Below, in pieces: positions 1 to 64,000 of a stretch of 64,000 nucleotides of DNA. This DNA is from Dietzia sp. JS16-p6b. Its GTDB lineage: Bacteria; Actinomycetota; Actinomycetes; Mycobacteriales; Mycobacteriaceae. The notes below the pieces were generated by a model. It had not been told where the DNA came from. It searched no databases and was given only the letters and a program-made list of their open reading frames with translations. A program made the translations under genes and the position numbers. Every line of letters starts with the position of its first letter. The first letter of the stretch is position 1. The stretch is taken from assembly GCF_003052165.1 (NCBI RefSeq), contig NZ_CP024869.1, forward strand, positions 1,274,001-1,338,000, in the 5' to 3' direction.

Positions 1-1298
1 GACACGTTGCCGTCGAAGCCCCTCATCGCGATGGTCCCGATGTCGGTGCACGCCGCGGAGTCGCGCCCCGGCACCAACCGGGTGTCAGGCATGTTCATGT
101 CGTTGGCCACGGACATCGACGACCCGGTCGAGCGGCTGGAGTCCATCCGGGACGCCAACACCGTCGCCAAGGACCACACCGACGCGCTCGACGCCAATCT
201 CCTCACCGACTGGGCGCAGTTCGCGGCTCCGTCGGTGTTCGGGGTCCGCGGTCCGGATGTACTCGCGACTGAGGCTCTCGGAGCGGCACCCGGTGGTGCA
301 CAACCTCATCATCTCCAACGTGCCCGGCCCCAACATCCGCTCTACTTCCTCGGGGCCAGGGTGACCAAGATGCTGCCGATGGGGCCGGTGTTCCACGGAG
401 CCGGTCTCAACTGCACGGTGATGTCGCTCGATGGTGAACTGCACTTCGGGTTCATCGCGTGCAAGGACCTCGTTCCCGATCCGTGGCCCATGGCCCGCGC
501 GGTGGATGCGGCCGTGGCCGAACTGGTCGCCGCCGCCGACGAGCGGGAGGCGAACGGCACCCCCACCGCGGAGCGGAAGTCGGCCGCCGAGTTGGCGCAG
601 GTGCGCAAGCAGTCGAAGAAGGCCGGGCGTCAGTCACCGGCCAAGGATCAGGCCGGCTCGAGCGCCTCCGGCTCGAGCGCCTCCGGGAGGAAGAACCCGA
701 CGTCCACGGCGACGACCCGGAAGCCCTCATCGAAGAAGCCGACCGCAGCGACGGCGGCAGCCAGCACATCGGCGGAGCCGGAGAAGGCGCCGGCGAAGAA
801 GCACCGACGAAGAAGACACCGACGAAGAAGGCACCGGCGAAGAAGGCACCGGCGAAGAAGGCACCGGCAAGAAGGCACCGGCGAAAGGCACCGGACCAGA
901 AGGCTCCGGCGAAGAAGGCTCGGCGACGAAGTCGGGTGCGGCGAAGCCGACCGCCAAGAAGACCGCCTCCCGGAAGAAGGCCACGTCCACCGAGGACTCC
1001 GCCACCACACCCACGGACACCGCGCGCGCCACGAAGAAGGCCCCGACCCGGAACTCGGCCGGCAAGCCCACGGGATCCAAGCCCGCCACCCCCGCGCGCG
1101 GCCCCGCGGGATCGGCATCCGGCACTGTGGGCTCCGTGCCCAGACCAGACGACACCCCAGCGGCCGACCCCGGCCCCGGGCTCCTCGACCCCCACGACCT
1201 CGACCGCCCCGGCCGCCACCGTCAAGGCCGGCGGCCCGGCTGCGTCCTCCTCAGGGGGCGGTGAGACCGGGGACGACAGAGCGACCGGTCGGGCGTGA
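1..1298 (+). pseudogene. wax ester synthase/diacylglycerol acyltransferase, 3' part, frameshifted
   Basis: C-terminal part of a WS/DGAT-family acyltransferase (wax ester/triacylglycerol synthesis); the 5' part lies before the window. Family signatures seen: PLIAMVPMSV, TNRVSGMF, NVPGPNI, MGPVFHGAGLN, DGELHFGF. Reading continuity needs several frame changes: one extra G in the GGGG at 241-244, one missing C near 337-338 (these two compensate), then missing bases near 800 and 868 inside a Lys/Ala-rich tail (repeats of KKAPAKKAPA type), and a further change near 1100-1150. The final frame ends at TGA 1296-1298, overlapping the hemW GTG start, which supports this end. Either a decaying gene or sequencing errors in GC-rich, low-complexity DNA; I cannot tell which. 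Confidence 0.75.
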
Positions 1299-2512
1299 CG
1301 ACCGGGGTCACCGATCCCGCGGGTCTCGCGCTCTCACCGCCGCCGCGCGACGCGCGGGCACCCTTCGGGATCTATCTCCACGTCCCGTTCTGCGCGTCCC
1401 GGTGCGGCTACTGCGATTTCAACACCTACACCGCCGGGGAACTCGGGTCGGCCACGTCGCCCGCCGACTGGGAGCGCGCCGCCGCGCTGGAGATCGAGCG
1501 GGCGGCGACCGTCCTGGCCGGGTCCGGCACCCCGCCGCTGGTGGACACCGTCTTCGTCGGCGGGGGGACGCCGTCGCTGGTGGGTGCGGACGTCCTGGTG
1601 GGGATGCTGGGGCGCATCCGGTCCACGTTCGGACTGGCACCCGGCGCAGAGGTGACCACCGAGAGCAACCCCGAGTCCACCTCCCCCGAGTTCTTCGGGC
1701 GCCTGCGCGAGGGCGGGTTCACCCGGATCTCGCTCGGTATGCAGTCCACGGCGGCGCACGTCCTGAGGGTCCTGGACAGGGCGCACACCCCGGGGCGCCC
1801 GCAGGAGGCCGTCGCCGAGGCGGGTCGCGCCGGGTTCGACCACATCAACCTGGACGTGATCTACGGGACCCCCGGGGAGACCGACGACGACCTCGCCCGC
1901 ACCCTCGACGCCGTCGTGGAGTCCGGCGTGGACCACGTGTCCGCCTATTCGCTCATCGTCGAGGACGGCACCGCGTTGGCGCGGAGGATCCGGCGGGGAG
2001 AGCTGCCCGGAACCGTCGACGACGTGCTCGCCGACCGCTACGAGCAGGTGGCGCGACGGCTCGCGAGGGCGGGGTTCCACTGGTACGAGGTCTCCAACTT
2101 CGCGGCCGACGAGTCGGGATACTGTCGCCACAACATGGGGTACTGGCGCGGCGGCGACTGGTGGGGGATCGGTCCCGGGGCGCACAGCCACGTCGCCGGT
2201 GCCCGCTGGTGGAACCTGCGTCACCCGGCCCGGTACGCGGCCGCCTGCGACGCCGGTGACCTGCCGGTCGAGGGCGGGGAGCGGCTGACCGACGCCGACC
2301 GGCACCTCGAGCGGATCATGACCGGCCTCCGGCTGGCCGAAGGGCTCCCGGACGCCGCTTTCACCGCGCAGGAGCGGGCGCGGGCGGACCTCCAGGTATC
2401 GGCGGGCCTGCTGCGTCGCCGTCCGTCGGTCGGGGCCGACGACGGCGGGTACGCGTTGACCGACTCGGGCAGGCTGCTGGCGGACGGTGTCGTGCGCGAC
2501 GTCCTCCTCTGA
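1295..2512 (+). CDS. hemW: HemW-like radical SAM heme chaperone
   Basis: 405 residues, full length for the family. The 4Fe-4S/SAM motif is Cys33-x3-Cys37-x2-Cys40 (HVPFCASRCGYCDF), followed by VFVGGGTPS and the HemW-type MGYWRGGDWWGIGPGAHS block. HemW inserts heme into target enzymes; older annotations call it oxygen-independent coproporphyrinogen III oxidase. GTG start in a GTGA overlap with the preceding acyltransferase tail, so probably translationally coupled. hrcA follows after about 48 bp, the usual actinobacterial order. The HemW versus HemN assignment rests on this block and on length. Confidence 0.9.
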   Translation: MTTGVTDPAGLALSPPPRDARAPFGIYLHVPFCASRCGYCDFNTYTAGELGSATSPADWERAAALEIERAATVLAGSGTPPLVDTVFVGGGTPSLVGADVLVGMLGRIRSTFGLAPGAEVTTESNPESTSPEFFGRLREGGFTRISLGMQSTAAHVLRVLDRAHTPGRPQEAVAEAGRAGFDHINLDVIYGTPGETDDDLARTLDAVVESGVDHVSAYSLIVEDGTALARRIRRGELPGTVDDVLADRYEQVARRLARAGFHWYEVSNFAADESGYCRHNMGYWRGGDWWGIGPGAHSHVAGARWWNLRHPARYAAACDAGDLPVEGGERLTDADRHLERIMTGLRLAEGLPDAAFTAQERARADLQVSAGLLRRRPSVGADDGGYALTDSGRLLADGVVRDVLL

Positions 2513-2560
2513 CGCGCTGGATTAGAATCGTCCGTACGCAGCCAGTGAGAAGGGGAACCG

Positions 2561-3601
2561 ATGTCGAGTACGGCCGATCGTAGGACCGAGGTCCTGCGCG
2601 CGATCGTCTCCGACTACATCGCCTCGCACGAGCCCGTCGGCTCCAAGTCCCTGGTCGACCGCCATTCCCTGGGGGTCTCGAGCGCGACGATCCGCAACGA
2701 TATGGCCGTGCTCGAGGCGGAGGGCTTCATCGTCCAACCCCACACGAGTTCCGGACGGATCCCCACGGAGAAGGGCTACCGACATTTCGTCGACTCGATC
2801 GAGGAGATCACGCCGCTCTCGCGGGCGCAGCGTAAGGCCATCCAGGCGTTCCTCGAGGGTGCCGTCGACCTCGACGACGTCCTCCGGCGGGCCGTGCGGC
2901 TGCTGTCGCAGCTCACCCGCCAGGTCGCCGTCGTCCAGTACCCGGTGCTGGGACGCTCCACCGTGCGTCATCTCGAGGTGGTGAGCCTGGCACCCACCCG
3001 CCTGCTGTTGGTGCTGATCACCGACACCGGCAGGGTGGACCAGCGGACCGTCGACCTCGCCGCGGAGCTGACGGACGATCACCTGGCCGAACTCCGGGCG
3101 CTCCTCTCGGAGGCGGTGGCGGACAAGAGGCTCAGCGACGCCTCCGAGGCGCTGGCGGCCACCCCCGAGCGCGCGCGGCCGGAGTACCGCGACGCCGCGG
3201 AGAGGTGCGTGACGGTGCTGGTGGAGACCCTGGTGGAGCAGCCCGACGACCGCATCGTCCTGGGCGGTACCGCCAACCTCACCCGCAGCGCGGCCGATTT
3301 CGACGGTTCCCTGAGATCCGTCCTCGAGGCGTTGGAGGAGCAGGTCGTGATCCTCCGGTTGCTCTCGGCGGCGCAGTCCGTGGGGATGGGGGGCCCCGGC
3401 GGGGTCACCGTCCAGATCGGCGAGGAGACCCGGTCGGCGGAGATCCGCGGGGCGTCCGTGGTGTCCTCCGTGTACGGTTCCGGGCGCCAGATGCTGGGCG
3501 GGATGGGGGTGCTCGGGCCCACCAGGATGGACTACCCGGGAACAATCGCCTCGGTCGCCGCTGTTGCCCACTACGTGGGCGAGATCCTGTCCGGGCGCTG
3601 A
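2561..3601 (+). CDS. hrcA: heat-inducible transcription repressor HrcA
   Basis: 346 residues. N-terminal winged helix with [35 protein letters not shown]-type sequence (roughly residues 40-75) diagnostic of HrcA; the rest is the GAF-like dimerisation domain ending in [10 protein letters not shown]-like sequence ([17 protein letters not shown]). Represses chaperone genes by binding CIRCE operators and needs GroEL for activity. ATG start with a purine-rich SD (gagaagggga) just upstream. No CIRCE repeat is visible in the short upstream gap. Directly upstream of dnaJ, as in mycobacteria. Confidence 0.95.
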
Positions 3602-3664
3602 CGCCCGTAGCCTCACCCGGGACCGGCGTCCCACCGACCTGATCCACATGACGAAAGGCGACAC

Positions 3665-4828
3665 GTGTCACGCGACTACTACGGGACCCTCGGGGTCGAT
3701 CGAGGTGCCTCGGAGTCCGAGATCAAGCGCGCCTACCGCAAGCTCGCCCGCGAGTTGCACCCCGATGTCAACCCGTCGGACGAGGCGCGTGAGCGGTTCA
3801 GCGAGATCACGGCGATCTACGAGGTGCTCACCGATCCCGAGAAGCGCCGCGTCGTGGACATGGGCGGCGATCCTCTGGACTCGTCTCCCGGTGGCGGATT
3901 CGGTGGCGGCTTCGGTGGCGGGGGTTTCGGCGCCGGCGGGGGGCTCGGCGACGTGTTCGAGGCGTTCTTCGGCGGCGGCGGCGGTGGCGGCGGACGTGGC
4001 CCCAGGAGCCGTGTGCAGCCGGGGTCGGACGCGCTGATCCGTGTGAACCTGTCCCTGGCGGAGTGCGCGACCGGCGTCACCAAGGAGATCCAGGTCGACA
4101 CGGCCGTCCTCTGCGAGACCTGCCACGGCAAGGGCTCCGCGACCGACGCGCCGCCCGCCAGGTGCGGGATGTGCCAGGGCCAGGGTGAGATCCAGTCCGT
4201 CCAGCGCTCCCTGTTGGGCAACATCATGACCAGCCGACCGTGCCCCACCTGCGCGGGGACCGGTGAGATCATCACCGATCCGTGCGGCGACTGCACCGGC
4301 CAGGGCCGCGTCCGCAAGCGCCGCACCGTGTCGGCCAAGATCCCGGCGGGTGTCGGCGGCGGGATGCGGATCCGGCTGTCCGGTCAGGGTGAGGTCGGCC
4401 CCGGAGGGGGCCCCGCCGGGGACCTCTACATCGAGGTCAACGAGCGCACCCACCCGGTGTTCGTCCGCGACGGCGAGGACCTGCACTGCACGGTCCGCGT
4501 CCCGGTCGTGGACGCCATCCTCGGCGGCCGGGTGGATCTGGAGACCGTCGTCGGAGACGACCTGGAGATCGACATCCCGGCCGGCACCCAGCCCGGGCAC
4601 ACGGTCACCCTGTCCGGCCGCGGGATGCCACGTGTCCGGGGCGGCGGTGCCGGTGACCTCACGGTCCACATGGAGGTCGTGATCCCGGACAAGCTGGACC
4701 GCAAGCGGCGGGACCTCGTGGAGCAGCTGCGCCGACTCGGTGGCGACTCGGCCGAGATCGTCAACGAGGACACCGCCCGCCGGGGCGGGTTGTTCTCACG
4801 GCTGCGCGACGCGGTCGCGGGTCACTGA
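3665..4828 (+). CDS. dnaJ: chaperone DnaJ (DnaJ2 type)
   Basis: 387 residues. J-domain with HPD at residues 32-34, a long Gly/Phe linker (about 75-115), four CxxCxGxG zinc repeats ([32 protein letters not shown]), then the C-terminal substrate-binding domains. Co-chaperone that stimulates DnaK. GTG start with an aaaggcgac SD region. The position after hrcA and before rsmE matches the second DnaJ (dnaJ2) of mycobacteria rather than the dnaK-operon copy. Confidence 0.95.
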
Positions 4829-4832
4829 CCCG

Positions 4833-5630
4833 GTGACCCCGCCTCTGTTCCGGCTCGACGCGGTGCCCGCCGTCGGCGAGACCGCCGTACTGGACGGGGC
4901 CGAGGGGCGACACGCCGGCTCGGCCCTGCGGGTGCGGCCCGGGGAGCTGCTCCGCGTCGGTGACGGCCGCGGCCGGGTGGCGGACTGCTCGGTCCTGACG
5001 TCGGGGCCCGGCCGGGTCGAGGCCGAGGTCCTGGCCGTCACCACGGTCGACCGACCGACCCCCCTGGTGACGGTGGTGCAGGCGCTGCCCAAGTCCGAGC
5101 GGAGCGAGCTCGCCGTGGAACTGGCCACCGAGGCCGGGGCCGACCGGATCGTGCCGTGGCAGGCGGACCGGTGCGTGAGCCGCTGGGCGGGGCCCAAGCT
5201 CGACAAGGGCCGGGCCAAGTGGGCCAACGCGGCCCGCGCCGCCGCCAAGCAGTCCAGGCGGGAATGGGAGCCGGAGATCGGCGACGTCCTCGACTCCGCC
5301 GGCCTCACCGCGTTCGTGGCCGAGGAGGTCGCGGCCGGTGCGCTCGCACTGGTGTTGCACGAGGGCGGTGCCGCCCGTGTCGCGGATGCCGTGACCGCGG
5401 CGGGGCCGGTCGAGCGGATCGTCCTCGTCGTCGGACCCGAGGGCGGCGTCTCCGACGCCGAGATCGACGCGCTCACCCACGCCGGGGCCCGCGCCGTCGT
5501 CCTGGGGCCCGAGGTGCTGCGCACCTCCAGCGCCGCCGCGGTCGCGCTGGGTGCACTCGGAGTTCTCACGCGGAGATGGGCCCGCGCTGGTACTACACTC
5601 GACCCGACCGCACCACCACCCAGGAAGTGA
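4833..5630 (+). CDS. rsmE: 16S rRNA (uracil-1498-N3)-methyltransferase RsmE
   Basis: 265 residues from the GTG at 4833, four bases after the dnaJ stop; longer upstream reading in this frame overlaps dnaJ and is not RsmE-like. PUA-like N-terminal domain with EGRHAGSALRVRPGELL, then a SPOUT methyltransferase domain with LVVGPEGGVSDAEI and LGPEVLRTSSAAAVAL, the SAM-binding trefoil-knot signatures. Methylates U1498 in 16S rRNA of the small subunit. Likely co-transcribed with dnaJ. Confidence 0.93.
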   Translation: MTPPLFRLDAVPAVGETAVLDGAEGRHAGSALRVRPGELLRVGDGRGRVADCSVLTSGPGRVEAEVLAVTTVDRPTPLVTVVQALPKSERSELAVELATEAGADRIVPWQADRCVSRWAGPKLDKGRAKWANAARAAAKQSRREWEPEIGDVLDSAGLTAFVAEEVAAGALALVLHEGGAARVADAVTAAGPVERIVLVVGPEGGVSDAEIDALTHAGARAVVLGPEVLRTSSAAAVALGALGVLTRRWARAGTTLDPTAPPPRK

Positions 5631-5659
5631 TCCACGTAGGTACCCGAGAGAACGACGCA

Positions 5660-6721
5660 GTGACAGAGTCGGTCGAGCGAACGCACCGTGACGACCGGAC
5701 AGGCCCCGGCGGCCCGCCCGCGCGCACGGCTGTTCAGCTCGACCCCGATCTGGCGATGGCGGTGCTGGGCGCCGCGGACGCCAACCTCCGGGCGCTCGAG
5801 GAGCTGCTCGACGCGGACCTCCACGTGCGCGGCGGCACCATGACCCTGTCGGGTGAGCCCGGCGCCGTCGACCAGGCCTCCCGCGTGGTCTCGGACCTGC
5901 TGCGGCAGGCCGGGAGGGGGGTCGAGATCACCCCGGCGTCGGTGCGGCGCTCGGTGGAGATCCTCGCCGATTCGGGTCCGTTGACCCCCGAGGAGGTGTT
6001 GGGCACCGACGTGCTGTCCCGTCGCGGGGGGATGATCCGCCCCAAGACGGTGGGGCAGAAGCGGTACGTCGACGCAATCGACGACCACACCGTGGTGTTC
6101 GGGCTCGGACCGGCGGGGACGGGCAAGACCTACCTCGCCATGGCCAAAGCGGTCGCCGCGCTGCGGGCCAAGGACGTCAGCCGCATCATCCTCACCCGCC
6201 CGGCGGTCGAGGCCGGTGAGCGGCTCGGCTATCTGCCCGGCACGCTGCACGAGAAGATCGACCCGTACCTCCGGCCGCTGTACGACTCGCTCCACGACAT
6301 GATGGACCCCGAGGCGATCCCCAAGCTCATGGCCGCGGGGGTGATCGAGGTGGCACCGCTGGCCTACATGCGCGGGCGCACCCTCAACGACGCGTTCATC
6401 ATCCTCGACGAGGCGCAGAACACCACCCCCGAGCAGATGAAGATGTTCCTCACGCGCCTCGGGTTCGGCTCGAAGATCGTGGTGACGGGGGACATCACCC
6501 AGATCGACCTCCCGGGCGGGCGGCGTTCCGGCCTCAAGGTGGTGCGCGACATCCTCAAGGGGGTCCCCGACATCCACTTCTCCGAGCTCACCTCCGCCGA
6601 CGTCGTGCGGCACGCGCTGGTGGCCCGGATCGTCGACGCCTACGCCAAGCACGAGGAGCGCCTCGAACGGGGCGAGGACCCCACGACCGGACACAGGAAC
6701 AGGGAGCACCGCCGCAGATGA
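5660..6721 (+). CDS. phoH: PhoH-family ATPase
   Basis: 353 residues from GTG 5660, the start that gives the family length; upstream codons in this frame overlap rsmE. Walker [26 protein letters not shown], Walker [10 protein letters not shown] and [10 protein letters not shown] are all PhoH signatures. Cytoplasmic RNA-associated ATPase. Its stop overlaps the ybeY start (ATGA at 6718), and the phoH-ybeY-corC-era order is widely conserved, pointing to a role in rRNA maturation and ribosome assembly. Confidence 0.93.
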
Positions 6722-7212
6722 GCATCGAGGTCGCCAACGAGTCGGGGGTGGAGGTCGACGAGGCAGAGCTCATCGACGTCGCCGCGTTCGTGATCGCCCG
6801 GATGGACGTGCACCCGGCCGCCGAACTGTCGGTCACGCTCGTGGACAAGGACACCATGGCCGATCTCCACGTGACGTGGATGAACCTCCCGGGTCCCACC
6901 GACGTCATGAGCTTCCCCATGGACGAGCTCTCCCCGGGCGGGCGCCCCGACCTGCCCGACCCCGGGCCGGCGATGCTCGGGGACATCGTGTTGTGTCCGG
7001 CGTTCGCCGCCGACCAGGCCGCCAGCTCCGGGCATCCGCTCGCGCACGAGCTCGCGCTGCTGACCGTGCACGGGTGCCTGCACCTGCTCGGGTACGACCA
7101 CGCCGAGCCGGCCGAGGAGCGGGAGATGTTCGGCCTGCAGAACGAGCTGTTGGGCGAGTGGTACGACCACCGGGACGCCTCGCAGGACGACGCCCCGCGC
7201 GCGGACGCCTGA
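6718..7212 (+). CDS. ybeY: endoribonuclease YbeY
   Basis: 164 residues. Zinc-binding [11 protein letters not shown] motif (H-x3-H-x5-H) near residue 120 and [10 protein letters not shown] upstream, both diagnostic. Single-strand RNA endonuclease needed for 16S rRNA 3'-end processing and 70S quality control. ATG start overlaps the phoH stop; the next gene starts three bases after its stop, so the three genes form a coupled operon. Confidence 0.95.
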
Positions 7213-7215
7213 CCC

Positions 7216-8541
7216 GTGGACCAGATCATCCTCACCGCTGTCGCGGCTGCACTGCTCATCCTGCTCGCCGGCGTCTTCGCCGCCCTCGACGCGGCGCTGA
7301 GCACCGTGTCGGTGGCCCGGGTCGAGGAGATGGCCAAGGAGTCCCGCTACGGGGCCGCGAGGCTCTCCCGGATGCTGCTCACCCGTCCGCGCTACATCAA
7401 TGTCACGGTGCTGCTGCATCTGTTGAGCCTGATCTCCGGCGTCGTGCTCCTCACCGTCGTGTCCGCCGAACTCATCGAGTCCACGGCCTGGGCGCTGGTC
7501 GGTGTGATCGCGGTGATGACCATCGCGGCGTATGTCGTGGCCGGCGTCGGCCCCCGCACGCTGGGACGCCAGCACGCGTACTCGCTCGCCCTGGGGGCCT
7601 CGACCCCGATGTGGGTGCTCGGAATGGTCCTGGGCCCCGTCGCCAGCCTTCTGGTGGGTGTCGGCAACGCCGTCACCCCGGGCCGGGGATTCCGCAACGG
7701 GCCGTTCGCCACCGAGATCGAACTGCTCGAGATCGTGGACATGGCCCGAGAGCGCGGCGTCGTGGCCGACGACGAATCGCGCATGATCCAGTCGGTGTTC
7801 GAGCTCGGGGACACCACCGCGCGCGAGGTCATGACCCCGCGGACGGAGATGGTGTGGATCGAATCGTCCAAGACGGTCGGTCAGGCCGCCCGGCTCGCCG
7901 TCAAGTCGGGGTACTCCCGGATCCCCGTGGTGGACGGTGACAACTCCGACGACGTGGTGGGGGTGATCTACCTCCGCGACATCGTGGCGCGACTCGACGA
8001 CCCCGACGGCCGCGCGGCTCCGGTCTCGGAGGTGATGCGTCCCGCGGTGTTCGTTCCGGACGCCAAGAGGATCGATGACCTCCTGTCGGAGATGCAGCGG
8101 GACCACAACCACCTGGCGATCCTGGTCGACGAGTACGGCGGGACCGCCGGACTGGTGTCGATCGAGGACATCCTCGAGGAGATCGTCGGTGAGATCGTGG
8201 ACGAGTACGACACCACCGAGGTGCCCCCCGTCGAGGAGTTGGAGGGCGGTCGGTACCGGCTGTCGGCCCGGCTCGGTCTGGACGAGGTCGCCGAGCTGTT
8301 CGACGTGGAGTTCGCGGACGAGGTGACCGAGGAGGTCGAGACCATCGGGGGCCTGATGGCGCTCGAGCTCGGCCGCGTCCCCCTGCCGGGAGCGCACGTG
8401 GTCTCCGTCGGCCTGGACCTGCGCGCCGAGGGCGGTCACGACCGTCGCGGCCGGGTCAGGGTGATCACCGTGGTGGCCGAGAAGCTCGACCCGGCCGCCG
8501 GTGACGACGCAGACGAGAACGACGACGAGGAGAACCGATGA
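7216..8541 (+). CDS. CorC/HlyC-type CBS-domain membrane protein
   Basis: 441 residues, GTG start. N-terminal DUF21/CNNM membrane domain with about four hydrophobic segments (residues 1-150; first segment [20 protein letters not shown]), then two CBS domains (about 200-330, with [31 protein letters not shown]) and a C-terminal CorC_HlyC domain with YRLSARL. Family members are linked to magnesium/cobalt homeostasis; the 'hemolysin' label is historical. ATGA overlap with era at 8538 indicates coupling. Confidence 0.9.
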
Positions 8542-9446
8542 CCACCCCAGAGGGCTTCCGGAGCGGATTCGTCAGCTTCGTCGGTCGGCCGAACACCGGC
8601 AAGTCCACCCTCACCAACGCGTTGGTGGGCGAGAAGATCGCGATCACCTCCTCCCGCCCCCAGACCACGCGCCACGCGATCCGTGGGCTGGTCCACCGGC
8701 CCGACGCCCAGATCATCCTGGTGGACACACCGGGGCTGCACAGACCGCGCACCCTGTTGGGCGAGCGGCTGAACGCCCTGGTGGAGGACACCTACTCCGA
8801 CGTCGACCTCATCGGGCTGTGCATCCCGGCGGGGGAGCGGATCGGCCCCGGGGACCGCTGGATCCTCGAGCAGGTACGCAAGCTCTGTCCCACGACCCCG
8901 ATCCTGGGTCTGGTCACGAAGATCGACACCGTCTCCAAGCAGAAGGTCATGGAGCAGTTGGTCGCGGTGTCCACGCTCCTCGGGCCGGAGGCCGAGGTCG
9001 TCCCGGTCTCCGCCGCGTCCGGTGAGCAGGTGGACGTGGTGGCGGACGTGATCGCCTCCCTGCTCCCCGAGGGACCGCGGTTCTACCCCGAGGACGTGAT
9101 CACCGAGGAGTCCGACGAGACCAGGATGTCCGAGCTCATCCGCGAGGCCGCACTCGAGGGCGTCCGCGACGAACTGCCCCACTCGATCGCCGTGTCGATC
9201 GAGGAGGTGCTGCCGCGAGAGGGACGTGATGACATGGTGGACGTCCACGCGACCGTCTACGTCGAGCGGCAGAGCCAGAAGGCGATCGTCCTGGGCAAGG
9301 GTGGCTCGCGCATGCGTGAGGTGGGCACCCGGGCCAGGGCGGGGATCGAGGAGCTGCTCGGGACCAGGGTGTACCTGGACCTGCATGTCAAGGTCCTCAA
9401 GGAGTGGCAGCGCGACCCCAAGATGCTCGGGAGACTCGGCTTCTAG
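8538..9446 (+). CDS. era: GTPase Era
   Basis: 302 residues. G1 GRPNTGKS (16-23), G3 DTPG, G4-like TKID, and a C-terminal KH domain (from about 215) with [19 protein letters not shown]. Binds the 3' end of 16S rRNA during small-subunit assembly. Typical length. Starts inside the stop of the CBS protein gene; last gene of the rightward run before an inserted leftward esterase. Confidence 0.95.
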
Positions 9447-9465
9447 ACCGCTGGCGCGATCGCTC

Positions 9466-10380
9466 CTAACCCACGGCCGAACGCACGATCCCCACGATCG
9501 TCTCCCGCGCGGCCCGGCCCTCGGGGGTGGGTTGCAGCGGGTGCACGTGCAGTAGGTCCTTCTCCTCGACATAGGTGACGTCGACGCCGGCGGCGCGAGC
9601 CCGCTCCACCCCGAGGCGCACGTCCGGCAGGACGATGTCGCGGGTGGCGGCGAAGACCGTCAGGGGACCCAGACCGGTGAAGTCCCCGCACAGCGGGCTC
9701 ACCCGCGGGTCGTCCAGGGGCAGGTCGACCCGCCAGGCGTCGATGAACACCCGCAGACCCTCACGGGCGAGCCACGGGTCACGGGGCTGGACCCGGTCGA
9801 TGTCCGGGTTGTCCATCGCCAGGTCGAGTGCGGGGGAGATCAGGATCGTCGCGGGAAGCGGGGGGACACCCCGATCCCGCAGCTCCATGACCGCGGACAG
9901 CGCGATCTGTCCCCCCGCGCTGTCACCGGCGAGACACACCGGGTCGTGCTCGGCGAGCTCGTCCCGCACCAGGTCGGCCACCCCGGACACCACGCTCGCC
10001 GCCGTTCCACGGTTCGATGCCGTCACCGGTCCGGCCAGGGGGTAGACCGGCACCAGGACGCGGGTGTGGGCCTCGGCGGCCATCTGGGCGCACAGTCGCC
10101 AGTGCGGCGCGACGATCTCCTTGGCCCAGCCTCCACCGTGGACGTAGACCACGGTGCCGCTCGCGGGTGCCTCGGCGGGTTCCAGTACGTAGACCGGCCA
10201 CCCGTTCCGGTCGGCACGGGTGAGCCGGACATCGTCACGCAATCGCGGCGGGGCGTACGACGCCGGACGCACCGCGGCCTCGTCGAGGAAGTCACGGGCA
10301 CGCTGTGGCTCGGCGAACAGGCGCTGCCGCCGGGTGGCGCGGATGAGCAGAGGGATGAGGTGGGAGGCGAGACTGGGCAC
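9466..10380 (-). CDS. alpha/beta hydrolase, hormone-sensitive-lipase type esterase
   Basis: 304 residues. Oxyanion-hole motif HGGGW (81-85), nucleophile motif GDSAGG (Ser154), a likely acid in ATRDIVLPD and a likely His in LLHVHPL near the end: the family IV (HSL) esterase pattern. Substrate unknown; short acyl esters are likely. No signal peptide, so probably cytoplasmic. Transcribed against its neighbours era and recO, with its start facing recO. Confidence 0.85.
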   Translation of the reverse strand: MPSLASHLIPLLIRATRRQRLFAEPQRARDFLDEAAVRPASYAPPRLRDDVRLTRADRNGWPVYVLEPAEAPASGTVVYVHGGGWAKEIVAPHWRLCAQMAAEAHTRVLVPVYPLAGPVTASNRGTAASVVSGVADLVRDELAEHDPVCLAGDSAGGQIALSAVMELRDRGVPPLPATILISPALDLAMDNPDIDRVQPRDPWLAREGLRVFIDAWRVDLPLDDPRVSPLCGDFTGLGPLTVFAATRDIVLPDVRLGVERARAAGVDVTYVEEKDLLHVHPLQPTPEGRAARETIVGIVRSAVG

Positions 10381-10468
10381 AACGAGACACTAGCCCTCGC
10401 CGGGGGACCCGGTGCTCATCCGGGAGTGGGACAATGGTCGTCTACGCCCCGCAGGCGAGGAGGCCCGG

Positions 10469-11347
10469 ATGCACCCGTTCACCGACACCGGTCTCGTCGT
10501 GCGCACCTACGACCTGGGTGAGGCGGACCGGATCGTCACACTCCTCACCCAGCACCACGGGTTGGTCAGGGCCGTCGCCCGCGCGGTGCGCCGCACCCGG
10601 TCGCGGATGGGCGCCAGCCTGGAGCCGTTCGCCGTGGTGGAGGTGCAGATCGCCCCGGGTCGGGGCCGCAGCGGACTGGGTTCCGTCAGGCAGGCGTCGA
10701 GCCGTGAGTCGCTGGCCCGCCCCCTCGTGGCGGACTATCCGGCGTACACCTCGGCCTGCGTCGTCCTGGAGACCGCGGAGCGGTTGGCGGGTGAGGAGGG
10801 CGCACCCACACCGAGACTGCTCGGCCTCGCCGTCGGGGCGCTGCGCTCCCTGGCCGAACACCGGCGGCCGCCGGGCCTGGTCGCCGACGCGTTCCTCCTT
10901 CGCGCCATGGCGGCGTCCGGCTGGGAGCCGGTCCTGGACCGCTGCGTGCTCTGCGGCGTGGTGGGGCCGCACAGGGCGTTCCACGTGGCATCCGGTGGAA
11001 CCGTCTGCGTGCACTGCAGGCCGCAGGGGTGTGCCATGCTCTCCCCGGGTGTCGCCGAGCACCTGTCGGCACTGTTAGCCGGACGGTGGGATGGCGTGGC
11101 GGTCTCGTCCTCGGCGGTCATCCGCCAGGCCTCCGGGATCGCCGCCGATCATCTGCAGTGGCATCTCGAGCGGGACCTGCGCAGTCTGCCGCTGGTCGAC
11201 CGCGACGGGATCGATCGTGGTGGAACGGACCGCTCTGTCCCCGGCCCGGGCGCTGCCGTGCCCCTGACCGCCGAACCCCCGCCTGCCGGACCCCTGTCCC
11301 CCGAACCTGTTGAGGAGCCTCGTGCCCGGACTACCCAGATTCCGTAA
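10469..11347 (+). CDS. recO: DNA repair protein RecO
   Basis: 292 residues from ATG 10469, which has an SD (gcgaggagg) and begins with the family's [27 protein letters not shown]-type N-terminal OB fold. A CxxC-x(n)-CxxC zinc finger is seen (CVLCG...CVHC). RecO loads RecA with RecR on SSB-coated DNA. A Pro-rich tail of about 45 residues follows the conserved domain. The 3' end overlaps uppS. Confidence 0.93.
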
Positions 11348-12146
11348 ACGCACCGCGTCGAGGGACGGCGCCGCGCCGGTGACCGTCCGGCCGCCCACCC
11401 CGCACCCGTCGGGCGAGCGACCGCCCGCGATCCCGGCGGAGTTCGTGCCGCGCCACGTCGCGCTGGTGATGGATGGCAACGGACGCTGGGCCCAGGAGCG
11501 GGGCCTGCCCCGCACCGAGGGGCACAAGCAGGGAGAGGCGGTACTCATGGACGTGGTCCAGGGGTGCATCGAGATCGGCGTCCCGTACCTGTCCGCGTAC
11601 GCGTTCTCCACGGAGAACTGGAAGCGCAGTCCGGAGGAGGTGCGCTTTCTCATGGGATTCAACAGGGACGTGCTGCGTCGCCGCCGGGACGAGATGCACG
11701 AGCTGGGAGTGCGGGTGCGCTGGGCCGGCCGCCGCCCCAAGCTGTGGAAGTCGGTCATCTCCGAGCTCGAGGAGGCCGAGGAACTCACGCGGGACAACAC
11801 GGTGATGACCTTGGCGATGTGCGTCAACTACGGCGGGCGAGCGGAGATCGTGGACGCCGCAAGGGATTTCGCGCGTCGGGTCGCCGCCGGGGAGTTGGCG
11901 GCCGACGACCTGACGGAGGAGAACTTCGCCCGTTTCCTCGACGAGCCGGACATGCCGGACGTGGACCTCTTCCTGCGTCCGTCCGGTGAACTGCGGACGT
12001 CCAACTTCCTGCTGTGGCAGAGCGCCTACGCCGAGTTCGTCTTTCAACACACGCTGTTCCCCGACTTCGACCGACGCGATCTGTGGGCGGCGTGCCTGGA
12101 GTACGCCGAGCGGGACCGGCGGTTCGGCGGGGTGCCCGGAGCCTGA
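11322..12146 (+). CDS. uppS: polyprenyl diphosphate synthase UppS (cis-prenyltransferase)
   Basis: 274 residues from GTG 11322, chosen because GAGGAG at 11312-11317 precedes it; TTG 11310 is in frame but has no SD. Catalytic MDGNGRWA motif, [14 protein letters not shown] and [23 protein letters not shown] blocks. Makes the long-chain polyprenyl diphosphate carrier for peptidoglycan and arabinogalactan. By position it corresponds to the decaprenyl diphosphate synthase of mycobacteria. Overlaps the end of recO. Confidence 0.92.
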
Positions 12147-12211
12147 CCCCGATTCCGGGAGGCGCGGGTCGCCAGGGGACCGCGAGGCCGATCCACCGGG
12201 GCGGCCCCGGG

Positions 12212-12649
12212 TCAGTCCACCGGACCCGGCGGCTCGTCCCGCCTGGAGCCGGCGCAGGCCGCGCAGAGGCCGAACAGCTCGACGGTGTGGGTCACCTCGG
12301 TGAATCCGTGAGCGCCACCGGCACGGTGCGCCCACGTCTCGACCCCGGGTTCCTCGACCTCCACCGTGAAGCCGCATTCCCGACACACCAGGTGGTGATG
12401 GTGGGAATCGGAGCACTTGCGGAAGATCAGCTCCCCGGAATCGGTGCGCAGCACGTCCACCGCGCCGGCGTCGGACATCGACTGCAGCGTCCGGTAGACG
12501 GTGGTCAGTCCGATCGCGTCACCGCGTTCGCGGAGCTCCGAGTGAAGGTCCTGCGCGGACCGGAACCCCTTGGACTCGTCGAGCAGCGCGGAGATGGCAC
12601 TGCGTTGGCGGGTCGAGCGGACGCCGATCGGCTTCTGGGCCCCGTCCAC
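12212..12649 (-). CDS. zur: zinc uptake regulator Zur (Fur family)
   Basis: 145 residues. Winged helix with TTVYRTLQSMSDAGAVDVLRT, His-rich SDSHHHHLVCRECG, and a second CAAC pair; the CxxC pairs bind structural zinc. Represses zinc uptake genes when zinc is plentiful. Four bases downstream of the smtB-type gene, same strand; in mycobacteria this pair (Rv2358-furB) forms a zinc-responsive operon next to glyS, exactly the context here. Confidence 0.92.
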   Translation of the reverse strand: MDGAQKPIGVRSTRQRSAISALLDESKGFRSAQDLHSELRERGDAIGLTTVYRTLQSMSDAGAVDVLRTDSGELIFRKCSDSHHHHLVCRECGFTVEVEEPGVETWAHRAGGAHGFTEVTHTVELFGLCAACAGSRRDEPPGPVD

Positions 12650-12653
12650 TGCT

Positions 12654-13025
12654 CTACTCCTCCCCGGCGTGCCCGACGGCCGCCTCGACGATGTGCAGCA
12701 GGTGGTCGTCGAGCAACTCGTAGCGGATCTCCCGCCCCCGGCGGTGCGCGGAGACGACGTGGGACGACTTGAGCACCCGCAGGTGCTGGCTCACCAGCGG
12801 CTGCGCGACGTCGAGGGCGTCCACCAACTCGTGGACACACCTCGGCCCCTCGCGGAGCTGCAGCACGATCGCGATACGCAGCGGAGCCGACAGCGCACGG
12901 AGCAGATCGCCCGCGGCGGAGACCACGTGCTGAGGCGGGAGCGGAACGGGGGCCGCGCGGGAGCCGGGGTCGTGGATCTCCGCGGCAGGCCCGGCGTCTG
13001 CCGGGGACTCGGGTCCGGATGCCAT
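12654..13025 (-). CDS. smtB: ArsR/SmtB-family zinc-sensing repressor
   Basis: 123 residues from ATG at 13025; a longer reading to 13160 adds an unrelated Pro/Gly-rich N-terminus. ArsR winged helix with [14 protein letters not shown] and [20 protein letters not shown]. The last helix carries Asp-x-His...His-x2-Glu ([18 protein letters not shown]) with spacing 1, 3, 14, 17, the alpha-5 zinc site of SmtB. Expected to autorepress the smtB-zur operon when zinc is low, feeding into Zur. Confidence 0.92.
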
Positions 13026-13204
13026 TGGCGCAACCTTCCGGGCGCGGTGGGGACCGGCGCCGTGTCGGGTGGGGGGACCCCAGTATCCCAGACCGCCGGG
13101 GTGGACCGGATACCCTGGTGAGAAGTGCCGCGGGCGCCGGCCCGCGCCGAGGTCGTCCACCCGACGCCTCCGTCCACCGACTCACCAAAGGGAGAACCCC
13201 CGAC
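13026..13204. promoter_or_regulatory. divergent smtB-zur / glyS promoter region
   Basis: 179-bp gap between divergent starts. It contains GTATCC (13083-13088) and its complement GGATAC (13108-13113), facing each other; each could be part of a -10 (TACCCT at 13111-13116 rightward, GATACT leftward). An SD for glyS lies at about 13190-13197 (aaagggagaa). No clear SmtB 12-2-12 operator was recognised. Confidence 0.4.
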
Positions 13205-14593
13205 GTGGCATCCTCAGCGTCCGTCATCGACTCAGTCGTCAACCTCTGCAAGCGCCGGGGACTGGTGTACCAGTGTGGTGAGATCTACGGCGGGACCCGT
13301 TCGGCATGGGATTACGGTCCGTTGGGCGTGGAGCTCAAGGACAACATCAAGAAGCAGTGGTGGCGGACCTTCGTCACCGGCCGCGAGGATGTGGTGGGAC
13401 TGGATTCGTCGATCATCCTTCCCCGCGCGGTGTGGGAGGCCTCCGGTCACGTCGAGACCTTCACCGACCCGCTGGTGGAGTCTCTGCACACCCACAAGCG
13501 CTATCGCGCCGACCACCTCATCGAGGCCTATGTCGCCAAGCACGGGCGCGAGCCGGCCAACGGGCTGGCCGACATCAACGATCCGGTCACGGGCCAGCCC
13601 GGGGCCTGGACGGAGCCGCAGCTGTTCTCCGGGTTGATGAAGACCTACCTCGGTCCGGTCGACGACAAGGAGGGCCTGCACTATCTGCGGCCCGAGACCG
13701 CCCAGGGCATCTTCATCAACTACAAGAACGTCATGACCACCGCACGGCGTAAGCCGCCGTTCGGTATCGGACAGATCGGCAAGGCGTTCCGCAACGAGAT
13801 CACCCCGGGCAACTTCATCTTCCGGACCCGCGAGTTCGAGCAGATGGAGATCGAGTTCTTCACCAAGCCCGAGGAGGCCGACGAGTGGTTCAAGCGGTGG
13901 GTCGAGGACTGCTGGGACTGGTTCGTCGACCTGGGGATCGACCCGGAGAACATGCGGCGTTTCGACGTCCCGGACGACGAGCGCGCCCACTACTCGGCGG
14001 GCACCATCGACTTCGAGTACAAGTTCGGATTCTCCGGTAACCCGTGGGGCGAGCTGATGGGTGTGGCGAACCGCACGGATTACGACCTCACCCAGCACCA
14101 GACCCACTCGGGTGAGGACCTGCAGTACCGCGACCAGGCCTCCGGTGAGAAGTACGTGCCGTACGTCATCGAACCGAGCTTCGGCCTGACCCGGTCACTC
14201 ATGGCGTTCCTCATCGACGCCTACACCGAGGACGAGGCGCCCAACTCCAAGGGCGGTGTCGACACGCGCACGGTCCTGAAGCTGGATCGTCGCCTGTCAC
14301 CGTTCAAGGCGGCTGTCCTGCCACTGTCCCGTAACGCGGACCTGTCGCCGAAGGCCCGGGATCTGGCCGCACAGCTGCGCAAGAGCTGGAACGTGGACTT
14401 CGACGACGCGCAGGCGATCGGCCGACGCTACCGCCGCCACGACGAGATCGGCACCCCGTTCTGCATCACCGTGGACTTCGACACCCTCGAAGACCAGGCC
14501 GTGACCATCCGTGAGCGGGACACCATGGAGCAGGAGCGCGTGGCGATCGACCAGGTCGAGGGGTTCCTCGCGCAGCGGCTCATCGGCTGCTGA
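13205..14593 (+). CDS. glyS: glycyl-tRNA synthetase (alpha2, class II)
   Basis: 462 residues from GTG 13205, matching the usual actinobacterial size (about 463). Class II motifs seen: [22 protein letters not shown] at the N-terminus, [15 protein letters not shown] (motif 2 region), [39 protein letters not shown] (motif 3) and a C-terminal anticodon-binding domain. Single-chain, eukaryotic-like GlyRS. No T-box-like leader is evident. Confidence 0.95.
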
Positions 14594-14617
14594 CACCGGC
14601 GCTGGCACACTGGTCGG

Positions 14618-15265
14618 GTGAACAGATCCCGGTCCCCGATGAGAGCGGTGTCCAGGGCCATCGGGTGGCTCGTGGTCCTCGCGTTGTTGTTGTGTCTCGC
14701 CGTGCCCGGATTCATCGCGTTCCGGGTGTGGCAGGTCGCGCGCGAGGACGACCGCACGACGGCCGACGCGATCGTCGTCCTGGGCGCGGCCCAGTACGAC
14801 GGCGTGCCCACCCCGGTGTTCCAGTCCCGGCTCGATCACGCCGCCAGCCTGTACGAGCAGGGCGTCGCCCCGCAGATCATCACCGTCGGCGGGAACCAGC
14901 CGGGGGACCGGTTCACCGAGGCCGGTGCGGGCCGCTCCTACCTGGCCACCCTGGGCGTGCCGCCCACGGCGATCCTGGCGGTCGAGACGGGCTCCAACAC
15001 GGTCGGCAGCCTGGACGCCGTCGCGTTGACCGTGCGTGACCAGGGCGGTGGTTCCGTGGTGTTGGTGAGCGATCCCACGCATTCGTACCGGGCGCGGATG
15101 ATGGCCAGGGACGCGGGCCTGGACGCGTGGACCTCGCCGACCCGACAGGGTCCCGCGGTCTGGACCCGGGAGAACCAGATCCTGAGCATCATCCGCGAGA
15201 CCGGCGCGGTGCTCTGGTACCAGTACCACCGGATCGTCGGCACCGACGTGGATTTCCCCGGCTGA
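14618..15265 (+). CDS. YdcF/DUF218-family membrane-anchored protein
   Basis: 215 residues, GTG start. One N-terminal membrane segment (about 14-35: [22 protein letters not shown]), then the DUF218 fold with [42 protein letters not shown] and [21 protein letters not shown]. Family members include SanA, linked to envelope barrier function; the biochemical activity is not established. Probably faces outward. Stands 24 bp after glyS and just before dgt. Confidence 0.85.
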
Positions 15266-15291
15266 GTGGCGGACACAAGGAGGGGACGCGC

Positions 15292-16554
15292 ATGACGCGG
15301 TACGCGTACACGGCCGCAGACGCCGAGCGCCGGGTGGGCGGGGGGCCCGCCCGGCCCCGGGAGACGGCGAGCGAGCGCAGCCCGTTCGAGAGGGATCGCG
15401 CACGGGTCCTGCACTCCGCGGCTCTCCGGCGGCTCGCAGACAAGACGCAGGTGGTCGGGCCCGGGGACGGGGACACACCACGGACCCGACTCACCCACTC
15501 GCTCGAGGTCGCGCAGATCGCCCGCAGTATCGCCGCCGGCCTCGGCTGCGACCCCGATCTCGCCGATCTGGCGGGGTTGAGTCACGACATCGGGCACCCG
15601 CCCTACGGCCACAACGGCGAGCGCGCTCTCGACGAGGTCGCGAAAGGGTTCGGGGGATACGAGGGCAACGCCCAGACGGTGCGGATCCTCACGCGGTTGG
15701 AGCCCAAGGTGGTCGACGCCGACGGGCGGGGCGTCGGCCTGGACCTCACCCGCGCCGCGCTGGACGCGGCCACCAAGTACCCGTGGCTGCCGCGAGAGGG
15801 CACGAGGAAGTTCGGCGCCTATCCCGACGACGCGGAGACTCTCGCCTGGATCCGCCGCGGCGCACCCGGGGACACCCGGTGTCTCGAAGCGCAGATCATG
15901 GACTTCTCCGACGACGTGGCCTACTCGGTCCACGACGTGGAGGATGCGATCGTGGCCGGCAGGCTGGACCTGAGGTCGTTGACCGATCCGTCGGAGGTCT
16001 CGGCGTTGGCCGAGCTGGGCGCGCGCGAGTTCCGGGGGCCCGACGCCGACCAGCTCCGCGAGGCGGCCACGCGTCTCGGTGCGCTCGAGGCGGTCCGCGC
16101 CGTCCAGCCGTTCGAGGAGACGTTCGCCGGTGCCGTCGCCCTCAAGGCGTTGACCAGCGAACTGGTCGGGCGGTTCGTCATGCCCGCCATCCACACCACT
16201 CGTCAGGTACACGGCGAGGTGCCGCACGGACGGTACAGCGCCGACCTCGAGGTGCCCCTGCATGTGGAGGCCGAGGTGGTGATGCTCAAGACCATGGCCG
16301 TGCGATACGTGATAAGTGACCCGGGGCACCGGGCCCGTCAGGACCGTCAACGGGACAGGATCCACCGGGTGGCCGAGTTCCTGGCCCACTCGGCTCCCGC
16401 CGGTCTCGACGCGGTCCTGCGTCCGTTGTGGGACCAGGCTCCGGATGATGCGGCGCGGATGCGCGTGATCGTGGACCAGGTGGCCCTCTACACAGAGAGC
16501 CGGCTCGAGCGGATCGACCGGGCGAGCGCGGGGATCCAGGCGGCCTGGGGCTGA
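15292..16554 (+). CDS. dgt: deoxyguanosinetriphosphate triphosphohydrolase-like protein
   Basis: 420 residues from ATG 15292, preceded by a strong SD (aaggagggg). HD-domain metal ligands are seen in [14 protein letters not shown] and [16 protein letters not shown]. Hydrolyses dNTPs to deoxynucleoside and triphosphate, controlling dNTP pools. The order dgt then dnaG (here with an intervening leftward pair) matches mycobacteria (Rv2344c-Rv2343c). Confidence 0.92.
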
Positions 16555-16621
16555 GCAACCCGCCCGGCTCGCATGGCCCGAACGGCCGGCCCACGTCGAA
16601 GCCTCGTCTCGGACGTGCGCG

Positions 16622-17962
16622 TCAGCCCACAGCCCTGGTGAGGTCGCCGACCAGCTCCTCGATGCCGAGCCCGTAGATCGTCCCTCCGGGGGTGAAGCCG
16701 GTCCGCACCACCACCAGGTCGGCGGAGGGGACCACCACGGTGTACTGACCGTCGTGGCCCGCGGCCCAATAGGCGTCGGCGGGAATCCCGGGCAGGCGGA
16801 GCGGGGAGCCGTCACCGGCGTCGTTGACCCACCACTGCGCGCCGTAGGGTTCGGGCTCCCCGCCGGCCGGGACGACGGTCGTCGCGTAGTCCATCCATCC
16901 CGCGGGGAGCAGGCGGCGACCGTCGACCACGCCGTCATCCAGCGCGAACTGGCCGAAGCGCGCCCAGTCCCGCGGCGTGGCCCACAGATACGAACTGCAC
17001 ACCGACCGGCCGGAGGCGTCCGCCTCGAGCACGGCACTGGTCATCCCGAGTGGCCCGAACAGCAACTCGTCGGCCATCTCGGGCCCGAGGCCGGTGCGCT
17101 CGTGGAGCAGGTCGCACACGATGTTGGTGGTGCCCGAGGAGTACTGGCGGAACGTCCCGGGGTCGTGGGCGAGCGGCTGGGCGGCGGCGAAGGACGCCAT
17201 GTCGGGCTCCGCGAAAAGCATCTCGGTGATGGGGGTGCCGAGGTCGTAGTCCTCGTCCCACTCCAGCCCGGAGGTCATGCGCAGCAGGTCGTCGAGCGAG
17301 ATCTGCGCCCTCCCGTCGGTCCACTCGGAGCGCAGGCCGGTGCCCGCCGGGTCGAGGTCGGCGTCGGGGAACTCCTGCTGCGCCCGCCCGACCAGGGTGG
17401 CGGCCACGCTCTTGGCCATGGACCACCCGAGCTGCCGGGTGTCCGGTCCGAAGCCGTCCGCGTACCACTCGTCCAGGATCTCGCCGCGGTGGAGCGCCAC
17501 GAGTGCGCGCGTGCCCTCGACGTCGGCGGCCCGGTCGAGCGCGGCACCGACCGCGGCCGGGACCTCGGTGGCCTGCGGTAGGTCGATGCCCTCCGGGCGG
17601 TCCTCCGCCGGTCGGACGAGAGAGCTGTACGCGGAACCCTCGGCGCGGCCATCGCCCACCGCGCAGCCGTACTCGGAGGCCCAGGCGTACTGGCGAAAGC
17701 CCACGCCCAGGACGGAGGAGTGCGCCCAGCCGTTGGAGTCGTCGATCTTGGTTCGCAGCAGCGGCACCAGCGGGTTGGGCGGTAGGTCGGACTCCGGGTC
17801 GTCCCGATCGGTGAGGAAGTGGATCGCGCAGGCGTTGTGCGCGGCGTATCCGGTACCGGTCATCAGCATCGGCCGATACCAGGTGCCCGCCGCGACCACC
17901 GCCGCGATGAGCAGTACGAGAACCGCGACCAGCGCGATGAGGACCTTCCGCCCGCGACTCAT
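16622..17962 (-). CDS. serine hydrolase, class C beta-lactamase/PBP-like
   Basis: 446 residues. One N-terminal membrane segment (about 7-28), so likely anchored outside the membrane. Catalytic SxxK is Ser181-Met-Ala-Lys184 (GWSMAKS); the YxN-type motif is YSSGTTN; a C-terminal HDGQYTVVVPS stands in place of KTG, as in 6-aminohexanoate-dimer-hydrolase/esterase relatives. Substrate unknown. Begins 5 bp after the TPM-domain gene, so probably one transcript. Confidence 0.85.
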   Translation of the reverse strand: MSRGRKVLIALVAVLVLLIAAVVAAGTWYRPMLMTGTGYAAHNACAIHFLTDRDDPESDLPPNPLVPLLRTKIDDSNGWAHSSVLGVGFRQYAWASEYGCAVGDGRAEGSAYSSLVRPAEDRPEGIDLPQATEVPAAVGAALDRAADVEGTRALVALHRGEILDEWYADGFGPDTRQLGWSMAKSVAATLVGRAQQEFPDADLDPAGTGLRSEWTDGRAQISLDDLLRMTSGLEWDEDYDLGTPITEMLFAEPDMASFAAAQPLAHDPGTFRQYSSGTTNIVCDLLHERTGLGPEMADELLFGPLGMTSAVLEADASGRSVCSSYLWATPRDWARFGQFALDDGVVDGRRLLPAGWMDYATTVVPAGGEPEPYGAQWWVNDAGDGSPLRLPGIPADAYWAAGHDGQYTVVVPSADLVVVRTGFTPGGTIYGLGIEELVGDLTRAVG

Positions 17963-17967
17963 GGCCC

Positions 17968-20025
17968 TCAGAACCGCCCGCCGGCGCCGCCGCCGCCGAA
18001 GCCACCACCGCCGAACCCGCCGCCGAAGCCACCCCCGCCGCCGAACCCGCCGCCCCCGAACCCGCGGGAGCCGCCGAAGCCCGAGCTGCCACCGCGGAGC
18101 ATGCCCTGGATCAAGGCGCCGGCGACCATCCCGCCGACCATCGCACCGGTGTTGGACCCACCGCGGCCCCGACCGCCGTACCCGCCCCGGCCCCCGTAAC
18201 CCCCGGTGTACTGCTGCCGCGCGACGTCGTCCTGCGCGTGCCGGAGGGCCTCACGGGCGAGTTTTAGGGCGCGGTCCGCGGCGGGGAACGCCGCCGGGCC
18301 GGCGGTGCCCTCGGCCGTCGACAGTGACTCCTTGGCGGCCGACAGCCGCGTCCGCGCGGCCTGTCCGACCACGTAGGACCGGCTGCCGATGAAGTCGTCC
18401 GCCTCCCGCACCGCGCCGCGCGCCCGCGTGAGGGCGGCCTGGCGTGCGGCCCGGGCGCGGTGCGCCGTCTCGGCCTCGTGGCCGGCGGCGGCCAGCGCCT
18501 CGTCGAGGGCGCGGTCCACGTCGACCAGTTCGGAGAAGACGCCCAGTGGATCGGTCTCCCCGTCGCGGCGGGCCCGCTCGAGGGCGTCGCGGGCGGCGGA
18601 AGCTGCATTCGTCAGGTTCTGACCGCTCCGGCCCAGGTCCGGGGACCGCAGGAGCCGGGCGGCCTGCCCCAGTTCCTCGTCGACCTCGTCGATCAGAGCG
18701 CCGAGGTCGCGGCGGGCGGCAGCGATGTCGTCGGCCGCGTGATCCACGCCGTCGAGGAGTTTCTCGGCGCGCGCGAGCTCCTCCTCGGCGGAGCCGATGG
18801 CGTCGACGGCCTCGGCCTGTTCGCCCACGGGTCGGGCCAGGGCCGTGCGGGCGCGTGAGGTCTCGGCCTCGGCGGCGTCGAGCAGCTCCTGCGCGATCGT
18901 CAGGTTGTCGTCGATCGAGGCGAGCACGGCGGCGGGGAACCGGGACCGCAGGTCCTCCATCGACTTCTCCGCCTCGGGGATGCGGGCGCGCAGGGTCACC
19001 GCGCGCCGGGTGAGGGAGTCGACCGAGGCGGCGCCGTTGATCAGCACGTCACGCATCTCGGCGAACGCCGTCGCCTGGCCTTCGAGTTCGCGCTCGGCGC
19101 GTTCGGCCCGGGCGGCCACCTCGAGGAGCATCGCCCGGCGCTGGTCGGGGCTCTCGGGGATGTCGTCGTCGAGCCGCTGGATCAGGGAGTGCGCGGCCGC
19201 GACCTCGCTCCGGGCGGAGTCGAGGGCTGCCCGGAACGGGCGGGTCCGGAGCTCACCGAACTCCCCGGCGGCGGTCGCGAGCGCCGTCGTGGAGGTGTCC
19301 ACGGCCTGGTCGGCCTCGACCAGGCCGGCGCGGGCGCGGGAGTCGAGGACGTCCACCGGCAGCGCGGACATCCGGGCGGTGTCATCTCCGGGTATCTCGC
19401 GGGCGGACTCGGCCTGACGGGCCGTTCGGGTCGCCCGGCGCCGCCGGCTGACCAGCAGTACCGCGGCCACCACGATGACGATCAGCGCGATGAGTCCGAG
19501 CAGAGCGGCGCCGGAGAGCCCGGAGCCCGATCCCTGGCGTTCGAGCCCGTCGGCGGCACCGATCGCCGCACCGGCCCAGTCGTCCTCCGCGAGTCGCGGC
19601 TCGATGTCCCTGTCGGCGATCCGCTGATCCGCACGCGGGTCGGTGGACTCGAACCAGTATCCGCGGTCACCGACCGCCACCGCGAGCAGCACGTCGGAGG
19701 CCCCCAGGTCGGACAGCCGGGCCGTCTCCTGTGCCCACAACTGCGCGGGCACCCCGTCGAAGCTGTCGACGTAGACCACCCAGAGTTGGAGGTTGTCGGT
19801 CGACCGGAGCTCCGCGAGACGGTCCTCCACGGCGGTCGTCTGCGCGCCCAGCACTCCTGCGGAATCCGTGACCTGCTGCTGCAGCCGGGACGGCGGTTCG
19901 GCCGAGGCCGACGGCGTCGCCCACCCGACGAGACCGACGAGGAGGGCCACCAGGAACGCGAAGGCCGCCACCGTGCGGGACCCTGGGTTCCGTATGGCGT
20001 GGGCGCGGGGCAGGGGTGCGATCAT
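17968..20025 (-). CDS. TPM-domain membrane protein with coiled coil and Gly-rich tail
   Basis: 685 residues from the Met at 20025 (a Met at 20058 is an alternative). Signal peptide (residues 18-40, ending ATPSASA), TPM domain (about 45-180, with VTDSAGVL, LRSTDNLQLWVVYVDSFDG and DVLLAVAVGDRGYWFE), a membrane helix (GLIALIVIVVAAVLLV), a long Ala/Glu/Arg coiled coil, then a tail of FGGGGFGG repeats. Counterpart of mycobacterial Rv2345 by position. TPM domains bind metal or act as phosphatases in some proteins; function here unknown. Confidence 0.85.
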   Translation of the reverse strand: MIAPLPRAHAIRNPGSRTVAAFAFLVALLVGLVGWATPSASAEPPSRLQQQVTDSAGVLGAQTTAVEDRLAELRSTDNLQLWVVYVDSFDGVPAQLWAQETARLSDLGASDVLLAVAVGDRGYWFESTDPRADQRIADRDIEPRLAEDDWAGAAIGAADGLERQGSGSGLSGAALLGLIALIVIVVAAVLLVSRRRRATRTARQAESAREIPGDDTARMSALPVDVLDSRARAGLVEADQAVDTSTTALATAAGEFGELRTRPFRAALDSARSEVAAAHSLIQRLDDDIPESPDQRRAMLLEVAARAERAERELEGQATAFAEMRDVLINGAASVDSLTRRAVTLRARIPEAEKSMEDLRSRFPAAVLASIDDNLTIAQELLDAAEAETSRARTALARPVGEQAEAVDAIGSAEEELARAEKLLDGVDHAADDIAAARRDLGALIDEVDEELGQAARLLRSPDLGRSGQNLTNAASAARDALERARRDGETDPLGVFSELVDVDRALDEALAAAGHEAETAHRARAARQAALTRARGAVREADDFIGSRSYVVGQAARTRLSAAKESLSTAEGTAGPAAFPAADRALKLAREALRHAQDDVARQQYTGGYGGRGGYGGRGRGGSNTGAMVGGMVAGALIQGMLRGGSSGFGGSRGFGGGGFGGGGGFGGGFGGGGFGGGGAGGRF

Positions 20026-20093
20026 GCGGCCAGCGTATCGGCCTGTCGCGGGGGCCACGCCGGTCTCCCGTCCGGACGGTTACTCTGGGCGGC

Positions 20094-22106
20094 ATGGCAG
20101 GGCGGATTCCGGAGCAGGACATCGCCGCGATCCGCGAACGCACTCGCATCGAGGAGATCGTCGGCGAATACGTCGCGCTCAAACCAGGCGGGGCGGACTC
20201 CATGAAGGGACTGTCCCCGTTCAAGGACGAGAAGACGCCCTCGTTCCACGTCCGGCCCCAGCACGGCTACTTCCACTGCTTCTCGACCGGTGAGGGCGGC
20301 GACGTGTTCGCCTTCCTCATGAAGATGGAGCACATCAGCTTCGTCGAGGCCGTGGAGCAGCTCGCGGACAGGATCGGGTACCGCATCTCGTACGAGGGCG
20401 GCGGACAGGTGATCCAGCGTGACCGCGGGACCCGGTCGAGGTTGGTCCAGGCCAACGCCGCTGCGCAGCAGTTCTACGCCGAGCGTCTCCGCGAGGACGC
20501 GGAGGCCGAGACCGCCCGGGCGTTCCTGCTCGACCGCGGCTTCGACCTCTCCCACGCCGAGACGTTCGGGTGTGGGTACGCGCCGGCGGGCTGGGACACG
20601 ATGAGCAAGCATCTGATGCGGCAGGGGTTCGAGCCCAAGGAGCTGGAATCGGCGGGCCTGTCCAAGACCAGTTCGCGGGGGACGCTCATCGACCGCTTCC
20701 ACCGTCGCCTGTTGTGGCCGATCCGCAATCTCGCGGGGGAGGTGATCGGCTTCGGCGCGCGCAAGCTCTTCGAGGACGACACGCTGGGCAAGTACATGAA
20801 CACTCCGGAGACGATGCTCTACAAGAAGTCCCAGGTGTTGTTCGGCCTGGACCTGGCCAAGCGGGACATCGCCTCCCAGCGCCGCGCGGTGGTGGTGGAG
20901 GGATATACGGATGTCATGGCGATGCACGCGGCGGGCGTGACCACCGCCGTCGCCGCGTGTGGCACCGCGTTCGGCGAGGACCACCTGTCCACGCTCCGGC
21001 GGTTGATGCTGGACGACAACTATTTCCGCGGCGAGATCATCTACACCTTCGACGGGGACGAGGCCGGCAAGAAGGCCGCGATGCGGGCGTTCTCCGGTGA
21101 CCAGCAGTTCTCCGGTCGCACCTTCGTCGCGGTGGCGCCCGCCGGCCAGGACCCGTGTGACCTGAGGCAGAACAAGGGTGACGCGGCAGTGCGGGACCTC
21201 ATCTCCACCCGGGTGCCGATGTTCGAGTTCGCCATCCGCTCGATGCTCGGGGAGTACGACCTCGACCACGCGGAGGGCCGGGTCGAGGCGCTGCGCCGGA
21301 CGGTTCCGGTGGTCGCCGACATCCGCGACTCGGCCCTGCGGGACGAGTACGCCCGCCAGTTGGCCGGGTGGGTGGGGTGGGACGACCCCGCGACGGTGCT
21401 GCGCCGCGTCCGGGAGGAGGCGCGCAAGAGGGGTCGGGCCCGGGCGGCCGCCTCCGGCACCCGTGGGCCAGGCCGTCGCGGCTCGGGAGGGTCCGGGGGT
21501 GGGCCGCGCCCGCTGCGGGACCGCGCCGAAAGAGGCGGGGGGAGAGACGACCACGAGGCTGTTTCCCGGGACGAACGACGAGCTCCCGTGGAACCGACGG
21601 GCGTACCCCTGCCCTCACCGGCGGACCCGGTGCTGTGGCCGCAGCGCGAGGCGCTCAAGGCTGCCCTGCAGTACCCGGGTCTGGCAGGGCCGCTCTTCGA
21701 CTCGCTCCCGTCGGAGTGCTACACCCATCCCGCCTACTCCAGGCTCGCCGCCGCGGTGTCCGCCGCCGGGGGGTGTGCCTCGGGCAAGAGCGGCGCGAAC
21801 TGGGTGTCCGAGGTGTCCCGGGGGCTCGAGGACGACGGGCTGCGGCGGCTGGTGGGCCTGATGGCGGTCGAGACGCTCCGGGTGGCGGAGGACGCGCTGC
21901 CCCGGTACGTCTCCGGCGTGCTCGCCCGACTGCAGGAGGTGTGGGTGTCCGGTCAGATCGCCGACCTCAAGTCGAAGGTGCAGCGGATGAGTCCGGCGGC
22001 GGACCCGGAGGGCTACTCGGCACTGTTCGGTGACCTCGTCGCGCTGGAGGAGTACCGGCGAGGACTGCTCGACCAGGCTGTGGGCGCCACGCCCGACATC
22101 GCCTGA
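20094..22106 (+). CDS. dnaG: DNA primase DnaG
   Basis: 670 residues from ATG 20094. N-terminal domain, TOPRIM RNA-polymerase core (VVEGYTDVMAMHAAG; YTFDGDEAGKKAA) and a C-terminal DnaB-interaction domain; a low-complexity Arg/Gly linker lies near residues 450-500. Oddity: in the N-terminal zinc-binding position only Cys62 of the expected C-x2-H...C-x2-C ligands is present; the others are Ser41, Lys44 and Thr65 (GLSPFKDEK, HCFSTGEGG). The catalytic core looks intact, so the gene should be functional. Confidence 0.95.
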   Translation: MAGRIPEQDIAAIRERTRIEEIVGEYVALKPGGADSMKGLSPFKDEKTPSFHVRPQHGYFHCFSTGEGGDVFAFLMKMEHISFVEAVEQLADRIGYRISYEGGGQVIQRDRGTRSRLVQANAAAQQFYAERLREDAEAETARAFLLDRGFDLSHAETFGCGYAPAGWDTMSKHLMRQGFEPKELESAGLSKTSSRGTLIDRFHRRLLWPIRNLAGEVIGFGARKLFEDDTLGKYMNTPETMLYKKSQVLFGLDLAKRDIASQRRAVVVEGYTDVMAMHAAGVTTAVAACGTAFGEDHLSTLRRLMLDDNYFRGEIIYTFDGDEAGKKAAMRAFSGDQQFSGRTFVAVAPAGQDPCDLRQNKGDAAVRDLISTRVPMFEFAIRSMLGEYDLDHAEGRVEALRRTVPVVADIRDSALRDEYARQLAGWVGWDDPATVLRRVREEARKRGRARAAASGTRGPGRRGSGGSGGGPRPLRDRAERGGGRDDHEAVSRDERRAPVEPTGVPLPSPADPVLWPQREALKAALQYPGLAGPLFDSLPSECYTHPAYSRLAAAVSAAGGCASGKSGANWVSEVSRGLEDDGLRRLVGLMAVETLRVAEDALPRYVSGVLARLQEVWVSGQIADLKSKVQRMSPAADPEGYSALFGDLVALEEYRRGLLDQAVGATPDIA

Positions 22107-22267
22107 GCCGTAGGGAGAACGGCCGAGAACAGGTCTGTACGCAGGCGTTTCCGTCGGATGCACATTGTGACAAAATGCTTATCTGTTTGGTACCGTCGCT
22201 CCCGATCCGCGGTCGACTGGTGGAGCCGGCCGGGCGCGGAAGCCCGACGACGCCAGATTGGTAGCTC
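22107..22267 (+). promoter_or_regulatory. intergenic region with probable promoter for the secreted Ig-like protein
   Basis: 161-bp gap. TTGTGA near 22165-22170 followed by GGTACC-type sequence about 17 bp later resembles a sigma-A -35/-10 pair, in a locally AT-richer stretch (gacaaaatgcttatctg). No terminator for dnaG was recognised. The downstream gene lacks a strong SD. Confidence 0.35.
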
Positions 22268-23296
22268 ATGCCCACGCCTTCCCGCCGACTCCTCCTGCCC
22301 GCAGCTCTCACCGCCTGCGGCATCGGCCTCACAGTTCTGCCGGTCGCATCCGCTGAGGGGTGGGATCGGGGTCCGGTCCGGTTCAGCGCGTCAGGGGACG
22401 ACGAGTGCCGGGTCCAGTTCACGATCATCAACGAGACGAACGCCTACTACGTCGTCGACTATTCGGTGGACGGGGAGGATCCGACGTCGCTGGTCGGCGT
22501 CCCGGGCGTGTGGAGCCAGACGGGGGCGCCCGTCAGGGCCAGGTTCACCCTCAACAGCGTGCCGTACGACATCACCCGGGTGGTCGGACGTCAGGGAGTG
22601 CAGAACTCGGCTCCCGCGGCACCGGTTTTCACGCCGGGGACCGCCCCCTACGTGACCAACCGGGACCCCATCACCACCACCAGAACGGTGGACCTGCTCG
22701 ACCAGCCCCGTCTGCCCAACCGGGCCTCCGACACGCACACCATCACTTACCAGGTGGTCCTCGGCCCCCAGTCCGCGGACAAGGGTTTCGACCCCGCCAC
22801 CGGGCAGTTCGCTCTGTTCGAGACCGACGTGTCCGGGTGCCAGACGGAAACCGTCACCACGCTCACCGCCCCGCCGAGTGCTGTCCCGGGGGTCCCGGTC
22901 GAGCTCGCCGTGCACGTGACGCCCGTCGAGGCCGCCGGCACGGTCCAGTTCTTCGCCGACGGGGAACCGATCGGTGCTCCGGTGGACGTGACCGGCGGGT
23001 CCGCGACCCTTTCGTACGTCTTCACCGTGGTCGGCGACCCCGTCCTCACAGCGACCTTCACCCCGCAGGCCGTGGAGGACGACACCTTCGACACCCCGTA
23101 CGCGGGGTCCACGGCCGCTCCGGTGACGATCTCCGTCCGTGACGAGCACCCGGGCGCCGGATCGCTGAGCCCGGATTCGGTCCGTGTCCTGTGCGACGGT
23201 GACGGCGAGGGTTCTCTGGGCCGCGGGTCGTCCGGGTCGTCCGGTGCGTCCAGTTCGGCCGGCTCGATCTGTGGAGCGCCGAGATCCGCGGGCTGA
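22268..23296 (+). CDS. secreted protein with bacterial Ig-like domain
   Basis: 342 residues. Signal peptide with Arg-Arg and a hydrophobic core, probable cleavage after VASA (residue 29). Residues 30-190 match no family I recognise; residues about 195-295 read as a bacterial Ig-like repeat (TTLTAPPSAVPGVPVELAVHVTPVEAAGTVQFFADGEPIG...PVLTATFTP). The tail is Ser/Gly-rich with Cys residues and lacks LPXTG or a membrane helix. Probably exported and cell-wall associated or released. Two other Cys in the mature part could form a disulphide. Confidence 0.7.
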   Translation: MPTPSRRLLLPAALTACGIGLTVLPVASAEGWDRGPVRFSASGDDECRVQFTIINETNAYYVVDYSVDGEDPTSLVGVPGVWSQTGAPVRARFTLNSVPYDITRVVGRQGVQNSAPAAPVFTPGTAPYVTNRDPITTTRTVDLLDQPRLPNRASDTHTITYQVVLGPQSADKGFDPATGQFALFETDVSGCQTETVTTLTAPPSAVPGVPVELAVHVTPVEAAGTVQFFADGEPIGAPVDVTGGSATLSYVFTVVGDPVLTATFTPQAVEDDTFDTPYAGSTAAPVTISVRDEHPGAGSLSPDSVRVLCDGDGEGSLGRGSSGSSGASSSAGSICGAPRSAG

Positions 23297-23396
23297 CCGA
23301 TGGTCAGGTCGTTGAGCTGGCGATTTGGTTCGGCGACCGCGCGCGCACTAAGGTGAGTTCTCGGTGTCCGGCGTGAGCGTCGGCCGCCGAGAGCAA

Positions 23397-23469
23397 TCCC
23401 CCATAGCTCAATTGGCAGAGCATTCGACTGTTAATCGAAGGGTTTCTGGTTCGAGTCCAGATGGGGGAG
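23397..23469 (+). tRNA. tRNA-Asn (GTT)
   Basis: 73-nt cloverleaf. Acceptor TCCCCCA pairs with TGGGGGA plus discriminator G; anticodon stem/loop TTCGA-CTGTTAA-TCGAA gives anticodon GTT; T-loop GGTTCGAGTCC. CCA is not encoded. A strong hairpin follows. Confidence 0.95.
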
Positions 23470-23475
23470 CATCCA

Positions 23476-23507
23476 CGCCAGGCCGGGGCATCTGCCCCGG
23501 CCTGGCG
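23476..23507 (+). terminator. hairpin after tRNA-Asn
   Basis: Perfect 15-bp arms (23476-23490 and 23493-23507, GC-rich) around a tight loop, immediately after the tRNA. The following T-tract is weak (gtcgttgtg), common in high-GC actinobacterial terminators. May also limit read-through toward the ABC operon. Confidence 0.7.
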
Positions 23508-23688
23508 TCGTTGTGGGACTCCCCTGCCGTCGGTCTCGGGTACGACGGCCCCCGTGTCGGGGTCGGGGCACCGTCGCCTCTCGTGGCCCGGGCAGAGCGG
23601 TTCTCCCTCTCCGGGGCGCGGTCAGTCTCCCCATCGCGGCCGATCGGCTAACACAGCGTGAGAAACGCCGTATACAACTCCTGGGCTC

Positions 23689-23712
23689 ATATGTAGCATC
23701 TGTGCTACATAT
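23689..23712. promoter_or_regulatory. perfect palindrome, probable operator of the ABC/XRE operon
   Basis: ATATGTAGCA (23689-23698) and its exact complement TGCTACATAT (23703-23712) with a 4-bp spacer, 31 bp before the chosen start of the exporter ATPase. It lies in an AT-rich island in GC-rich DNA. The XRE regulator encoded third in the operon is the obvious candidate ligand (inference). Confidence 0.6.
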
Positions 23713-23742
23713 CAACACACATATTGGATGGAGTTCGTGGGA

Positions 23743-24690
23743 ATGTCGCAACCAGACGGTGGAGCGGTACGGGGTGGGCCGGAGAGGGGTGAGCCGGTGA
23801 TCTCGGTTTCTGACCTGAGGATGCGGTATAGCGACACGCAGGTCCTCGACGGGATCGACCTCGAGGTGAAGGCGGAGGAGGTCGTAGCGGTTCTCGGTCC
23901 GAACGGTGCCGGGAAGAGCACGACCATCGAGATTCTCGAGGGCTTTCGCGCCCCATCAGGTGGTCAGGTGTCCGTGTTGGGGGTGGACCCGGCGCGTGGC
24001 GACGACGCGTGGCGGTCGCAGATCGGGGTGGTCCTGCAGAACTCGTCTGACCACGGTAAGTGGCGACCGCTGCAGCTGCTGAGTTATCTCGCCGACTTCT
24101 ACCGGCCCTACGTAGACCCCTGGCCGATCGCCGAACTGCTCGAACTCGTGGGGCTGACCTCGCAGGCAAAGCAGAAGATCCACACGCTCTCCGGGGGACA
24201 GCGGCGTCGGCTCGATGTGGCCCTGGGCATCATCGGACGGCCGTCCCTGCTGTTCCTCGACGAGCCGACGACCGGGTTCGACCCTCGGGCGAAGCGCGAG
24301 TTCCACGACCTCGTCCACCGTCTGGGGGACCTGGAGGGAACCACGATCATCCTGACGACCCACGATCTCGCTGAGGCGGAGAAGTTGGCCGACCGCATCG
24401 TGATACTCGCCGGCGGCCGCATCATCGCTGACGGATCGCCACCGGCCCTCATGCGAGAGGTCGGCAGCACCGCGGAGGTGAGGTGGATTCAGAACGGGCA
24501 GCTGCACGTCCACGCCAGCGAGAACGCCACAGACTTCGTCCGCCATCTCCTCGCGGGTGCGGCTGGGGAGGAGATCACCGGCCTGACGGTCCAGCGCGCC
24601 ACCCTCGAGGACGCCTACCTGTCGATCGTCGAGAAATTCGAGTCCGGACAGGCCATCGAGGCCGCACACTTCACGGAGGCCGCCCGATGA
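23743..24690 (+). CDS. ABC transporter ATP-binding protein
   Basis: 315 residues from ATG 23743, chosen because ggatggag (23726-23733) is a good SD for it; ATG 23728 is in frame and would add five residues. Walker A GPNGAGKST, signature LSGGQRRR, Walker B LLFLDEP, H-loop TTHD: a DrrA/CcmA-type exporter ATPase with a C-terminal extension. Works with the permease whose start overlaps its stop (ATGA, 24687). Substrate unknown; drug or lipid export is typical. Confidence 0.9.
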   Translation: MSQPDGGAVRGGPERGEPVISVSDLRMRYSDTQVLDGIDLEVKAEEVVAVLGPNGAGKSTTIEILEGFRAPSGGQVSVLGVDPARGDDAWRSQIGVVLQNSSDHGKWRPLQLLSYLADFYRPYVDPWPIAELLELVGLTSQAKQKIHTLSGGQRRRLDVALGIIGRPSLLFLDEPTTGFDPRAKREFHDLVHRLGDLEGTTIILTTHDLAEAEKLADRIVILAGGRIIADGSPPALMREVGSTAEVRWIQNGQLHVHASENATDFVRHLLAGAAGEEITGLTVQRATLEDAYLSIVEKFESGQAIEAAHFTEAAR

Positions 24691-25553
24691 CCGCACGCAT
24701 CAATCCCACGCTGAACGCCTATCGAGCAGGGCTGCGCCGTGGGCTCGTCTCGTCCCGGATCATGCTCACCACACCTGCTGACGTCCTCGGAACCGTGCTC
24801 CCGCTGGCTGTCTTCGTCGGGGTCCTCATTTTCCTGCGAAGGGTCGAGGTCGAGGGATCCGCTGTCTCGCTCGCCACGATGAGCCTGCCCGGACTCCTCG
24901 CAATGGGGGTGCTGTTCAGCGCGGTCATGGGCATCGCCGGGGTGCTGGTGATGGACAGGACCAACGGAACTCTCCTGAGGTCCAAGTCCGTGCCTGGTGG
25001 CACCACGGGGTACCTGGTCGGGGAGATCGTCGCCAACGCGATCGTGACCGTGGTCTCGACTCTCGTGCTGTTGGTGGTGGGACTGATCCTCTTCGACGGC
25101 CTCGAGTTCGATAGTCCCGGACGATGGCTCCTCTTCACGGCGGTGCTGTTGGTGGGGCTCGTCGCCACCCTGGCCCTCGGCGCCGTGGTGGGCGCGTTGA
25201 TCGACAGTCCGAAGAACATGGGTCTGGTCATGCTTCCCGTCATGGGGCTGATCAGTATCTCCGGGATCTTCTATCCGCTGATCGCGCTGCCCGTGTGGCT
25301 GCAGTGGATTGCCCAGGTGTTCCCGCTGTACTGGTTCGGTCTGGGGATGCGAGCTTCGCTGTTGCCCGAGTCGATGGCCGGCGTCGAGGTGGGGGAGACT
25401 TGGCGGATCGAGTGGGTCTTCGTGGTGTTGATCGTCTGGGCTGTGGCCAGCATGGTGATGGCACCGAAGCTGCTCAGCCGCATGGCGCGCCGCGAGTCGG
25501 GTTCGGTCGTGGCCGCGAGACGGAAGGAACTGCAGCAGCAGTGGGGAGTGTAG
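24687..25553 (+). CDS. ABC-2 type transporter permease
   Basis: 288 residues, ATG in an ATGA overlap with the ATPase gene. About six hydrophobic segments (e.g. LGTVLPLAVFVGVLIFL, VTVVSTLVLLVVGLILF, LLFTAVLLVGLVATLALGAVVG, VVLIVWAVASMVMAP) and the ABC-2 pattern with ISGIFYPLIALP. Membrane partner of the preceding ATPase. Confidence 0.88.
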   Translation: MTARINPTLNAYRAGLRRGLVSSRIMLTTPADVLGTVLPLAVFVGVLIFLRRVEVEGSAVSLATMSLPGLLAMGVLFSAVMGIAGVLVMDRTNGTLLRSKSVPGGTTGYLVGEIVANAIVTVVSTLVLLVVGLILFDGLEFDSPGRWLLFTAVLLVGLVATLALGAVVGALIDSPKNMGLVMLPVMGLISISGIFYPLIALPVWLQWIAQVFPLYWFGLGMRASLLPESMAGVEVGETWRIEWVFVVLIVWAVASMVMAPKLLSRMARRESGSVVAARRKELQQQWGV

Positions 25554-25559
25554 GTATTC

Positions 25560-25781
25560 GTGGCTGAGATCGTTCACAATCGCATCGCCATGTTGCGAGC
25601 CGAGCGACACGTGTCCCGCCGAGAGCTCGCTGACGGGCTCGGTGTGCACTACCAGACCATCGGGTACATCGAGCGGGGAGAGTACAGCCCGAGCCTGTAT
25701 CTCGCGCTCAGGATCGCGTCCTATTTCCAGGTGCCCATGGAGGTGGTGTTCTCGACGGAGCCCTTCCCGAGGCTGGCCTGA
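25560..25781 (+). CDS. small XRE-family transcriptional regulator
   Basis: 73 residues, GTG start 6 bp after the permease gene. Almost entirely one HTH_3 domain: NRIAMLRAERHVSRRELADGLGVHYQTIGYIERGEYSPSLYLALRIASYF. Such single-domain regulators often sit with ABC-2 exporters and control them; the palindrome at 23689-23712 is a plausible target. No sensor domain, so the signal is unknown. Confidence 0.85.
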   Translation: MAEIVHNRIAMLRAERHVSRRELADGLGVHYQTIGYIERGEYSPSLYLALRIASYFQVPMEVVFSTEPFPRLA

Positions 25782-25822
25782 ATCAACTGGTCGACGCCGG
25801 TAATCAACTGGTCGACGCCGGT
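25781..25822. repeat. 21-bp tandem duplication
   Basis: Two exact head-to-tail copies of a 21-bp unit (25781-25801 and 25802-25822) beginning aatcaactgg and ending gacgccggt, starting at the last base of the XRE gene's stop codon. Probably a recent slippage or repair duplication in the intergenic region. Confidence 0.9.
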
Positions 25823-25890
25823 CGATCTGATGCGGGCGTCGTGCCGCCGGCGCCTCCGGGCGGCCGCGTGACACCGCTACGCTGGCGCCC

Positions 25891-27276
25891 ATGACACGCA
25901 CCGAGGTCACTCTGTCGACCGGCCGCGTCCGCGGTGCCGGCCTCGGTGACGTCGTCCGCTTCTACGGGATCCCCTACGCCGAGGACCCGGTCGGCGACCT
26001 GCGTTTCGCCGCCCCGGCCCGCCGGGAGCCGTGGGCGGGGGTCCGAGACGCGACCAGGCCTGCGGCCACCGCCCAGCGGCTGAGGTTCGACCCCGACCCG
26101 GCGATCCCCGAGCCGATCGTCGCGGGGAGCGACATCCTGCACGTGGACGTGTGGGCACCGGCGGAAGGCGGGCCACACCCCGTGCTGGTGTGGATCCACG
26201 GCGGCGGCTGGGAATCGGGGTCATCCCACCAGCCCTGGTTCGACGGGTCGACCTTCGCGCGCCGGGGAATCGTGGTGGTCTCGGTCGGCTACCGCCTCGG
26301 CGTGGAGGGCTTCACCCCGTTTCCCGACGCCCCGGACAACCGGGGGCTGCTCGACTGGATCGCCGCGCTCGAATGGGTCCGGGACGAGATCGCCGCGTTC
26401 GGCGGAGACCCCGGCCGGGTGACGGTCTCCGGTCAGTCGGCCGGCGGGGGAGCGGTGCTGTGCCTGCTGGGATCTCCGCCGGCGGCGGGGTTGTTCCACG
26501 GGGCGATCGCGGCGTCACCGGCAGTGCTGCGGGCCCCGGCGACCCGCCCGCCCAAGGGGGTCACTGCGGAAGGGCTCGCCGCCGGGGGGCGCGGCGCCGT
26601 CGACGAGTTCCATCGGCGCCTGCGGCGGGAGAACCAGTTCACGCTGCCGTTCCGGCCCGTGGTCGGAGGCGAGACGGTCCCCGTCCCTCCGCTGGAAGCC
26701 GTCGCGGCAGGGCCCACCACGGGAGTGCCGTTGCTCATCGGCTCCACCGCGACGGAGTTCGAGGCCGTCTCGGACAAGCTCCCGGGCCCGGCGCTGGTGC
26801 CGGGGGCCGCGTTCATGGCGCTGTCGCAGCAACTCCCGAGGCAGGGGCTCAGGGCGTTGGCCCGGCAGTCCAACGGACGGTCGCTGCGACGTAGCGTGGG
26901 CGCGGTCATCGACGCGGCCGCCATCCACTCCACGGTCGCCCGGGCCGCCGAGACGAGACTCGCCGCCGGGGACCCGACCTGGGTGTACGACTTCTGCTGG
27001 ACCGGGGGAAACGGACCTAGACACTGCGCCGACCTGCCCTTCTTCTGGGCCGTCCCGAACGGCGAGAACGTGGAACGCTATCTCGGTGCGCCGGCGCCGC
27101 CGAGCCTGGTCGAGGCGATGCACGACTCCTGGGTCTCCTTCGTCACCTCCGGCGACCCGGGCCACCACGCCTACGACTCGCCCGATCGTGTGGTGATGGC
27201 GTGGAACGATCCGCCCGCGCAGGTCCCTGACGGTCTTTCGGCCGTGCGCGCAGTCTGGTGGCCGGAGGCCCGGTGA
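25891..27276 (+). CDS. type B carboxylesterase
   Basis: 461 residues. Carboxylesterase/lipase type B features: FYGIPYAEDPVGDLRF near the N-terminus, oxyanion HGGGW (103-107), NRGLLDWIAALEWVRDEIAAFGGDP, nucleophile Ser183 in GQSAGG. No signal peptide, so probably cytoplasmic. Substrate unknown. The tRNA used as an integration site lies 55 bp downstream on the same strand. Confidence 0.88.
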   Translation: MTRTEVTLSTGRVRGAGLGDVVRFYGIPYAEDPVGDLRFAAPARREPWAGVRDATRPAATAQRLRFDPDPAIPEPIVAGSDILHVDVWAPAEGGPHPVLVWIHGGGWESGSSHQPWFDGSTFARRGIVVVSVGYRLGVEGFTPFPDAPDNRGLLDWIAALEWVRDEIAAFGGDPGRVTVSGQSAGGGAVLCLLGSPPAAGLFHGAIAASPAVLRAPATRPPKGVTAEGLAAGGRGAVDEFHRRLRRENQFTLPFRPVVGGETVPVPPLEAVAAGPTTGVPLLIGSTATEFEAVSDKLPGPALVPGAAFMALSQQLPRQGLRALARQSNGRSLRRSVGAVIDAAAIHSTVARAAETRLAAGDPTWVYDFCWTGGNGPRHCADLPFFWAVPNGENVERYLGAPAPPSLVEAMHDSWVSFVTSGDPGHHAYDSPDRVVMAWNDPPAQVPDGLSAVRAVWWPEAR

Positions 27277-27331
27277 GAGATCTTGCTACGATTGCGCCGC
27301 ACGTGCCGGTGGACGTTCCCGGCGCGTGCGG

Positions 27332-27408
27332 GGGGCTATAGCTCAGTTGGTTAGAGCCGCGGACTCATAATCCGCTGGTCGCGGGTTCGAGCCCCGCTGG
27401 CCCCACCA
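27332..27408 (+). tRNA. tRNA with CAT anticodon (Met or lysidine-type Ile2)
   Basis: 77 nt including an encoded CCA. Acceptor GGGGCTA pairs with TGGCCCC, discriminator A; anticodon stem/loop GCGGA-CTCATAA-TCCGC gives CAT; T-arm GCGGG-TTCGAGC-CCCGC. Not initiator-like. The anticodon stem and short variable loop are compatible with Ile2 (lysidine) as well as elongator Met; sequence reading alone does not settle it. Its 3' half is the attachment site of the adjacent element. Confidence 0.93.
27364..27408 (+). repeat. attL: 45-bp attachment core within the tRNA 3' half
   Basis: 45 bp from the anticodon loop to the CCA end (ctcataatccgctgg...), repeated exactly at 41184-41228. Integration restores an intact tRNA on this side; the integrase gene begins 16 bp beyond it. 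Confidence 0.95.
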
Positions 27409-27424
27409 TCGAAACGCCTGCTAG

Positions 27425-28744
27425 TCAGGGTGTTTCACCCTCGCTGGCCGCGGTAACAACATCGGAAACAGGCCCGGTGGTCACGCCGTGGTCACGAACG
27501 CTGCTGAGGCCGTTCAAGGCGGCGTCCACGACGGACTGCGCAGCAGTGTCGGCGAGGTGCCCGTAGATGTCAGCCGTGATCTGAATCGACGAGTGGCCGA
27601 CGATCTTCGAGATGGCCGCGATGTCGACACCTGATTCGAGCAACAGAGACACGTAGCCGTGCCGCAGGTCGTGCAGCCGCACCCGGCGTAGGCCGGCCGC
27701 GTCCGACAGTTCGTGGAAGCGGGCCGACACAGTAGACGGCAACAAGGGCGTTCCATCGTCGCGACAGAACACGAGGTCGTGATCGACCCAGATGTCGGCG
27801 TGACAGGCCCTCAGATCGCCTTGTGTGAGCCTGTGAACCATGAGGGCACCCACGACCCCTTCGAGCAGGGGAACGCGCCTGTAGTGCCCGTTCTCGGTCT
27901 TCGGCTCCCCGAAAGCCACCGACCCGTGATGCTGGCCGCAGATCATGCAGTTCGGCCCGGTGGTGTTATGCGGGTTCTCGGTGAGCTGTTGGCGCACGGT
28001 GAGGACCCGGGTGTCGAGGTCGATGTCAGACCAGCGCAGCCCCAGCAGCTCGCCCCGACGCAGGCCGGTAGTGGCGTACAGCTCGAATAACGGCCCGTCA
28101 GCCTCGGTGCTGGCGTGGTCGAGAAACGTGGTCAGTTCGTCACGTGACCACGGCTTCACACGGTGCCGTGCGACCTTCGGCAACTCGATGTCAGCGGCGG
28201 CGTTGAACGTTACGTAGCGCCGCATCTTTGCAGTCGACAACGCCGACCGCAGGGTGGCGTGGACGCGGCGGGCGGTGGCCGGCCCCATCGGCTTTGGGTT
28301 CACGTGCTGGCCCCTGGTGCGCTTGACGGGCGCGGGGCGTGGCTTGCGGATCTCCACGAGCATCCACTCGACATCGGCGGGGGAGAGATCCACCAGCTTC
28401 TTCGAACCGAGCAGAGGTTTCAGGTAGCGCTCGATGTGGCCCTGGTAGGAGGAGGCGGTGCCGGGGCGTAGACCATTCGCAACCTTCTGTTCAAGCCATG
28501 TGTCGAGCCATTCGCCGACGGTGAGGTTGCGGCCGGTGAGGTCGACGCGCTTCTCGGACACTTCGCCGATCCGCTTCGAGAGAGCTTTGTTCGCCTCTCT
28601 CTGTGTTGTGAAGCCGCGGCGGCGTTCTTGCAAACGCTTGCCAGTAACGGGGTTCTTGCCGAGGTCGACAACGTACATCCACCGAACGAGTTCGACGCCC
28701 GCCTTCTCGCCCTTCACCGTGTACTTCTTCACTGAGCCCTTCAC
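27425..28744 (-). CDS. int: tyrosine site-specific integrase
   Basis: 439 residues. Arm-binding N-terminus, SAM-like core-binding domain (about 72-175), catalytic domain with Arg229/230 (TGLRRGEL), His358-x2-Arg361 (HDLRHG), His384 (GHSS) and nucleophile Tyr394 (DIYGH). An insert at 260-275 holds Cys266-x2-Cys269-x2-His272-His273, a possible zinc site seen in some actinophage integrases. GTG start overlaps the upstream repressor stop. Its 3' end lies 16 bp from attL; the last codons cover one of the GTGGTCAC repeat pairs. Confidence 0.95.
   Translation of the reverse strand: MKGSVKKYTVKGEKAGVELVRWMYVVDLGKNPVTGKRLQERRRGFTTQREANKALSKRIGEVSEKRVDLTGRNLTVGEWLDTWLEQKVANGLRPGTASSYQGHIERYLKPLLGSKKLVDLSPADVEWMLVEIRKPRPAPVKRTRGQHVNPKPMGPATARRVHATLRSALSTAKMRRYVTFNAAADIELPKVARHRVKPWSRDELTTFLDHASTEADGPLFELYATTGLRRGELLGLRWSDIDLDTRVLTVRQQLTENPHNTTGPNCMICGQHHGSVAFGEPKTENGHYRRVPLLEGVVGALMVHRLTQGDLRACHADIWVDHDLVFCRDDGTPLLPSTVSARFHELSDAAGLRRVRLHDLRHGYVSLLLESGVDIAAISKIVGHSSIQITADIYGHLADTAAQSVVDAALNGLSSVRDHGVTTGPVSDVVTAASEGETP
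27477..27495 (+). repeat. element repeat site a: GTGGTCAC-GCC-GTGGTCAC
   Basis: Two direct octamers 11 bp apart, start to start, inside the int 3' end, 69 bp inside the left attachment core. One of four such sites in the element. The position near the core suits an integrase arm site (inference). Confidence 0.75.
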
Positions 28745-29172
28745 GACATGCCGCCCTTCATTGAACGTTGGATATTGACCAGGAGACGCTTCTGCTCGTC
28801 GTACGTGTCGGCCAGGTGCCTGAGGGCCACGTCGACTTCGCCGGATGCGCGCTCGACGGCCCTAGTGGGGCGGGAGAGGACCGTCTGCATGTCGACGGGG
28901 ACGCCGTCGACACTCACTGTGGGCTTCCCTGTTGGCATGAGTAGGTGGTCGACGCTGACCCCCATGGCCCGCGAGATAAGGACGAGTTCGTCGATCTGGA
29001 GCTTTCGTTCCGCGGTTTCGCGGCGAGACACTTTTGCGCGGTCCCAGGAGCCATCTCCCGTCAGTTCCACGAGGCGGCTGGCGAGGTCGGTGGTGGTCAT
29101 GCCGAGTCGTTCGCGCTCGGCTCGGACGCGTAGCCCGATGGCTTCGTAGACGGTGTAACCGATGAACGTCAT
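28741..29172 (-). CDS. XRE-type repressor of the element
   Basis: 143 residues from ATG 29172 (upstream codons to 29298 are unconvincing). HTH in residues about 10-70 (GLRVRAERERLGMTTTDLASRLVEL...AKVSRRETAERKLQIDELVLISRAMGVSVDHLL), then a C-terminal helix likely for dimerisation. Stop overlaps the int GTG, so repressor and integrase are co-expressed. It faces the rightward genes across a divergent promoter region, the standard place for an immunity repressor. Confidence 0.8.
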   Translation of the reverse strand: MTFIGYTVYEAIGLRVRAERERLGMTTTDLASRLVELTGDGSWDRAKVSRRETAERKLQIDELVLISRAMGVSVDHLLMPTGKPTVSVDGVPVDMQTVLSRPTRAVERASGEVDVALRHLADTYDEQKRLLVNIQRSMKGGMS

Positions 29173-29269
29173 GCGTTGAGCGTGCCAAAGGGCGGCAGGT
29201 AGGTCAAACGGATGCACAGAATGCGACAGGTTTTGTGCCCGGCTCAACCGACGACGGCGTGCGCGATTC

Positions 29270-29338
29270 GGTACACGCGGTCCTAGGGCTGGGTACAAAG
29301 AGTGCTACGTTGCGCGCATCGGTCGCACTTTGCATAGT
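29270..29338. promoter_or_regulatory. divergent promoters of the element's control region
   Basis: Rightward: -35 TTGCGC (29310-29315), 17-bp spacer, -10 CATAGT (29333-29338), firing toward the HTH and replication genes. Leftward, on the complement: TTGTAC (29293-29298), 17-bp spacer, TGTACC (29270-29275), firing toward repressor-int. Both have optimal spacing. The 29173-29465 gap holds no other gene. Confidence 0.55.
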
Positions 29339-29465
29339 GTCGGTCGGTCGAAGGTTGGGCGATGACCTGCGCCGAAACGTACAGGGTGCACACAACGTCA
29401 CGACTCGGGCCGATTAGCCCCACATACGCTTTGGGCACACCGCCGGCACCAGAAGGAGAAAGCCA

Positions 29466-29720
29466 ATGGCTACCGCCGACCGCAGCCCGAGAAACATGAA
29501 GTGGACACCCGAGGCGATCCGTGATCTAGGAGCGCGCACCGACATCAAGACCGCGTGCAGCGTCCTCGGCATCAGCTACTCGCTCGGCTACCAGCTCGTC
29601 CGCGAGGAGCAGTTCCCCGTCAAGACCCTCCGCCTCGGCAACCGCATCATCGTCCCCGTCCGCGGCCTGCTCGACGTGCTGGACATCGACGAGGCCCCGT
29701 CCCTGGACAGTGCCGCATGA
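29466..29720 (+). CDS. HTH_17/excisionase-like small DNA-binding protein
   Basis: 84 residues, ATG with a strong SD (agaaggagaaagcc). The core TDIKTACSVLGISYSLGYQLVREEQFPVKTLRLGNRIIVPVRGLLDVL is a MerR/excisionase-type winged helix. First rightward gene after the divergent promoters; may be the directionality factor (Xis) or an early regulator. Stop overlaps the next start (ATGA). Confidence 0.8.
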   Translation: MATADRSPRNMKWTPEAIRDLGARTDIKTACSVLGISYSLGYQLVREEQFPVKTLRLGNRIIVPVRGLLDVLDIDEAPSLDSAA

Positions 29721-29863
29721 GCGCCGTGGTCAAGTGCTCCGAGTGCCGCAAGCGCTGCCACCGTATGACCGGCTGGAGCATCGTCTACAGCGACGGCGAC
29801 GTCACCGGGTATCTCTGCCCCGATTGCCAGACGGCAGACGAGCACGCCGCGGAGGCGGTCTGA
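29717..29863 (+). CDS. small Cys-rich (zinc-ribbon-like) protein
   Basis: 48 residues, ATG in an ATGA overlap with the HTH gene. Two metal-binding pairs, CSECRKRC near the N-terminus and LCPDC near the end, around SDGDVTGY. Zinc-ribbon-like proteins of this kind are common in phage early regions; role unknown. Confidence 0.65.
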   Translation: MSAVVKCSECRKRCHRMTGWSIVYSDGDVTGYLCPDCQTADEHAAEAV

Positions 29864-29884
29864 CTCCGCAATAGCGCAAAAAGA

Positions 29885-29922
29885 ATCCCGCCCCCTAATG
29901 GCTGGCAGGCCGAGGGCGGGAT
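29885..29922 (-). terminator. leftward terminator before the replication gene
   Basis: ATCCCGCCC (29885-29893) and GGGCGGGAT (29914-29922) form perfect 9-bp arms. Read on the minus strand the hairpin is followed by TTCTTTTTGCG, a U-rich tail. It would stop leftward transcripts (for example from the lipoprotein gene) before they reach the control region; a rightward attenuator role is less likely. Confidence 0.55.
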
Positions 29923-29973
29923 CGGAACGATTGCCACGAGCGTACCCCGCCGTGGCTGGATTGGGAATCAAAC

Positions 29974-31518
29974 GTGACCAGCAATTCCCCCGAGTTCAAC
30001 CAGTTCGATTGGCTCAAGGCGCTCAACCGTTCAGGCCGGAATTTGAAGCCGACCACGAAGAACGTCGGCACCGAGCTGTTCAACTACGCGAATGAGCGCG
30101 GATACAACGTCCGACCGGGCCCCTCCACGATCGCGAAGGATCTCGGCATCGACAAGCGCACTGTCACGAAGGCAATCGAGACACTCCGAGAAAGTGGCTG
30201 GATCACTTTGGTCGCCAAGGGCGGGGTGTTCGAGGGCAAGAACACCCCGAACTCCTGGCGGCTCACTTTCCCGTCTGCATCGGTAGCCGAGTCCGAACCC
30301 GAGGGCGGCAGTGCCAGTGGGGGCCTCTCGAACAGGGGGGGTCCTACGACCCTGACCCCCAGGGCCTCACGACCCTCCCCCCCGGGGCCTAGCGACCCTG
30401 ACCCCCAGGGCCTCACGACCCTCCAAAGAGATCACTTAACAAATCACTCAACAGTTCATGGAACAGATTCTTTTGCGCATTCCGGCGTGGAAGCGCAGGG
30501 CGCGGCTGGGGCAAGCGCACCTGCCGGCGCGCCACACATGGACGATGAAGAGTTTCAAAAGTTCTGGGATGTATACCCGAATCGGCGCGACCGGAAGCGG
30601 GCGTACCCATTCTTCGTCGAGGCAAGGACAAGGGCGAGCCTCGACGCCATCGTGGCTGGGGCTCAGCGTTACGCGGATGACCCGAACCGGGACCTGACCA
30701 AGGACCCGAAGACGTGGCTGGCGGGGGAGTGCTGGAACGACGAACTGATTCCCTCAAGGCCAAAGAAGAAGTCATCGACAGAGAAGAGCCTGGACCTCTT
30801 GCGAAACGTTCGTGAAGGGAAGGGCTACGCGCCGGCCGACTGGCTAGAGGAGTCTCCCTCGGTCGATGCGTTTGGCCTCCCCATCATCAACGCGCCGCGC
30901 GATCAGGATTACATCGACGCCGAGGTGGTCGAGGTCGAGCCCTTGTCTATCGAGGCACGCACCCCCGATTCTGTCAGTGACAATGTTTCGGCTCCGGCGC
31001 TTACCGTCGTCAAAGACAATGGCGCCCCAGACGCCTTTACAGCGTTTCTGGACGCCTACCCCAAGCCGACCCCTCCCGCGCAGCGGTACGGGGCGCACAA
31101 GGCGTGGCAGGCGGCAGCAAAAGCGCATGGGGAAGATCGGGTATTGAAGGCCGCGCAGCGTTACACGGAATCCTTCGAGGATGAGGGCAAGGACCCCAAC
31201 TACGCCAAGAAGCTGTCGGACTGGTTCAAGGACGACAGCTTCGACAAACACCTCCCGCACGAGTTCGAGCCGTACGTCGGAATGAACGTAGAGAAGTGGC
31301 TAGACCTGGTCACCGAGCACCGCGATGTCAAGACGGCGCTGAGGTACGCGACGGGTGACACGTTCCTGCCGGAGTGGCCCGCCGAGGCTGAAGGTTGGAC
31401 GAAGGCGGAGGTGGACGCGTTCCGCGAGTCGGACAAGGACCGCTGGTTCCGGGAGCACCGGGACATGCACCTCGAAGTGCTCACACGCCGCTACGGCAAA
31501 GCGCGAAACGTCGCGTGA
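29974..31518 (+). CDS. phage-type replication initiator with winged-helix domain
   Basis: 514 residues, GTG start. N-terminal winged helix (about 20-100: KNVGTELFNYANERG, PSTIAKDLGIDKRTVTKAIETLRESGWITLV), a Pro/Gly-rich linker, then two copies of a module typical of phage replication proteins (FWDVYPNRRDRKRAYPFFVEA ... KDPKTWLAGECWND, and FLDAYPKPTPPAQRYGAHKAW ... LSDWFKDD). The linker DNA carries 23-bp iterons followed by AT-rich DNA. Probably binds its own coding region to start replication of the excised element. Its stop codon lies inside repeat site b. Confidence 0.75.
   Translation: MTSNSPEFNQFDWLKALNRSGRNLKPTTKNVGTELFNYANERGYNVRPGPSTIAKDLGIDKRTVTKAIETLRESGWITLVAKGGVFEGKNTPNSWRLTFPSASVAESEPEGGSASGGLSNRGGPTTLTPRASRPSPPGPSDPDPQGLTTLQRDHLTNHSTVHGTDSFAHSGVEAQGAAGASAPAGAPHMDDEEFQKFWDVYPNRRDRKRAYPFFVEARTRASLDAIVAGAQRYADDPNRDLTKDPKTWLAGECWNDELIPSRPKKKSSTEKSLDLLRNVREGKGYAPADWLEESPSVDAFGLPIINAPRDQDYIDAEVVEVEPLSIEARTPDSVSDNVSAPALTVVKDNGAPDAFTAFLDAYPKPTPPAQRYGAHKAWQAAAKAHGEDRVLKAAQRYTESFEDEGKDPNYAKKLSDWFKDDSFDKHLPHEFEPYVGMNVEKWLDLVTEHRDVKTALRYATGDTFLPEWPAEAEGWTKAEVDAFRESDKDRWFREHRDMHLEVLTRRYGKARNVA
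30347..30485 (+). other. candidate replication origin (iterons plus AT-rich DNA)
   Basis: CGACCCT recurs at 30347, 30370, 30393 and 30416, exactly 23 bp apart; units 1 and 3 are identical over the full 23 bp and unit 2 is close. The period is not a multiple of three, so it is not explained by a protein repeat. Directly after it, 30423-30485 is unusually AT-rich for this genome (caaagagatcacttaacaaa). Iterons plus an AT-rich unwinding stretch inside the initiator gene is the lambda O/ori arrangement. Confidence 0.65.
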
Positions 31519-31533
31519 CCATGCCGTGACCAC
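31515..31533 (-). repeat. element repeat site b: GTGGTCAC-GGC-ATGGTCAC (minus strand)
   Basis: Same 8-3-8 geometry as the other three sites, opposite orientation, one mismatch in the second octamer. Overlaps the stop codon of the replication gene. Confidence 0.7.
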
Positions 31534-31600
31534 AACGCGGATGAACAGCAACGATGCTGCAGTTTTTGGATACCAAATCCGCTGATCGCTCCACAGTGGC

Positions 31601-31915
31601 TTAGCTGTTGATTCGCTCGACGACGGTCTCGTTGAAGATCGACCCTTCGATCTCGGGGTTCACTGTGCACCGGTATGCGTGCGGCACCATCTCGCCCAAC
31701 ATCGGAAACTCGACCATTCCGTGAAAGAAGTAGGTGCTCTCGACCGGGTCGAGCGCCTCGGTCTCAACGAACTCGGCACCATCCGGGTAAACCGAATTAG
31801 CTGCGACCCGCTCGTGGCACAGCTCGCGGGCAACGTCTTCTTGGTCACTGCCACAAGCGGTGAGCGAAGCAATTGCAGTGGCGGATAGGGCAGCGGCGGC
31901 GATACGCGTCAACAT
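31601..31915 (-). CDS. small lipoprotein of the element
   Basis: 104 residues. Signal peptide with lipobox LTAC (Cys21), then a mature part of about 83 residues with three further Cys in total and no recognised family. Transcribed against the surrounding genes, like a moron. Prophage lipoproteins of this kind often block superinfection or DNA entry; that role is a guess here. Confidence 0.7.
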   Translation of the reverse strand: MLTRIAAAALSATAIASLTACGSDQEDVARELCHERVAANSVYPDGAEFVETEALDPVESTYFFHGMVEFPMLGEMVPHAYRCTVNPEIEGSIFNETVVERINS

Positions 31916-31924
31916 AAGCGGAAT

Positions 31925-31953
31925 GTTAGCCCGGATTGCGGCTCGTGGCTAAC
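31925..31953. promoter_or_regulatory. inverted repeat between lipoprotein and HTH genes
   Basis: GTTAGCC (31925-31931) and GGCTAAC (31947-31953), perfect 7-bp arms 15 bp apart, in the 94-bp gap between two divergent genes. Possible operator for the MerR-like protein encoded at 32010 (inference). Confidence 0.4.
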
Positions 31954-32009
31954 GATTGAGCAGGCGTCGACTGCGACTCGGACCCGCGGCGTCACCGGAC
32001 AATTCATGC

Positions 32010-32213
32010 ATGTCAAAGACACAAGTTGACGTGCGGCTGGGGACCTACGACGAGGCTGCCACGCTCGCTGGCGTCACTCCCCGCACCCTTCGCCGTCGAG
32101 CCGAGGCCGGGCTGCTGCGCCTATACAAGACCCCTCAGGACGAGCGTCGAGTCCTCTTAGACCTTGATGAGGTCGAGGCTCTTTTCTCGTCTAACCGCCT
32201 GGTCGAGTTGTGA
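32010..32213 (+). CDS. MerR/excisionase-like HTH protein
   Basis: 67 residues from ATG 32010. RLGTYDEAATLAGVTPRTLRRRAEAGLLRLYKTPQDERRVLLDLDEVEALF is a compact winged-helix DNA-binding domain of the HTH_17/MerR group. Starts the gene run that leads to the tape measure; its stop overlaps the next GTG (32210). Could regulate that operon or act as a second excisionase. Confidence 0.75.
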   Translation: MSKTQVDVRLGTYDEAATLAGVTPRTLRRRAEAGLLRLYKTPQDERRVLLDLDEVEALFSSNRLVEL

Positions 32214-32377
32214 CCACGCGGTCTCCGTATTCGCGGGTTCTCGACAAGTTGACCACCCGCACCGGCGCTGACGTCCGCCGCGCGTGCAAAGAGGCATTAA
32301 GCGAGGCCATCAGCGAGGCCCGCAAGACCCCGGAAAAGCACAACGACAGCCCGCAGGAAAGCACCACCACCCTTTAG
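32210..32377 (+). CDS. small hypothetical protein before the tape-measure gene
   Basis: 55 residues, GTG in a GTGA overlap with the preceding HTH gene. Charged, helical-looking (RRACKEALSEAISEARKTPEKH), no recognised family. Its TAG stop (32375-32377) lies within the 8-bp target site of the IS element, so the insertion left the gene intact. Before the insertion it ended about 20 bp before the tape-measure start. Confidence 0.6.
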   Translation: MTTRSPYSRVLDKLTTRTGADVRRACKEALSEAISEARKTPEKHNDSPQESTTTL

Positions 32378-32378
32378 T

Positions 32379-33833
32379 GGCCCTTCCGGTTTTAGAGTGC
32401 ATTGATCCGGTCCTGAAGCTGTCCGGAGTGGATCAGTGACCGCAAGATGTAGTGCTTGAGGTTCCGGAAGCCCAGGGCGATTCCGCGGAGGTGCTCGAGG
32501 CGTCCGTTGATGGCTTCGACGGGGCCGTTGGAAGCGCCCACGTCGAAGTAGGCCAGGATCTCCCGATGCCGCTTCCACAGCGAACGGCCGAGCTGCGCGA
32601 GCTCGGGGAGTTCGGCGGGTACACCGGCCCGGATCGACTTGAGGAGCTTGTACATAGCGATCTTGCCCTCCCGCTTGCCCGAGGCTTCGTAAGCAGTGAT
32701 GAGTCGCTGGTAGACGCCGTAGGTGACCTCCACCGCCGCGTGCGCGTCATGGGCGGTGAACGCTTGGAACAGGCGCATCTTCTGCTTGTCGGTCAGCAGT
32801 TCAGCGCGGGTTCGCAGGGTGCGGCGGATGCCGTACAGCGGGTCGCCCGTGCGGCCCCGGTGCCCGGTGGTGGCCTGCTGGATGCGTTGGCGGCACACGG
32901 TGAGCTTGTCGGCGGCCAGGTGCACGACGTGGAACGGGTCCATCACCGTCCGGGCAGCGGGCACCGCGCTGGCGGCGGCGGTGTGGTAGCCGGCGAACCC
33001 GTCCATCGTGACAACCTTGACCCGGTCTCGAAACACCTGGTCACGGGCGTCCAGCCACTCGGTGAGGACCTTCGCCGAACGGCCCGGGACCATGTCCAAC
33101 AGGCGAGACGGGCCGGTGCCGTCCACGACCGGGGTCAGGTCGACCAGGACGGTGACGAACGCACTGCTGCCGTCGCCGCGCACGTGCTTCCATTTGTGCT
33201 CATCGACACCGAGAACGCGGACTCCGTCGAAGTGTCCGGGCTGCTCGTAGACCATCGTGCGAACCTCCGAGACCGCCAGGTCATTGACCAGGTCCCACCC
33301 CAGCCCGAGGGCCTTGGCCACGGCGGACACGCTGGTGCGGTCGATCGCCAGACGCTGCAGGATCCAGCGGCTGCAGCGGCGGGTGGTCTTGGCCCGCGGC
33401 TCGGCCAACGCCGGCATCCGCTGCTGGAAGATCCTCGTAGCGCACTCGGTGTTGTCGCAGGTGAAGCGCGGTACCCGCACGTGCAGTCTGGTGGGATGCC
33501 CGACGATCGGTAGATCCGTGACCTTCCGCTGGACGTGGTCCCGCAAACGGCCCGCCATCCCGCACTCGGCGCAGATCGGGTCGAGTGTGACCGGGGCGCA
33601 GAACAGGTGCGTGAGCTCGTCAGCCACAGCGGCGTCGGTGATGGTCACCCCGAGCTCGACGGTGCGGCAGATGGTGTCGGCGAGCAGGCTGGCGGTAGCG
33701 TTCAAAGCGGGTCCTGGGGATGCGAAGTGCTGGTGTAGGAACTTGCATCTTCACACGCCCCAGGACCCCTACATCTTGTGCCTCACCGCATCACCGCAGC
33801 ATCCCCGCTACGCACTCCGGATCCGGAAGAGCC
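32379..33833 (-). mobile_element. ISL3-family insertion sequence
   Basis: 1,455 bp. Imperfect terminal inverted repeats: GGCCCTTCCGGTTTTAGAGT at the left and GGCTCTTCCGGATCCGGAGT (complement) at the right, starting with the ISL3-like GGCTCTTCC. Exact 8-bp target duplication CCTTTAGT at 32371-32378 and 33834-33841. The intact duplication and intact transposase point to a recent insertion. Confidence 0.93.
32392..33705 (-). CDS. ISL3-family transposase
   Basis: 437 residues. N-terminal zinc-finger region (CAECG, CDNTECA), HTH with SVSAVAKALGLGWDLV, then the DDE domain: GVDEHKW (first Asp), VTMDGFAGY and DPFHVVHLA (second Asp region), SNGPVEAINGRLEHLRGIALGFRN (Glu). Full length with no frameshift, so probably active. 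Points away from the tape-measure gene. Confidence 0.95.
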   Translation of the reverse strand: MNATASLLADTICRTVELGVTITDAAVADELTHLFCAPVTLDPICAECGMAGRLRDHVQRKVTDLPIVGHPTRLHVRVPRFTCDNTECATRIFQQRMPALAEPRAKTTRRCSRWILQRLAIDRTSVSAVAKALGLGWDLVNDLAVSEVRTMVYEQPGHFDGVRVLGVDEHKWKHVRGDGSSAFVTVLVDLTPVVDGTGPSRLLDMVPGRSAKVLTEWLDARDQVFRDRVKVVTMDGFAGYHTAAASAVPAARTVMDPFHVVHLAADKLTVCRQRIQQATTGHRGRTGDPLYGIRRTLRTRAELLTDKQKMRLFQAFTAHDAHAAVEVTYGVYQRLITAYEASGKREGKIAMYKLLKSIRAGVPAELPELAQLGRSLWKRHREILAYFDVGASNGPVEAINGRLEHLRGIALGFRNLKHYILRSLIHSGQLQDRINAL

Positions 33834-33854
33834 CCTTTAGTAGGAGGCCACTCG

Positions 33855-36800
33855 ATGGCACTTGAAGTCGGTCGCCTCGTTGCCCGAATAGATCTTGAAG
33901 GAACTTTCGAAGAAAAGCTCGCGAAAGCCCGCTCCGGTATGGAACAGGCTGCCCGCGCGGCTTCGGATCTCGACGCGAAACTCTCGAACTTGGGAAAGGG
34001 CGCGAAGTTCGACTTTCCGACCGCTCCGAAATCGAAGATGGACGACGCCTCGAAGAGCGCGTCCAATCTCGGGGACAGCGTCAAGAAAGCCACGGACGCC
34101 GGCAAGAAGCTCGACGTGTCTAACACTGCCGAGTCGAAGCTGATCAAACTGAACAGCACGACCCGTGACTACGGCGTATCGCTGAAGTCCGCGTCGGAGT
34201 CGGGCAAGTCGCTCAACGTCTCGGATCAGCCGAAGCAGAAACTTGCTGAGACGGCATCGGTGGCCGACCAGGTCGACTCGAAGTTCAAGGGCCTGGGTAT
34301 CACGATGAAAGGTCTGGCAGCTACTGCTGGTGGCGCTGCTGGTCTCGGTGCGGTCCTGACAAAGGGCTGGGACCGGATCACGGCGATCGACACCGCGCAG
34401 GGCAAGCTCCGCGGGCTGGGGCATGAGGCGCAGGGCGTGTCCACCATCATGGACTCCGCCCTTGACTCGGTGACGGGCACTTCGTACGGGCTCGGCGATG
34501 CGGCGACGATCGCAGCCAACGCCGTGGCGGCAGGCATCCAGCCAGGTAAAGACCTCACGAAATATCTAACGATGACGGCGGACGCCTCCGCTATCGCCGG
34601 GGTGTCGCTGGGCGAGATGGGCCGCATTCTCAACCAGGTCCAGACCGGGCAGTCCGCCTACGCGGGGGACCTTTCGCAGCTCGCAGACCGCGGCATCCCC
34701 ATCTACCAATGGATTGCCGATGAGGCGGGTATCGCTGCGTCTGAGGTGAAGAAACTCGCCTCGACGGGCCAGATTTCATCCGAGATGCTGTTCTCCGCGA
34801 TCCAGAACAACATCGGTGGCGCGGCGCAGGAACTCGGCGGCACCCTGACGGGTTCTCTCGCCAACGTGGGAGCCGCGTTCGGCAGGCTCGGCGCATCCGC
34901 CATCGACCCCTTCCGCGAAGACATCATGTCGGCAGCAGAAGGGGCACAGAAGTTCGCAGGCACCCTTTCGTCGGTAGTCGGCCCCGCCGCCTCTGTCGCA
35001 GCCACCGGGCTAAGTGCCGTTGCCTCTGTTGTAGGGGCCATCCCGGCACCCATTACCGGGGCCACAGCGGCCCTGTTCGCCCTGCAACAGACCGGGCTAG
35101 GCCCTCGCATGGCTGGGGCCGCGTCGACCGCCGTGGGGGCACTCAGGAGCTTCGGGGACACCGTCGCGTTGTCCGCCTCGTACGCGGGGGAGGGGGTCCG
35201 GCGAAACGGCCTGTTCGCTACCTCGCTGCACGGCATAAAGGGCGCGGGCGCGGCAGCGCGAAGCGGCCTGTCGTCTGTGGTGGACATGCTCGGCGGGCCC
35301 TGGATGATAGGCATCGCAGCCGCGGGCGTGACTATCGGCGCGATGGTCGACTCCGCGAACCGGGCTCGCGAGGCAAACCAGGCCCTCGCCGATGCAGCAT
35401 CCGCAGGTGCGGCGGCACAGACCGAACTCGGTGACGCACTCCTGCGTTCCAACGGTCTGATGGACGAGCAAGCGGTTGCCGCGTCCGAGAAGCTGATCGA
35501 CACGATTGTTGAGGGCACCCGTAAGGCTGCTGAGTCCGCCACCGGGGCGTTCAGCATTGTTGACGGCCCGATGCACCGGATGCGCAACAACTACGACGCG
35601 CTTGCCGGGGCGGTCGACAACTACGCGGACACCGCCAACCAAGGGCTTATCGCGGCGAACATGTCGCGGCTCGAATATCAGGCACTCGAAGACGCTCTAT
35701 CGGAAACGGGATTCACTCTCGAAGATGTGAACTCCATCGTCGCCGATGGCGGGGCACGCTGGGACATGCTGCGCGGTGCCCTCGCCAACACAGGCTCCGC
35801 TGGCGAGGCGATGACCGGAAAACTCGAGACCGGACAGGTGGCAATCGAGGGGATCGTCAACGCCGCGACCGAAGCCGAGATCGCGTCGACGCTTCTGTCG
35901 GATGCCTTCCGCGTGATGGCCGACGAGTCCTCCACTGCGGAGGAGAAGACGAACGCCCTCAAGGCTGCTCTGGACGCGCTGGCGGGGGACACTCTCACCG
36001 CCGATCAGGCCACGGGCCAGTTCTACGAGACCCTGTCGAAGCTCGACGGGCAGATTGACAAGTTGTCCGACGGGACAGGGGGGTTCACCCGCGAACTCGA
36101 AGGCGGCGGGCTTGCCTTCGACATGACCTCGGACAAGGGCAGGAACCTCCACGCCACGCTGCTGGAGATGCGGGATGCCATCGCCACAGTTCGGGATACG
36201 GGCGCGCCGATGTCCGAGGTCATGGCCGAGAACGAGAAGCGGATGCAGGCTCTCGCCACTGAGACAGGGCTGACGACGCAACAACTGTGGGAACTCGGCG
36301 AGCGTATGGGGTTCATCCCCGACGTCATCGAAACCGTGGTGTCAGTCGACGGGGCCGGAGCTGTCGCGGGTGAACTCGCCATCGTGTCCCAGTCCCTCAA
36401 GGACGTCGAGCAGGGCGCGGAAGTCGAGGTCAAGAACGTCACCGACGAAGCGCTCCTGTACCTCCAGGAGGTCGGCTGGGCGGCCGAGCGCATCCCCGGC
36501 ACTCCGAACATCCGGGTTACCGCGCAGACGTCCGAGGCGCAGGCCCAGTTGCAGGGCACAATCACGATGGCCGCGAACCTTGCCGCGGCGGACCCGAACG
36601 TCAACGTCGACTCGAACGCAGACTTCGTCACCATCGCCCTCGGGCTGACGAAAGACGCCGTCGACCAGCTCCCCGACGGGCACGTCGAAATCACCGACAC
36701 CACCGACGAGAACATGGCACGCCTGGAAGCACTCGGCATTGAAACCCGCAAGGACAAGTCGGGCCGGGTCATCATCAACGATGCCGACGTCGACAGGGCG

Positions 36801-38306
36801 AGGCAGCGCGTCACGGACCTGAACAACATCCGCACGGAGTCCCGCCACACGGTAATCATCGGCACTGTCAACCGTGGCGGCAACGACGCCTCTACGGCGG
36901 GCATCACGGTCGGACAGCATTACGCCGACGGCGGTATCCGGGGCAGCCTCCCCGACCAGGCCACGATCGCATCCCCGAAGGGTCCACGCGGCATCGTCCA
37001 ATGGGCCGAACCCGAGACCGGCGGTGAGGCGTTCATCCCGCTCGCCCCGGCGAAACGTGGCCGCTCCGAGCGCATCCTCTCCCAGGTCGCCGACAAGTTC
37101 GGCTACAAACTGGCAGCGTTCAGCGACGGCGGCATCATGGCGTCCGGGCTAATCGACCTCGCTAAAGGCGTAGAGGGCAAACCCTACGTTTGGGGCGGCG
37201 TGCAGTACGGCGACTGCTCCGGAGCAGTATCCAGCTTGGCCAACTACGTCAGTGGTCGAGCCCCATTCGGGTCCCGCTTCGCCACGGGCAACCAACGACA
37301 GGCGCTCCGCGAGCGGGGGTTCATCAACGGGCGCGGAGGCCCCGGCGACCTGCGCATCGGTTGGTACAACGGAGGCCCCTACGGAGGGCACACCAGCGCC
37401 ACACTGCCCAACGGCGTCAACTTCGAGATGGGCGGGGCCAGGGGCAATGGCCAGTACGGCGGGCAAGCCGTCGGAGCCGACTGGAGCCAATACACAGACC
37501 ACGCGTACTTCCCCATGAGCAGGTTCGCGGACATTGACGCAGCCGTCACCGGCGACGCCATGTCGGCTATCGGGGCACGCCTCGGCACCGGCAACCCGTC
37601 CATGCCCAACGACCCCGGCAGCCCGTCCGCCTCCGGTATCGACCTCACAGTCTCGGGCGCGGCCACAGGCTCGGGCACGCCCGTCTTCGTCACCAACTGG
37701 CCCGGGGGAGCGTCAACTGGGGGCGGGGACATCAAAGCCAGCATCACAGGCGACACCGCAGGCAACGGCTTCATCGAAGGCGCATCACCCGCAGGGATGA
37801 TCGCCAACGCGATGGGCCGAGGCGACCTCGTCAAGGTGGAGAAATTCGCCGACGGTGGCTTCCACGGACTCGAAAACCACAGCGCCCACATCGCGCCACA
37901 GGGGTCCATGCGGATCTTCGGCGAACCCGAGACCGGGGGCGAGGCCTACATCCCCTTGGCTTCACACAAGCGGGCACGGTCCACCGCGATCCTCGCAGAG
38001 ACCGCCCGACGGTTCGGCTACTCCCTCGGAGCTGGCGTCAACCTCGCCGGCTCCGTCCTCACCGGCAACGGACTGGACACGGGCTGGGGAGGACCCGGAC
38101 TGGGAGACCTCGGCATCGACACCGGGGCATTCAAGGACGCCGTTCAACCGTCCATCAACGCCGACGCCGAACGGCTCGGAGCGGAGATCGCGGCAGCGGC
38201 AACCCGGTTCCTCGTCGACGCGCAGCAAGGCGTCGACAAGGCCATGCGAGCCACCGACGACCAGCAGCGGCAACTACGCCAGAACTACGCGAGGGCGATG
38301 ATATGA
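33855..38306 (+). CDS. phage tail tape-measure protein with C-terminal NlpC/P60-like domain
   Basis: 1,483 residues from ATG 33855, with SD AGGAGG at 33842-33847 just outside the IS target site. Charged N-terminal helices, then a TMP core (SYGLGDAATIAANAVAAGIQPGKDL-type, LADRGIPIYQWIADEAGI, SLANVGAAFGRLG), hydrophobic segments around residues 360-520, and a peptidase-like domain near 1100-1200 with Cys1121 (GDCSGAVSSL) and His1179 (YGGHTSATL). The motif EPETGGEA-[FY]-IPLA occurs twice. It should set tail length and help DNA entry. It is the only recognisable virion gene of the element. Confidence 0.93.
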   Translation: MALEVGRLVARIDLEGTFEEKLAKARSGMEQAARAASDLDAKLSNLGKGAKFDFPTAPKSKMDDASKSASNLGDSVKKATDAGKKLDVSNTAESKLIKLNSTTRDYGVSLKSASESGKSLNVSDQPKQKLAETASVADQVDSKFKGLGITMKGLAATAGGAAGLGAVLTKGWDRITAIDTAQGKLRGLGHEAQGVSTIMDSALDSVTGTSYGLGDAATIAANAVAAGIQPGKDLTKYLTMTADASAIAGVSLGEMGRILNQVQTGQSAYAGDLSQLADRGIPIYQWIADEAGIAASEVKKLASTGQISSEMLFSAIQNNIGGAAQELGGTLTGSLANVGAAFGRLGASAIDPFREDIMSAAEGAQKFAGTLSSVVGPAASVAATGLSAVASVVGAIPAPITGATAALFALQQTGLGPRMAGAASTAVGALRSFGDTVALSASYAGEGVRRNGLFATSLHGIKGAGAAARSGLSSVVDMLGGPWMIGIAAAGVTIGAMVDSANRAREANQALADAASAGAAAQTELGDALLRSNGLMDEQAVAASEKLIDTIVEGTRKAAESATGAFSIVDGPMHRMRNNYDALAGAVDNYADTANQGLIAANMSRLEYQALEDALSETGFTLEDVNSIVADGGARWDMLRGALANTGSAGEAMTGKLETGQVAIEGIVNAATEAEIASTLLSDAFRVMADESSTAEEKTNALKAALDALAGDTLTADQATGQFYETLSKLDGQIDKLSDGTGGFTRELEGGGLAFDMTSDKGRNLHATLLEMRDAIATVRDTGAPMSEVMAENEKRMQALATETGLTTQQLWELGERMGFIPDVIETVVSVDGAGAVAGELAIVSQSLKDVEQGAEVEVKNVTDEALLYLQEVGWAAERIPGTPNIRVTAQTSEAQAQLQGTITMAANLAAADPNVNVDSNADFVTIALGLTKDAVDQLPDGHVEITDTTDENMARLEALGIETRKDKSGRVIINDADVDRARQRVTDLNNIRTESRHTVIIGTVNRGGNDASTAGITVGQHYADGGIRGSLPDQATIASPKGPRGIVQWAEPETGGEAFIPLAPAKRGRSERILSQVADKFGYKLAAFSDGGIMASGLIDLAKGVEGKPYVWGGVQYGDCSGAVSSLANYVSGRAPFGSRFATGNQRQALRERGFINGRGGPGDLRIGWYNGGPYGGHTSATLPNGVNFEMGGARGNGQYGGQAVGADWSQYTDHAYFPMSRFADIDAAVTGDAMSAIGARLGTGNPSMPNDPGSPSASGIDLTVSGAATGSGTPVFVTNWPGGASTGGGDIKASITGDTAGNGFIEGASPAGMIANAMGRGDLVKVEKFADGGFHGLENHSAHIAPQGSMRIFGEPETGGEAYIPLASHKRARSTAILAETARRFGYSLGAGVNLAGSVLTGNGLDTGWGGPGLGDLGIDTGAFKDAVQPSINADAERLGAEIAAAATRFLVDAQQGVDKAMRATDDQQRQLRQNYARAMI

Positions 38307-38500
38307 CGACCCAGTACATCGACACTCAGATGCCCGGCGACTCGCCCCTCGTCCCGGACGAACCGCCCTGCCAAGACTGCACCGCAAGCGCCGACATCCA
38401 CTACTTCCGCGATGGACAGTGCCTGATCCTCGTCCACCACGACGACACCTGCCCCCGCCTACTCACCCTCCACCGCAACGCACGAGGACACCACACATGA
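38303..38500 (+). CDS. small Cys/His-containing protein
   Basis: 65 residues, ATG overlapping the tape-measure stop. Contains CQDC and later CLILVHHDDTC, a possible zinc site. No recognised family. Coupled on both sides by ATGA overlaps, so it is made together with the tape measure. Confidence 0.65.
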   Translation: MTTQYIDTQMPGDSPLVPDEPPCQDCTASADIHYFRDGQCLILVHHDDTCPRLLTLHRNARGHHT

Positions 38501-38652
38501 ACCGCATCCCCACACCCGACACCGACCGCTTCGACGCCCTCAAGGCCGACATCGCCGCCATCTTCCGCAAGTACCCCGAAGCAATCGTCCCCGCCATCGC
38601 AGCCCTCCAAGACGCAGTCGCAGACCACGACCCCCGGAGACGAGCAGGATGA
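38497..38652 (+). CDS. small acidic helical protein
   Basis: 51 residues, ATG 38497 in an ATGA overlap. Predicted helical (DRFDALKADIAAIFRKYPEAIVPAIAALQDAVADHD). No family recognised. Its stop overlaps the TerS-like gene start (38649). Confidence 0.6.
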   Translation: MNRIPTPDTDRFDALKADIAAIFRKYPEAIVPAIAALQDAVADHDPRRRAG

Positions 38653-39221
38653 TCGACATCGCCGACGACGGCGAACCGTCTCGGTCCACCCCCCAAAAGC
38701 TGCCTGCGCAGCACAGTCGGAACACCCTCGACGACGCGGTCAAACGCGCCTACGAGGCCGGGTACGGGCGCAACCAGATCGCCGAAGCACTCGGAGTCGG
38801 TGGGGGAACCGTCTCTCGTGCAGCAGTCCGGCTCGGGCTCAAGTTTGACGGTACCCAGACCGCCCAGGCCACCGCGTCACGTGTCGAATCTGCTCGCTTC
38901 AACCTCGCCTCGACGCTCTCGGAAGTCGCCGAATTGGGGGCGCGCAGGATGCTGGTCGAGATTCAAGCCGACGTGATCGACCCGTCCGTACTCAAGGCTG
39001 TGAGCATCGCGACGGGGATTGCTATCGACAAGCTTGCGGTAATCGCTGAACAGTTGCCGGCCCCGCAGGATGACTTTGAATCAGCGCACGCGTTCATGGA
39101 GAACTTCACCTACGGGATCTTCGAGGAATACCACCGAACTCACCCCGACGCCGGTGCCATCGAGGAGTGGGGGGACGAACATGTTGCTACCGACGGCATC
39201 GAGCCGTGGGACGCCGATTGA
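38649..39221 (+). CDS. HTH protein resembling a small terminase subunit
   Basis: 190 residues, ATG overlapping the previous stop. N-terminal HTH (about 25-55: LDDAVKRAYEAGYGRNQIAEALGVGGGTVSRAAVRLGL), a helical middle part (ARRMLVEIQADVIDPSVLKAVSIATGIAIDKLAVIAEQL) and an acidic tail. This layout resembles TerS proteins and phage HTH regulators; no large terminase gene is nearby. A TerS-like protein would let the element redirect a helper's packaging. Alternative: a transcriptional regulator. Confidence 0.6.
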   Translation: MIDIADDGEPSRSTPQKLPAQHSRNTLDDAVKRAYEAGYGRNQIAEALGVGGGTVSRAAVRLGLKFDGTQTAQATASRVESARFNLASTLSEVAELGARRMLVEIQADVIDPSVLKAVSIATGIAIDKLAVIAEQLPAPQDDFESAHAFMENFTYGIFEEYHRTHPDAGAIEEWGDEHVATDGIEPWDAD

Positions 39222-39284
39222 TCGGACGCCGATCAAGGGATTACGAATCCGGTAATGTGCGCGTCTTCGCAGGTCAATTGCTAT

Positions 39285-39303
39285 GTGGTCACGGCGTGGT
39301 CAC
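39285..39303 (+). repeat. element repeat site c: GTGGTCAC-GGC-GTGGTCAC
   Basis: Third copy of the 8-3-8 direct-repeat site, in the 203-bp gap between the TerS-like gene and the next gene. The rest of the gap holds nothing I recognise. Confidence 0.75.
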
Positions 39304-39424
39304 TGTCGGTCCGGACATTCGGGAGCGATCTCGGCGCGAACTCGGACCCTATCGGGGCAGGAAAAATAAGTCTTCGAGACCCCGACCACGTCATCGAGGA
39401 GCGGAACCCCGGTTGATTTTCAGC

Positions 39425-39832
39425 ATGGACGATGACGAGTTCCTGGAGGCGTACGGGCGAGCGCAACTGCGCAACTTCTCGTACCCGTTCATCGCCGAGG
39501 CCGTTCGCGAGATTGACCTACAGGACACGGACCCCGAGATGCCGGTGATCGTACGGAACAGGCTCTTCGACAACGTCGTCCAGCTCATGTCGTGGACCGG
39601 TTGGTCGTCGCCTCACGGGAAGCGCCGCCTACCCGAGCACAGTGGCAGGTTCATGTACGCCGTCACAGCTACCCGTAAGGCTTCCTTCAAGTGGAACGGG
39701 AAGCGGTACCAACGCCTCTCGCCAGACACCGAGTTGAAGCCTCTGCCGGACGGGCCGATCTACTACCGCGACGGACGCAGGCACCCCTCAGACCCGCCCA
39801 CGCTGATCTGGGTGCACACCGACAAGCCCTAA
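39425..39832 (+). CDS. hypothetical protein of the element
   Basis: 135 residues from ATG 39425; codons upstream in this frame run through repeat site c and look non-coding. MDDDEFLEAYGRAQLRNFSYPFIAEAVREI... then a Trp/Tyr-rich basic part (MSWTGWSSPHGKRRLPEHSGRFMYAVTATRKASFKWNGKRYQRL). No recognised family. No strong SD visible. Confidence 0.55.
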   Translation: MDDDEFLEAYGRAQLRNFSYPFIAEAVREIDLQDTDPEMPVIVRNRLFDNVVQLMSWTGWSSPHGKRRLPEHSGRFMYAVTATRKASFKWNGKRYQRLSPDTELKPLPDGPIYYRDGRRHPSDPPTLIWVHTDKP

Positions 39833-39861
39833 CCACCACACCACCACCTAGGAGTTGCACC

Positions 39862-40530
39862 ATGGCCAAGAAGACACTGCACGATATCGAGACCGAGCTG
39901 GACGCGATCCGCACCGAGGCCCGCGCCACCGCGACCCGGCTGAAGTCGGGCGGCGACTACACCCCGCAAGGCGTCACTGAGACGTTCACGCGCTACGAGA
40001 AGCACGGCAACTGGTCCGCCAATGTGGAGGAGTTGGCAGCAGCCGCGTCCGCCGCAATCGACAATGCCTCCCGACAGCGTGACGAGCTGAAGGCCGCGAT
40101 GGTCACCCCGGCTGGCACTGTGGAGGAGCAGTTGCTCGCAGAGATGCGCTACCAGCGGCGGTCGCAGCGCGTGTCCGCAGCACTCGACGCCGGAGCTGGC
40201 GACCTAGTCGACCTCATCGCCAACGCTGACCCGGCTGACCTTCCCCTTCTGTACGAGCGCGCCGTCGACCACTACACGGTCAAGGGAGGCGAGGCAGGTA
40301 AGGCCGGAATGGCGATGCTCGACCACGCACTCAAGGAGCGGAACCCGGACTACGCCGCCGCTGCGTCTACCGCAGGCCGCGCCGAGTCCACTCGCCATGT
40401 CATCGCCGAGAAGCTCAAGTTCGTCCGCGAGGCGGTGACCAACCCCGATGCTTCCGATCCGACGCCCGGTGGAGTGGCTACCGTCTCGGTGACCGCTGCC
40501 GGCGAGGACGTCGCAGGCCTGGCAGCCTGA
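39862..40530 (+). CDS. hypothetical coiled-coil protein of the element
   Basis: 222 residues from ATG 39862 with SD aggag near 39850-39854. Ala/Glu/Arg-rich, mostly helical (TLHDIETELDAIRTEARATATRL; VEEQLLAEMRYQRRSQRVSAAL), ending in a Thr/Val/Ala-rich tail. Composition resembles phage scaffolding or head-assembly helpers, but no family is recognised. Last rightward gene before a strong terminator. Confidence 0.6.
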   Translation: MAKKTLHDIETELDAIRTEARATATRLKSGGDYTPQGVTETFTRYEKHGNWSANVEELAAAASAAIDNASRQRDELKAAMVTPAGTVEEQLLAEMRYQRRSQRVSAALDAGAGDLVDLIANADPADLPLLYERAVDHYTVKGGEAGKAGMAMLDHALKERNPDYAAAASTAGRAESTRHVIAEKLKFVREAVTNPDASDPTPGGVATVSVTAAGEDVAGLAA

Positions 40531-40598
40531 CCCCATAGTCTCCGCTGGCTGAGTGTGGTGGCCCGGCCAGCGGCGCGGCATTGGTACCGCCGCACACG

Positions 40599-40635
40599 AC
40601 GAACCCCCACGGCCTTCGCGGCGGTGGGGGTTCGT
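40599..40635. terminator. hairpin between convergent genes
   Basis: ACGAACCCCCAC (40599-40610) and GTGGGGGTTCGT (40624-40635) form perfect 12-bp arms around a 13-nt loop. It separates the rightward operon (ending 40530) from the leftward gene ending at 40648 and can work in both directions. Confidence 0.8.
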
Positions 40636-40647
40636 TGCGTCCAGGGG

Positions 40648-40872
40648 CTACTCAGGCAGTGAGTCGAGGATCGCCTGCGCAACCTCACGAGCGATCGAAG
40701 CGGGGATAAAGACGGGATCGTCGTGGTCCTTGCCGGGGTACCCCACGTGCAACGCCACCATCGCAGGGAGCGGAGCGTCGGGATAGTCCGGGGTGGAGGG
40801 CTCGTACCACGCCTCGACAGGGCAATCGGGGTGATCGACACTGCGAACCTGGGGGATTACGGGAGTTGCCAT
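40648..40872 (-). CDS. small hypothetical protein near the right end of the element
   Basis: 74 residues with a good SD (cgaaaggcag) before ATG 40872. Acidic, Pro-rich N-terminal half, helical C-terminus (FIPASIAREVAQAILDSLPE). No recognised family. The only gene between the terminator and attR, read leftward like int; accessory genes of such elements often sit here. Confidence 0.6.
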   Translation of the reverse strand: MATPVIPQVRSVDHPDCPVEAWYEPSTPDYPDAPLPAMVALHVGYPGKDHDDPVFIPASIAREVAQAILDSLPE

Positions 40873-41183
40873 CGTGCTGCCTTTCGGTAGGAGGAACTTA
40901 CAAGCGACTCTCGGTGAGGGCCGCGATCCCTAACCCATCAGGGATCGAGATGGGTTCCTTTCCTGTACCGGTGGCAGCCGGTGAGTAGACCGTAGCGCAG
41001 CCCGTAGGGCGAATCAAGCCCTTTGACCACCGGCAAGTCGACGGGTTCGTGGTCACGTCGTGGTCACCAAGCACCCGTAAACGACGGAACGGGCAGAGGC
41101 GGCGCGGAATCACCACCACCCCGCCACCTGCGAAAACGAACTAGGCGGAACCGTGCGGAGCAGGCGGCACGACTGGGAGCGTT
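40873..41183. promoter_or_regulatory. intergenic region inside attR
   Basis: 311 bp with no convincing gene. It holds an inverted repeat GATCCCT...AGGGATC (40925-40931 and 40940-40946), and repeat site d (41049-41067). It probably includes the promoter of the leftward gene and the right arm of the attachment region. Confidence 0.45.
41049..41067 (+). repeat. element repeat site d: GTGGTCAC-GTC-GTGGTCAC
   Basis: Fourth copy of the 8-3-8 site, 117 bp inside the right attachment core. In the excised circle sites d and a would flank the core on either side, as arm-type integrase sites do (inference). Confidence 0.75.
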
Positions 41184-41228
41184 CTCATAATCCGCTGGTC
41201 GCGGGTTCGAGCCCCGCTGGCCCCACCA
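41184..41228 (+). repeat. attR: 45-bp copy of the tRNA 3' end
   Basis: Exact copy of 27364-27408. It is only the 3' part of the tRNA (no 5' half), so it is the displaced end of the target tRNA and not a gene. Marks the right boundary of the element. Confidence 0.95.
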
Positions 41229-41262
41229 GAAGGTCGTTGTTCAAACACTCAAAGTCCTCGGT

Positions 41263-41517
41263 TTGAGTCCTACCTTCCGCCAGGACTTGTTCGCGGCGGA
41301 GGGGGGAGTGGATGTCCGAGTTGGGGAACACGTCGAACGGTGGTCCAGGGTGGACGTGGAGGCCGTCTTCACCGGCGGGGGTTCCGACAAGTCGATCTAT
41401 TGGAAACTCACTCCGGCGGGCGATGACTACTTGGTGAAGCTGCGAGCTATGCGTCGCATTGAGGAAGCAGAGGAATCGAATGAGTCAGATACCGTTCCGC
41501 AGGGTGTTAGTGGGTAA
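41263..41517 (+). CDS. possible small protein or gene remnant beyond attR
   Basis: Up to 84 codons from a TTG; an internal GTG (about 41308) would give roughly 70. The C-terminal part KSIYWKLTPAGDDYLVKLRAMRRIEEAEES resembles a winged-helix wing and helix. No SD and no family identified. Lies between attR and the IetAS pair; may be the 3' relic of a gene disrupted by earlier insertions. Confidence 0.35.
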   Translation: MSPTFRQDLFAAEGGVDVRVGEHVERWSRVDVEAVFTGGGSDKSIYWKLTPAGDDYLVKLRAMRRIEEAEESNESDTVPQGVSG

Positions 41518-41693
41518 ATCAAGCATGGGCGGGGCGGCATCCCTTGTGATGGATTGTCCCAGAGGGACGATCCAGCCCCTCGCTACGATCAGGAAGCGCC
41601 ACATCCGCGTCCGCGAGCCAGACCAAAACGGACGGAATCGACGCCTGATACCTAGTAAGGCTCCGCGCAAAGTGAAGGCCGAAGCAGCCAAGC

Positions 41694-44207
41694 CTACCCC
41701 TGGGGCTCGATTGTGACTCTAGCACGAACCTGAGCCCGCACCTGGCTGTACACGTCGATGTTGAGAGCCGGCGCAACCCAGAGGGAGAGCGCGACGGCGA
41801 AATCAACCCGCTCGCCGTGCAGTCCGCCAGCCTGCTCATAGCACTTGACTCGCACCTTCATGTTCGATCCCTGCCCGGATGCGAACGTGCTCTGCAACTC
41901 CCACGACTGGCGTTGCAGGGTTGTCGCTCCGCGCGTCGTGGCGTCTGAACTGAGTCCTGTCGGTGTTCCGAGCTTCGGGATGGCACCCTCCGGCTTGACG
42001 AAGGACATTTTCGCCTTTCGGTACTGCCGATGCCGCCAGTTGACGGGGGTGAGCCACGCGAGGGTCGCTTCGATGCGTTTGGCCTCGCGTACGTTAAGAC
42101 CGTCGGGCAGCGGGAAGAGCAGTTCTTGCTCCTCGTTTGCGCCGATCGATCCGATGAAGAGCACTACGGCTTCATTTTTGGCGCAGCCGTCCGCGTAGTC
42201 GCGTGTCGCGGCGCCGTTCCCAAAAGCGTTCTCACCAGGGATCGGGTCATGTTCCGAATGGTCGGGGGATGCTGCTCCGTGCGCCAGCAGTGCTTTGATC
42301 GCGGACGCTCGTTGTCGTGTGCTGATGGACACCTCGGCGGTCATTTCGGAGACCACGTCGTGGAGGCGCGCTGCTCTTCTGGCGACGAGTGCCGCAGCCG
42401 GGCTCGTGCCGGAGATGTGTGTCTCTCGAAACTGGCTCGGGGTCGCGACGCGGATGCCTGGTCCGAGCGACGAGAGACCAGCGAACGAGATCGTGTCCGG
42501 AGCGGTGATGCCGTCCCGAAAGAACACGCGTCCACCGTTGGCTGCGAGGTCTGGTTTGACGCTCCGACGGTATCCGCTGCCGGTCGGGGATATAGGGCTG
42601 ATGGCCGGAAGTCCATCGGTGGGATCGACGGCGTATCCCTGCGGATCGACTATCGATGCGTCGCCATGAATCGCGCCGACGCTGATCGCGTTCACCGATT
42701 CGGCGGGAGCAAGGAGGCGACGCTTGTTCTGCTGACGGGCGATCGCATCGAGGATCGCGCGTCGTCGGTCATCGCCTTGGAGGCCAGCGATCTCGCCGGA
42801 GGATGCCGGGCTGAGAACGAGATTCTGGTGATTGCCTGCTGACACGATGATGAGCACGCCGTACTGGTAGCTGAGCCAGTCAATAATGCGTGCCCACGAC
42901 GACAGAATGGTATCGAATGGTGCGGCCGGGTCGCCAACCGAGATGTTGACGATCGCGATCGTCTCGCCCGCTGCTGGCTGCGAGCCTGTTCCGTCGAACA
43001 ATTCCCGGAACACCCGCCACATCAGATCCGGGACGAGCTCCTCGGTAGGAAGCTCCTCGATCCTGTTCTCGGTATCGTCGGCCGGGGTCAGGATCGGGCG
43101 CACGAGTACCGGTCGCACCGCGGGCGCCTCGCCGAGGCCGCGGTCTCCCCAGACGGCCACCGACGACATCCACGTGCCGTGGCGCAGTTCATCGACGGTC
43201 GCCTTCTGGAGCAGGTCGTCGGGATCGTAAACCTCCACGCGGCCACGTAACAGCGGGTGGTTCGCCGCAGGGGCTCCATCAAGAAGGCAGAGAACCGGAT
43301 CGCCCGTCGGCAGGCCCCCATCTATCTGTCCTTGTGCTTCGGTGGGCGGGCCGACGACAGGCAGGGCTTGCCCCGAGACGCGCAGATACATGACGTTCGC
43401 GGAACGGACGACACGAACCGCATCGTGGTTCCCGGACGCCAGATCGCGCAGCAACTGATTCGGCACGGTGCACTTGAGCCCGTGATAGCCGATCTGGTCA
43501 ATGATCGCGGATGCAGTGACCTGACCACCGGCCTGTTCGACCAGGGCGGTCACCTCCTGCTGGCTTTGTCGCCGCTTCTGATCACTCCGGCGATACCACA
43601 ACTCGATCTCGATACTTTGTGGGCGGTCATCGATGCGCCCGGCGAAGTACTCGTCCCAGTCGATGGCCCGCAGCCGATCCTGCGGCGCCCAGGGTCGGAG
43701 GTCTTTCAAGTGGGCGAAGAGGTCCCGAAGCTTCGAATACCCGTACGGAAGGTCGTCCGTGGCTCTCCACGTGCGCCACAGTGAAAACAGATTGTCGAAC
43801 GCCGTCTGGTTCGCGCACACCGCATGCAGGCACGAGGCGATGTACGGTTTTGCGTTCTCCTTGATCAATTGGAACTCATCGTTGGGCGTGATCGTGCTCT
43901 CAGCCTCGATGAGGACTTCGATGCCAAGGTTGGTGGCCACTGCAGACAAATCGATCTGCTCATCGAGTGCTTCGAACACGAGCACGAGTTGAGGGTCAGC
44001 AGCATGGATCGAATCCGAAATCTGGACCTGATCGCCGATCGCGGCTATCGCCTCATCGAAACGTGCGTCGATCCGCTGCGAGCGCTTCTCCGGATCGGTG
44101 AACCGGGCACGTCCACTGCCGCCGCGCGGCCCTGGGATCATGCGCGGTGAGGTAACTCGCCCCAGAATGACGGGCCGCTCGGTTGAGGCCCGATCCTCCG
44201 GGGGCAT
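41694..44207 (-). CDS. ietS: subtilisin-like (S8) serine protease, IetS-type defence protein
   Basis: 837 residues. Catalytic triad of the S8 fold: Asp310 (CLLDGAP), His343 (RHGTWMSSV), Ser602 (ISGTSPAAA), with oxyanion Asn459 (VSAGN). About 300 residues of unrelated N-terminal domain and a beta-rich C-terminus follow the IetS layout. No signal peptide, so intracellular. Its ATG overlaps the ATPase stop by one base. AAA ATPase plus S8 protease pairs are known as IetAS, described first as a plasmid addiction-type pair and later as an anti-phage system. Assignment is from architecture and pairing. Confidence 0.82.
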   Translation of the reverse strand: MPPEDRASTERPVILGRVTSPRMIPGPRGGSGRARFTDPEKRSQRIDARFDEAIAAIGDQVQISDSIHAADPQLVLVFEALDEQIDLSAVATNLGIEVLIEAESTITPNDEFQLIKENAKPYIASCLHAVCANQTAFDNLFSLWRTWRATDDLPYGYSKLRDLFAHLKDLRPWAPQDRLRAIDWDEYFAGRIDDRPQSIEIELWYRRSDQKRRQSQQEVTALVEQAGGQVTASAIIDQIGYHGLKCTVPNQLLRDLASGNHDAVRVVRSANVMYLRVSGQALPVVGPPTEAQGQIDGGLPTGDPVLCLLDGAPAANHPLLRGRVEVYDPDDLLQKATVDELRHGTWMSSVAVWGDRGLGEAPAVRPVLVRPILTPADDTENRIEELPTEELVPDLMWRVFRELFDGTGSQPAAGETIAIVNISVGDPAAPFDTILSSWARIIDWLSYQYGVLIIVSAGNHQNLVLSPASSGEIAGLQGDDRRRAILDAIARQQNKRRLLAPAESVNAISVGAIHGDASIVDPQGYAVDPTDGLPAISPISPTGSGYRRSVKPDLAANGGRVFFRDGITAPDTISFAGLSSLGPGIRVATPSQFRETHISGTSPAAALVARRAARLHDVVSEMTAEVSISTRQRASAIKALLAHGAASPDHSEHDPIPGENAFGNGAATRDYADGCAKNEAVVLFIGSIGANEEQELLFPLPDGLNVREAKRIEATLAWLTPVNWRHRQYRKAKMSFVKPEGAIPKLGTPTGLSSDATTRGATTLQRQSWELQSTFASGQGSNMKVRVKCYEQAGGLHGERVDFAVALSLWVAPALNIDVYSQVRAQVRARVTIEPQG

Positions 44208-45184
44208 TACTCCTCGCTAACGTGGGCGCGACTGGACCATTGCTTTAGTAGCTGCTGCGCGACCGCAGTCGAGTCAGGCTCCGGCCCGGAGAGGATGGAG
44301 CGCCGCTGCATGTCCAAGGCAAACTCTTCGAGCTCAGCGAAGCTGACCCGGCCGAGACGGTCGGCAATCGTCCGCGGAGAGAGTCCCAGGCTGACCCCGC
44401 TCCGAGCCGACCAAGCTTGCAGCCACTCGACCTTTCCGGCCCGAGTGGGGTTCGGCAGTTCGAGTCGAAGTTGCATGCGCCGCCAGACCGCGCGATCCAG
44501 AAGCTCGGCATGATTGGTGGCAGCGATGACGATGACGTGACTCGGAAGACCGTCCACTTGCAGCAGCAATGAGCTCACTACCCGCTTGATCTCGCCGGTC
44601 TCGTGAGTATCGCCACGTTCTTTAGCGACAACGTCGAACTCATCGAAGAAGAGCACGCACGGCCTGACCCTCACTGCGTCGAACAACGCCTCCATACGGG
44701 ACGCGGTCTCACCGAGAAAACTGCCGATGAGGCCCTCGTAGCGAACGCTCAATAATGGAACGGCCAACTCGGTCGCGACCGCCTCAGCCAGTGAGGTCTT
44801 GCCGCCGCCGGGCGGCCCGACGAACAGGAGGCGATGACGAGGCTCGACACCGTGACTGCGCAGAAGATCACGGCGGTGATGCTCTTCGATGAGCTGACTG
44901 ACTGCTTGTCGGGCCTCGACGGGAAGAACCAATTCCGACACTCGCCGCTCGGGTTCCTGCTCGTGGAACAGCCCGCGAACAGCGTCATTCCGCGCGAGTG
45001 AGGTGACGTTGGCAGTCGGGGTGGACCGACGTGTGCGTAGAGCGTCAGTCAGCTGCGAGGCGAGCACATTGTGCTTCTTGTTCTCTTCCTCGGCGATGAG
45101 AGCCTCGGCCGCACGCCGGAAGGCGAGGTCATCGCCACCGGCACCGGACTGCACGAGAGCCAAGAGCAGGTCTCCACGTGCCAT
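44207..45184 (-). CDS. ietA: AAA ATPase, IetA-type defence protein
   Basis: 325 residues. Walker A GPPGGGKT (123-130), Walker B VLFFDEFD (177-184), sensor-1 AATN (221-224), arginine-finger region RRMQLRLELP. A helical N-terminus of about 90 residues precedes the AAA core. Partner of the S8 protease encoded immediately downstream; the ATPase probably gates or delivers substrates to the protease on infection. Codon use is less GC-biased than the housekeeping genes, consistent with transfer. Confidence 0.82.
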   Translation of the reverse strand: MARGDLLLALVQSGAGGDDLAFRRAAEALIAEEENKKHNVLASQLTDALRTRRSTPTANVTSLARNDAVRGLFHEQEPERRVSELVLPVEARQAVSQLIEEHHRRDLLRSHGVEPRHRLLFVGPPGGGKTSLAEAVATELAVPLLSVRYEGLIGSFLGETASRMEALFDAVRVRPCVLFFDEFDVVAKERGDTHETGEIKRVVSSLLLQVDGLPSHVIVIAATNHAELLDRAVWRRMQLRLELPNPTRAGKVEWLQAWSARSGVSLGLSPRTIADRLGRVSFAELEEFALDMQRRSILSGPEPDSTAVAQQLLKQWSSRAHVSEE

Positions 45185-45410
45185 GCCTCACTCTCCTCTG
45201 CGTTCGTTCAGTCGACATCTTTGATCCATCGTACGGAGCACCCATGGGTGACCATCCGTGTGCCGCGCCGTCGGAAAGGCAGTTCGTCGTCATCACAACC
45301 CGTTTGCTCTGCCGGAGTGTCACTATGCAGAGGCGTTGGATCACGTCCGGTAACGATAACGGAGGTATCCGACACTCCTAGCCAACGCCCGTGATGATGT
45401 CGCCCAACCG
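45185..45410. promoter_or_regulatory. region upstream of ietA
   Basis: 226 bp between ietA and the recombinase relic. Contains the 12-bp perfect palindrome CACCCATGGGTG (45239-45250), 55 bp before the ietA start, a possible operator. No convincing gene. Confidence 0.35.
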
Positions 45411-45749
45411 TCAAACGCTGATGAAGCGGCGACCGCGGGGACGGATCGTCCCGCAGCACGCGACCACCGCGGCACGTCCCTCTTCATCGCTGATGCCGAG
45501 ACGCTCAGCGATCGGCACCAAGGTCATCACGTCCCCATACAGACGTGACGCTTCCTGGCGAGTCTGCTCGAACAGGACCGGTATGCGGGTATCCAGGCCC
45601 GTCCCGCGCGCCATCTCCCACGCCGTCCCGCGACGTACACCGATCCTCGCCGTCAGCTCCTGAACAGGTACCCCGGCGGCGTAGGCAGCAAGCAGTGCGC
45701 TCCGATTCGAGCCACTCAAACGGGTTTGAGACTGACGCGTTTCCTCCAC
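45411..45749 (-). pseudogene. C-terminal remnant of a recombinase-type HTH protein
   Basis: About 112 codons from GTG 45749. Two HTH-like units (SNRSALLAAYAAGVPVQELTARIGVRRGTAWEMARGTGL and VMTLVPIAERLGISDEEGRAAVVACCGTIRPRGR) as found at the C-terminus of actinobacterial serine recombinases; the catalytic N-terminal domain is absent and upstream codons look non-coding. Probably a relic of the element that brought the ietAS genes. Could instead be a free-standing small HTH protein. Confidence 0.5.
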
Positions 45750-45967
45750 GACCGGACCACACTGGTCCACTCGCTGAACCCGCTCGGGACGCCGCCCACG
45801 AGGTCGCGAGTCCGGGAGAACACGGGGAATCAGCGTTCCGAGCGGCTTGCTCTGGTTTGACAAGCACATACGGAGGCCCACGGGAAGGATCGCCCACCCC
45901 CTGGTCAGCAGCGGAGGCCGAATGGCCCTCCACCCGCAACGCGCGGCGCGACTATATGTTTTTCCCC

Positions 45968-46873
45968 ATGAATCCGACGGGGACACATGGCGATACCGCG
46001 CGCGGGGTCGGTGCCGTCGTCGTGGCGTCGAGCCTGTTCGGCCTGATCTTCTACCTCTCCGGGGTGATCGACGCCTCGGCCGAGGTGGTCTTCGGGTGGC
46101 GGATCGTGGTGACCTTCGCCTGCTACAGCCTCGTGTTGATCTTCCCCTCGGGGCGCGCGATGGCCCGTGACTCGTGGGCGGCCCTCACGCGAGTGTGGTG
46201 GTCTCCGCTGGTGTTCGGGCTGCTCTGCGCCCTGGTCGGGGTACAGCTCTGGCTGTTCTCCTGGGCGCCGCTGCACGGCCACGCCCTGGATGCGTCGATC
46301 GGGTTCCTGCTCCTGCCGCTGGCCCTGGTGATCGGCAGCCGGGTCGTTCTCAGGTCGCGCGTGTCCGCCTGGCAGTGGGTGGCTGTGGGGATCGCCGCCG
46401 TCGCCGTCGTCGTCAACATCGCGGTGACACCGAGCGTGTCCTGGGTGACGCTCGTGATCTGTACGGGGTACCCGGTCTACTTCGTCGTTCGCCGCCGTGT
46501 CGGCATGGACACGCCGATGGCGTTCGGGTGGGAGGTCGCCGCGCTCACCCCTGTTAGCGGATGGTTGATCTGGTCCGGTACCCAGCATCCGTCGTCGATG
46601 GCGGGGACCGTCGCGCTTCTCTCGGTCGGCCTCGCCGGGGCGGCGGCGATGGCGGCGTACCTCGCCGCGTCGAGGTTGCTCCCGCTTCCCCTGTTCGGGC
46701 TCCTCGGGTACCTGGAACCGGTGCTGCTGGTCGCCGTGGCGTTCGCGCTCGGGGAGACGATCCGGGGGGTCGACACCGTCACCTTCGTCCTGCTCGGGCT
46801 CGCCCTGGCCCTGCTCGCGGCAGAGGGCTACCGTGCGGACCGACGCCGCCGGTCGAGCGGCATATCACCGTGA
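45968..46873 (+). CDS. EamA-family (DMT) transporter
   Basis: 301 residues from ATG 45968 (ATG 45956 is in frame). Ten hydrophobic segments in two EamA halves (GVGAVVVASSLFGLIFYLSGV; GWRIVVTFACYSLVLIF; LVFGLLCALVGVQLWLFSW; GFLLLPLALVIGS ...; LFGLLGYLEPVLLVAVAFALGE). The RarD-like pattern suggests metabolite or amino-acid export; substrate unknown. Housekeeping-like GC content marks the right edge of the accessory region. Confidence 0.85.
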   Translation: MNPTGTHGDTARGVGAVVVASSLFGLIFYLSGVIDASAEVVFGWRIVVTFACYSLVLIFPSGRAMARDSWAALTRVWWSPLVFGLLCALVGVQLWLFSWAPLHGHALDASIGFLLLPLALVIGSRVVLRSRVSAWQWVAVGIAAVAVVVNIAVTPSVSWVTLVICTGYPVYFVVRRRVGMDTPMAFGWEVAALTPVSGWLIWSGTQHPSSMAGTVALLSVGLAGAAAMAAYLAASRLLPLPLFGLLGYLEPVLLVAVAFALGETIRGVDTVTFVLLGLALALLAAEGYRADRRRRSSGISP

Positions 46874-46896
46874 CCGGGGCGACTCTCGGCGAGGGT

Positions 46897-48012
46897 TCAG
46901 TACGCCAGACCCATCCGCAGCGCGCCCACCGCCTCCGACAGCGCGGCGCGGGCGAGTGGGGTCGCGCCGACGGCGTTGACGAACGGGTGGACCATCGTGG
47001 AGTGCCGCCGGAGCGAGACCTTGACCCCGGCGTCGGCCATCTTCCGCGCATACGCCTCGCCCTCGTCGCGTAGCGGATCGAAGCCGCCGGTGGCGACGTG
47101 CGCCGGGGGCAAGCCGGAGAAGTCCTCGGCCAGCAGGGGGGAGGCGCGGGGGTCGAGACGGTCGGCGTCCGACCGCAGGTAGGTGTTCTCGTAGAAGTCC
47201 ATGTTCTTCCCCGTGAGGAAGAACCCCTCGCCGAACAACTCGAACGAGCGGGTCCGCGCCGACATGTTGGTCGCGGGGACGAACAGCAGCTGGAAGTCGG
47301 GGGTCTTCTCACCCGCATCGCGGGTCTGCTGACACACCACCGCCGCCAGGTTGCCGCCGGCGCTGTCCCCGCCCACGGCGATTCGCGTGGGGTCCACCCC
47401 GAGGGACTCGGCGTTGTCCCGCACATAGCGGAACGAGGCCACGGCGTCCTCGGCTGCAGTGGGGAAGAGGAACTCGGGGGCCAATCGATAGTCCACGCTG
47501 AGCACCTTGAGGCCACCCATGCGGGCGATGTACCGGCAGGTCGCATCGTGGGAGTCGATGCTCCCGAGCACCCAACCGCCACCGTGGAAGTACACGAGCA
47601 TCGGCAGAGCATCATCGCCGTGGACGGGGGAATACAACCGGGCCGGGAGGTCGACCCGGGCGGTGTCGTCGCCTGGACGGCCGGTGCCGGCGAGCGGCAG
47701 GACGAGGTCCTTGACGACGGCGAGCTCGATCCGGTTCCCCGAGACGGTGTACGCCGACCGCTCGACGGTCTCGCGCGCCTGCTCGAGCGGCATGTCCTCG
47801 TACTCGCCCTCGGACAGCAGGGACATCACGCGGACCCCGGCCTGGAAGTGCGGGTCCAGCACCTGACCATCGATTCGTCGGGGTGCGCCGCCGGCCAGCT
47901 GGATCACCGGACCGGGCAGCGAGCCCGAGGCGGTCATGACGGCCTTGGTGAGGCGGTCGGTGATCGAAGGGCGGAAGGTCCTGTGTCCGGACATCGGAGA
48001 GAGCATTGCCAC
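46897..48012 (-). CDS. alpha/beta hydrolase, HSL-family esterase/lipase
   Basis: 371 residues (Met at 48006 is an alternative start). HGGGW (143-147), nucleophile Ser217 in GGDSAGG, acid in GGFDPLRDEG, His in MVHPFVN near the end: family IV esterase, as in mycobacterial Lip proteins. An N-terminal extension of about 120 residues precedes the hydrolase fold. No signal peptide. Convergent with the EamA gene, divergent from the ABC genes. Confidence 0.87.
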   Translation of the reverse strand: MAMLSPMSGHRTFRPSITDRLTKAVMTASGSLPGPVIQLAGGAPRRIDGQVLDPHFQAGVRVMSLLSEGEYEDMPLEQARETVERSAYTVSGNRIELAVVKDLVLPLAGTGRPGDDTARVDLPARLYSPVHGDDALPMLVYFHGGGWVLGSIDSHDATCRYIARMGGLKVLSVDYRLAPEFLFPTAAEDAVASFRYVRDNAESLGVDPTRIAVGGDSAGGNLAAVVCQQTRDAGEKTPDFQLLFVPATNMSARTRSFELFGEGFFLTGKNMDFYENTYLRSDADRLDPRASPLLAEDFSGLPPAHVATGGFDPLRDEGEAYARKMADAGVKVSLRRHSTMVHPFVNAVGATPLARAALSEAVGALRMGLAY

Positions 48013-48065
48013 ATTGTGCCGAGGATGGAGAGGATGGTCGGGAGGATTCGACGAAGGGAATGGTC

Positions 48066-49052
48066 ATGCGTTCAGATTCGGACCCGGTGGTGCACGTCGA
48101 GGGCCTGGTCAAGACCTTCGGGGCCACGCGGGCGCTCGACGGCCTGGATCTTCAGGTGCGCCGCGGCGAGGTACACGGTTTCCTGGGACCCAACGGGTCC
48201 GGCAAGTCCACCACCATCAGGATCCTGCTGGGCCTCATGCGGTCAGATTCCGGACGCGCGACGCTGTTCGGGCGCGACCCGTGGAGGGACGCGGTCGACC
48301 TTCACTCCAGGTTGGCGTACGTCCCGGGGGAGGTGACGCTGTGGCCGCGGCTGACCGGGGGCCAGTGCATCGACATCCTGGGTCGGGCGCTGGGGGGACT
48401 GGACCCGGCACGCCGCGCGGAGTTGATCGACCGCTTCCGCCTGGACCCGACCAAACGCACCCGCGACTACTCCAAGGGCAATCGGCAGAAGGTCTCGCTC
48501 GTCGCCGCGCTGGCGTCCGGAGCCGAGTTGCTGGTCCTCGACGAGCCCACCTCCGGGCTCGACCCGCTGATGGAGCAGGTGTTCCAGGACTGTGTCCGGG
48601 AAGCAGTCGACGGCGGTTCCACCGTGTTGCTCTCCAGCCACATCATGGGCGAGGTCGAAGCGCTGGCCGATCGGGTGAGCATCATTCGCGACGGCCGCAC
48701 GATCAGCTCGGGCACCCTGGGCGACCTGCGTCGCCACACCACCACCGAGGTCCACGCCGTCACCGACACCGACCCCCGCGCACTGGAGGCCGTCGACGGG
48801 GTCGACGGTCTGCGGTTCGAGTCAGCCGGGGACGGGCGCTTCGACGTCCGTTGCCACGTGCCCGCCCAGCGGCTCGGCGAGGTGACGGGGATCCTGCACG
48901 CGGCCGGGATACACACGCTCACCGCCACCCCGCCCAGCCTGGACGACCTCTTCCTCAGCGCCTACTCGGGCGCGGGGGCCGGTGAGGGATCCACAGCCGG
49001 ACCCGCAACGGGACCCGCGGATGCGGGCACGACCGCTGGCGGTCCACAGTGA
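48066..49052 (+). CDS. ABC transporter ATP-binding protein
   Basis: 328 residues from ATG 48066, preceded by gaaggg; ATG 48060 and a start at 48006 are in frame but weaker. Walker A GPNGSGKST, a signature replaced by YSKGNRQKVSL, Walker B LLVLDEP, H-loop SSHI. C-terminal DrrA-like extension with a Gly/Ala/Thr tail. GTGA overlap with the permease gene. Exporter of unknown substrate. Confidence 0.88.
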   Translation: MRSDSDPVVHVEGLVKTFGATRALDGLDLQVRRGEVHGFLGPNGSGKSTTIRILLGLMRSDSGRATLFGRDPWRDAVDLHSRLAYVPGEVTLWPRLTGGQCIDILGRALGGLDPARRAELIDRFRLDPTKRTRDYSKGNRQKVSLVAALASGAELLVLDEPTSGLDPLMEQVFQDCVREAVDGGSTVLLSSHIMGEVEALADRVSIIRDGRTISSGTLGDLRRHTTTEVHAVTDTDPRALEAVDGVDGLRFESAGDGRFDVRCHVPAQRLGEVTGILHAAGIHTLTATPPSLDDLFLSAYSGAGAGEGSTAGPATGPADAGTTAGGPQ

Positions 49053-50629
49053 GCTCCGCGCTGGCCGGCACCGGCCTGCTGGTGCGGATCGACCTGCGGA
49101 CGGGGTGGCGGTCCGCGGCCGCGTGGGTCGTCGGGTTGGTCGCGCTGTACCTGGTCACCGGCGTCTCGGTCGCCGCGCTTTACGACACCCCGGAGAAACT
49201 CGCCACCTACTCGGCCTCCCTCGGCGAGGCGATGGTGATGCTCAACGGCCGCGTGGCCGGACTCGACACCCTGGGCGGGGTGATGATGAACGAGTACGCG
49301 TCCATCGCCTCGTTCGCCATCCCGATCATGGCGATCGCCCTGACCGCCCGGTCCACCCGCCGGGAGGAGGAGACCGGCAGGACGGAACTCCTGCTGTCCG
49401 CCAGGACGGGTCGGCTCGCCCCGGTCACGGCAACTCTCGTCGTCGTCGCCGGTGTCTTCCTGCTCCTCGGCGCCGGGATCTGGGCGTCGACCCTGGCCAT
49501 CCCGGTCGACCGGGCCGGTGCCGCGTTCTATGCGGCCTCTATCGTCGCCACCGGGTGGGTGTACGCCGCGGCCACGGCGGTGCTCGCGCAGGTGGTGGCC
49601 CACAACCGCACCGTCTGGGCGGCCGGCCTGACCCTGGCCGGCCTCACGTTGGTCCTGCGAGGCATCGGGGACACCAACGAGAACTGGGTGAGGTGGACAT
49701 CACCACTGGGGTGGCTCGGTCTGGTGCGTCCGTTCGGTGATCCCTCTGCCCTCCCGCTGGTCGTGGCCGTGGTGGCGGCCGTGGCGCTGTCCGGCACCGC
49801 TCTGTGGCTCTCCGGACGCCGCGATCTCGGGGAGGGGTTGGTCCCCGCCCGCACGGGACCTGCCGCGGCCTCGAGGTGGCGGTCATCCGAGCTCGGCGTG
49901 GCGGTCCACCAGCACCTCGGCGCACTCATCGGGTGGACCCTCGGGGTCGTGGCGCTCATGACCATGTACGGCGCCCTGATGAACGTCGTCGTCGAGGCGA
50001 TCGTGTCCAACCCCGCCCTCGCGGGCTTCCTCGTCGAGTCCCCGGCACTCGTCGACTCACTCGTGCAGATGCTCGTGGTGTTCGTCGGTATCCTCGGCGC
50101 CGGATTCGCCCTGCAGACCCTCGGCGGATTGCGGGGTGAGGAGACCTCGGGGCGGCTGGAGCTCGAACTCGCGGCCGGCCGCTCCAGGTGGTCGGCGCTC
50201 GCGCTGCACACCGCGGTCGTGGCCGTGGGAGCCGCAGTTGTCGTCGCGGCGGGGTCCGCGGCGTTCGGCCTGGCCACTGCCGTCGCCCTCGACGACCCGG
50301 ATTCGGTGGGTCGGATCGTCGGGGCCGGATCCTGGCAGGTGCCCGCCGCGATGGTGTTCGTCGGCCTGTCGGTCGCCCTGTTCGGACTGGTGCCGCGCGC
50401 TCAGGCGCTGGCCTGGGCGGTGTTCGCCGTCTCGGCCGTCGTCACGTTCATGGGACCCACCCTCCGGCTCACCGAGTCTCAGATGCGCCTGTCGCCGTTC
50501 GGTGCGGTGGGTCGGGCACCCGTCGGACCGGTCGACACGGTGGGGGTGATGGTGCTGCTGGTTCTGGCGGTGGCCCTCGTGGGCGCGGGGGTGGTCGGGT
50601 TCCGTCGGCGCGACGTGCCGCGGACGTGA
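49049..50629 (+). CDS. large ABC-2 exporter permease
   Basis: 526 residues, GTG start overlapping the ATPase stop. About twelve hydrophobic segments in two halves, each with a TG-R/EETGRTELLLSARTGRL-like and RGEETSGRLELELAAGRSRW motif, the pattern of fused ABC-2 permeases of polyketide/antibiotic exporters (tetronasin type). Forms the transporter with the preceding ATPase. Confidence 0.88.
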   Translation: MSSALAGTGLLVRIDLRTGWRSAAAWVVGLVALYLVTGVSVAALYDTPEKLATYSASLGEAMVMLNGRVAGLDTLGGVMMNEYASIASFAIPIMAIALTARSTRREEETGRTELLLSARTGRLAPVTATLVVVAGVFLLLGAGIWASTLAIPVDRAGAAFYAASIVATGWVYAAATAVLAQVVAHNRTVWAAGLTLAGLTLVLRGIGDTNENWVRWTSPLGWLGLVRPFGDPSALPLVVAVVAAVALSGTALWLSGRRDLGEGLVPARTGPAAASRWRSSELGVAVHQHLGALIGWTLGVVALMTMYGALMNVVVEAIVSNPALAGFLVESPALVDSLVQMLVVFVGILGAGFALQTLGGLRGEETSGRLELELAAGRSRWSALALHTAVVAVGAAVVVAAGSAAFGLATAVALDDPDSVGRIVGAGSWQVPAAMVFVGLSVALFGLVPRAQALAWAVFAVSAVVTFMGPTLRLTESQMRLSPFGAVGRAPVGPVDTVGVMVLLVLAVALVGAGVVGFRRRDVPRT

Positions 50630-50723
50630 CCCCGGACGGGGCGGCGGAACTGACACACTGACCCCGCACCTGTAGACGATCCGGCCGGCGGCGGCCCGAT
50701 CTGCCATCACCCGGGAGGATCAC

Positions 50724-51599
50724 ATGTCGGACGAGTTCGATCGAGACCGGTTGCATGCGGCGTTGGCGGTGGTCGAGGACTGGCCGGTGGACAACGTCTC
50801 GGCGGCGGTCGTCGGTGCGGAGGGGGCCCTGGCCGTGCGCGGCGAGGACACCCGCGTCTATCGGCTCGCCTCGGTGACCAAGCCGATCGTGGCCGTCGCG
50901 GCACTGCTCGCGGTCGAGGAGGAGGCGATCTCCCTCGACGAGGCCGCCGGGCCCGAGGGGTCGACAGTACGCCACCTGTTGGCCCACGCCTCGGGCCTGG
51001 ACTTCAGTGATCGCGACAAGGTCCGCGCCGGGCCGGGGGAGCGGCGCATCTATTCCTCCGCGGGCTTCGAGGTCCTCGCCGACCACATCGCGGAGGCCAC
51101 CGGGATCGCGTTCCCCGACTACCTCACCGAGGCCGTGTGCCAGCCGCTCGGGATGGGGTCGACGGCTCTCGAGGGATCGGCCGGGCACGGAGCGTCGGCC
51201 AGCCTCGCCGACCTGATCTCCTTCGCGACCGAACTCGTCGCCCCGACGCTCCTCGCGCCCGAGACCCTCGAGGAGGCGGTGACCGAGCAGTTCCGCGGCC
51301 TCGACGGCGTCGTGCCCGGGTACGGCATGCACAAGCCGTGCCCGTGGGGCCTGGGGTTCGAACTCCGTGACGCCAAGCACCCTCATTGGACGGGCCAGCA
51401 CAATTCTCCCGGGACCTTCGGGCACTTCGGGCAGTCCGGCACGCTGCTGTGGGTGCAGCCCGAGATCGAGACGGCCCTGGTCGTGCTCACCGACCGTGAC
51501 TTCGGGGACTGGGCCAAGCCGCTGTGGCCGGAGCTGTCGGACCGCGTGGTGGATGCCGCCACCCGGCGCAGTCGTCCGGAGGATTCACTCGGAGGCTGA
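50724..51599 (+). CDS. class C beta-lactamase-like serine hydrolase
   Basis: 291 residues. SxxK is Ser50-Val-Thr-Lys53 (RLASVTKP), the YxN-type motif is YSSAGFEVLADHIAEATG, and TFGHFGQSGTLLWVQP stands for the third motif. No signal peptide, so cytoplasmic; probably an esterase or amidase rather than a penicillinase. SD gggagga precedes the ATG. Independent gene after the ABC operon. Confidence 0.85.
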   Translation: MSDEFDRDRLHAALAVVEDWPVDNVSAAVVGAEGALAVRGEDTRVYRLASVTKPIVAVAALLAVEEEAISLDEAAGPEGSTVRHLLAHASGLDFSDRDKVRAGPGERRIYSSAGFEVLADHIAEATGIAFPDYLTEAVCQPLGMGSTALEGSAGHGASASLADLISFATELVAPTLLAPETLEEAVTEQFRGLDGVVPGYGMHKPCPWGLGFELRDAKHPHWTGQHNSPGTFGHFGQSGTLLWVQPEIETALVVLTDRDFGDWAKPLWPELSDRVVDAATRRSRPEDSLGG

Positions 51600-51803
51600 T
51601 CGCCCAGTGTCCCCGACACGCCGCCCGGGACTCACACCGGCGGGATTACGGTGCTGTAACTTTGCTGAGAATGCAGAAGTGTCGCTGGTGTAATTCCATC
51701 ACTTGAGGCACAGTTGTCTACTACAACCACATACGAATCATCGTTCACACGATTTCGCGAGGTCGTTGGGGAAGACGTCCCTCAGTGAGTCGGGAGTGAA
51801 GCG
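51600..51803 (+). promoter_or_regulatory. promoter region of the DUF3145 gene
   Basis: 204-bp gap, AT-richer than its surroundings. Contains GTTGT-ctact-ACAAC (51713-51727), a short inverted repeat near a likely promoter, and an SD (gggagtgaag) before the DUF3145 ATG. No gene seen. Confidence 0.35.
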
Positions 51804-52313
51804 ATGTCTGATCTGAACCATTTCGCGGATACGACGACAGGTGTGGTGTTCATCCATGCCGCGCCCACCGCGTTGTGCCCTCACGTCGAGTGGGCTCTCG
51901 CGAGCACGCTCGACGCGTCCTCAGCTATGCGGTGGGAGGACCAGCCGGCCCAGCCGGGCGCCCGCAAGGCGATCGTCGACTGGATCGGTCCGGTCGGCAC
52001 CGGTGCGCGCCTGGCCGAGTCGCTGGCCAAGTGGTCGATGCTGGCCTTCGAGGTCACCGAGGACCCGAGCGACCTCGTCGACGGCGAACGCTTCTCCCAC
52101 ACCCCCGAACTCGGGATGTGGCGCGGCCAGACCGGCGCGAGCGGTGACGTGGTGATCGGCGAGAACCGGCTCCGGCACCTCATGGCCGCCGGTCCCGCCG
52201 CCTTCCATTCCGCGGTGGACGCCGAACTCGGGACGGCGTGGGACCGCGCCCTCGAGCCACTCCGTGGGCACCCCGCCGCGGCCGAGGTCACCTGGCTCTC
52301 CCGGGTGGGCTGA
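51804..52313 (+). CDS. DUF3145 family protein
   Basis: 169 residues, matching the actinobacterial DUF3145 family: GVVFIHAAPTALCPHVEWALAST, MRWEDQPAQPG, WSMLAFEVTEDPS, HTPELGMWRGQTGASGDVVIGENRLR. Cytoplasmic, function unknown; widely conserved in Actinobacteria. Monocistronic, with a strong terminator after it. Confidence 0.9.
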   Translation: MSDLNHFADTTTGVVFIHAAPTALCPHVEWALASTLDASSAMRWEDQPAQPGARKAIVDWIGPVGTGARLAESLAKWSMLAFEVTEDPSDLVDGERFSHTPELGMWRGQTGASGDVVIGENRLRHLMAAGPAAFHSAVDAELGTAWDRALEPLRGHPAAAEVTWLSRVG

Positions 52314-52356
52314 CCGCCGCTCCCGGCTCGCGCGCTGACTCCCGCCCGTACCACGA

Positions 52357-52385
52357 ACGCCCGCACCCTCTCGGGGTGCGGGCGT
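52357..52385 (+). terminator. Rho-independent terminator after the DUF3145 gene
   Basis: ACGCCCGCACCC (52357-52368) and GGGTGCGGGCGT (52374-52385) pair perfectly around a 5-nt loop, followed by TTT. Together with the repeat below it fills most of the 322-bp convergent gap 52314-52635, which otherwise holds nothing recognised. Confidence 0.85.
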
Positions 52386-52390
52386 TTTCG

Positions 52391-52436
52391 TGCCTCGTGC
52401 CTCGTGCCTCGTGCCTCGTGCCTCGTGCCTCGTGCC
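52391..52436. repeat. heptamer tandem repeat TGCCTCG
   Basis: Six exact copies of TGCCTCG (52391-52432) plus a partial seventh, directly after the terminator. Non-coding minisatellite likely to vary in copy number between strains. Confidence 0.95.
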
Positions 52437-52635
52437 GAAAGCCTCACACCTGGTGACCCAGGCACCTCGAGCGTGGGGCCGGGCTGGGAGCATCCGCTCG
52501 TGCGATTGACGCCCGCGCTTCGCCTGGGACGCGCGCCCGCACCGATGCGCAGGCGCGCGAGCATCCCGAGGGGCGGCAGGCCTCGGAATGCTCGCCACGC
52601 GGCCCCCCGGCCGTGCTGGCGGGAGGACCCCTAGG

Positions 52636-54072
52636 TCACAGCGGAATGTTCTTGTGCCGGCCCCGCACGTGAGAGGCGGAGTCGAGTGCCTCGGCGAGGC
52701 GGCGACGGGTGTCGGTGGGTTCGATGACCTCGTCGACCACGCCGATGGAGACCGCCCGGCCCACGCCGCCCGCGATCGCGGCGTGCTCGTCGGCCAGTCG
52801 CTCGTGCAGGGCCTCACGCTCGTCCTCGGGCGCCGCGGCGAGCGTGCGCTTGTGGAGGATGCCCACCGCTGCCTTGGCGCCCATGACCGCGACCTCGGCA
52901 TCGGGCCACGCGAACACTGCGGAGGCACCGAGGGCGCGCGAGTTCATGGCGATGTAGGCGCCGCCGTAGATCTTGCGGGTGACCAGCGTGACCCGGGCGA
53001 CGGACGCCTCCGCGAAGGCGTGCAGCAGTTTGGCCCCACGGCGCACGACGCCGTCCCATTCCTGTGACACCCCTGGCAGATAACCCGGGACATCGACGAC
53101 GACGAGCAGGGGGACGCCGAACGCGTTGCACAGGCGGACGAACCGGGAGGCCTTCTCGGCGGACTCGGAGTTAAGGCAGCCACCCAGGCGGAGCGGGTTG
53201 TTGGCGATCACCCCGACCGTGCGGCCTGACATCCTGCCGAAGCCCACCACGATGCTGGGCGCCCACTTTGCCTGGAGCTCCTCGAAGGTCGAGCTCCCGT
53301 CCAGCTCGGACGAGTCGAGGATGCCGTGGACGAGGGGACGGACGTCGTAGGCCCGCTTGGGTGAGTCCGGGAGAAGTCCCGCGAGGTCGGTGTGGTCGCC
53401 CTCGAGTGCGCGCAGGTCGAATTCTCCCTGGGCGGCGAGCAGGGTGACCAGGCGCCGTGCTCGGTGCAGCGCGTCCTTCTCGTCGGTGGCGGCGATGTGG
53501 CACACACCGGACTTGCGGTGGTGGACGTCCTGGCCGCCGAGTCCCTCCATGTCGACCTGTTCCCCGGTGACGGAGCGGACCACGTCGGGGCCGGTGACGA
53601 AGATCTTGCCCGCCGGCGCCATGATCACGACGTCCGTGAGGGCGGGGCCGTACGCGGCACCGCCCGCGGCGGGGCCGAGCACGACCGAGATCTGCGGCAC
53701 GTGACCCGACGCGCGCACCATGGCCTCGAAGACGAGGCCGACCGCGTGGAGCGCCTCGACGCCCTCGGCGAGACGCGCTCCTCCCGAGTGCCACACACCC
53801 ACGACGGGCAGGTGCTCGTCGATGGCGGTGTCGATCGCGTGGACGATGTGGCGGCAGCCGTCCAGACCCATCGCCCCACCCATGACGGTGGCATCGGTGG
53901 CGTAGGCGATCGTGGCTTCGCCGTCTATCAGTCCCCGGGCGGCGAGTGCGCCCGAGGCGTCTGGCTCCGTGAGGAACTCCAGCGATGCAGGATCGAAGAG
54001 AGTCTCGAGCCGTGCGACGGGGTCGCGCGGGTCGATCTGTGTGGTCTGGTCCACGGCGCTGGTGATGGTCAT
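52636..54072 (-). CDS. accD6: acyl-CoA carboxylase carboxyltransferase (beta) subunit, AccD6 type
   Basis: 478 residues from ATG 54072. Carboxyltransferase signatures: DATVMGGAMGLDGCRHIVHAID, HSGGARLAEGVEAL, LGPAAGGAAYGPALTD, RKIYGGAYIAMNSR, PDAEVAVMGAKAAVGIL. Makes malonyl-CoA (or methylmalonyl-CoA) for fatty and mycolic acid synthesis with a biotinylated AccA. Its place after fabD and acpM corresponds to accD6 of mycobacteria. A 258-bp gap separates it from acpM, where kasA/kasB lie in mycobacteria. Confidence 0.88.
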   Translation of the reverse strand: MTITSAVDQTTQIDPRDPVARLETLFDPASLEFLTEPDASGALAARGLIDGEATIAYATDATVMGGAMGLDGCRHIVHAIDTAIDEHLPVVGVWHSGGARLAEGVEALHAVGLVFEAMVRASGHVPQISVVLGPAAGGAAYGPALTDVVIMAPAGKIFVTGPDVVRSVTGEQVDMEGLGGQDVHHRKSGVCHIAATDEKDALHRARRLVTLLAAQGEFDLRALEGDHTDLAGLLPDSPKRAYDVRPLVHGILDSSELDGSSTFEELQAKWAPSIVVGFGRMSGRTVGVIANNPLRLGGCLNSESAEKASRFVRLCNAFGVPLLVVVDVPGYLPGVSQEWDGVVRRGAKLLHAFAEASVARVTLVTRKIYGGAYIAMNSRALGASAVFAWPDAEVAVMGAKAAVGILHKRTLAAAPEDEREALHERLADEHAAIAGGVGRAVSIGVVDEVIEPTDTRRRLAEALDSASHVRGRHKNIPL

Positions 54073-54330
54073 CGAATGCAGTCCTTTCCGCGGCGCACCT
54101 CCCGGGTGGGAGGGTGCGCTCCTGATGGACCCCCGGACTGGCTGGTGTGGGGGAGGCGAACGATCGGGGACCCCCGTCCCTGATCGCGCCGTCCGCCCGT
54201 CACCCCGCATGACGCGGAGTGTTCTGGTGTGTCGGGTCCCGGATATGGGGAGGGGACGCGGGCTCGTCTGGTGCACCGACCGCACCTTCAGCCCTGAACG
54301 CGCCCCCGCCCCGTGCTCCGGGACGTGGTG

Positions 54331-54582
54331 TCAGCTCTGGTCGATCTTCTGGATGTAGTCGACCGCATCCTGCACAGTACGCAACTTGGCGAGATCCTCG
54401 TCCGGGATCTCCACCCCGTAGCGGTCCTCCGTCTGCACGGCGATCTCCACCATGGACAGGGAATCGATGTCCAGATCGTCCACGAAGGACTTCTCCGGCG
54501 TCACCTCGGAGGGCTCGATCCCGGTGACCTCCTCGACGATCTCCGCAAGTCCGGAGATGATCTCGGCCTCGGTGCGTGCCAT
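54331..54582 (-). CDS. acpM: acyl carrier protein (AcpM/AcpP)
   Basis: 83 residues from ATG 54582. The phosphopantetheine site is Ser in DDLDIDSLSMVEIAVQTED. Carries growing acyl chains. Lacks the C-terminal extension of about 35 residues present in mycobacterial AcpM (115 residues), so it is closer in size to ordinary ACP. Downstream of fabD, same strand, SD gaaaggac. Confidence 0.93.
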   Translation of the reverse strand: MARTEAEIISGLAEIVEEVTGIEPSEVTPEKSFVDDLDIDSLSMVEIAVQTEDRYGVEIPDEDLAKLRTVQDAVDYIQKIDQS

Positions 54583-54686
54583 GTGGTGTCCTTTCTGGTG
54601 GTGTCGTCGCACCCGGCCGGGTGCGACGTGGTCGTCGTGACACGGCCACCGGACCAGGCCGGTGACCGCGGGTTCGTGGGGGTGGT

Positions 54687-55613
54687 CTAGGCGCCGCTGA
54701 GAGCCGGGACGGCGTCGAGCGCGTCCTCGAGGTCCTCGGGCGTGGTCACGCCGTGGCGGGGCACTTCGCGCATCATTCGCTTGGCCAGGCCGACGAGCGC
54801 ACCGGAGGGCGGGAGCTCGATAAAGGCGTCGACGCCGAGCTTGAGCATGGTCTGCGTGCACAGGTCCCACCGGACGGGATGGGTGATCTGGGAGATCACG
54901 CGGTTCAGGGCGTCCCGGCCCGAGGTGACGACCATGCCGTCGGAGTTGGAGAGCAGAGTGAACTCCGGGTCGCGGACCTCGATCGTGTCCGCCAGGGCGC
55001 GGAACTCCTCCACGGCCGACCCCATGTGACCGGTGTGGAACGCCCCGGCGACGTCGAGGCGCCGCAGGCGGGCGCGGATCGGGGGGTTCTGTTCGAGAGC
55101 ATCGCACGCTTCGAGAGGGCCGGCGGCGACGATCTGCCCGGCGCCGTTCCTGTTCGCCGGTTCCAGACCGGCGTTCTCGAGGGCCAGCAGGACGTCGGCC
55201 TCCACCCCACCGAGCACGGCGATCATCCCCGTGGGGCGGTCGGCGCACGCCTTCGACATCGCGGCGCCGCGGACCGAAGCCAGGCGGAGTGCGTCGGCCT
55301 CGGAGACCACCCCAGCGATCGCGAGCGCCGCGACCTCGCCGATGGAGTGTCCGGAGACGATGGTGTCCGCAGGGACCCGGCCCCGCCGACGGAGCTCCGC
55401 GGCGCCGAGCAGCGCGGAGGCAACCACCAACGGTTGGGTGACCGCGGTGTCGGTGATCTCCTGCAGGGTCGCCGTGGTGCCGAGGCGCTCGAGATCGAGT
55501 CCACTCGAGGCGGACCACTCATCGAGACGGTCCGACGAACCGGGGAGCTCGAGCCACGGCGCGAGCATTCCGGCTTTCTGGGACCCTTGTCCTGGGGCGG
55601 TGAGGCAAAGCAC
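54687..55613 (-). CDS. fabD: malonyl-CoA:ACP transacylase FabD
   Basis: 308 residues, GTG start with no obvious SD. APGQGSQKAGML at the N-terminus, nucleophile Ser in SGHSIGEVAAL, catalytic His in GAFHTGHM. Loads malonyl groups onto ACP. First gene of the fabD-acpM-accD6 run; a perfect palindrome lies 66 bp before it. Confidence 0.93.
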   Translation of the reverse strand: MLCLTAPGQGSQKAGMLAPWLELPGSSDRLDEWSASSGLDLERLGTTATLQEITDTAVTQPLVVASALLGAAELRRRGRVPADTIVSGHSIGEVAALAIAGVVSEADALRLASVRGAAMSKACADRPTGMIAVLGGVEADVLLALENAGLEPANRNGAGQIVAAGPLEACDALEQNPPIRARLRRLDVAGAFHTGHMGSAVEEFRALADTIEVRDPEFTLLSNSDGMVVTSGRDALNRVISQITHPVRWDLCTQTMLKLGVDAFIELPPSGALVGLAKRMMREVPRHGVTTPEDLEDALDAVPALSGA

Positions 55614-55678
55614 GAGTATCAGACAACACGGGATGCCCTCCGTCGGATGATGTTCTCGCAGCCAGAAACCACGGCGGG

Positions 55679-55701
55679 ATTTTGTGGGGTTCCCACAAAA
55701 T
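55679..55701. promoter_or_regulatory. probable MabR operator before fabD
   Basis: ATTTTGTGGG (55679-55688) and CCCACAAAAT (55692-55701), perfect 10-bp arms with a 3-bp spacer. It reads TTTTGT-N9-ACAAAA, the form I recall for the mycobacterial MabR site. It lies in the gap between mabR and fabD (55614-55768). Confidence 0.7.
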
Positions 55702-55768
55702 TCGTGTTGAGGGCGCCGCCATCTGTCGCAGCGACGGTTTCGTTACACGGTGTGACGGGAGTGAATGA

Positions 55769-57073
55769 TTAGCTCTCCTGAGGGCTTCGTTCGGAGAACT
55801 TGCCGAGCACGAGGGCGATACGGAGGACAAATGCCTCTCTCGCGTCCAACGGGTCGAACTCAGTGATCTGGCTCACTCGTTTGAGCCGATACCTCACGGT
55901 GTTGGGATGGACATACAACTCACGGGCGCACGCCTCGACATGACCGCCCGAGTCCAGATAGGCCCGGAGGGTCTCCTCCAGCGAGGGGTCCGCACCCCTC
56001 AGCGGGGACACGATCCGCTCCACGAGCATGCCCGCGGCCCCGCGGTCCCCGCCGAGGACCCGTTCCGGCAACAGGTCGATCGCCGCCACCGGGCGAGGGG
56101 CACCGGGCCACCCGGTCGCGGCCGCGGCGCCGGCGATCGCCTCGGCGGCGCTGTCCGGGGCTTCGGCGAGTGAACCGACGGTGTGGCCTACGACCACGGG
56201 TGCGTCAGGGGAGAAGGCGTCGAGGACCGAGGCGGGGACGGCGGACGCGGACTCCAGCTCCCCGGAGAGGATGACGACGAGGCGTGCCCCCTGGACCACG
56301 GCCAGCGCGTGCCGGCCCGCCGCGACGGCGGCCTTGTGCATGACGGGCACCGACGCCAGCCCCAGGTCTGCTCTGGGTCGACCCACGATCACGGTCGCCG
56401 CGGTGGTCGGGTCCCAGTTGAGCGCCGAGGCCCCGGAGGCGAGATCGGCGTGGCGGTCCCCACGGACCACGGCGTCCACCAGCATCGCCTCCATGCGGGT
56501 GTCCCAGGCGCCCCGGTTCTCCGCGGCGGCCGCGTAGACCGAGGCGGCCGTGAAGCCGAGCTCGCGCCCGAACTTCAGCACCGCGGCGATCATCAGTCCT
56601 CGTTGCCGCTCGTTGTGGGTGATCCGCGGCATCACCAGCTCGAAATATTCACAGGTGGAACGGACGAGTTGCACGGTCTCCTGCAACGACAGGCCCTGAC
56701 CGAGGCCCTTGGGCAACAGTTTGAACCCGGCGATCGTGTCGGTGTGCGGGGCCTCGGGGTTGCGCATCCAGGTGACGAAGTCACGCACGGCGCTCTGGAT
56801 GATGAGCTGGATCTCCGCCCGCTGGTCCGCCGAGAGTCCCGCGAAGAACGGCAGGTCCTCCTCCAGGGACCGTACCGCTTCCGTCGAGAGCGTCCCGGAG
56901 TACCGGGTGATGCGCTTGAGGAGCGCATCCGAGACCGGTCGCTGATCCGGAGCCCGGGAAGTCCGGCGCCGGGCCGGAGGCGCGGCCGTTGCCCCGCCCC
57001 CGGCCCCTGCCTCGGCCCCCGGGGTGGCCGCCTCCGTGGCCCCCCCGGTCGCGGCGTCGGTCGCCTCGGTCAC
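55769..57073 (-). CDS. mabR: PucR-family regulator of fatty/mycolic acid synthesis (MabR)
   Basis: 434 residues from GTG 57073, overlapping the aceE stop (GTGA). Low-complexity Ala/Gly/Thr N-terminus (about 35 residues), a central GGDEF-like/PucR domain, and a C-terminal PucR HTH ([42 protein letters not shown]). Position between aceE and fabD equals Rv2242 (MabR), activator of the FAS-II operon. The palindrome at 55679-55701 is its likely target. Confidence 0.88.
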
Positions 57074-59865
57074 GCCACGCCGGGATCCGTCGTGGGCTCG
57101 GGCGCCGCCATGACATCGTCGATCCGGTAGAGACGAGCGGCCTCCAGAAGGGTGCGCTTGTCGATGCTGCCTTCGCGGACCAGACCGGCGAGAACCGCGA
57201 CGATGATCGATTCGGCATCGGTGTTGAAGAATCGACGCGCGGCCGGTCGGGTGTCGGAGAACCCGAATCCGTCGGTGCCCAGGACGGTGTAGTCCCCGGG
57301 GACCCACCCACGGATCTGGTCCGGCACCGCCTTCTGGAAGTCGCTCACCGCCACCTTCGGCCCCTTGCTGGAGTCGAGTGAGGCGGTGACGAACGGGATG
57401 CGGGGCTGCTGGTCGGGGTGACGGAGTTCGTGGCGCTCACACTCGAAACCGTCCCGGGCCAGCTCGTTCCACGATGTGGCCGACCAGAGGTCCGCCGCGA
57501 CGTCCCATTTCTCCGCCAGCTCTTTCTGGGCCTCGGCCGCGGCGTACATCGCGACACCCGAGGCGAGGATCGACGCCTCGTGCGTTCCCTTCTCCGCCTT
57601 ACGGAAGCAGTAGAGACCACGGAGCAGTGCCTCGATGTCCAGGTTCTCGGGCTCGGGCGGCTGGGGGACGGGCTCGTTGTACAGGGTGATGTAGTACGAG
57701 ACGTTGTGGTCGACACCATCGGTCTCTGTCTCGTGCGCCGCGCCCGGACCGTACATCCGCTCGATGCCCGCTCGCATGATGTGGACGAGTTCGAATGCCC
57801 ACGCCGGATCGTACGAGAGGATGCCCGGGTTGGTCGCGGCGAGCAACGGCGAATGGCCGTCCATGTGCTGCAGGCCCTCCCCGGTGAGGGTCGTGCGGCC
57901 GGCGGTCGCGCCGAGCAGGAACCCGCGCGCGAGCTGATCCGAGGCGGCCCAGATGCTGTCACCGGTGCGCTGGAAGCCGAACATCGAATAGAAGATGTAC
58001 AGCGGGATCATCGGCTCGCCGTGGGTCGCGTACGCGGTCCCCGCCGCCGTGAACTCGGCGACCGACCCCGCCTCACTGATGCCCTCGTGCATGATCTGGC
58101 CGCTGGTGGACTCCTTGTAACTGAGCATCAGGTCGTGGTCGACCGAGGTGTAGTTCTGCCCGTGCGGGTTGTAGATCTTCAGGGTCGGGAACCACGAGTC
58201 CATGCCGAAGGTCCGGGCCTCGTCCGGGATGATGGGGACGATCCGGTCCCGCAGGGACTCGTCCCGCAGGAGCTCCTTGCAGGTACGGACCAGGGCCATC
58301 GTGGTGGCCACCGGTTGTTTGCCCGACCCCTTGCGCAACGAGGCGAAGGACTCGATCTTCGGCACGGAGAGCGGGGTAAAGCTCTGGCGCCGCTCCGGCA
58401 CGTGACCGCCCAGCGCGATCCGCCGCTCCAGCATGTAACGGATCTCCGGGGAGTTGGGCCCGGGGTTGTAGTAGGGCGGCAACGTCGGGTCGGCTTCGAG
58501 CTCTTCGTCCGTGATCGGGATGAGCTGCTTGTCCCGGAACTGCTTGAGGTCGTCCAGCGTCAGCTTCTTCATCTGGTGCGTGGCGTTGCGACCCTCGAAG
58601 TTCTGGCCGAGTCCGAACCCCTTGATGGTGTGCGCGAGGATCACCGTGGGTCGACCGGTGTGCTCGAGCGCCGCCTTGTACGCGGCGTGGATCTTCCGGT
58701 AGTCGTGGCCACCGCGGCGCAGCGCCCAGATGTCCTCGTCGGACAGGTCCTCCACCAACTTGGCCGTACGCGGGTCGCGGCCGAAGAAGTGCTCGCGGAT
58801 CCAGGCGCCGTCGTTGGCCCGGAACGTCTGGTAGTCGCCGTCGGAGACGGAGTTCATCAGGGAGACGAGGGCGCCCTCGGTGTCCTTCTCGAACAGGGCG
58901 TCCCACTCGCGTCCCCACACCACCTTGATGACGTTCCACCCGGCACCGCTGAAATACGATTCCAGCTCCTGGATGATCTGCCCGTTTCCGCGGACCGGGC
59001 CGTCGAGGCGCTGGAGGTTGCAGTTGATCACGAAGGTGAGGTTGTCCAGTGCGTCGTTCGCGGCCACCTGCAGGGCTCCGCGCGACTCGACCTCGTCCAT
59101 CTCCCCGTCGCCGAGGAACGCCCAGACGTGCTGTTGCGAGGTGTCCTTGATCCCCCTGTTGGCGAGGTAACGGTTGAACCGCGCCTGATAGATGGCGTTC
59201 AAGGGTCCGAGGCCCATGGACACGGTGGGGAACTCCCAGAACTCGGGAAGGGAGCGTGGGTGGGGGTAGGAGGGGAGGGACCGGCCCGGGTGGCTCTTCT
59301 CCTGTCGGAAACCGTCCAGGTCGTGTTCCCGGAGGCGCCCCTCGAGGTAGGCGCGTGCGTACATGCCGGGCGAGGCGTGCCCCTGGAAGAAGATGTGGTC
59401 CCCACCGCCGGGGTGGTCCTTGCCGCGGAAGAAGTGGTTGTACCCCACCTCGTAGAGCGGTGCCGCCCCCGCGTAGGTGGAGATGTGGCCGCCCACGCCG
59501 ATGCCGGGACGCTGGGCCCGGTGCACCATGATCGCGGCGTTCCACCGGATCCAGCGCCGGTAGGTGCGCTCCACGGACTCGTCGCCCGGGAACTCGGGTT
59601 CGAGACTGGTGGGGATCGTGTTGACGTAGTCCGTCGAGGTCAGGGCGGGCAGGGGTACGCGCTGCTTGGACGCGCGCTCGAGGAGCCGCAGCATGAGGTA
59701 GCGGGCCCGCTCGGGGCCTGCCTCCGCGAGCATGCCGTCGAGTGAGTCCATCCACTCCTGGGTCTCCTCGGGGTCCGAGTCCGCGAGGTAGGACGCGACC
59801 CCCTCGCGGAGGACCGGCACATTGGTGGGTGCGGAACCATCTCTCGTGCCTACGGTCTCGGTCAT
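57070..59865 (-). CDS. aceE: pyruvate dehydrogenase E1 component (homodimeric)
   Basis: 931 residues from ATG 59865; upstream codons to 60174 are antisense-like and rejected. Thiamine-diphosphate motif [10 protein letters not shown]...[15 protein letters not shown], plus [23 protein letters not shown] and [19 protein letters not shown]. Decarboxylates pyruvate and acetylates the E2 lipoyl domain to supply acetyl-CoA, placed next to fatty acid genes. Full length for the family. Confidence 0.95.
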
Positions 59866-60175
59866 GCGTCTCGTCCTCACTTCTGCGATACGTACAGCGG
59901 CGACCCGGTGGGGGCACCACACATGTCGGGGTGCAGTCTCCGGTCGACCGCGCGTACCGCGGGTGTGGGTTGGATCGCGTGGTCGGCCGGACACGGGCCG
60001 TCGTCGGCCCATGTCTCCCCCTGATTGTGCCCCAAAGCGTGATGCGGGACACGAGCCTGCGGTCCCGGCGACGAAATGGGCGGTTGTCGTTTCCCCTGGG
60101 AGGGTGCCCGGGTAGTGTTCCTGGTCAGCGAAAGACCAAGACGAACACACTCGGATTCGAGGGAGGAACACCACG
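59866..60175. promoter_or_regulatory. divergent aceE / DUF3052 promoter region
   Basis: 310 bp without a convincing gene. TAGTGT near 60112-60117 may be the -10 of the DUF3052 gene; its SD is gggaggaa (about 60161-60168). The aceE side carries no clear operator. Confidence 0.35.
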
Positions 60176-60610
60176 GTGGTCGCCGCGGCGAACCAACAGG
60201 GCGGGGCGGATCAGATTGCTGGTCAGCTCGAACTGACGAAGGACATGCTCGTTCAGGAGGTCGGATGGGATTCCGACTGCGACGAGTCGATCAGTGAGGC
60301 CGTCGAGGACGCCGTCGGGTCGGAGCTGTTGGAGGAGGACACAGACGAGATCGTCGACGCCGTGCTGCTCTGGTGGCGCGACGGGGACGGCGACCTGGTG
60401 GACAGGCTGATGGACGTCGTGACCCCGCTCGCAGAAGAGGGCTCGGTGTGGGTCCTCACCCCCAAGACGGGGAATGCCGGTCACGTGGAACCCGCGGTCA
60501 TCGCCGAGTCGGCCCAGACGGCTGGGATGCTCCAGACGCGTACCGCGGCCCTCGGGGACTGGGCGGGAAGCCGTCTGGCGTTGCGGAAGAACAGCATCCC
60601 GCGGAAGTGA
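60176..60610 (+). CDS. DUF3052 family protein
   Basis: 144 residues, GTG with a strong [64 protein letters not shown] matches the actinobacterial DUF3052 family, encoded divergently from aceE as in mycobacteria (Rv2239c region). Acidic N-terminal half; function unknown. Confidence 0.9.
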
Positions 60611-60613
60611 TGT

Positions 60614-60660
60614 CCCCCCGGGGGGTGGCGTCACCGTTCAGCGCGGTGCCCCCCGGGGGG
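60614..60660 (+). terminator. paired CCCCCCGGGGGG palindromes after the DUF3052 gene
   Basis: The same 12-bp self-complementary sequence occurs at 60614-60625 and 60649-60660, the second within GTG-CCCCCCGGGGGG-TGCCAC. They can form hairpins singly or with each other. Likely terminator, though no T-tract follows. Confidence 0.45.
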
Positions 60661-60719
60661 TGCCACGCCGTGACCAACGCGGGCGGCGGCACCGGAGGTC
60701 GACAGTCGAGCGGCGGCCC

Positions 60720-61892
60720 TCAGCCCGTGGGTTCGAGCAGGACAACCTCGCCGGACACCTCCTGCGCGGGTCCCGGCAGCGGTATCCGGTACGGGAGACG
60801 ATCCTGGCTGGCATATGGCTCGACGCGGCGGTTACTGCCCCAGGCCCACAGACCACCGGTCTGGTCGATCCCGTAGGACGACGCGCTGCTCGCGCCGATC
60901 CACCGCATCGGGGGCACACCCACCACCTGGCGGGGTGTGGAGATGGAGAAGTCCTCGGTGTTGCCGTCGCCCAGGATCCCGTAGACGCTCCGGCCCCAGG
61001 CCCAGACGCGTCCCTCGGTATCCCGTGCGAGCGCGTATCTGCTCCCGGCCGCCACCTGGACGATGTCGGTCAACCCGTCGACCTTGACGGCCCGGGTGGT
61101 CTGTCCGCCGCGTGGCTCGACCCCGAGAAGTCCGTGGACGTTGTTGCCCCAGGCGCACACGTCGCCGCTGCCGGTGGCGATGATCCCGGCACCGCCGGGG
61201 TTGGCCACGCTGACGGCACCGGGTAGACCGCGGATGGTGCGGACCTCCGTCCCGTCCGGCTCTCCGAGAATCCGGGTGAGGTTGGTTCCCCAGGCCTGGA
61301 TCTTGCCGTCGGAGCGGAGGGCCAGGGCGTTGAGCTGTCCGTAGGCGACCCCGATCACCTTCTCCACACGGGGGACAAGGGCCGGGGTGGGCTGCGCTCG
61401 GCTGCCTCCCTTCTCTCCTCCGGACGCGATGAACCCATCACCCCAGGCGACCACCGACCCGTCGGAACGGGTCGCCAGGAACGTCGAGCCCACGGCTTCC
61501 ACGGACGTCACATCGTTGACGCCGGGGACCTTCTGCGGCCGGAGTACCTCCGGCGCTCCGGCCCCGACGCCGCCCAGGACTCCGAGATGGTCCACCCCGA
61601 CCACCGAGACGGTCCCGTCCGGGTGGACCGCGGCGATCGCGTTGCGGGCGTCCGCCACCGAGATCACCTCCTCCCATCCCTCGATCGGACCGGGCGGGAG
61701 CGAGCCGCGGACGACGCTGCCCATCAGTACCGCCTGCCCCGGGGCCCGGGTCTCAGGGCTGGGTGAGGCCGAGGAGTCCGGGCACGGCGGCGCGGTCATG
61801 ACCGCGCGATCGGCCGCGCTGCACCCGGTGACACCGGCGAGCGCCAACGAGAGCGCGACGGCCGAACGGACGGTCCTGAGGAGGTTCGCCAT
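60720..61892 (-). CDS. RCC1-repeat lipoprotein, copy 1
   Basis: 390 residues from ATG 61892; an in-frame ATG at 61937 adds 15 residues before a canonical signal peptide, so the inner start is preferred. Lipobox GVTGC (Cys24), a Ser/Pro linker, then about six RCC1-type blades with the recurring [VL]-x-AWG-x(2-3)-G[VIL]LG pattern (VVAWGDGF, IQAWGTNL, VCAWGNNVHGLLG, VWAWGRSVYGILG, LWAWGSN). Predicted surface-anchored beta-propeller, role unknown. Tandem paralogue of the next gene, exact offset 1,335 bp. Confidence 0.8.
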   Translation of the reverse strand: MANLLRTVRSAVALSLALAGVTGCSAADRAVMTAPPCPDSSASPSPETRAPGQAVLMGSVVRGSLPPGPIEGWEEVISVADARNAIAAVHPDGTVSVVGVDHLGVLGGVGAGAPEVLRPQKVPGVNDVTSVEAVGSTFLATRSDGSVVAWGDGFIASGGEKGGSRAQPTPALVPRVEKVIGVAYGQLNALALRSDGKIQAWGTNLTRILGEPDGTEVRTIRGLPGAVSVANPGGAGIIATGSGDVCAWGNNVHGLLGVEPRGGQTTRAVKVDGLTDIVQVAAGSRYALARDTEGRVWAWGRSVYGILGDGNTEDFSISTPRQVVGVPPMRWIGASSASSYGIDQTGGLWAWGSNRRVEPYASQDRLPYRIPLPGPAQEVSGEVVLLEPTG

Positions 61893-62054
61893 GACCGGAT
61901 TCTGCGGTGGAGACGGACGGTTGTCCAGGGGCTTCATCCGCGCAGTACCGGGACGGCGCCGCGGTCACCCCGACGGTCCGGGGGTCTCCTGACCGGTCAC
62001 CCCGGGGGCCGTCGTCCTCGGGGGTGCCGGTGTTCGCTCGTCGAACGCCGGCCG

Positions 62055-63227
62055 TCAGCCCGCCGGTTCGAGCAGGACGACCTCGCCTGACACTTCCTGT
62101 GCGGGTCCCGGCAGCGGTACCTGGTACGGGCGACGATCCTGGCCGGCGTACGGCTCGACGCGGTGGCCGCCGCCCCAGGCCCACAGTTCACCGTTCTGGT
62201 CGATCCCGAAGGACGAGGTGCTATCGGCGCCGATCCACCGCATCGGGGGTACACCCTGCACCTGGAGGGGCTCCGCGGTCGAGGTGTCCTCGGTGCTGCC
62301 GTCACCCAAGACCCCGGAGACGACCCGGCCCCAGGCCCAGACGCGCCCGGCGGTATCCCGGGCGAGCGCGTAGTCGCTCCCGGCGGCCACCTGCACGATG
62401 TCGGTCAGCCCGTCGACCTTGACGGCCCGCGGACTCTGGCCGCCCCGCGGCTCGACGCCCAGAAGTCCGTGGACGTTGTTACCCCACGCGCAGACCTCTC
62501 CGGTGCTGGTGGCGATGATCGCAGCCCCGCTAGAGTTGGCGACGCTGACGGCCCCGGGGACGTCCCGAATCGTGCGCACCAGCGGCCCGTCCTGCTCACC
62601 GATGACCTGGGTGAGATTGATGCCCCACCCCTGGAGTTTCCCGTCGGACCGCAGCGCGAGCGCGTTGAGTTGCCCGGAGGCCACCTCGATCACGTTCTCG
62701 ACCTTGGGGACCAGGCTCGGGGTGGGCTGGTTCCGCTCGTCGCCGCGGCGGCCCCCGCTCGCGATGAACGAGTCGCCCCACGCGATGACGGATCCGTCGG
62801 AACGGGTCGCCAGGAACGCCCCGCCCACGGCGGCGACGGATGTCGCGTCCTGGATGCCGGGCACCGTGCGGGGCTGCTGGGTCCGCATGCCCCCGGCCAC
62901 CGTGCCGGCCAGGAGACCCCGGTGATCCTCCCCGACCACCGAGACGGTTCCATCCGGGTGGACCGCGGCGAGGGCGGGGCCGGCATCGGCGACCGAGACG
63001 ACCTCCTCCCATCCCGCGATCGGGCCGGGGGGGACCGTGCTCCCGGCGAGACCGCCGAGGAGTACCGCCTGTCCCGGGGCCCGCTTGTCAGGGGTGGGTG
63101 TCGCCGACGAGTCGGGGCACGGTGGCGCGGAAATGACCGCGCGGTCGGCCGCGCTGCACCCGGCGACACCGGCGAGCGCCAGCGAGAGCGCGACCGCCGA
63201 CCGGACAGTCTTACGGAGATTCCCCAT
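62055..63227 (-). CDS. RCC1-repeat lipoprotein, copy 2
   Basis: 390 residues from ATG 63227 (same start reasoning as copy 1; ATG 63272 is the alternative). Lipobox GVAGC (Cys24) and the same propeller pattern (VIAWGDSF, LQGWGINL, VCAWGNNVHGLLG, VWAWGRVVSGVLG, LWAWGGG). Equal in length to copy 1 and very similar throughout, including the upstream DNA, which shows a segmental duplication. The two copies differ most in the 80-130 and 215-240 regions. Confidence 0.8.
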   Translation of the reverse strand: MGNLRKTVRSAVALSLALAGVAGCSAADRAVISAPPCPDSSATPTPDKRAPGQAVLLGGLAGSTVPPGPIAGWEEVVSVADAGPALAAVHPDGTVSVVGEDHRGLLAGTVAGGMRTQQPRTVPGIQDATSVAAVGGAFLATRSDGSVIAWGDSFIASGGRRGDERNQPTPSLVPKVENVIEVASGQLNALALRSDGKLQGWGINLTQVIGEQDGPLVRTIRDVPGAVSVANSSGAAIIATSTGEVCAWGNNVHGLLGVEPRGGQSPRAVKVDGLTDIVQVAAGSDYALARDTAGRVWAWGRVVSGVLGDGSTEDTSTAEPLQVQGVPPMRWIGADSTSSFGIDQNGELWAWGGGHRVEPYAGQDRRPYQVPLPGPAQEVSGEVVLLEPAG

Positions 63228-63406
63228 GACCGGATTCTGCGGTGGAGACGGACGGTTGTCCAGGGTCTGCATCCGTGCAGTACCGGGACGGCTCCGCGGT
63301 CACCCGGACGGGCCGGGGTCTCCTGACCGGTCACCCCGGGGGCCGTCGCCCTCGGGGGTGGGATAATCTGTCGCACACCGTCCCGAACCATCGCGGCGGG
63401 GTTCTC

Positions 63407-63479
63407 GCGCGCGTAGCTCAGCGGTTAGAGCTCTGGTCTTACACACCAGCGGTCGGGGGTTCGATTCCCTCCGCGCGCA
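63407..63479 (+). tRNA. tRNA-Val (TAC)
   Basis: 73 nt. Acceptor GCGCGCG pairs with CGCGCGC, discriminator A; anticodon stem/loop CTGGT-CTTACAC-ACCAG gives TAC; T-loop GGTTCGATTCC. CCA is not encoded. cobD starts 4 bp downstream. Confidence 0.95.
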
Positions 63480-63482
63480 CTC

Positions 63483-64000
63483 ATGAACACTCATCTGCTC
63501 CGGGCCCTGGGGACCGCGTTGGGGTTCGCCGCCGACGCCGCGATCGCGGACCCGGTCCGGTGGCATCCCGTGGCGGGCTTCGGACGGTGCGCCTCGGCAC
63601 TGGAGCAGGTGCTCCACCCGGACACCGGCCGCGATGACACCAGGACGGGCACCTATGCCCGGGGGTTGGCCTACACGGTTGTGCTCGTGGGCGGGACCGC
63701 GACCGTCGTGGGAGCCGCCGAGGCTCTCGCCGCCGGCCGGCCGGTCGTGCGGGTGGGCGTCACGGCGATCACGGTGTGGTCCTGCCTCGGCGGTACCTCG
63801 CTGCTCCGGGTGGCCGAGCGGCACGCGGACCTGCTGGAGCGGGGCGATGTTCCCGCGAGCCGCTTGCTCCTGCCGTGGCTCTGCGGACGCGATCCGGACC
63901 TGCTCGACGCCGACGACCTGGCCCGGGCCGTCGTGGAGTCGGTCGCGGAGAACACCTCCGACGCCGCCGTGGCGACCATGTTCTGGGCGGCGGTGGCCGG
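63483..64000 (+). CDS. cobD: adenosylcobinamide-phosphate synthase CobD/CbiB (5' part)
   Basis: First 172 codons; continues past the window. GFAADAAIADPVRWHPVAGFGRCASALEQ and LLPWLCGRDPDLLDADDLARAVVESVAENTSDAAVATMFWA are CobD/CbiB signatures, with hydrophobic segments between. Attaches the aminopropanol arm in cobalamin synthesis; inner membrane. ATG 4 bp after tRNA-Val with no room for an own leader, so it is probably co-transcribed with the tRNA. Confidence 0.88.
   Translation, partial: MNTHLLRALGTALGFAADAAIADPVRWHPVAGFGRCASALEQVLHPDTGRDDTRTGTYARGLAYTVVLVGGTATVVGAAEALAAGRPVVRVGVTAITVWSCLGGTSLLRVAERHADLLERGDVPASRLLLPWLCGRDPDLLDADDLARAVVESVAENTSDAAVATMFWAAVA

Follow-up and report, generated by a model that had tools for sequence, protein, structure and literature searches.

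A 13.8-kb element at positions 27364–41228 of the window (the 64-kb stretch of Dietzia sp. JS16-p6b, NZ_CP024869.1, that we analysed) is, judging from its sequence, probably an integrative phage satellite whose own tape measure protein (TMP) would replace that of the helper phage in the tail. The element is bounded by exact 45-bp direct repeats, of which the left one coincides with the 3′ end portion of a tRNA-Met gene (see table); this confirms the att sites of the original prediction. A 28-base piece occurs twice in the window, and two matches were obtained in 0 of 100 shuffled sequences. Like a satellite, the element thus combines an integrase of its own with a specific site and direct att repeats. 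The tRNA-Met genes of L023 and L024, from two other species of the genus, are without the Dietzia element. In L024 this site holds a small gene.

Features of the Dietzia element and of its integration site (positions in the window; values after family names are E-values)
Feature	Position	Strand	Evidence and remarks
tRNA-Met (CAT)	27332-27408	+	ARAGORN; integration site; 3′ 45 bp (27364-27408) = attL
Tyrosine integrase	27425-28744	-	PF00589 1.8e-25; phrog_1 3.4e-77
HTH repressor	28741-29298	-	phrog_4 2.1e-6, phrog_3 1e-5; start codon uncertain
AlpA-like HTH regulator/excisionase candidate	29466-29720	+	PF05930 0.0023 (under cut-off); phrog_32619 2.1e-12
Replication initiator (Rep)	29974-31518	+	phrog_270 1.2e-32
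Small lipoprotein-like ORF	31601-31915	-	sequence; weak phrog_12816 2.5e-4
MerR/excisionase-type HTH	31956-32213	+	phrog_66 2.9e-6; downstream in-frame starts possible
55-aa ORF	32210-32377	+	overlaps HTH gene; stop inside IS target duplication
ISL3-type IS	32379-33833	-	PF01610 6.6e-53; transposase 32392-33705
TMP, 1,483 aa	33855-38306	+	PF20155 9.7e-15; phrog_10780 1.8e-162
65-aa ORF	38303-38500	+	start overlaps TMP stop
51-aa ORF	38497-38652	+	relative in L025, 56% over 34 residues
HTH protein, resembling TerS in location and shape only	38649-39221	+	conserved in satellites of the genus
134-aa protein	39428-39832	+	no Pfam at E 0.01, no PHROG at 0.1
p223	39862-40530	+	adjoins HTH gene in satellites of the genus; 67/38/35% to L024/L023/L025
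74-aa ORF	40648-40872	-	ORF only
attR	41184-41228		exact 45-bp repeat

The left part of the element encodes the predicted integrase, repressor and replication initiator with iterons, all of them borne out by PF00589, phrog_4 and phrog_270 and by 3.3 copies of a 23-bp repeat lying inside the rep gene (30346–30422). Phage-inducible chromosomal islands (PICIs) are organised in the order int-repressor-alpA-rep with a divergent repressor, and the same order is found here, the integrase and repressor genes lying on the minus strand and the AlpA-like gene (a weak match; phrog_32619 is a family of unknown function) and rep on the plus strand. Among 23 genomes of the genus, the Rep match is confined to the element's own genome.

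The TMP is intact and full length, without internal stop, and belongs to an operon of the element itself; the G+C content by codon position is gene-like throughout its gene. In addition, the start/stop overlaps at 32210/32213, 38303/38306, 38497/38500 and 38649/38652 are real, so that the earlier claim that the gene is not debris holds. Matches to this TMP were detected in 17 of 101 genomes, its own genome counted. The gene is adjoined by an insertion sequence (IS), and its ribosome-binding site lies just beyond the IS. This proximity would suit a deletion derivative of a temperate siphophage, in which the head and most tail genes were lost and the TMP is a leftover. The IS is flanked by perfect 8-bp target duplications (CCTTTAGT, 32371–32378 and 33834–33841), and such a clean duplication indicates that the insertion removed no DNA; an IS-made deletion as the origin of the headless element is thus ruled out for the insertion event. 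Both this duplication and the unbroken reading frame of the TMP speak against a leftover.

Only the integrase, Rep, the transposase and the TMP exceed 300 aa among the ORFs chosen by codon signature. A PHROGs scan of ten proteins of the element (seven ORFs shorter than 75 aa were left out) gave a single head match, namely a weak one of the 85-aa HTH protein to the terminase small subunit (TerS; phrog_57, 0.0035), and a single lysis match, to phrog_971 (named endolysin), which fell on the TMP itself. Structural references from four Gordonia phages gave no match in the window, and no tail assembly chaperone was recognised there. Pfam, PHROGs (on the ten proteins) and the Gordonia phage references therefore recognise no head genes in the element, in agreement with the predicted lack of recognisable capsid, portal and large terminase, and the complete virion gene set is absent, as it is from satellites. 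A resident helper in the Dietzia genome was also considered and rejected: PF20441 found no terminase, and the one match of phrog_2, a profile that also matches in 11 of 14 control genomes, was a PhoH-type host protein. The failure to find a helper, a recognised chaperone in the window or a terminase match for the TerS-like gene (see below) weighs against the satellite reading.

The genes at the right end point to satellites rather than to prophages. The predicted TerS-like HTH gene downstream of the TMP is borne out as an HTH gene and is not supported as a terminase gene, since no direct terminase match was obtained with PHROGs, Pfam or solved structures; its ten solved-structure matches (E ≥ 0.0014) were mostly HTH proteins and resolvases, none of them named terminase. 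L023, L024 and L025 are compact elements of 6.6–7.2 kb that have no TMP and end in the same two genes as the Dietzia element, so that the nearest relatives of its end module are TMP-less compact islands. Strong matches to p223 occur in five genomes, all of the genus, corresponding to the Dietzia element, the three compact islands and one 4.2-kb contig. Neither p223 nor two members of p218, an apparently satellite-only partner of the TMP in other elements, had a match among 50,697 phage records. Against solved structures p223 gave none and p218 only two (E 0.043 and 0.11). The two proteins were kept apart, as the profile comparison gave only 50.8% probability over 40 N-terminal columns for a single family.

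Altogether, 20 TMP-bearing elements, the Dietzia element included, have no recognised large terminase, portal or capsid, and they come from 10 genus codes within a single family (code f1, common to the Dietzia host and to the Gordonia, Williamsia and Antrihabitans genomes). The other nineteen are L034, L035, L036, L044, L051, L066, L068, L175, L183, L184, L195, L198, L205, L208, L244, L245, L246, L254 and L255. An integrase is present in 18 of these 19 (none was seen in L244), and tRNA att repeats on both sides were found in 7 of the 20 (the Dietzia element, L036, L044, L051, L068, L195 and L198). A first census of 42 loci yielded structural matches in 31 and none in 11, six of the latter being satellites; in a second one of 40 loci the numbers were 32 and 8, with an integrase in all 8 (one of which, L170, is L044 again). 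The references for both were the four Gordonia phages, which missed two genes of L246, for a minor tail protein and an endolysin, that were later found by PHROGs; for this reason divergent head genes could escape in incompletely scanned elements, the full scan having covered the Dietzia element, L035 and L036.

The kept TMPs often stand beside p218 and sometimes beside TerS and a tail assembly chaperone. The chaperone gene is directly 3′ of the TMP gene in L051 and L068, TerS was matched in L068, L205, L244 and L246, and a minor tail protein is also encoded in L247. Since automatic gene picking chose antisense ORFs, p218 of L035 and the chaperone of L068 were found by separate search. The TMP gene of L195 is cut by an IS3-type element, and this copy is probably dead. 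The recurrence of the TMP in 19 other headless elements and the kinship of the end module with compact islands support the satellite reading, and the same genes inside a complete prophage, which would contradict it, were found in none of the genomes searched.

The median TMP length is 1,529.5 in 14 satellites and 1,580 in 87 prophage loci (p 0.70), and 13 of the 14 measured satellite TMPs appear full length, the exception being the cut gene of L195. On the TMP tree, the satellite proteins are scattered among those of prophages: the satellite labels require 9 changes for 10 rows, at least 8 of which are forced by supported branches. The tree was built without the partial loci L001–L022, the long branches L042, L072, L154, L156 and L204, and the copies L048, L056 and L170; L066 is labelled phage in it, satellites L035, L198, L205 and L208 are outside because they do not match the N-terminal core, and L244, L245, L246, L254 and L255, found later, are outside as well. 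If the changes are gains, we lean towards the view that satellites of actinobacterial siphophages took phage TMP genes about eight or more times, keep them at full length and assemble particles from helper parts with tails specified by the satellite. The homology and interleaving of satellite and prophage TMPs would also be expected of deletion derivatives, as would the disrupted gene of L195. Nevertheless, comparable layouts are found in 10 genus codes, their TMPs falling on different branches, the end genes of the Dietzia element match TMP-less islands and not prophages, and p223 and the two p218 members are unmatched in the phage records. Taken with the clean IS duplication and the intact TMP, these results led us to reject a prophage remnant as the main reading and to regard it as very improbable.

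In two of the three same-genome pairs compared, the prophage has a related, longer TMP. The TMP of L051 matches that of prophage L047 at 67% over the first 514 residues and is 771 residues shorter (1,392 vs 2,163), both ends being kept while the length differs, and that of L068 matches prophage L052 at 56% over residues 33–533 and is 334 residues shorter (1,637 vs 1,971). In the third pair, L208 and prophage L186, the TMPs are weakly similar (36% over 195 residues, 27% over 341), that of the satellite being slightly the longer one (1,573 vs 1,532), which weighs against our reading. Natural pairs, in which a single Gordonia genome holds a satellite together with a full prophage whose related TMP is longer, permit a direct comparison of the tail lengths of satellite and phage particles; Gordonia tangerina GW1C4-4 and Gordonia sp. 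ABSL11-1 each harbour a satellite and a full prophage.

According to the mechanism that we propose, growth of a siphophage helper in the host would be accompanied by excision and replication of the Dietzia element, its DNA would be packaged in helper heads, and the satellite TMP would take the place of the helper TMP in the tail tube. The length and the DNA-delivery core of the satellite particle tails would then be set by the satellite. As about 0.15 nm of tail corresponds to each TMP residue, 1,483 residues predict a tail of approximately 220 nm. Carrying a TMP of its own would free the satellite's particles from reliance on that of the helper, as in the PLEs of Vibrio, and would divert tail components of the helper from its own virions. 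Alternatively, the TMP could matter for DNA delivery, through a wall-cutting domain and a channel, and not for tail length. One run of the protein resembles an NlpC/P60-type hydrolase; Pfam makes no call for it, and its C and H residues align in the TMPs of L034, L035 and L036. A delivery role is compatible with one in length, neither excluding the other, and the retention of both ends in the L051/L047 pair despite the difference in length speaks against delivery as the sole role, which we consider unlikely. We similarly doubt that the TMP is a weapon, which in excess would poison helper tail assembly and protect the host while staying out of satellite particles. Phage defences are known to act against tail assembly (PMC12987554, PMC11364771 and PMC10884400), and the window has no recognised tail assembly chaperone. 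Yet the chaperone beside the TMP in two elements, the minor tail protein and endolysin of L246 and the minor tail protein of L247 fit assembly better, and a poison would not have to be kept at full length, as the TMPs of nearly all satellites measured appear to be.

PICIs typically carry a terminase small subunit or another packaging redirection gene. The elements described here resemble them in gene plan, namely in the order of the left-hand genes of the Dietzia element and in the TerS of several headless TMP elements; they differ from PICIs, including cf-PICIs, in that no capsid gene was found, their hosts belong to one actinobacterial family, and p218 and p223 were not found in phages. Genes related to those for the TMP, the chaperone and TerS occur in Gordonia, Mycobacterium and other actinobacterial siphophages, but in the four Gordonia phages head and tail modules surround the TMP. 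The Streptomyces satellites MulchRoom and MiniFlayer are likewise actinobacterial with a partial virion gene set, which consists, however, of terminase subunits, portal and capsid, the reverse of the set found here; "tape measure" is absent from the available text of their description (PMC10690885).

A close parallel is offered by the PLEs of Vibrio cholerae (PLE11, PLE1 and PLE4), integrative satellites with a TMP and a tail assembly chaperone, the latter as in L051 and L068 and not recognised in the Dietzia element. As reported in PMC12987554 (2026), PLEs incorporate a TMP of their own into the tails of the helper, and it is present in virions; the particles have tails 10 nm shorter, deletion of tmp costs 96–99.9% of transduction, and putative tmp genes occur in other satellites, including cf-PICIs (Extended Data Fig. 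10). Chimeric tails are therefore demonstrated in PLEs and predicted here from genes alone. PLEs differ in parasitising ICP1, a contractile-tailed lytic phage, in a Vibrio host, whereas the TMPs found here match siphophage-type families (phrog_10780 and kin) and lie on many branches. TMP-swapping satellites are thus already known from PLEs, and what is new is their presence in actinobacterial lineages and the apparent repeated capture. If our reading is correct, tail piracy is a common, convergent satellite strategy and not a Vibrio peculiarity, and tail takeover would become part of general satellite biology, being shared by elements of another phylum that are unrelated and whose TMPs lie on many branches of the phage tree.

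The window covers positions 1274001-1338000 of the 3.72-Mb genome of Dietzia sp. JS16-p6b, assembled as a single contig. Its element is enclosed, as the original prediction had claimed, by exact 45-bp repeats; these span tRNA-Met(CAT) from the anticodon loop to the CCA end. Its G+C content is 64.5%, as compared to 68.6% for the whole window. Between the 55-aa ORF and the gene of the tape measure protein (TMP) lies an ISL3-type insertion sequence (IS), and since this IS is flanked by a perfect 8-bp duplication, we infer that the 55-aa ORF and the TMP gene were once immediate neighbours, separated by a ribosome-binding site. The sequence shows an integrated element with a defined gene set, an intact TMP and no recognised head genes, an arrangement that recurs in other genomes.

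Features of the window and of related loci
Locus	Positions	Strand	Feature
Window	27364-41228		element
Window		minus	integrase, then repressor (first genes of the element)
Window		mostly plus	AlpA-like HTH gene, then replication initiator with in-gene 23-bp repeats
Window		mostly plus	excisionase-type HTH gene, 55-aa ORF, TMP (1,483 residues), in this order
Window			downstream of TMP, mostly on the plus strand: two short ORFs, HTH gene, 134-aa gene, p223 gene
Window	41694-45184		IetS and IetA defence pair, directly outside attR (PADLOC 1.4e-250 and 3.3e-144)
Window	60720-63272		two adjacent, very similar 405-aa lipoprotein-like ORFs, probably a tandem duplication
L044 (G. sputi satellite)	20677-21858		Fic-type protein matching SoFic (6e-91), possible defence cargo
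L066	8154-9071		~300-residue protein just upstream of TMP, by eye like that of L183
L183	9395-10297		~300-residue protein just upstream of TMP, by eye like that of L066
L036			335-aa protein just upstream of TMP, same position as those of L066 and L183
L195	14164-15377		IS3-type element (by eye) that interrupts the TMP gene of this satellite at its 3′ end; among the 14 TMPs measured for length
L248	5026-19618		p218 satellite, no TMP seen; 38-bp repeats at tRNA-Arg, TerS, 1,634-aa protein

The window element is absent at the tRNA-Met of two other species of the genus. In the first (L023), DNA matching the window from 46895 onward begins 40 bp past the tRNA; in the second (L024), the match resumes after ~580 bp, which hold a different 162-aa ORF. 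Both also lack ~5.7 kb found beyond attR in the window, including the IetAS pair. These two genomes and a third of the genus (L025) carry elements of 6.6-7.2 kb, two at tRNA-Asn and one at tRNA-Arg. Each of these encodes an integrase as well as small HTH proteins, along with a protein that, as judged by eye, resembles a replication ATPase. All three elements end with the HTH and p223 genes of the window (p223 identities of 67, 38 and 35% for L024, L023 and L025), and no TMP match was found in them; the same pair of end genes is present on a 4.2-kb contig from a fifth genome. Because these TMP-less kin share the end genes of the window, the TMP is an extra added to a local satellite plan within the genus.

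The window TMP used as query gave matches in 17 of 101 genomes, its own included, and a three-row TMP alignment in 193 of 401. Prophages and satellites were sorted using structural proteins from four annotated Gordonia phages as references. In the genome scan, 31 of 42 loci had structural matches; the other 11 comprised six satellites (L044, L048 (= L034), L051, L056 (= L036), L066 and L068), three loci from Microbacterium that sit close to a contig end or on short contigs, and two from Oceanobacillus, a host with phages beyond the range of the references. Among 40 further loci, 32 had structural matches and eight had none, all eight with an integrase and one being L044 again. Of 80 viral contigs, 22 had neither a structural nor an integrase match, and one of these 22, L090, was inspected. 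With the later additions L244, L245, L246, L254 and L255, the set comprises 20 TMP-bearing elements, window included, without recognised large terminase, portal or capsid. Seven of these 20 elements have tRNA att repeats at both sides, and their lengths are 12.6-19.5 kb. In L246 and L254 the repeats are imperfect and do not lie at tRNAs; for the remaining elements, some of which reach contig or examined-stretch ends, att repeats were not found. An integrase was recognised in 19 of 20 (a serine integrase in L066). The set spans 10 genus codes (g1, g5, g8, g9, g10, g15, g16, g18, g22, g29) plus a named Nocardia, N. lijiangensis; other named hosts are Williamsia sterculiae (two elements), Antrihabitans sp. 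YC2-6, Gordonia sputi, G. tangerina and Gordonia sp. ABSL11-1.

A lack of tail genes besides the TMP is seen in the window element, L035 and L036, which were scanned most fully, but not in the whole set, because chaperone or minor tail genes occur in L051, L068, L246 and L208. In the G. tangerina (L051) and ABSL11-1 (L068) satellites, a tail assembly chaperone immediately follows the TMP (phrog_28033, 2.4e-25 and 1.6e-24), that of L051 being at most 45% identical to chaperones of Gordonia phages. In L246, the TMP is accompanied by a minor tail protein of 779 aa, by an endolysin and by a terminase small subunit (TerS). A 126-aa protein of L208 matches a minor tail family (8.3e-16), and L247 has a minor tail protein with no TMP in the examined stretch. 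No clear family was found for the proteins just upstream of TMP in L066, L183 and L036.

A further protein, p218 (~178-227 aa), adjoins or lies near the TMP in L034, L035, L044, L051, L068, L175, L195, L198 and L205. Its profile matches 24 places in 18 of 401 genomes, with a TMP at 14 of the 23 inspected, a share biased upward by a profile built from TMP-bearing elements; some of the nine places without TMP stop at contig ends. Two p218 members had no match among 50,697 phage records. A phrog_4479 TerS lies near p218 in L068, L205, L244, L246 and the TMP-less L248; that of L068 matches 109 phage records (51-69% identity among the best 10), beside phage terminases. p218 may act as a partner protein when heads or tails are taken over. 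It is kept apart from the p223 family of the window, a profile comparison of the two giving 50.8% probability over 40 N-terminal columns.

Satellite and prophage TMPs of the same genome were compared in three pairs. In G. tangerina, identity between the two is 67% across residues 1-514 and 45% at the C-terminus; that of the satellite is 771 residues shorter, the missing part lying between the conserved ends. A length ruler made to fit the same tail parts should show such a pattern, with ends kept and middle shortened. In Gordonia sp. ABSL11-1, where both elements lie on one contig, the TMPs are 56% and 37% identical in two parts, and that of the satellite is 334 residues shorter, ~140 of these N-terminal. 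The third pair (L208/L186, genome G120) shows weak similarity, the satellite TMP being slightly longer. Overall, TMP length did not differ between 14 satellites (median 1,529.5) and 87 loci with at least three structural matches (median 1,580; p 0.70), near copies and genes cut at stretch ends being left in among the latter. On a tree of the TMP N-terminal core (110 rows, 10 satellites), the satellite label needs nine changes, at least eight of them forced by supported branches, and satellite TMPs therefore do not form one lineage; shuffled labels needed 9.7 changes on average, 115 of 500 shuffles being as low as observed. Most likely, TMPs were captured repeatedly from phages, gain and loss not being separable on this tree.

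We propose that a helper phage would induce the satellite, whose DNA would be packaged into helper heads and whose TMP would replace that of the helper in the tail. Small actinobacterial elements could be satellites, with experiments lagging behind, according to PMC10023795. A satellite with its own TMP is not a new kind, being preceded by the PLEs, the Vibrio cholerae satellites of phage ICP1. According to PMC12987554, PLE11 virions contain the TMP of the PLE and not that of ICP1, their tails are 10 nm shorter, and tmp loss reduces transduction by ~99.9% for PLE11, 96% for PLE1 and 99% for PLE4. Its Extended Data Fig. 10 also presents putative tmp genes from further satellites, cf-PICIs among them. 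The presence of the satellite's own TMP in virions is experimental for the PLEs, whereas the elements described here are known from sequence and their TMP swap is a putative one.
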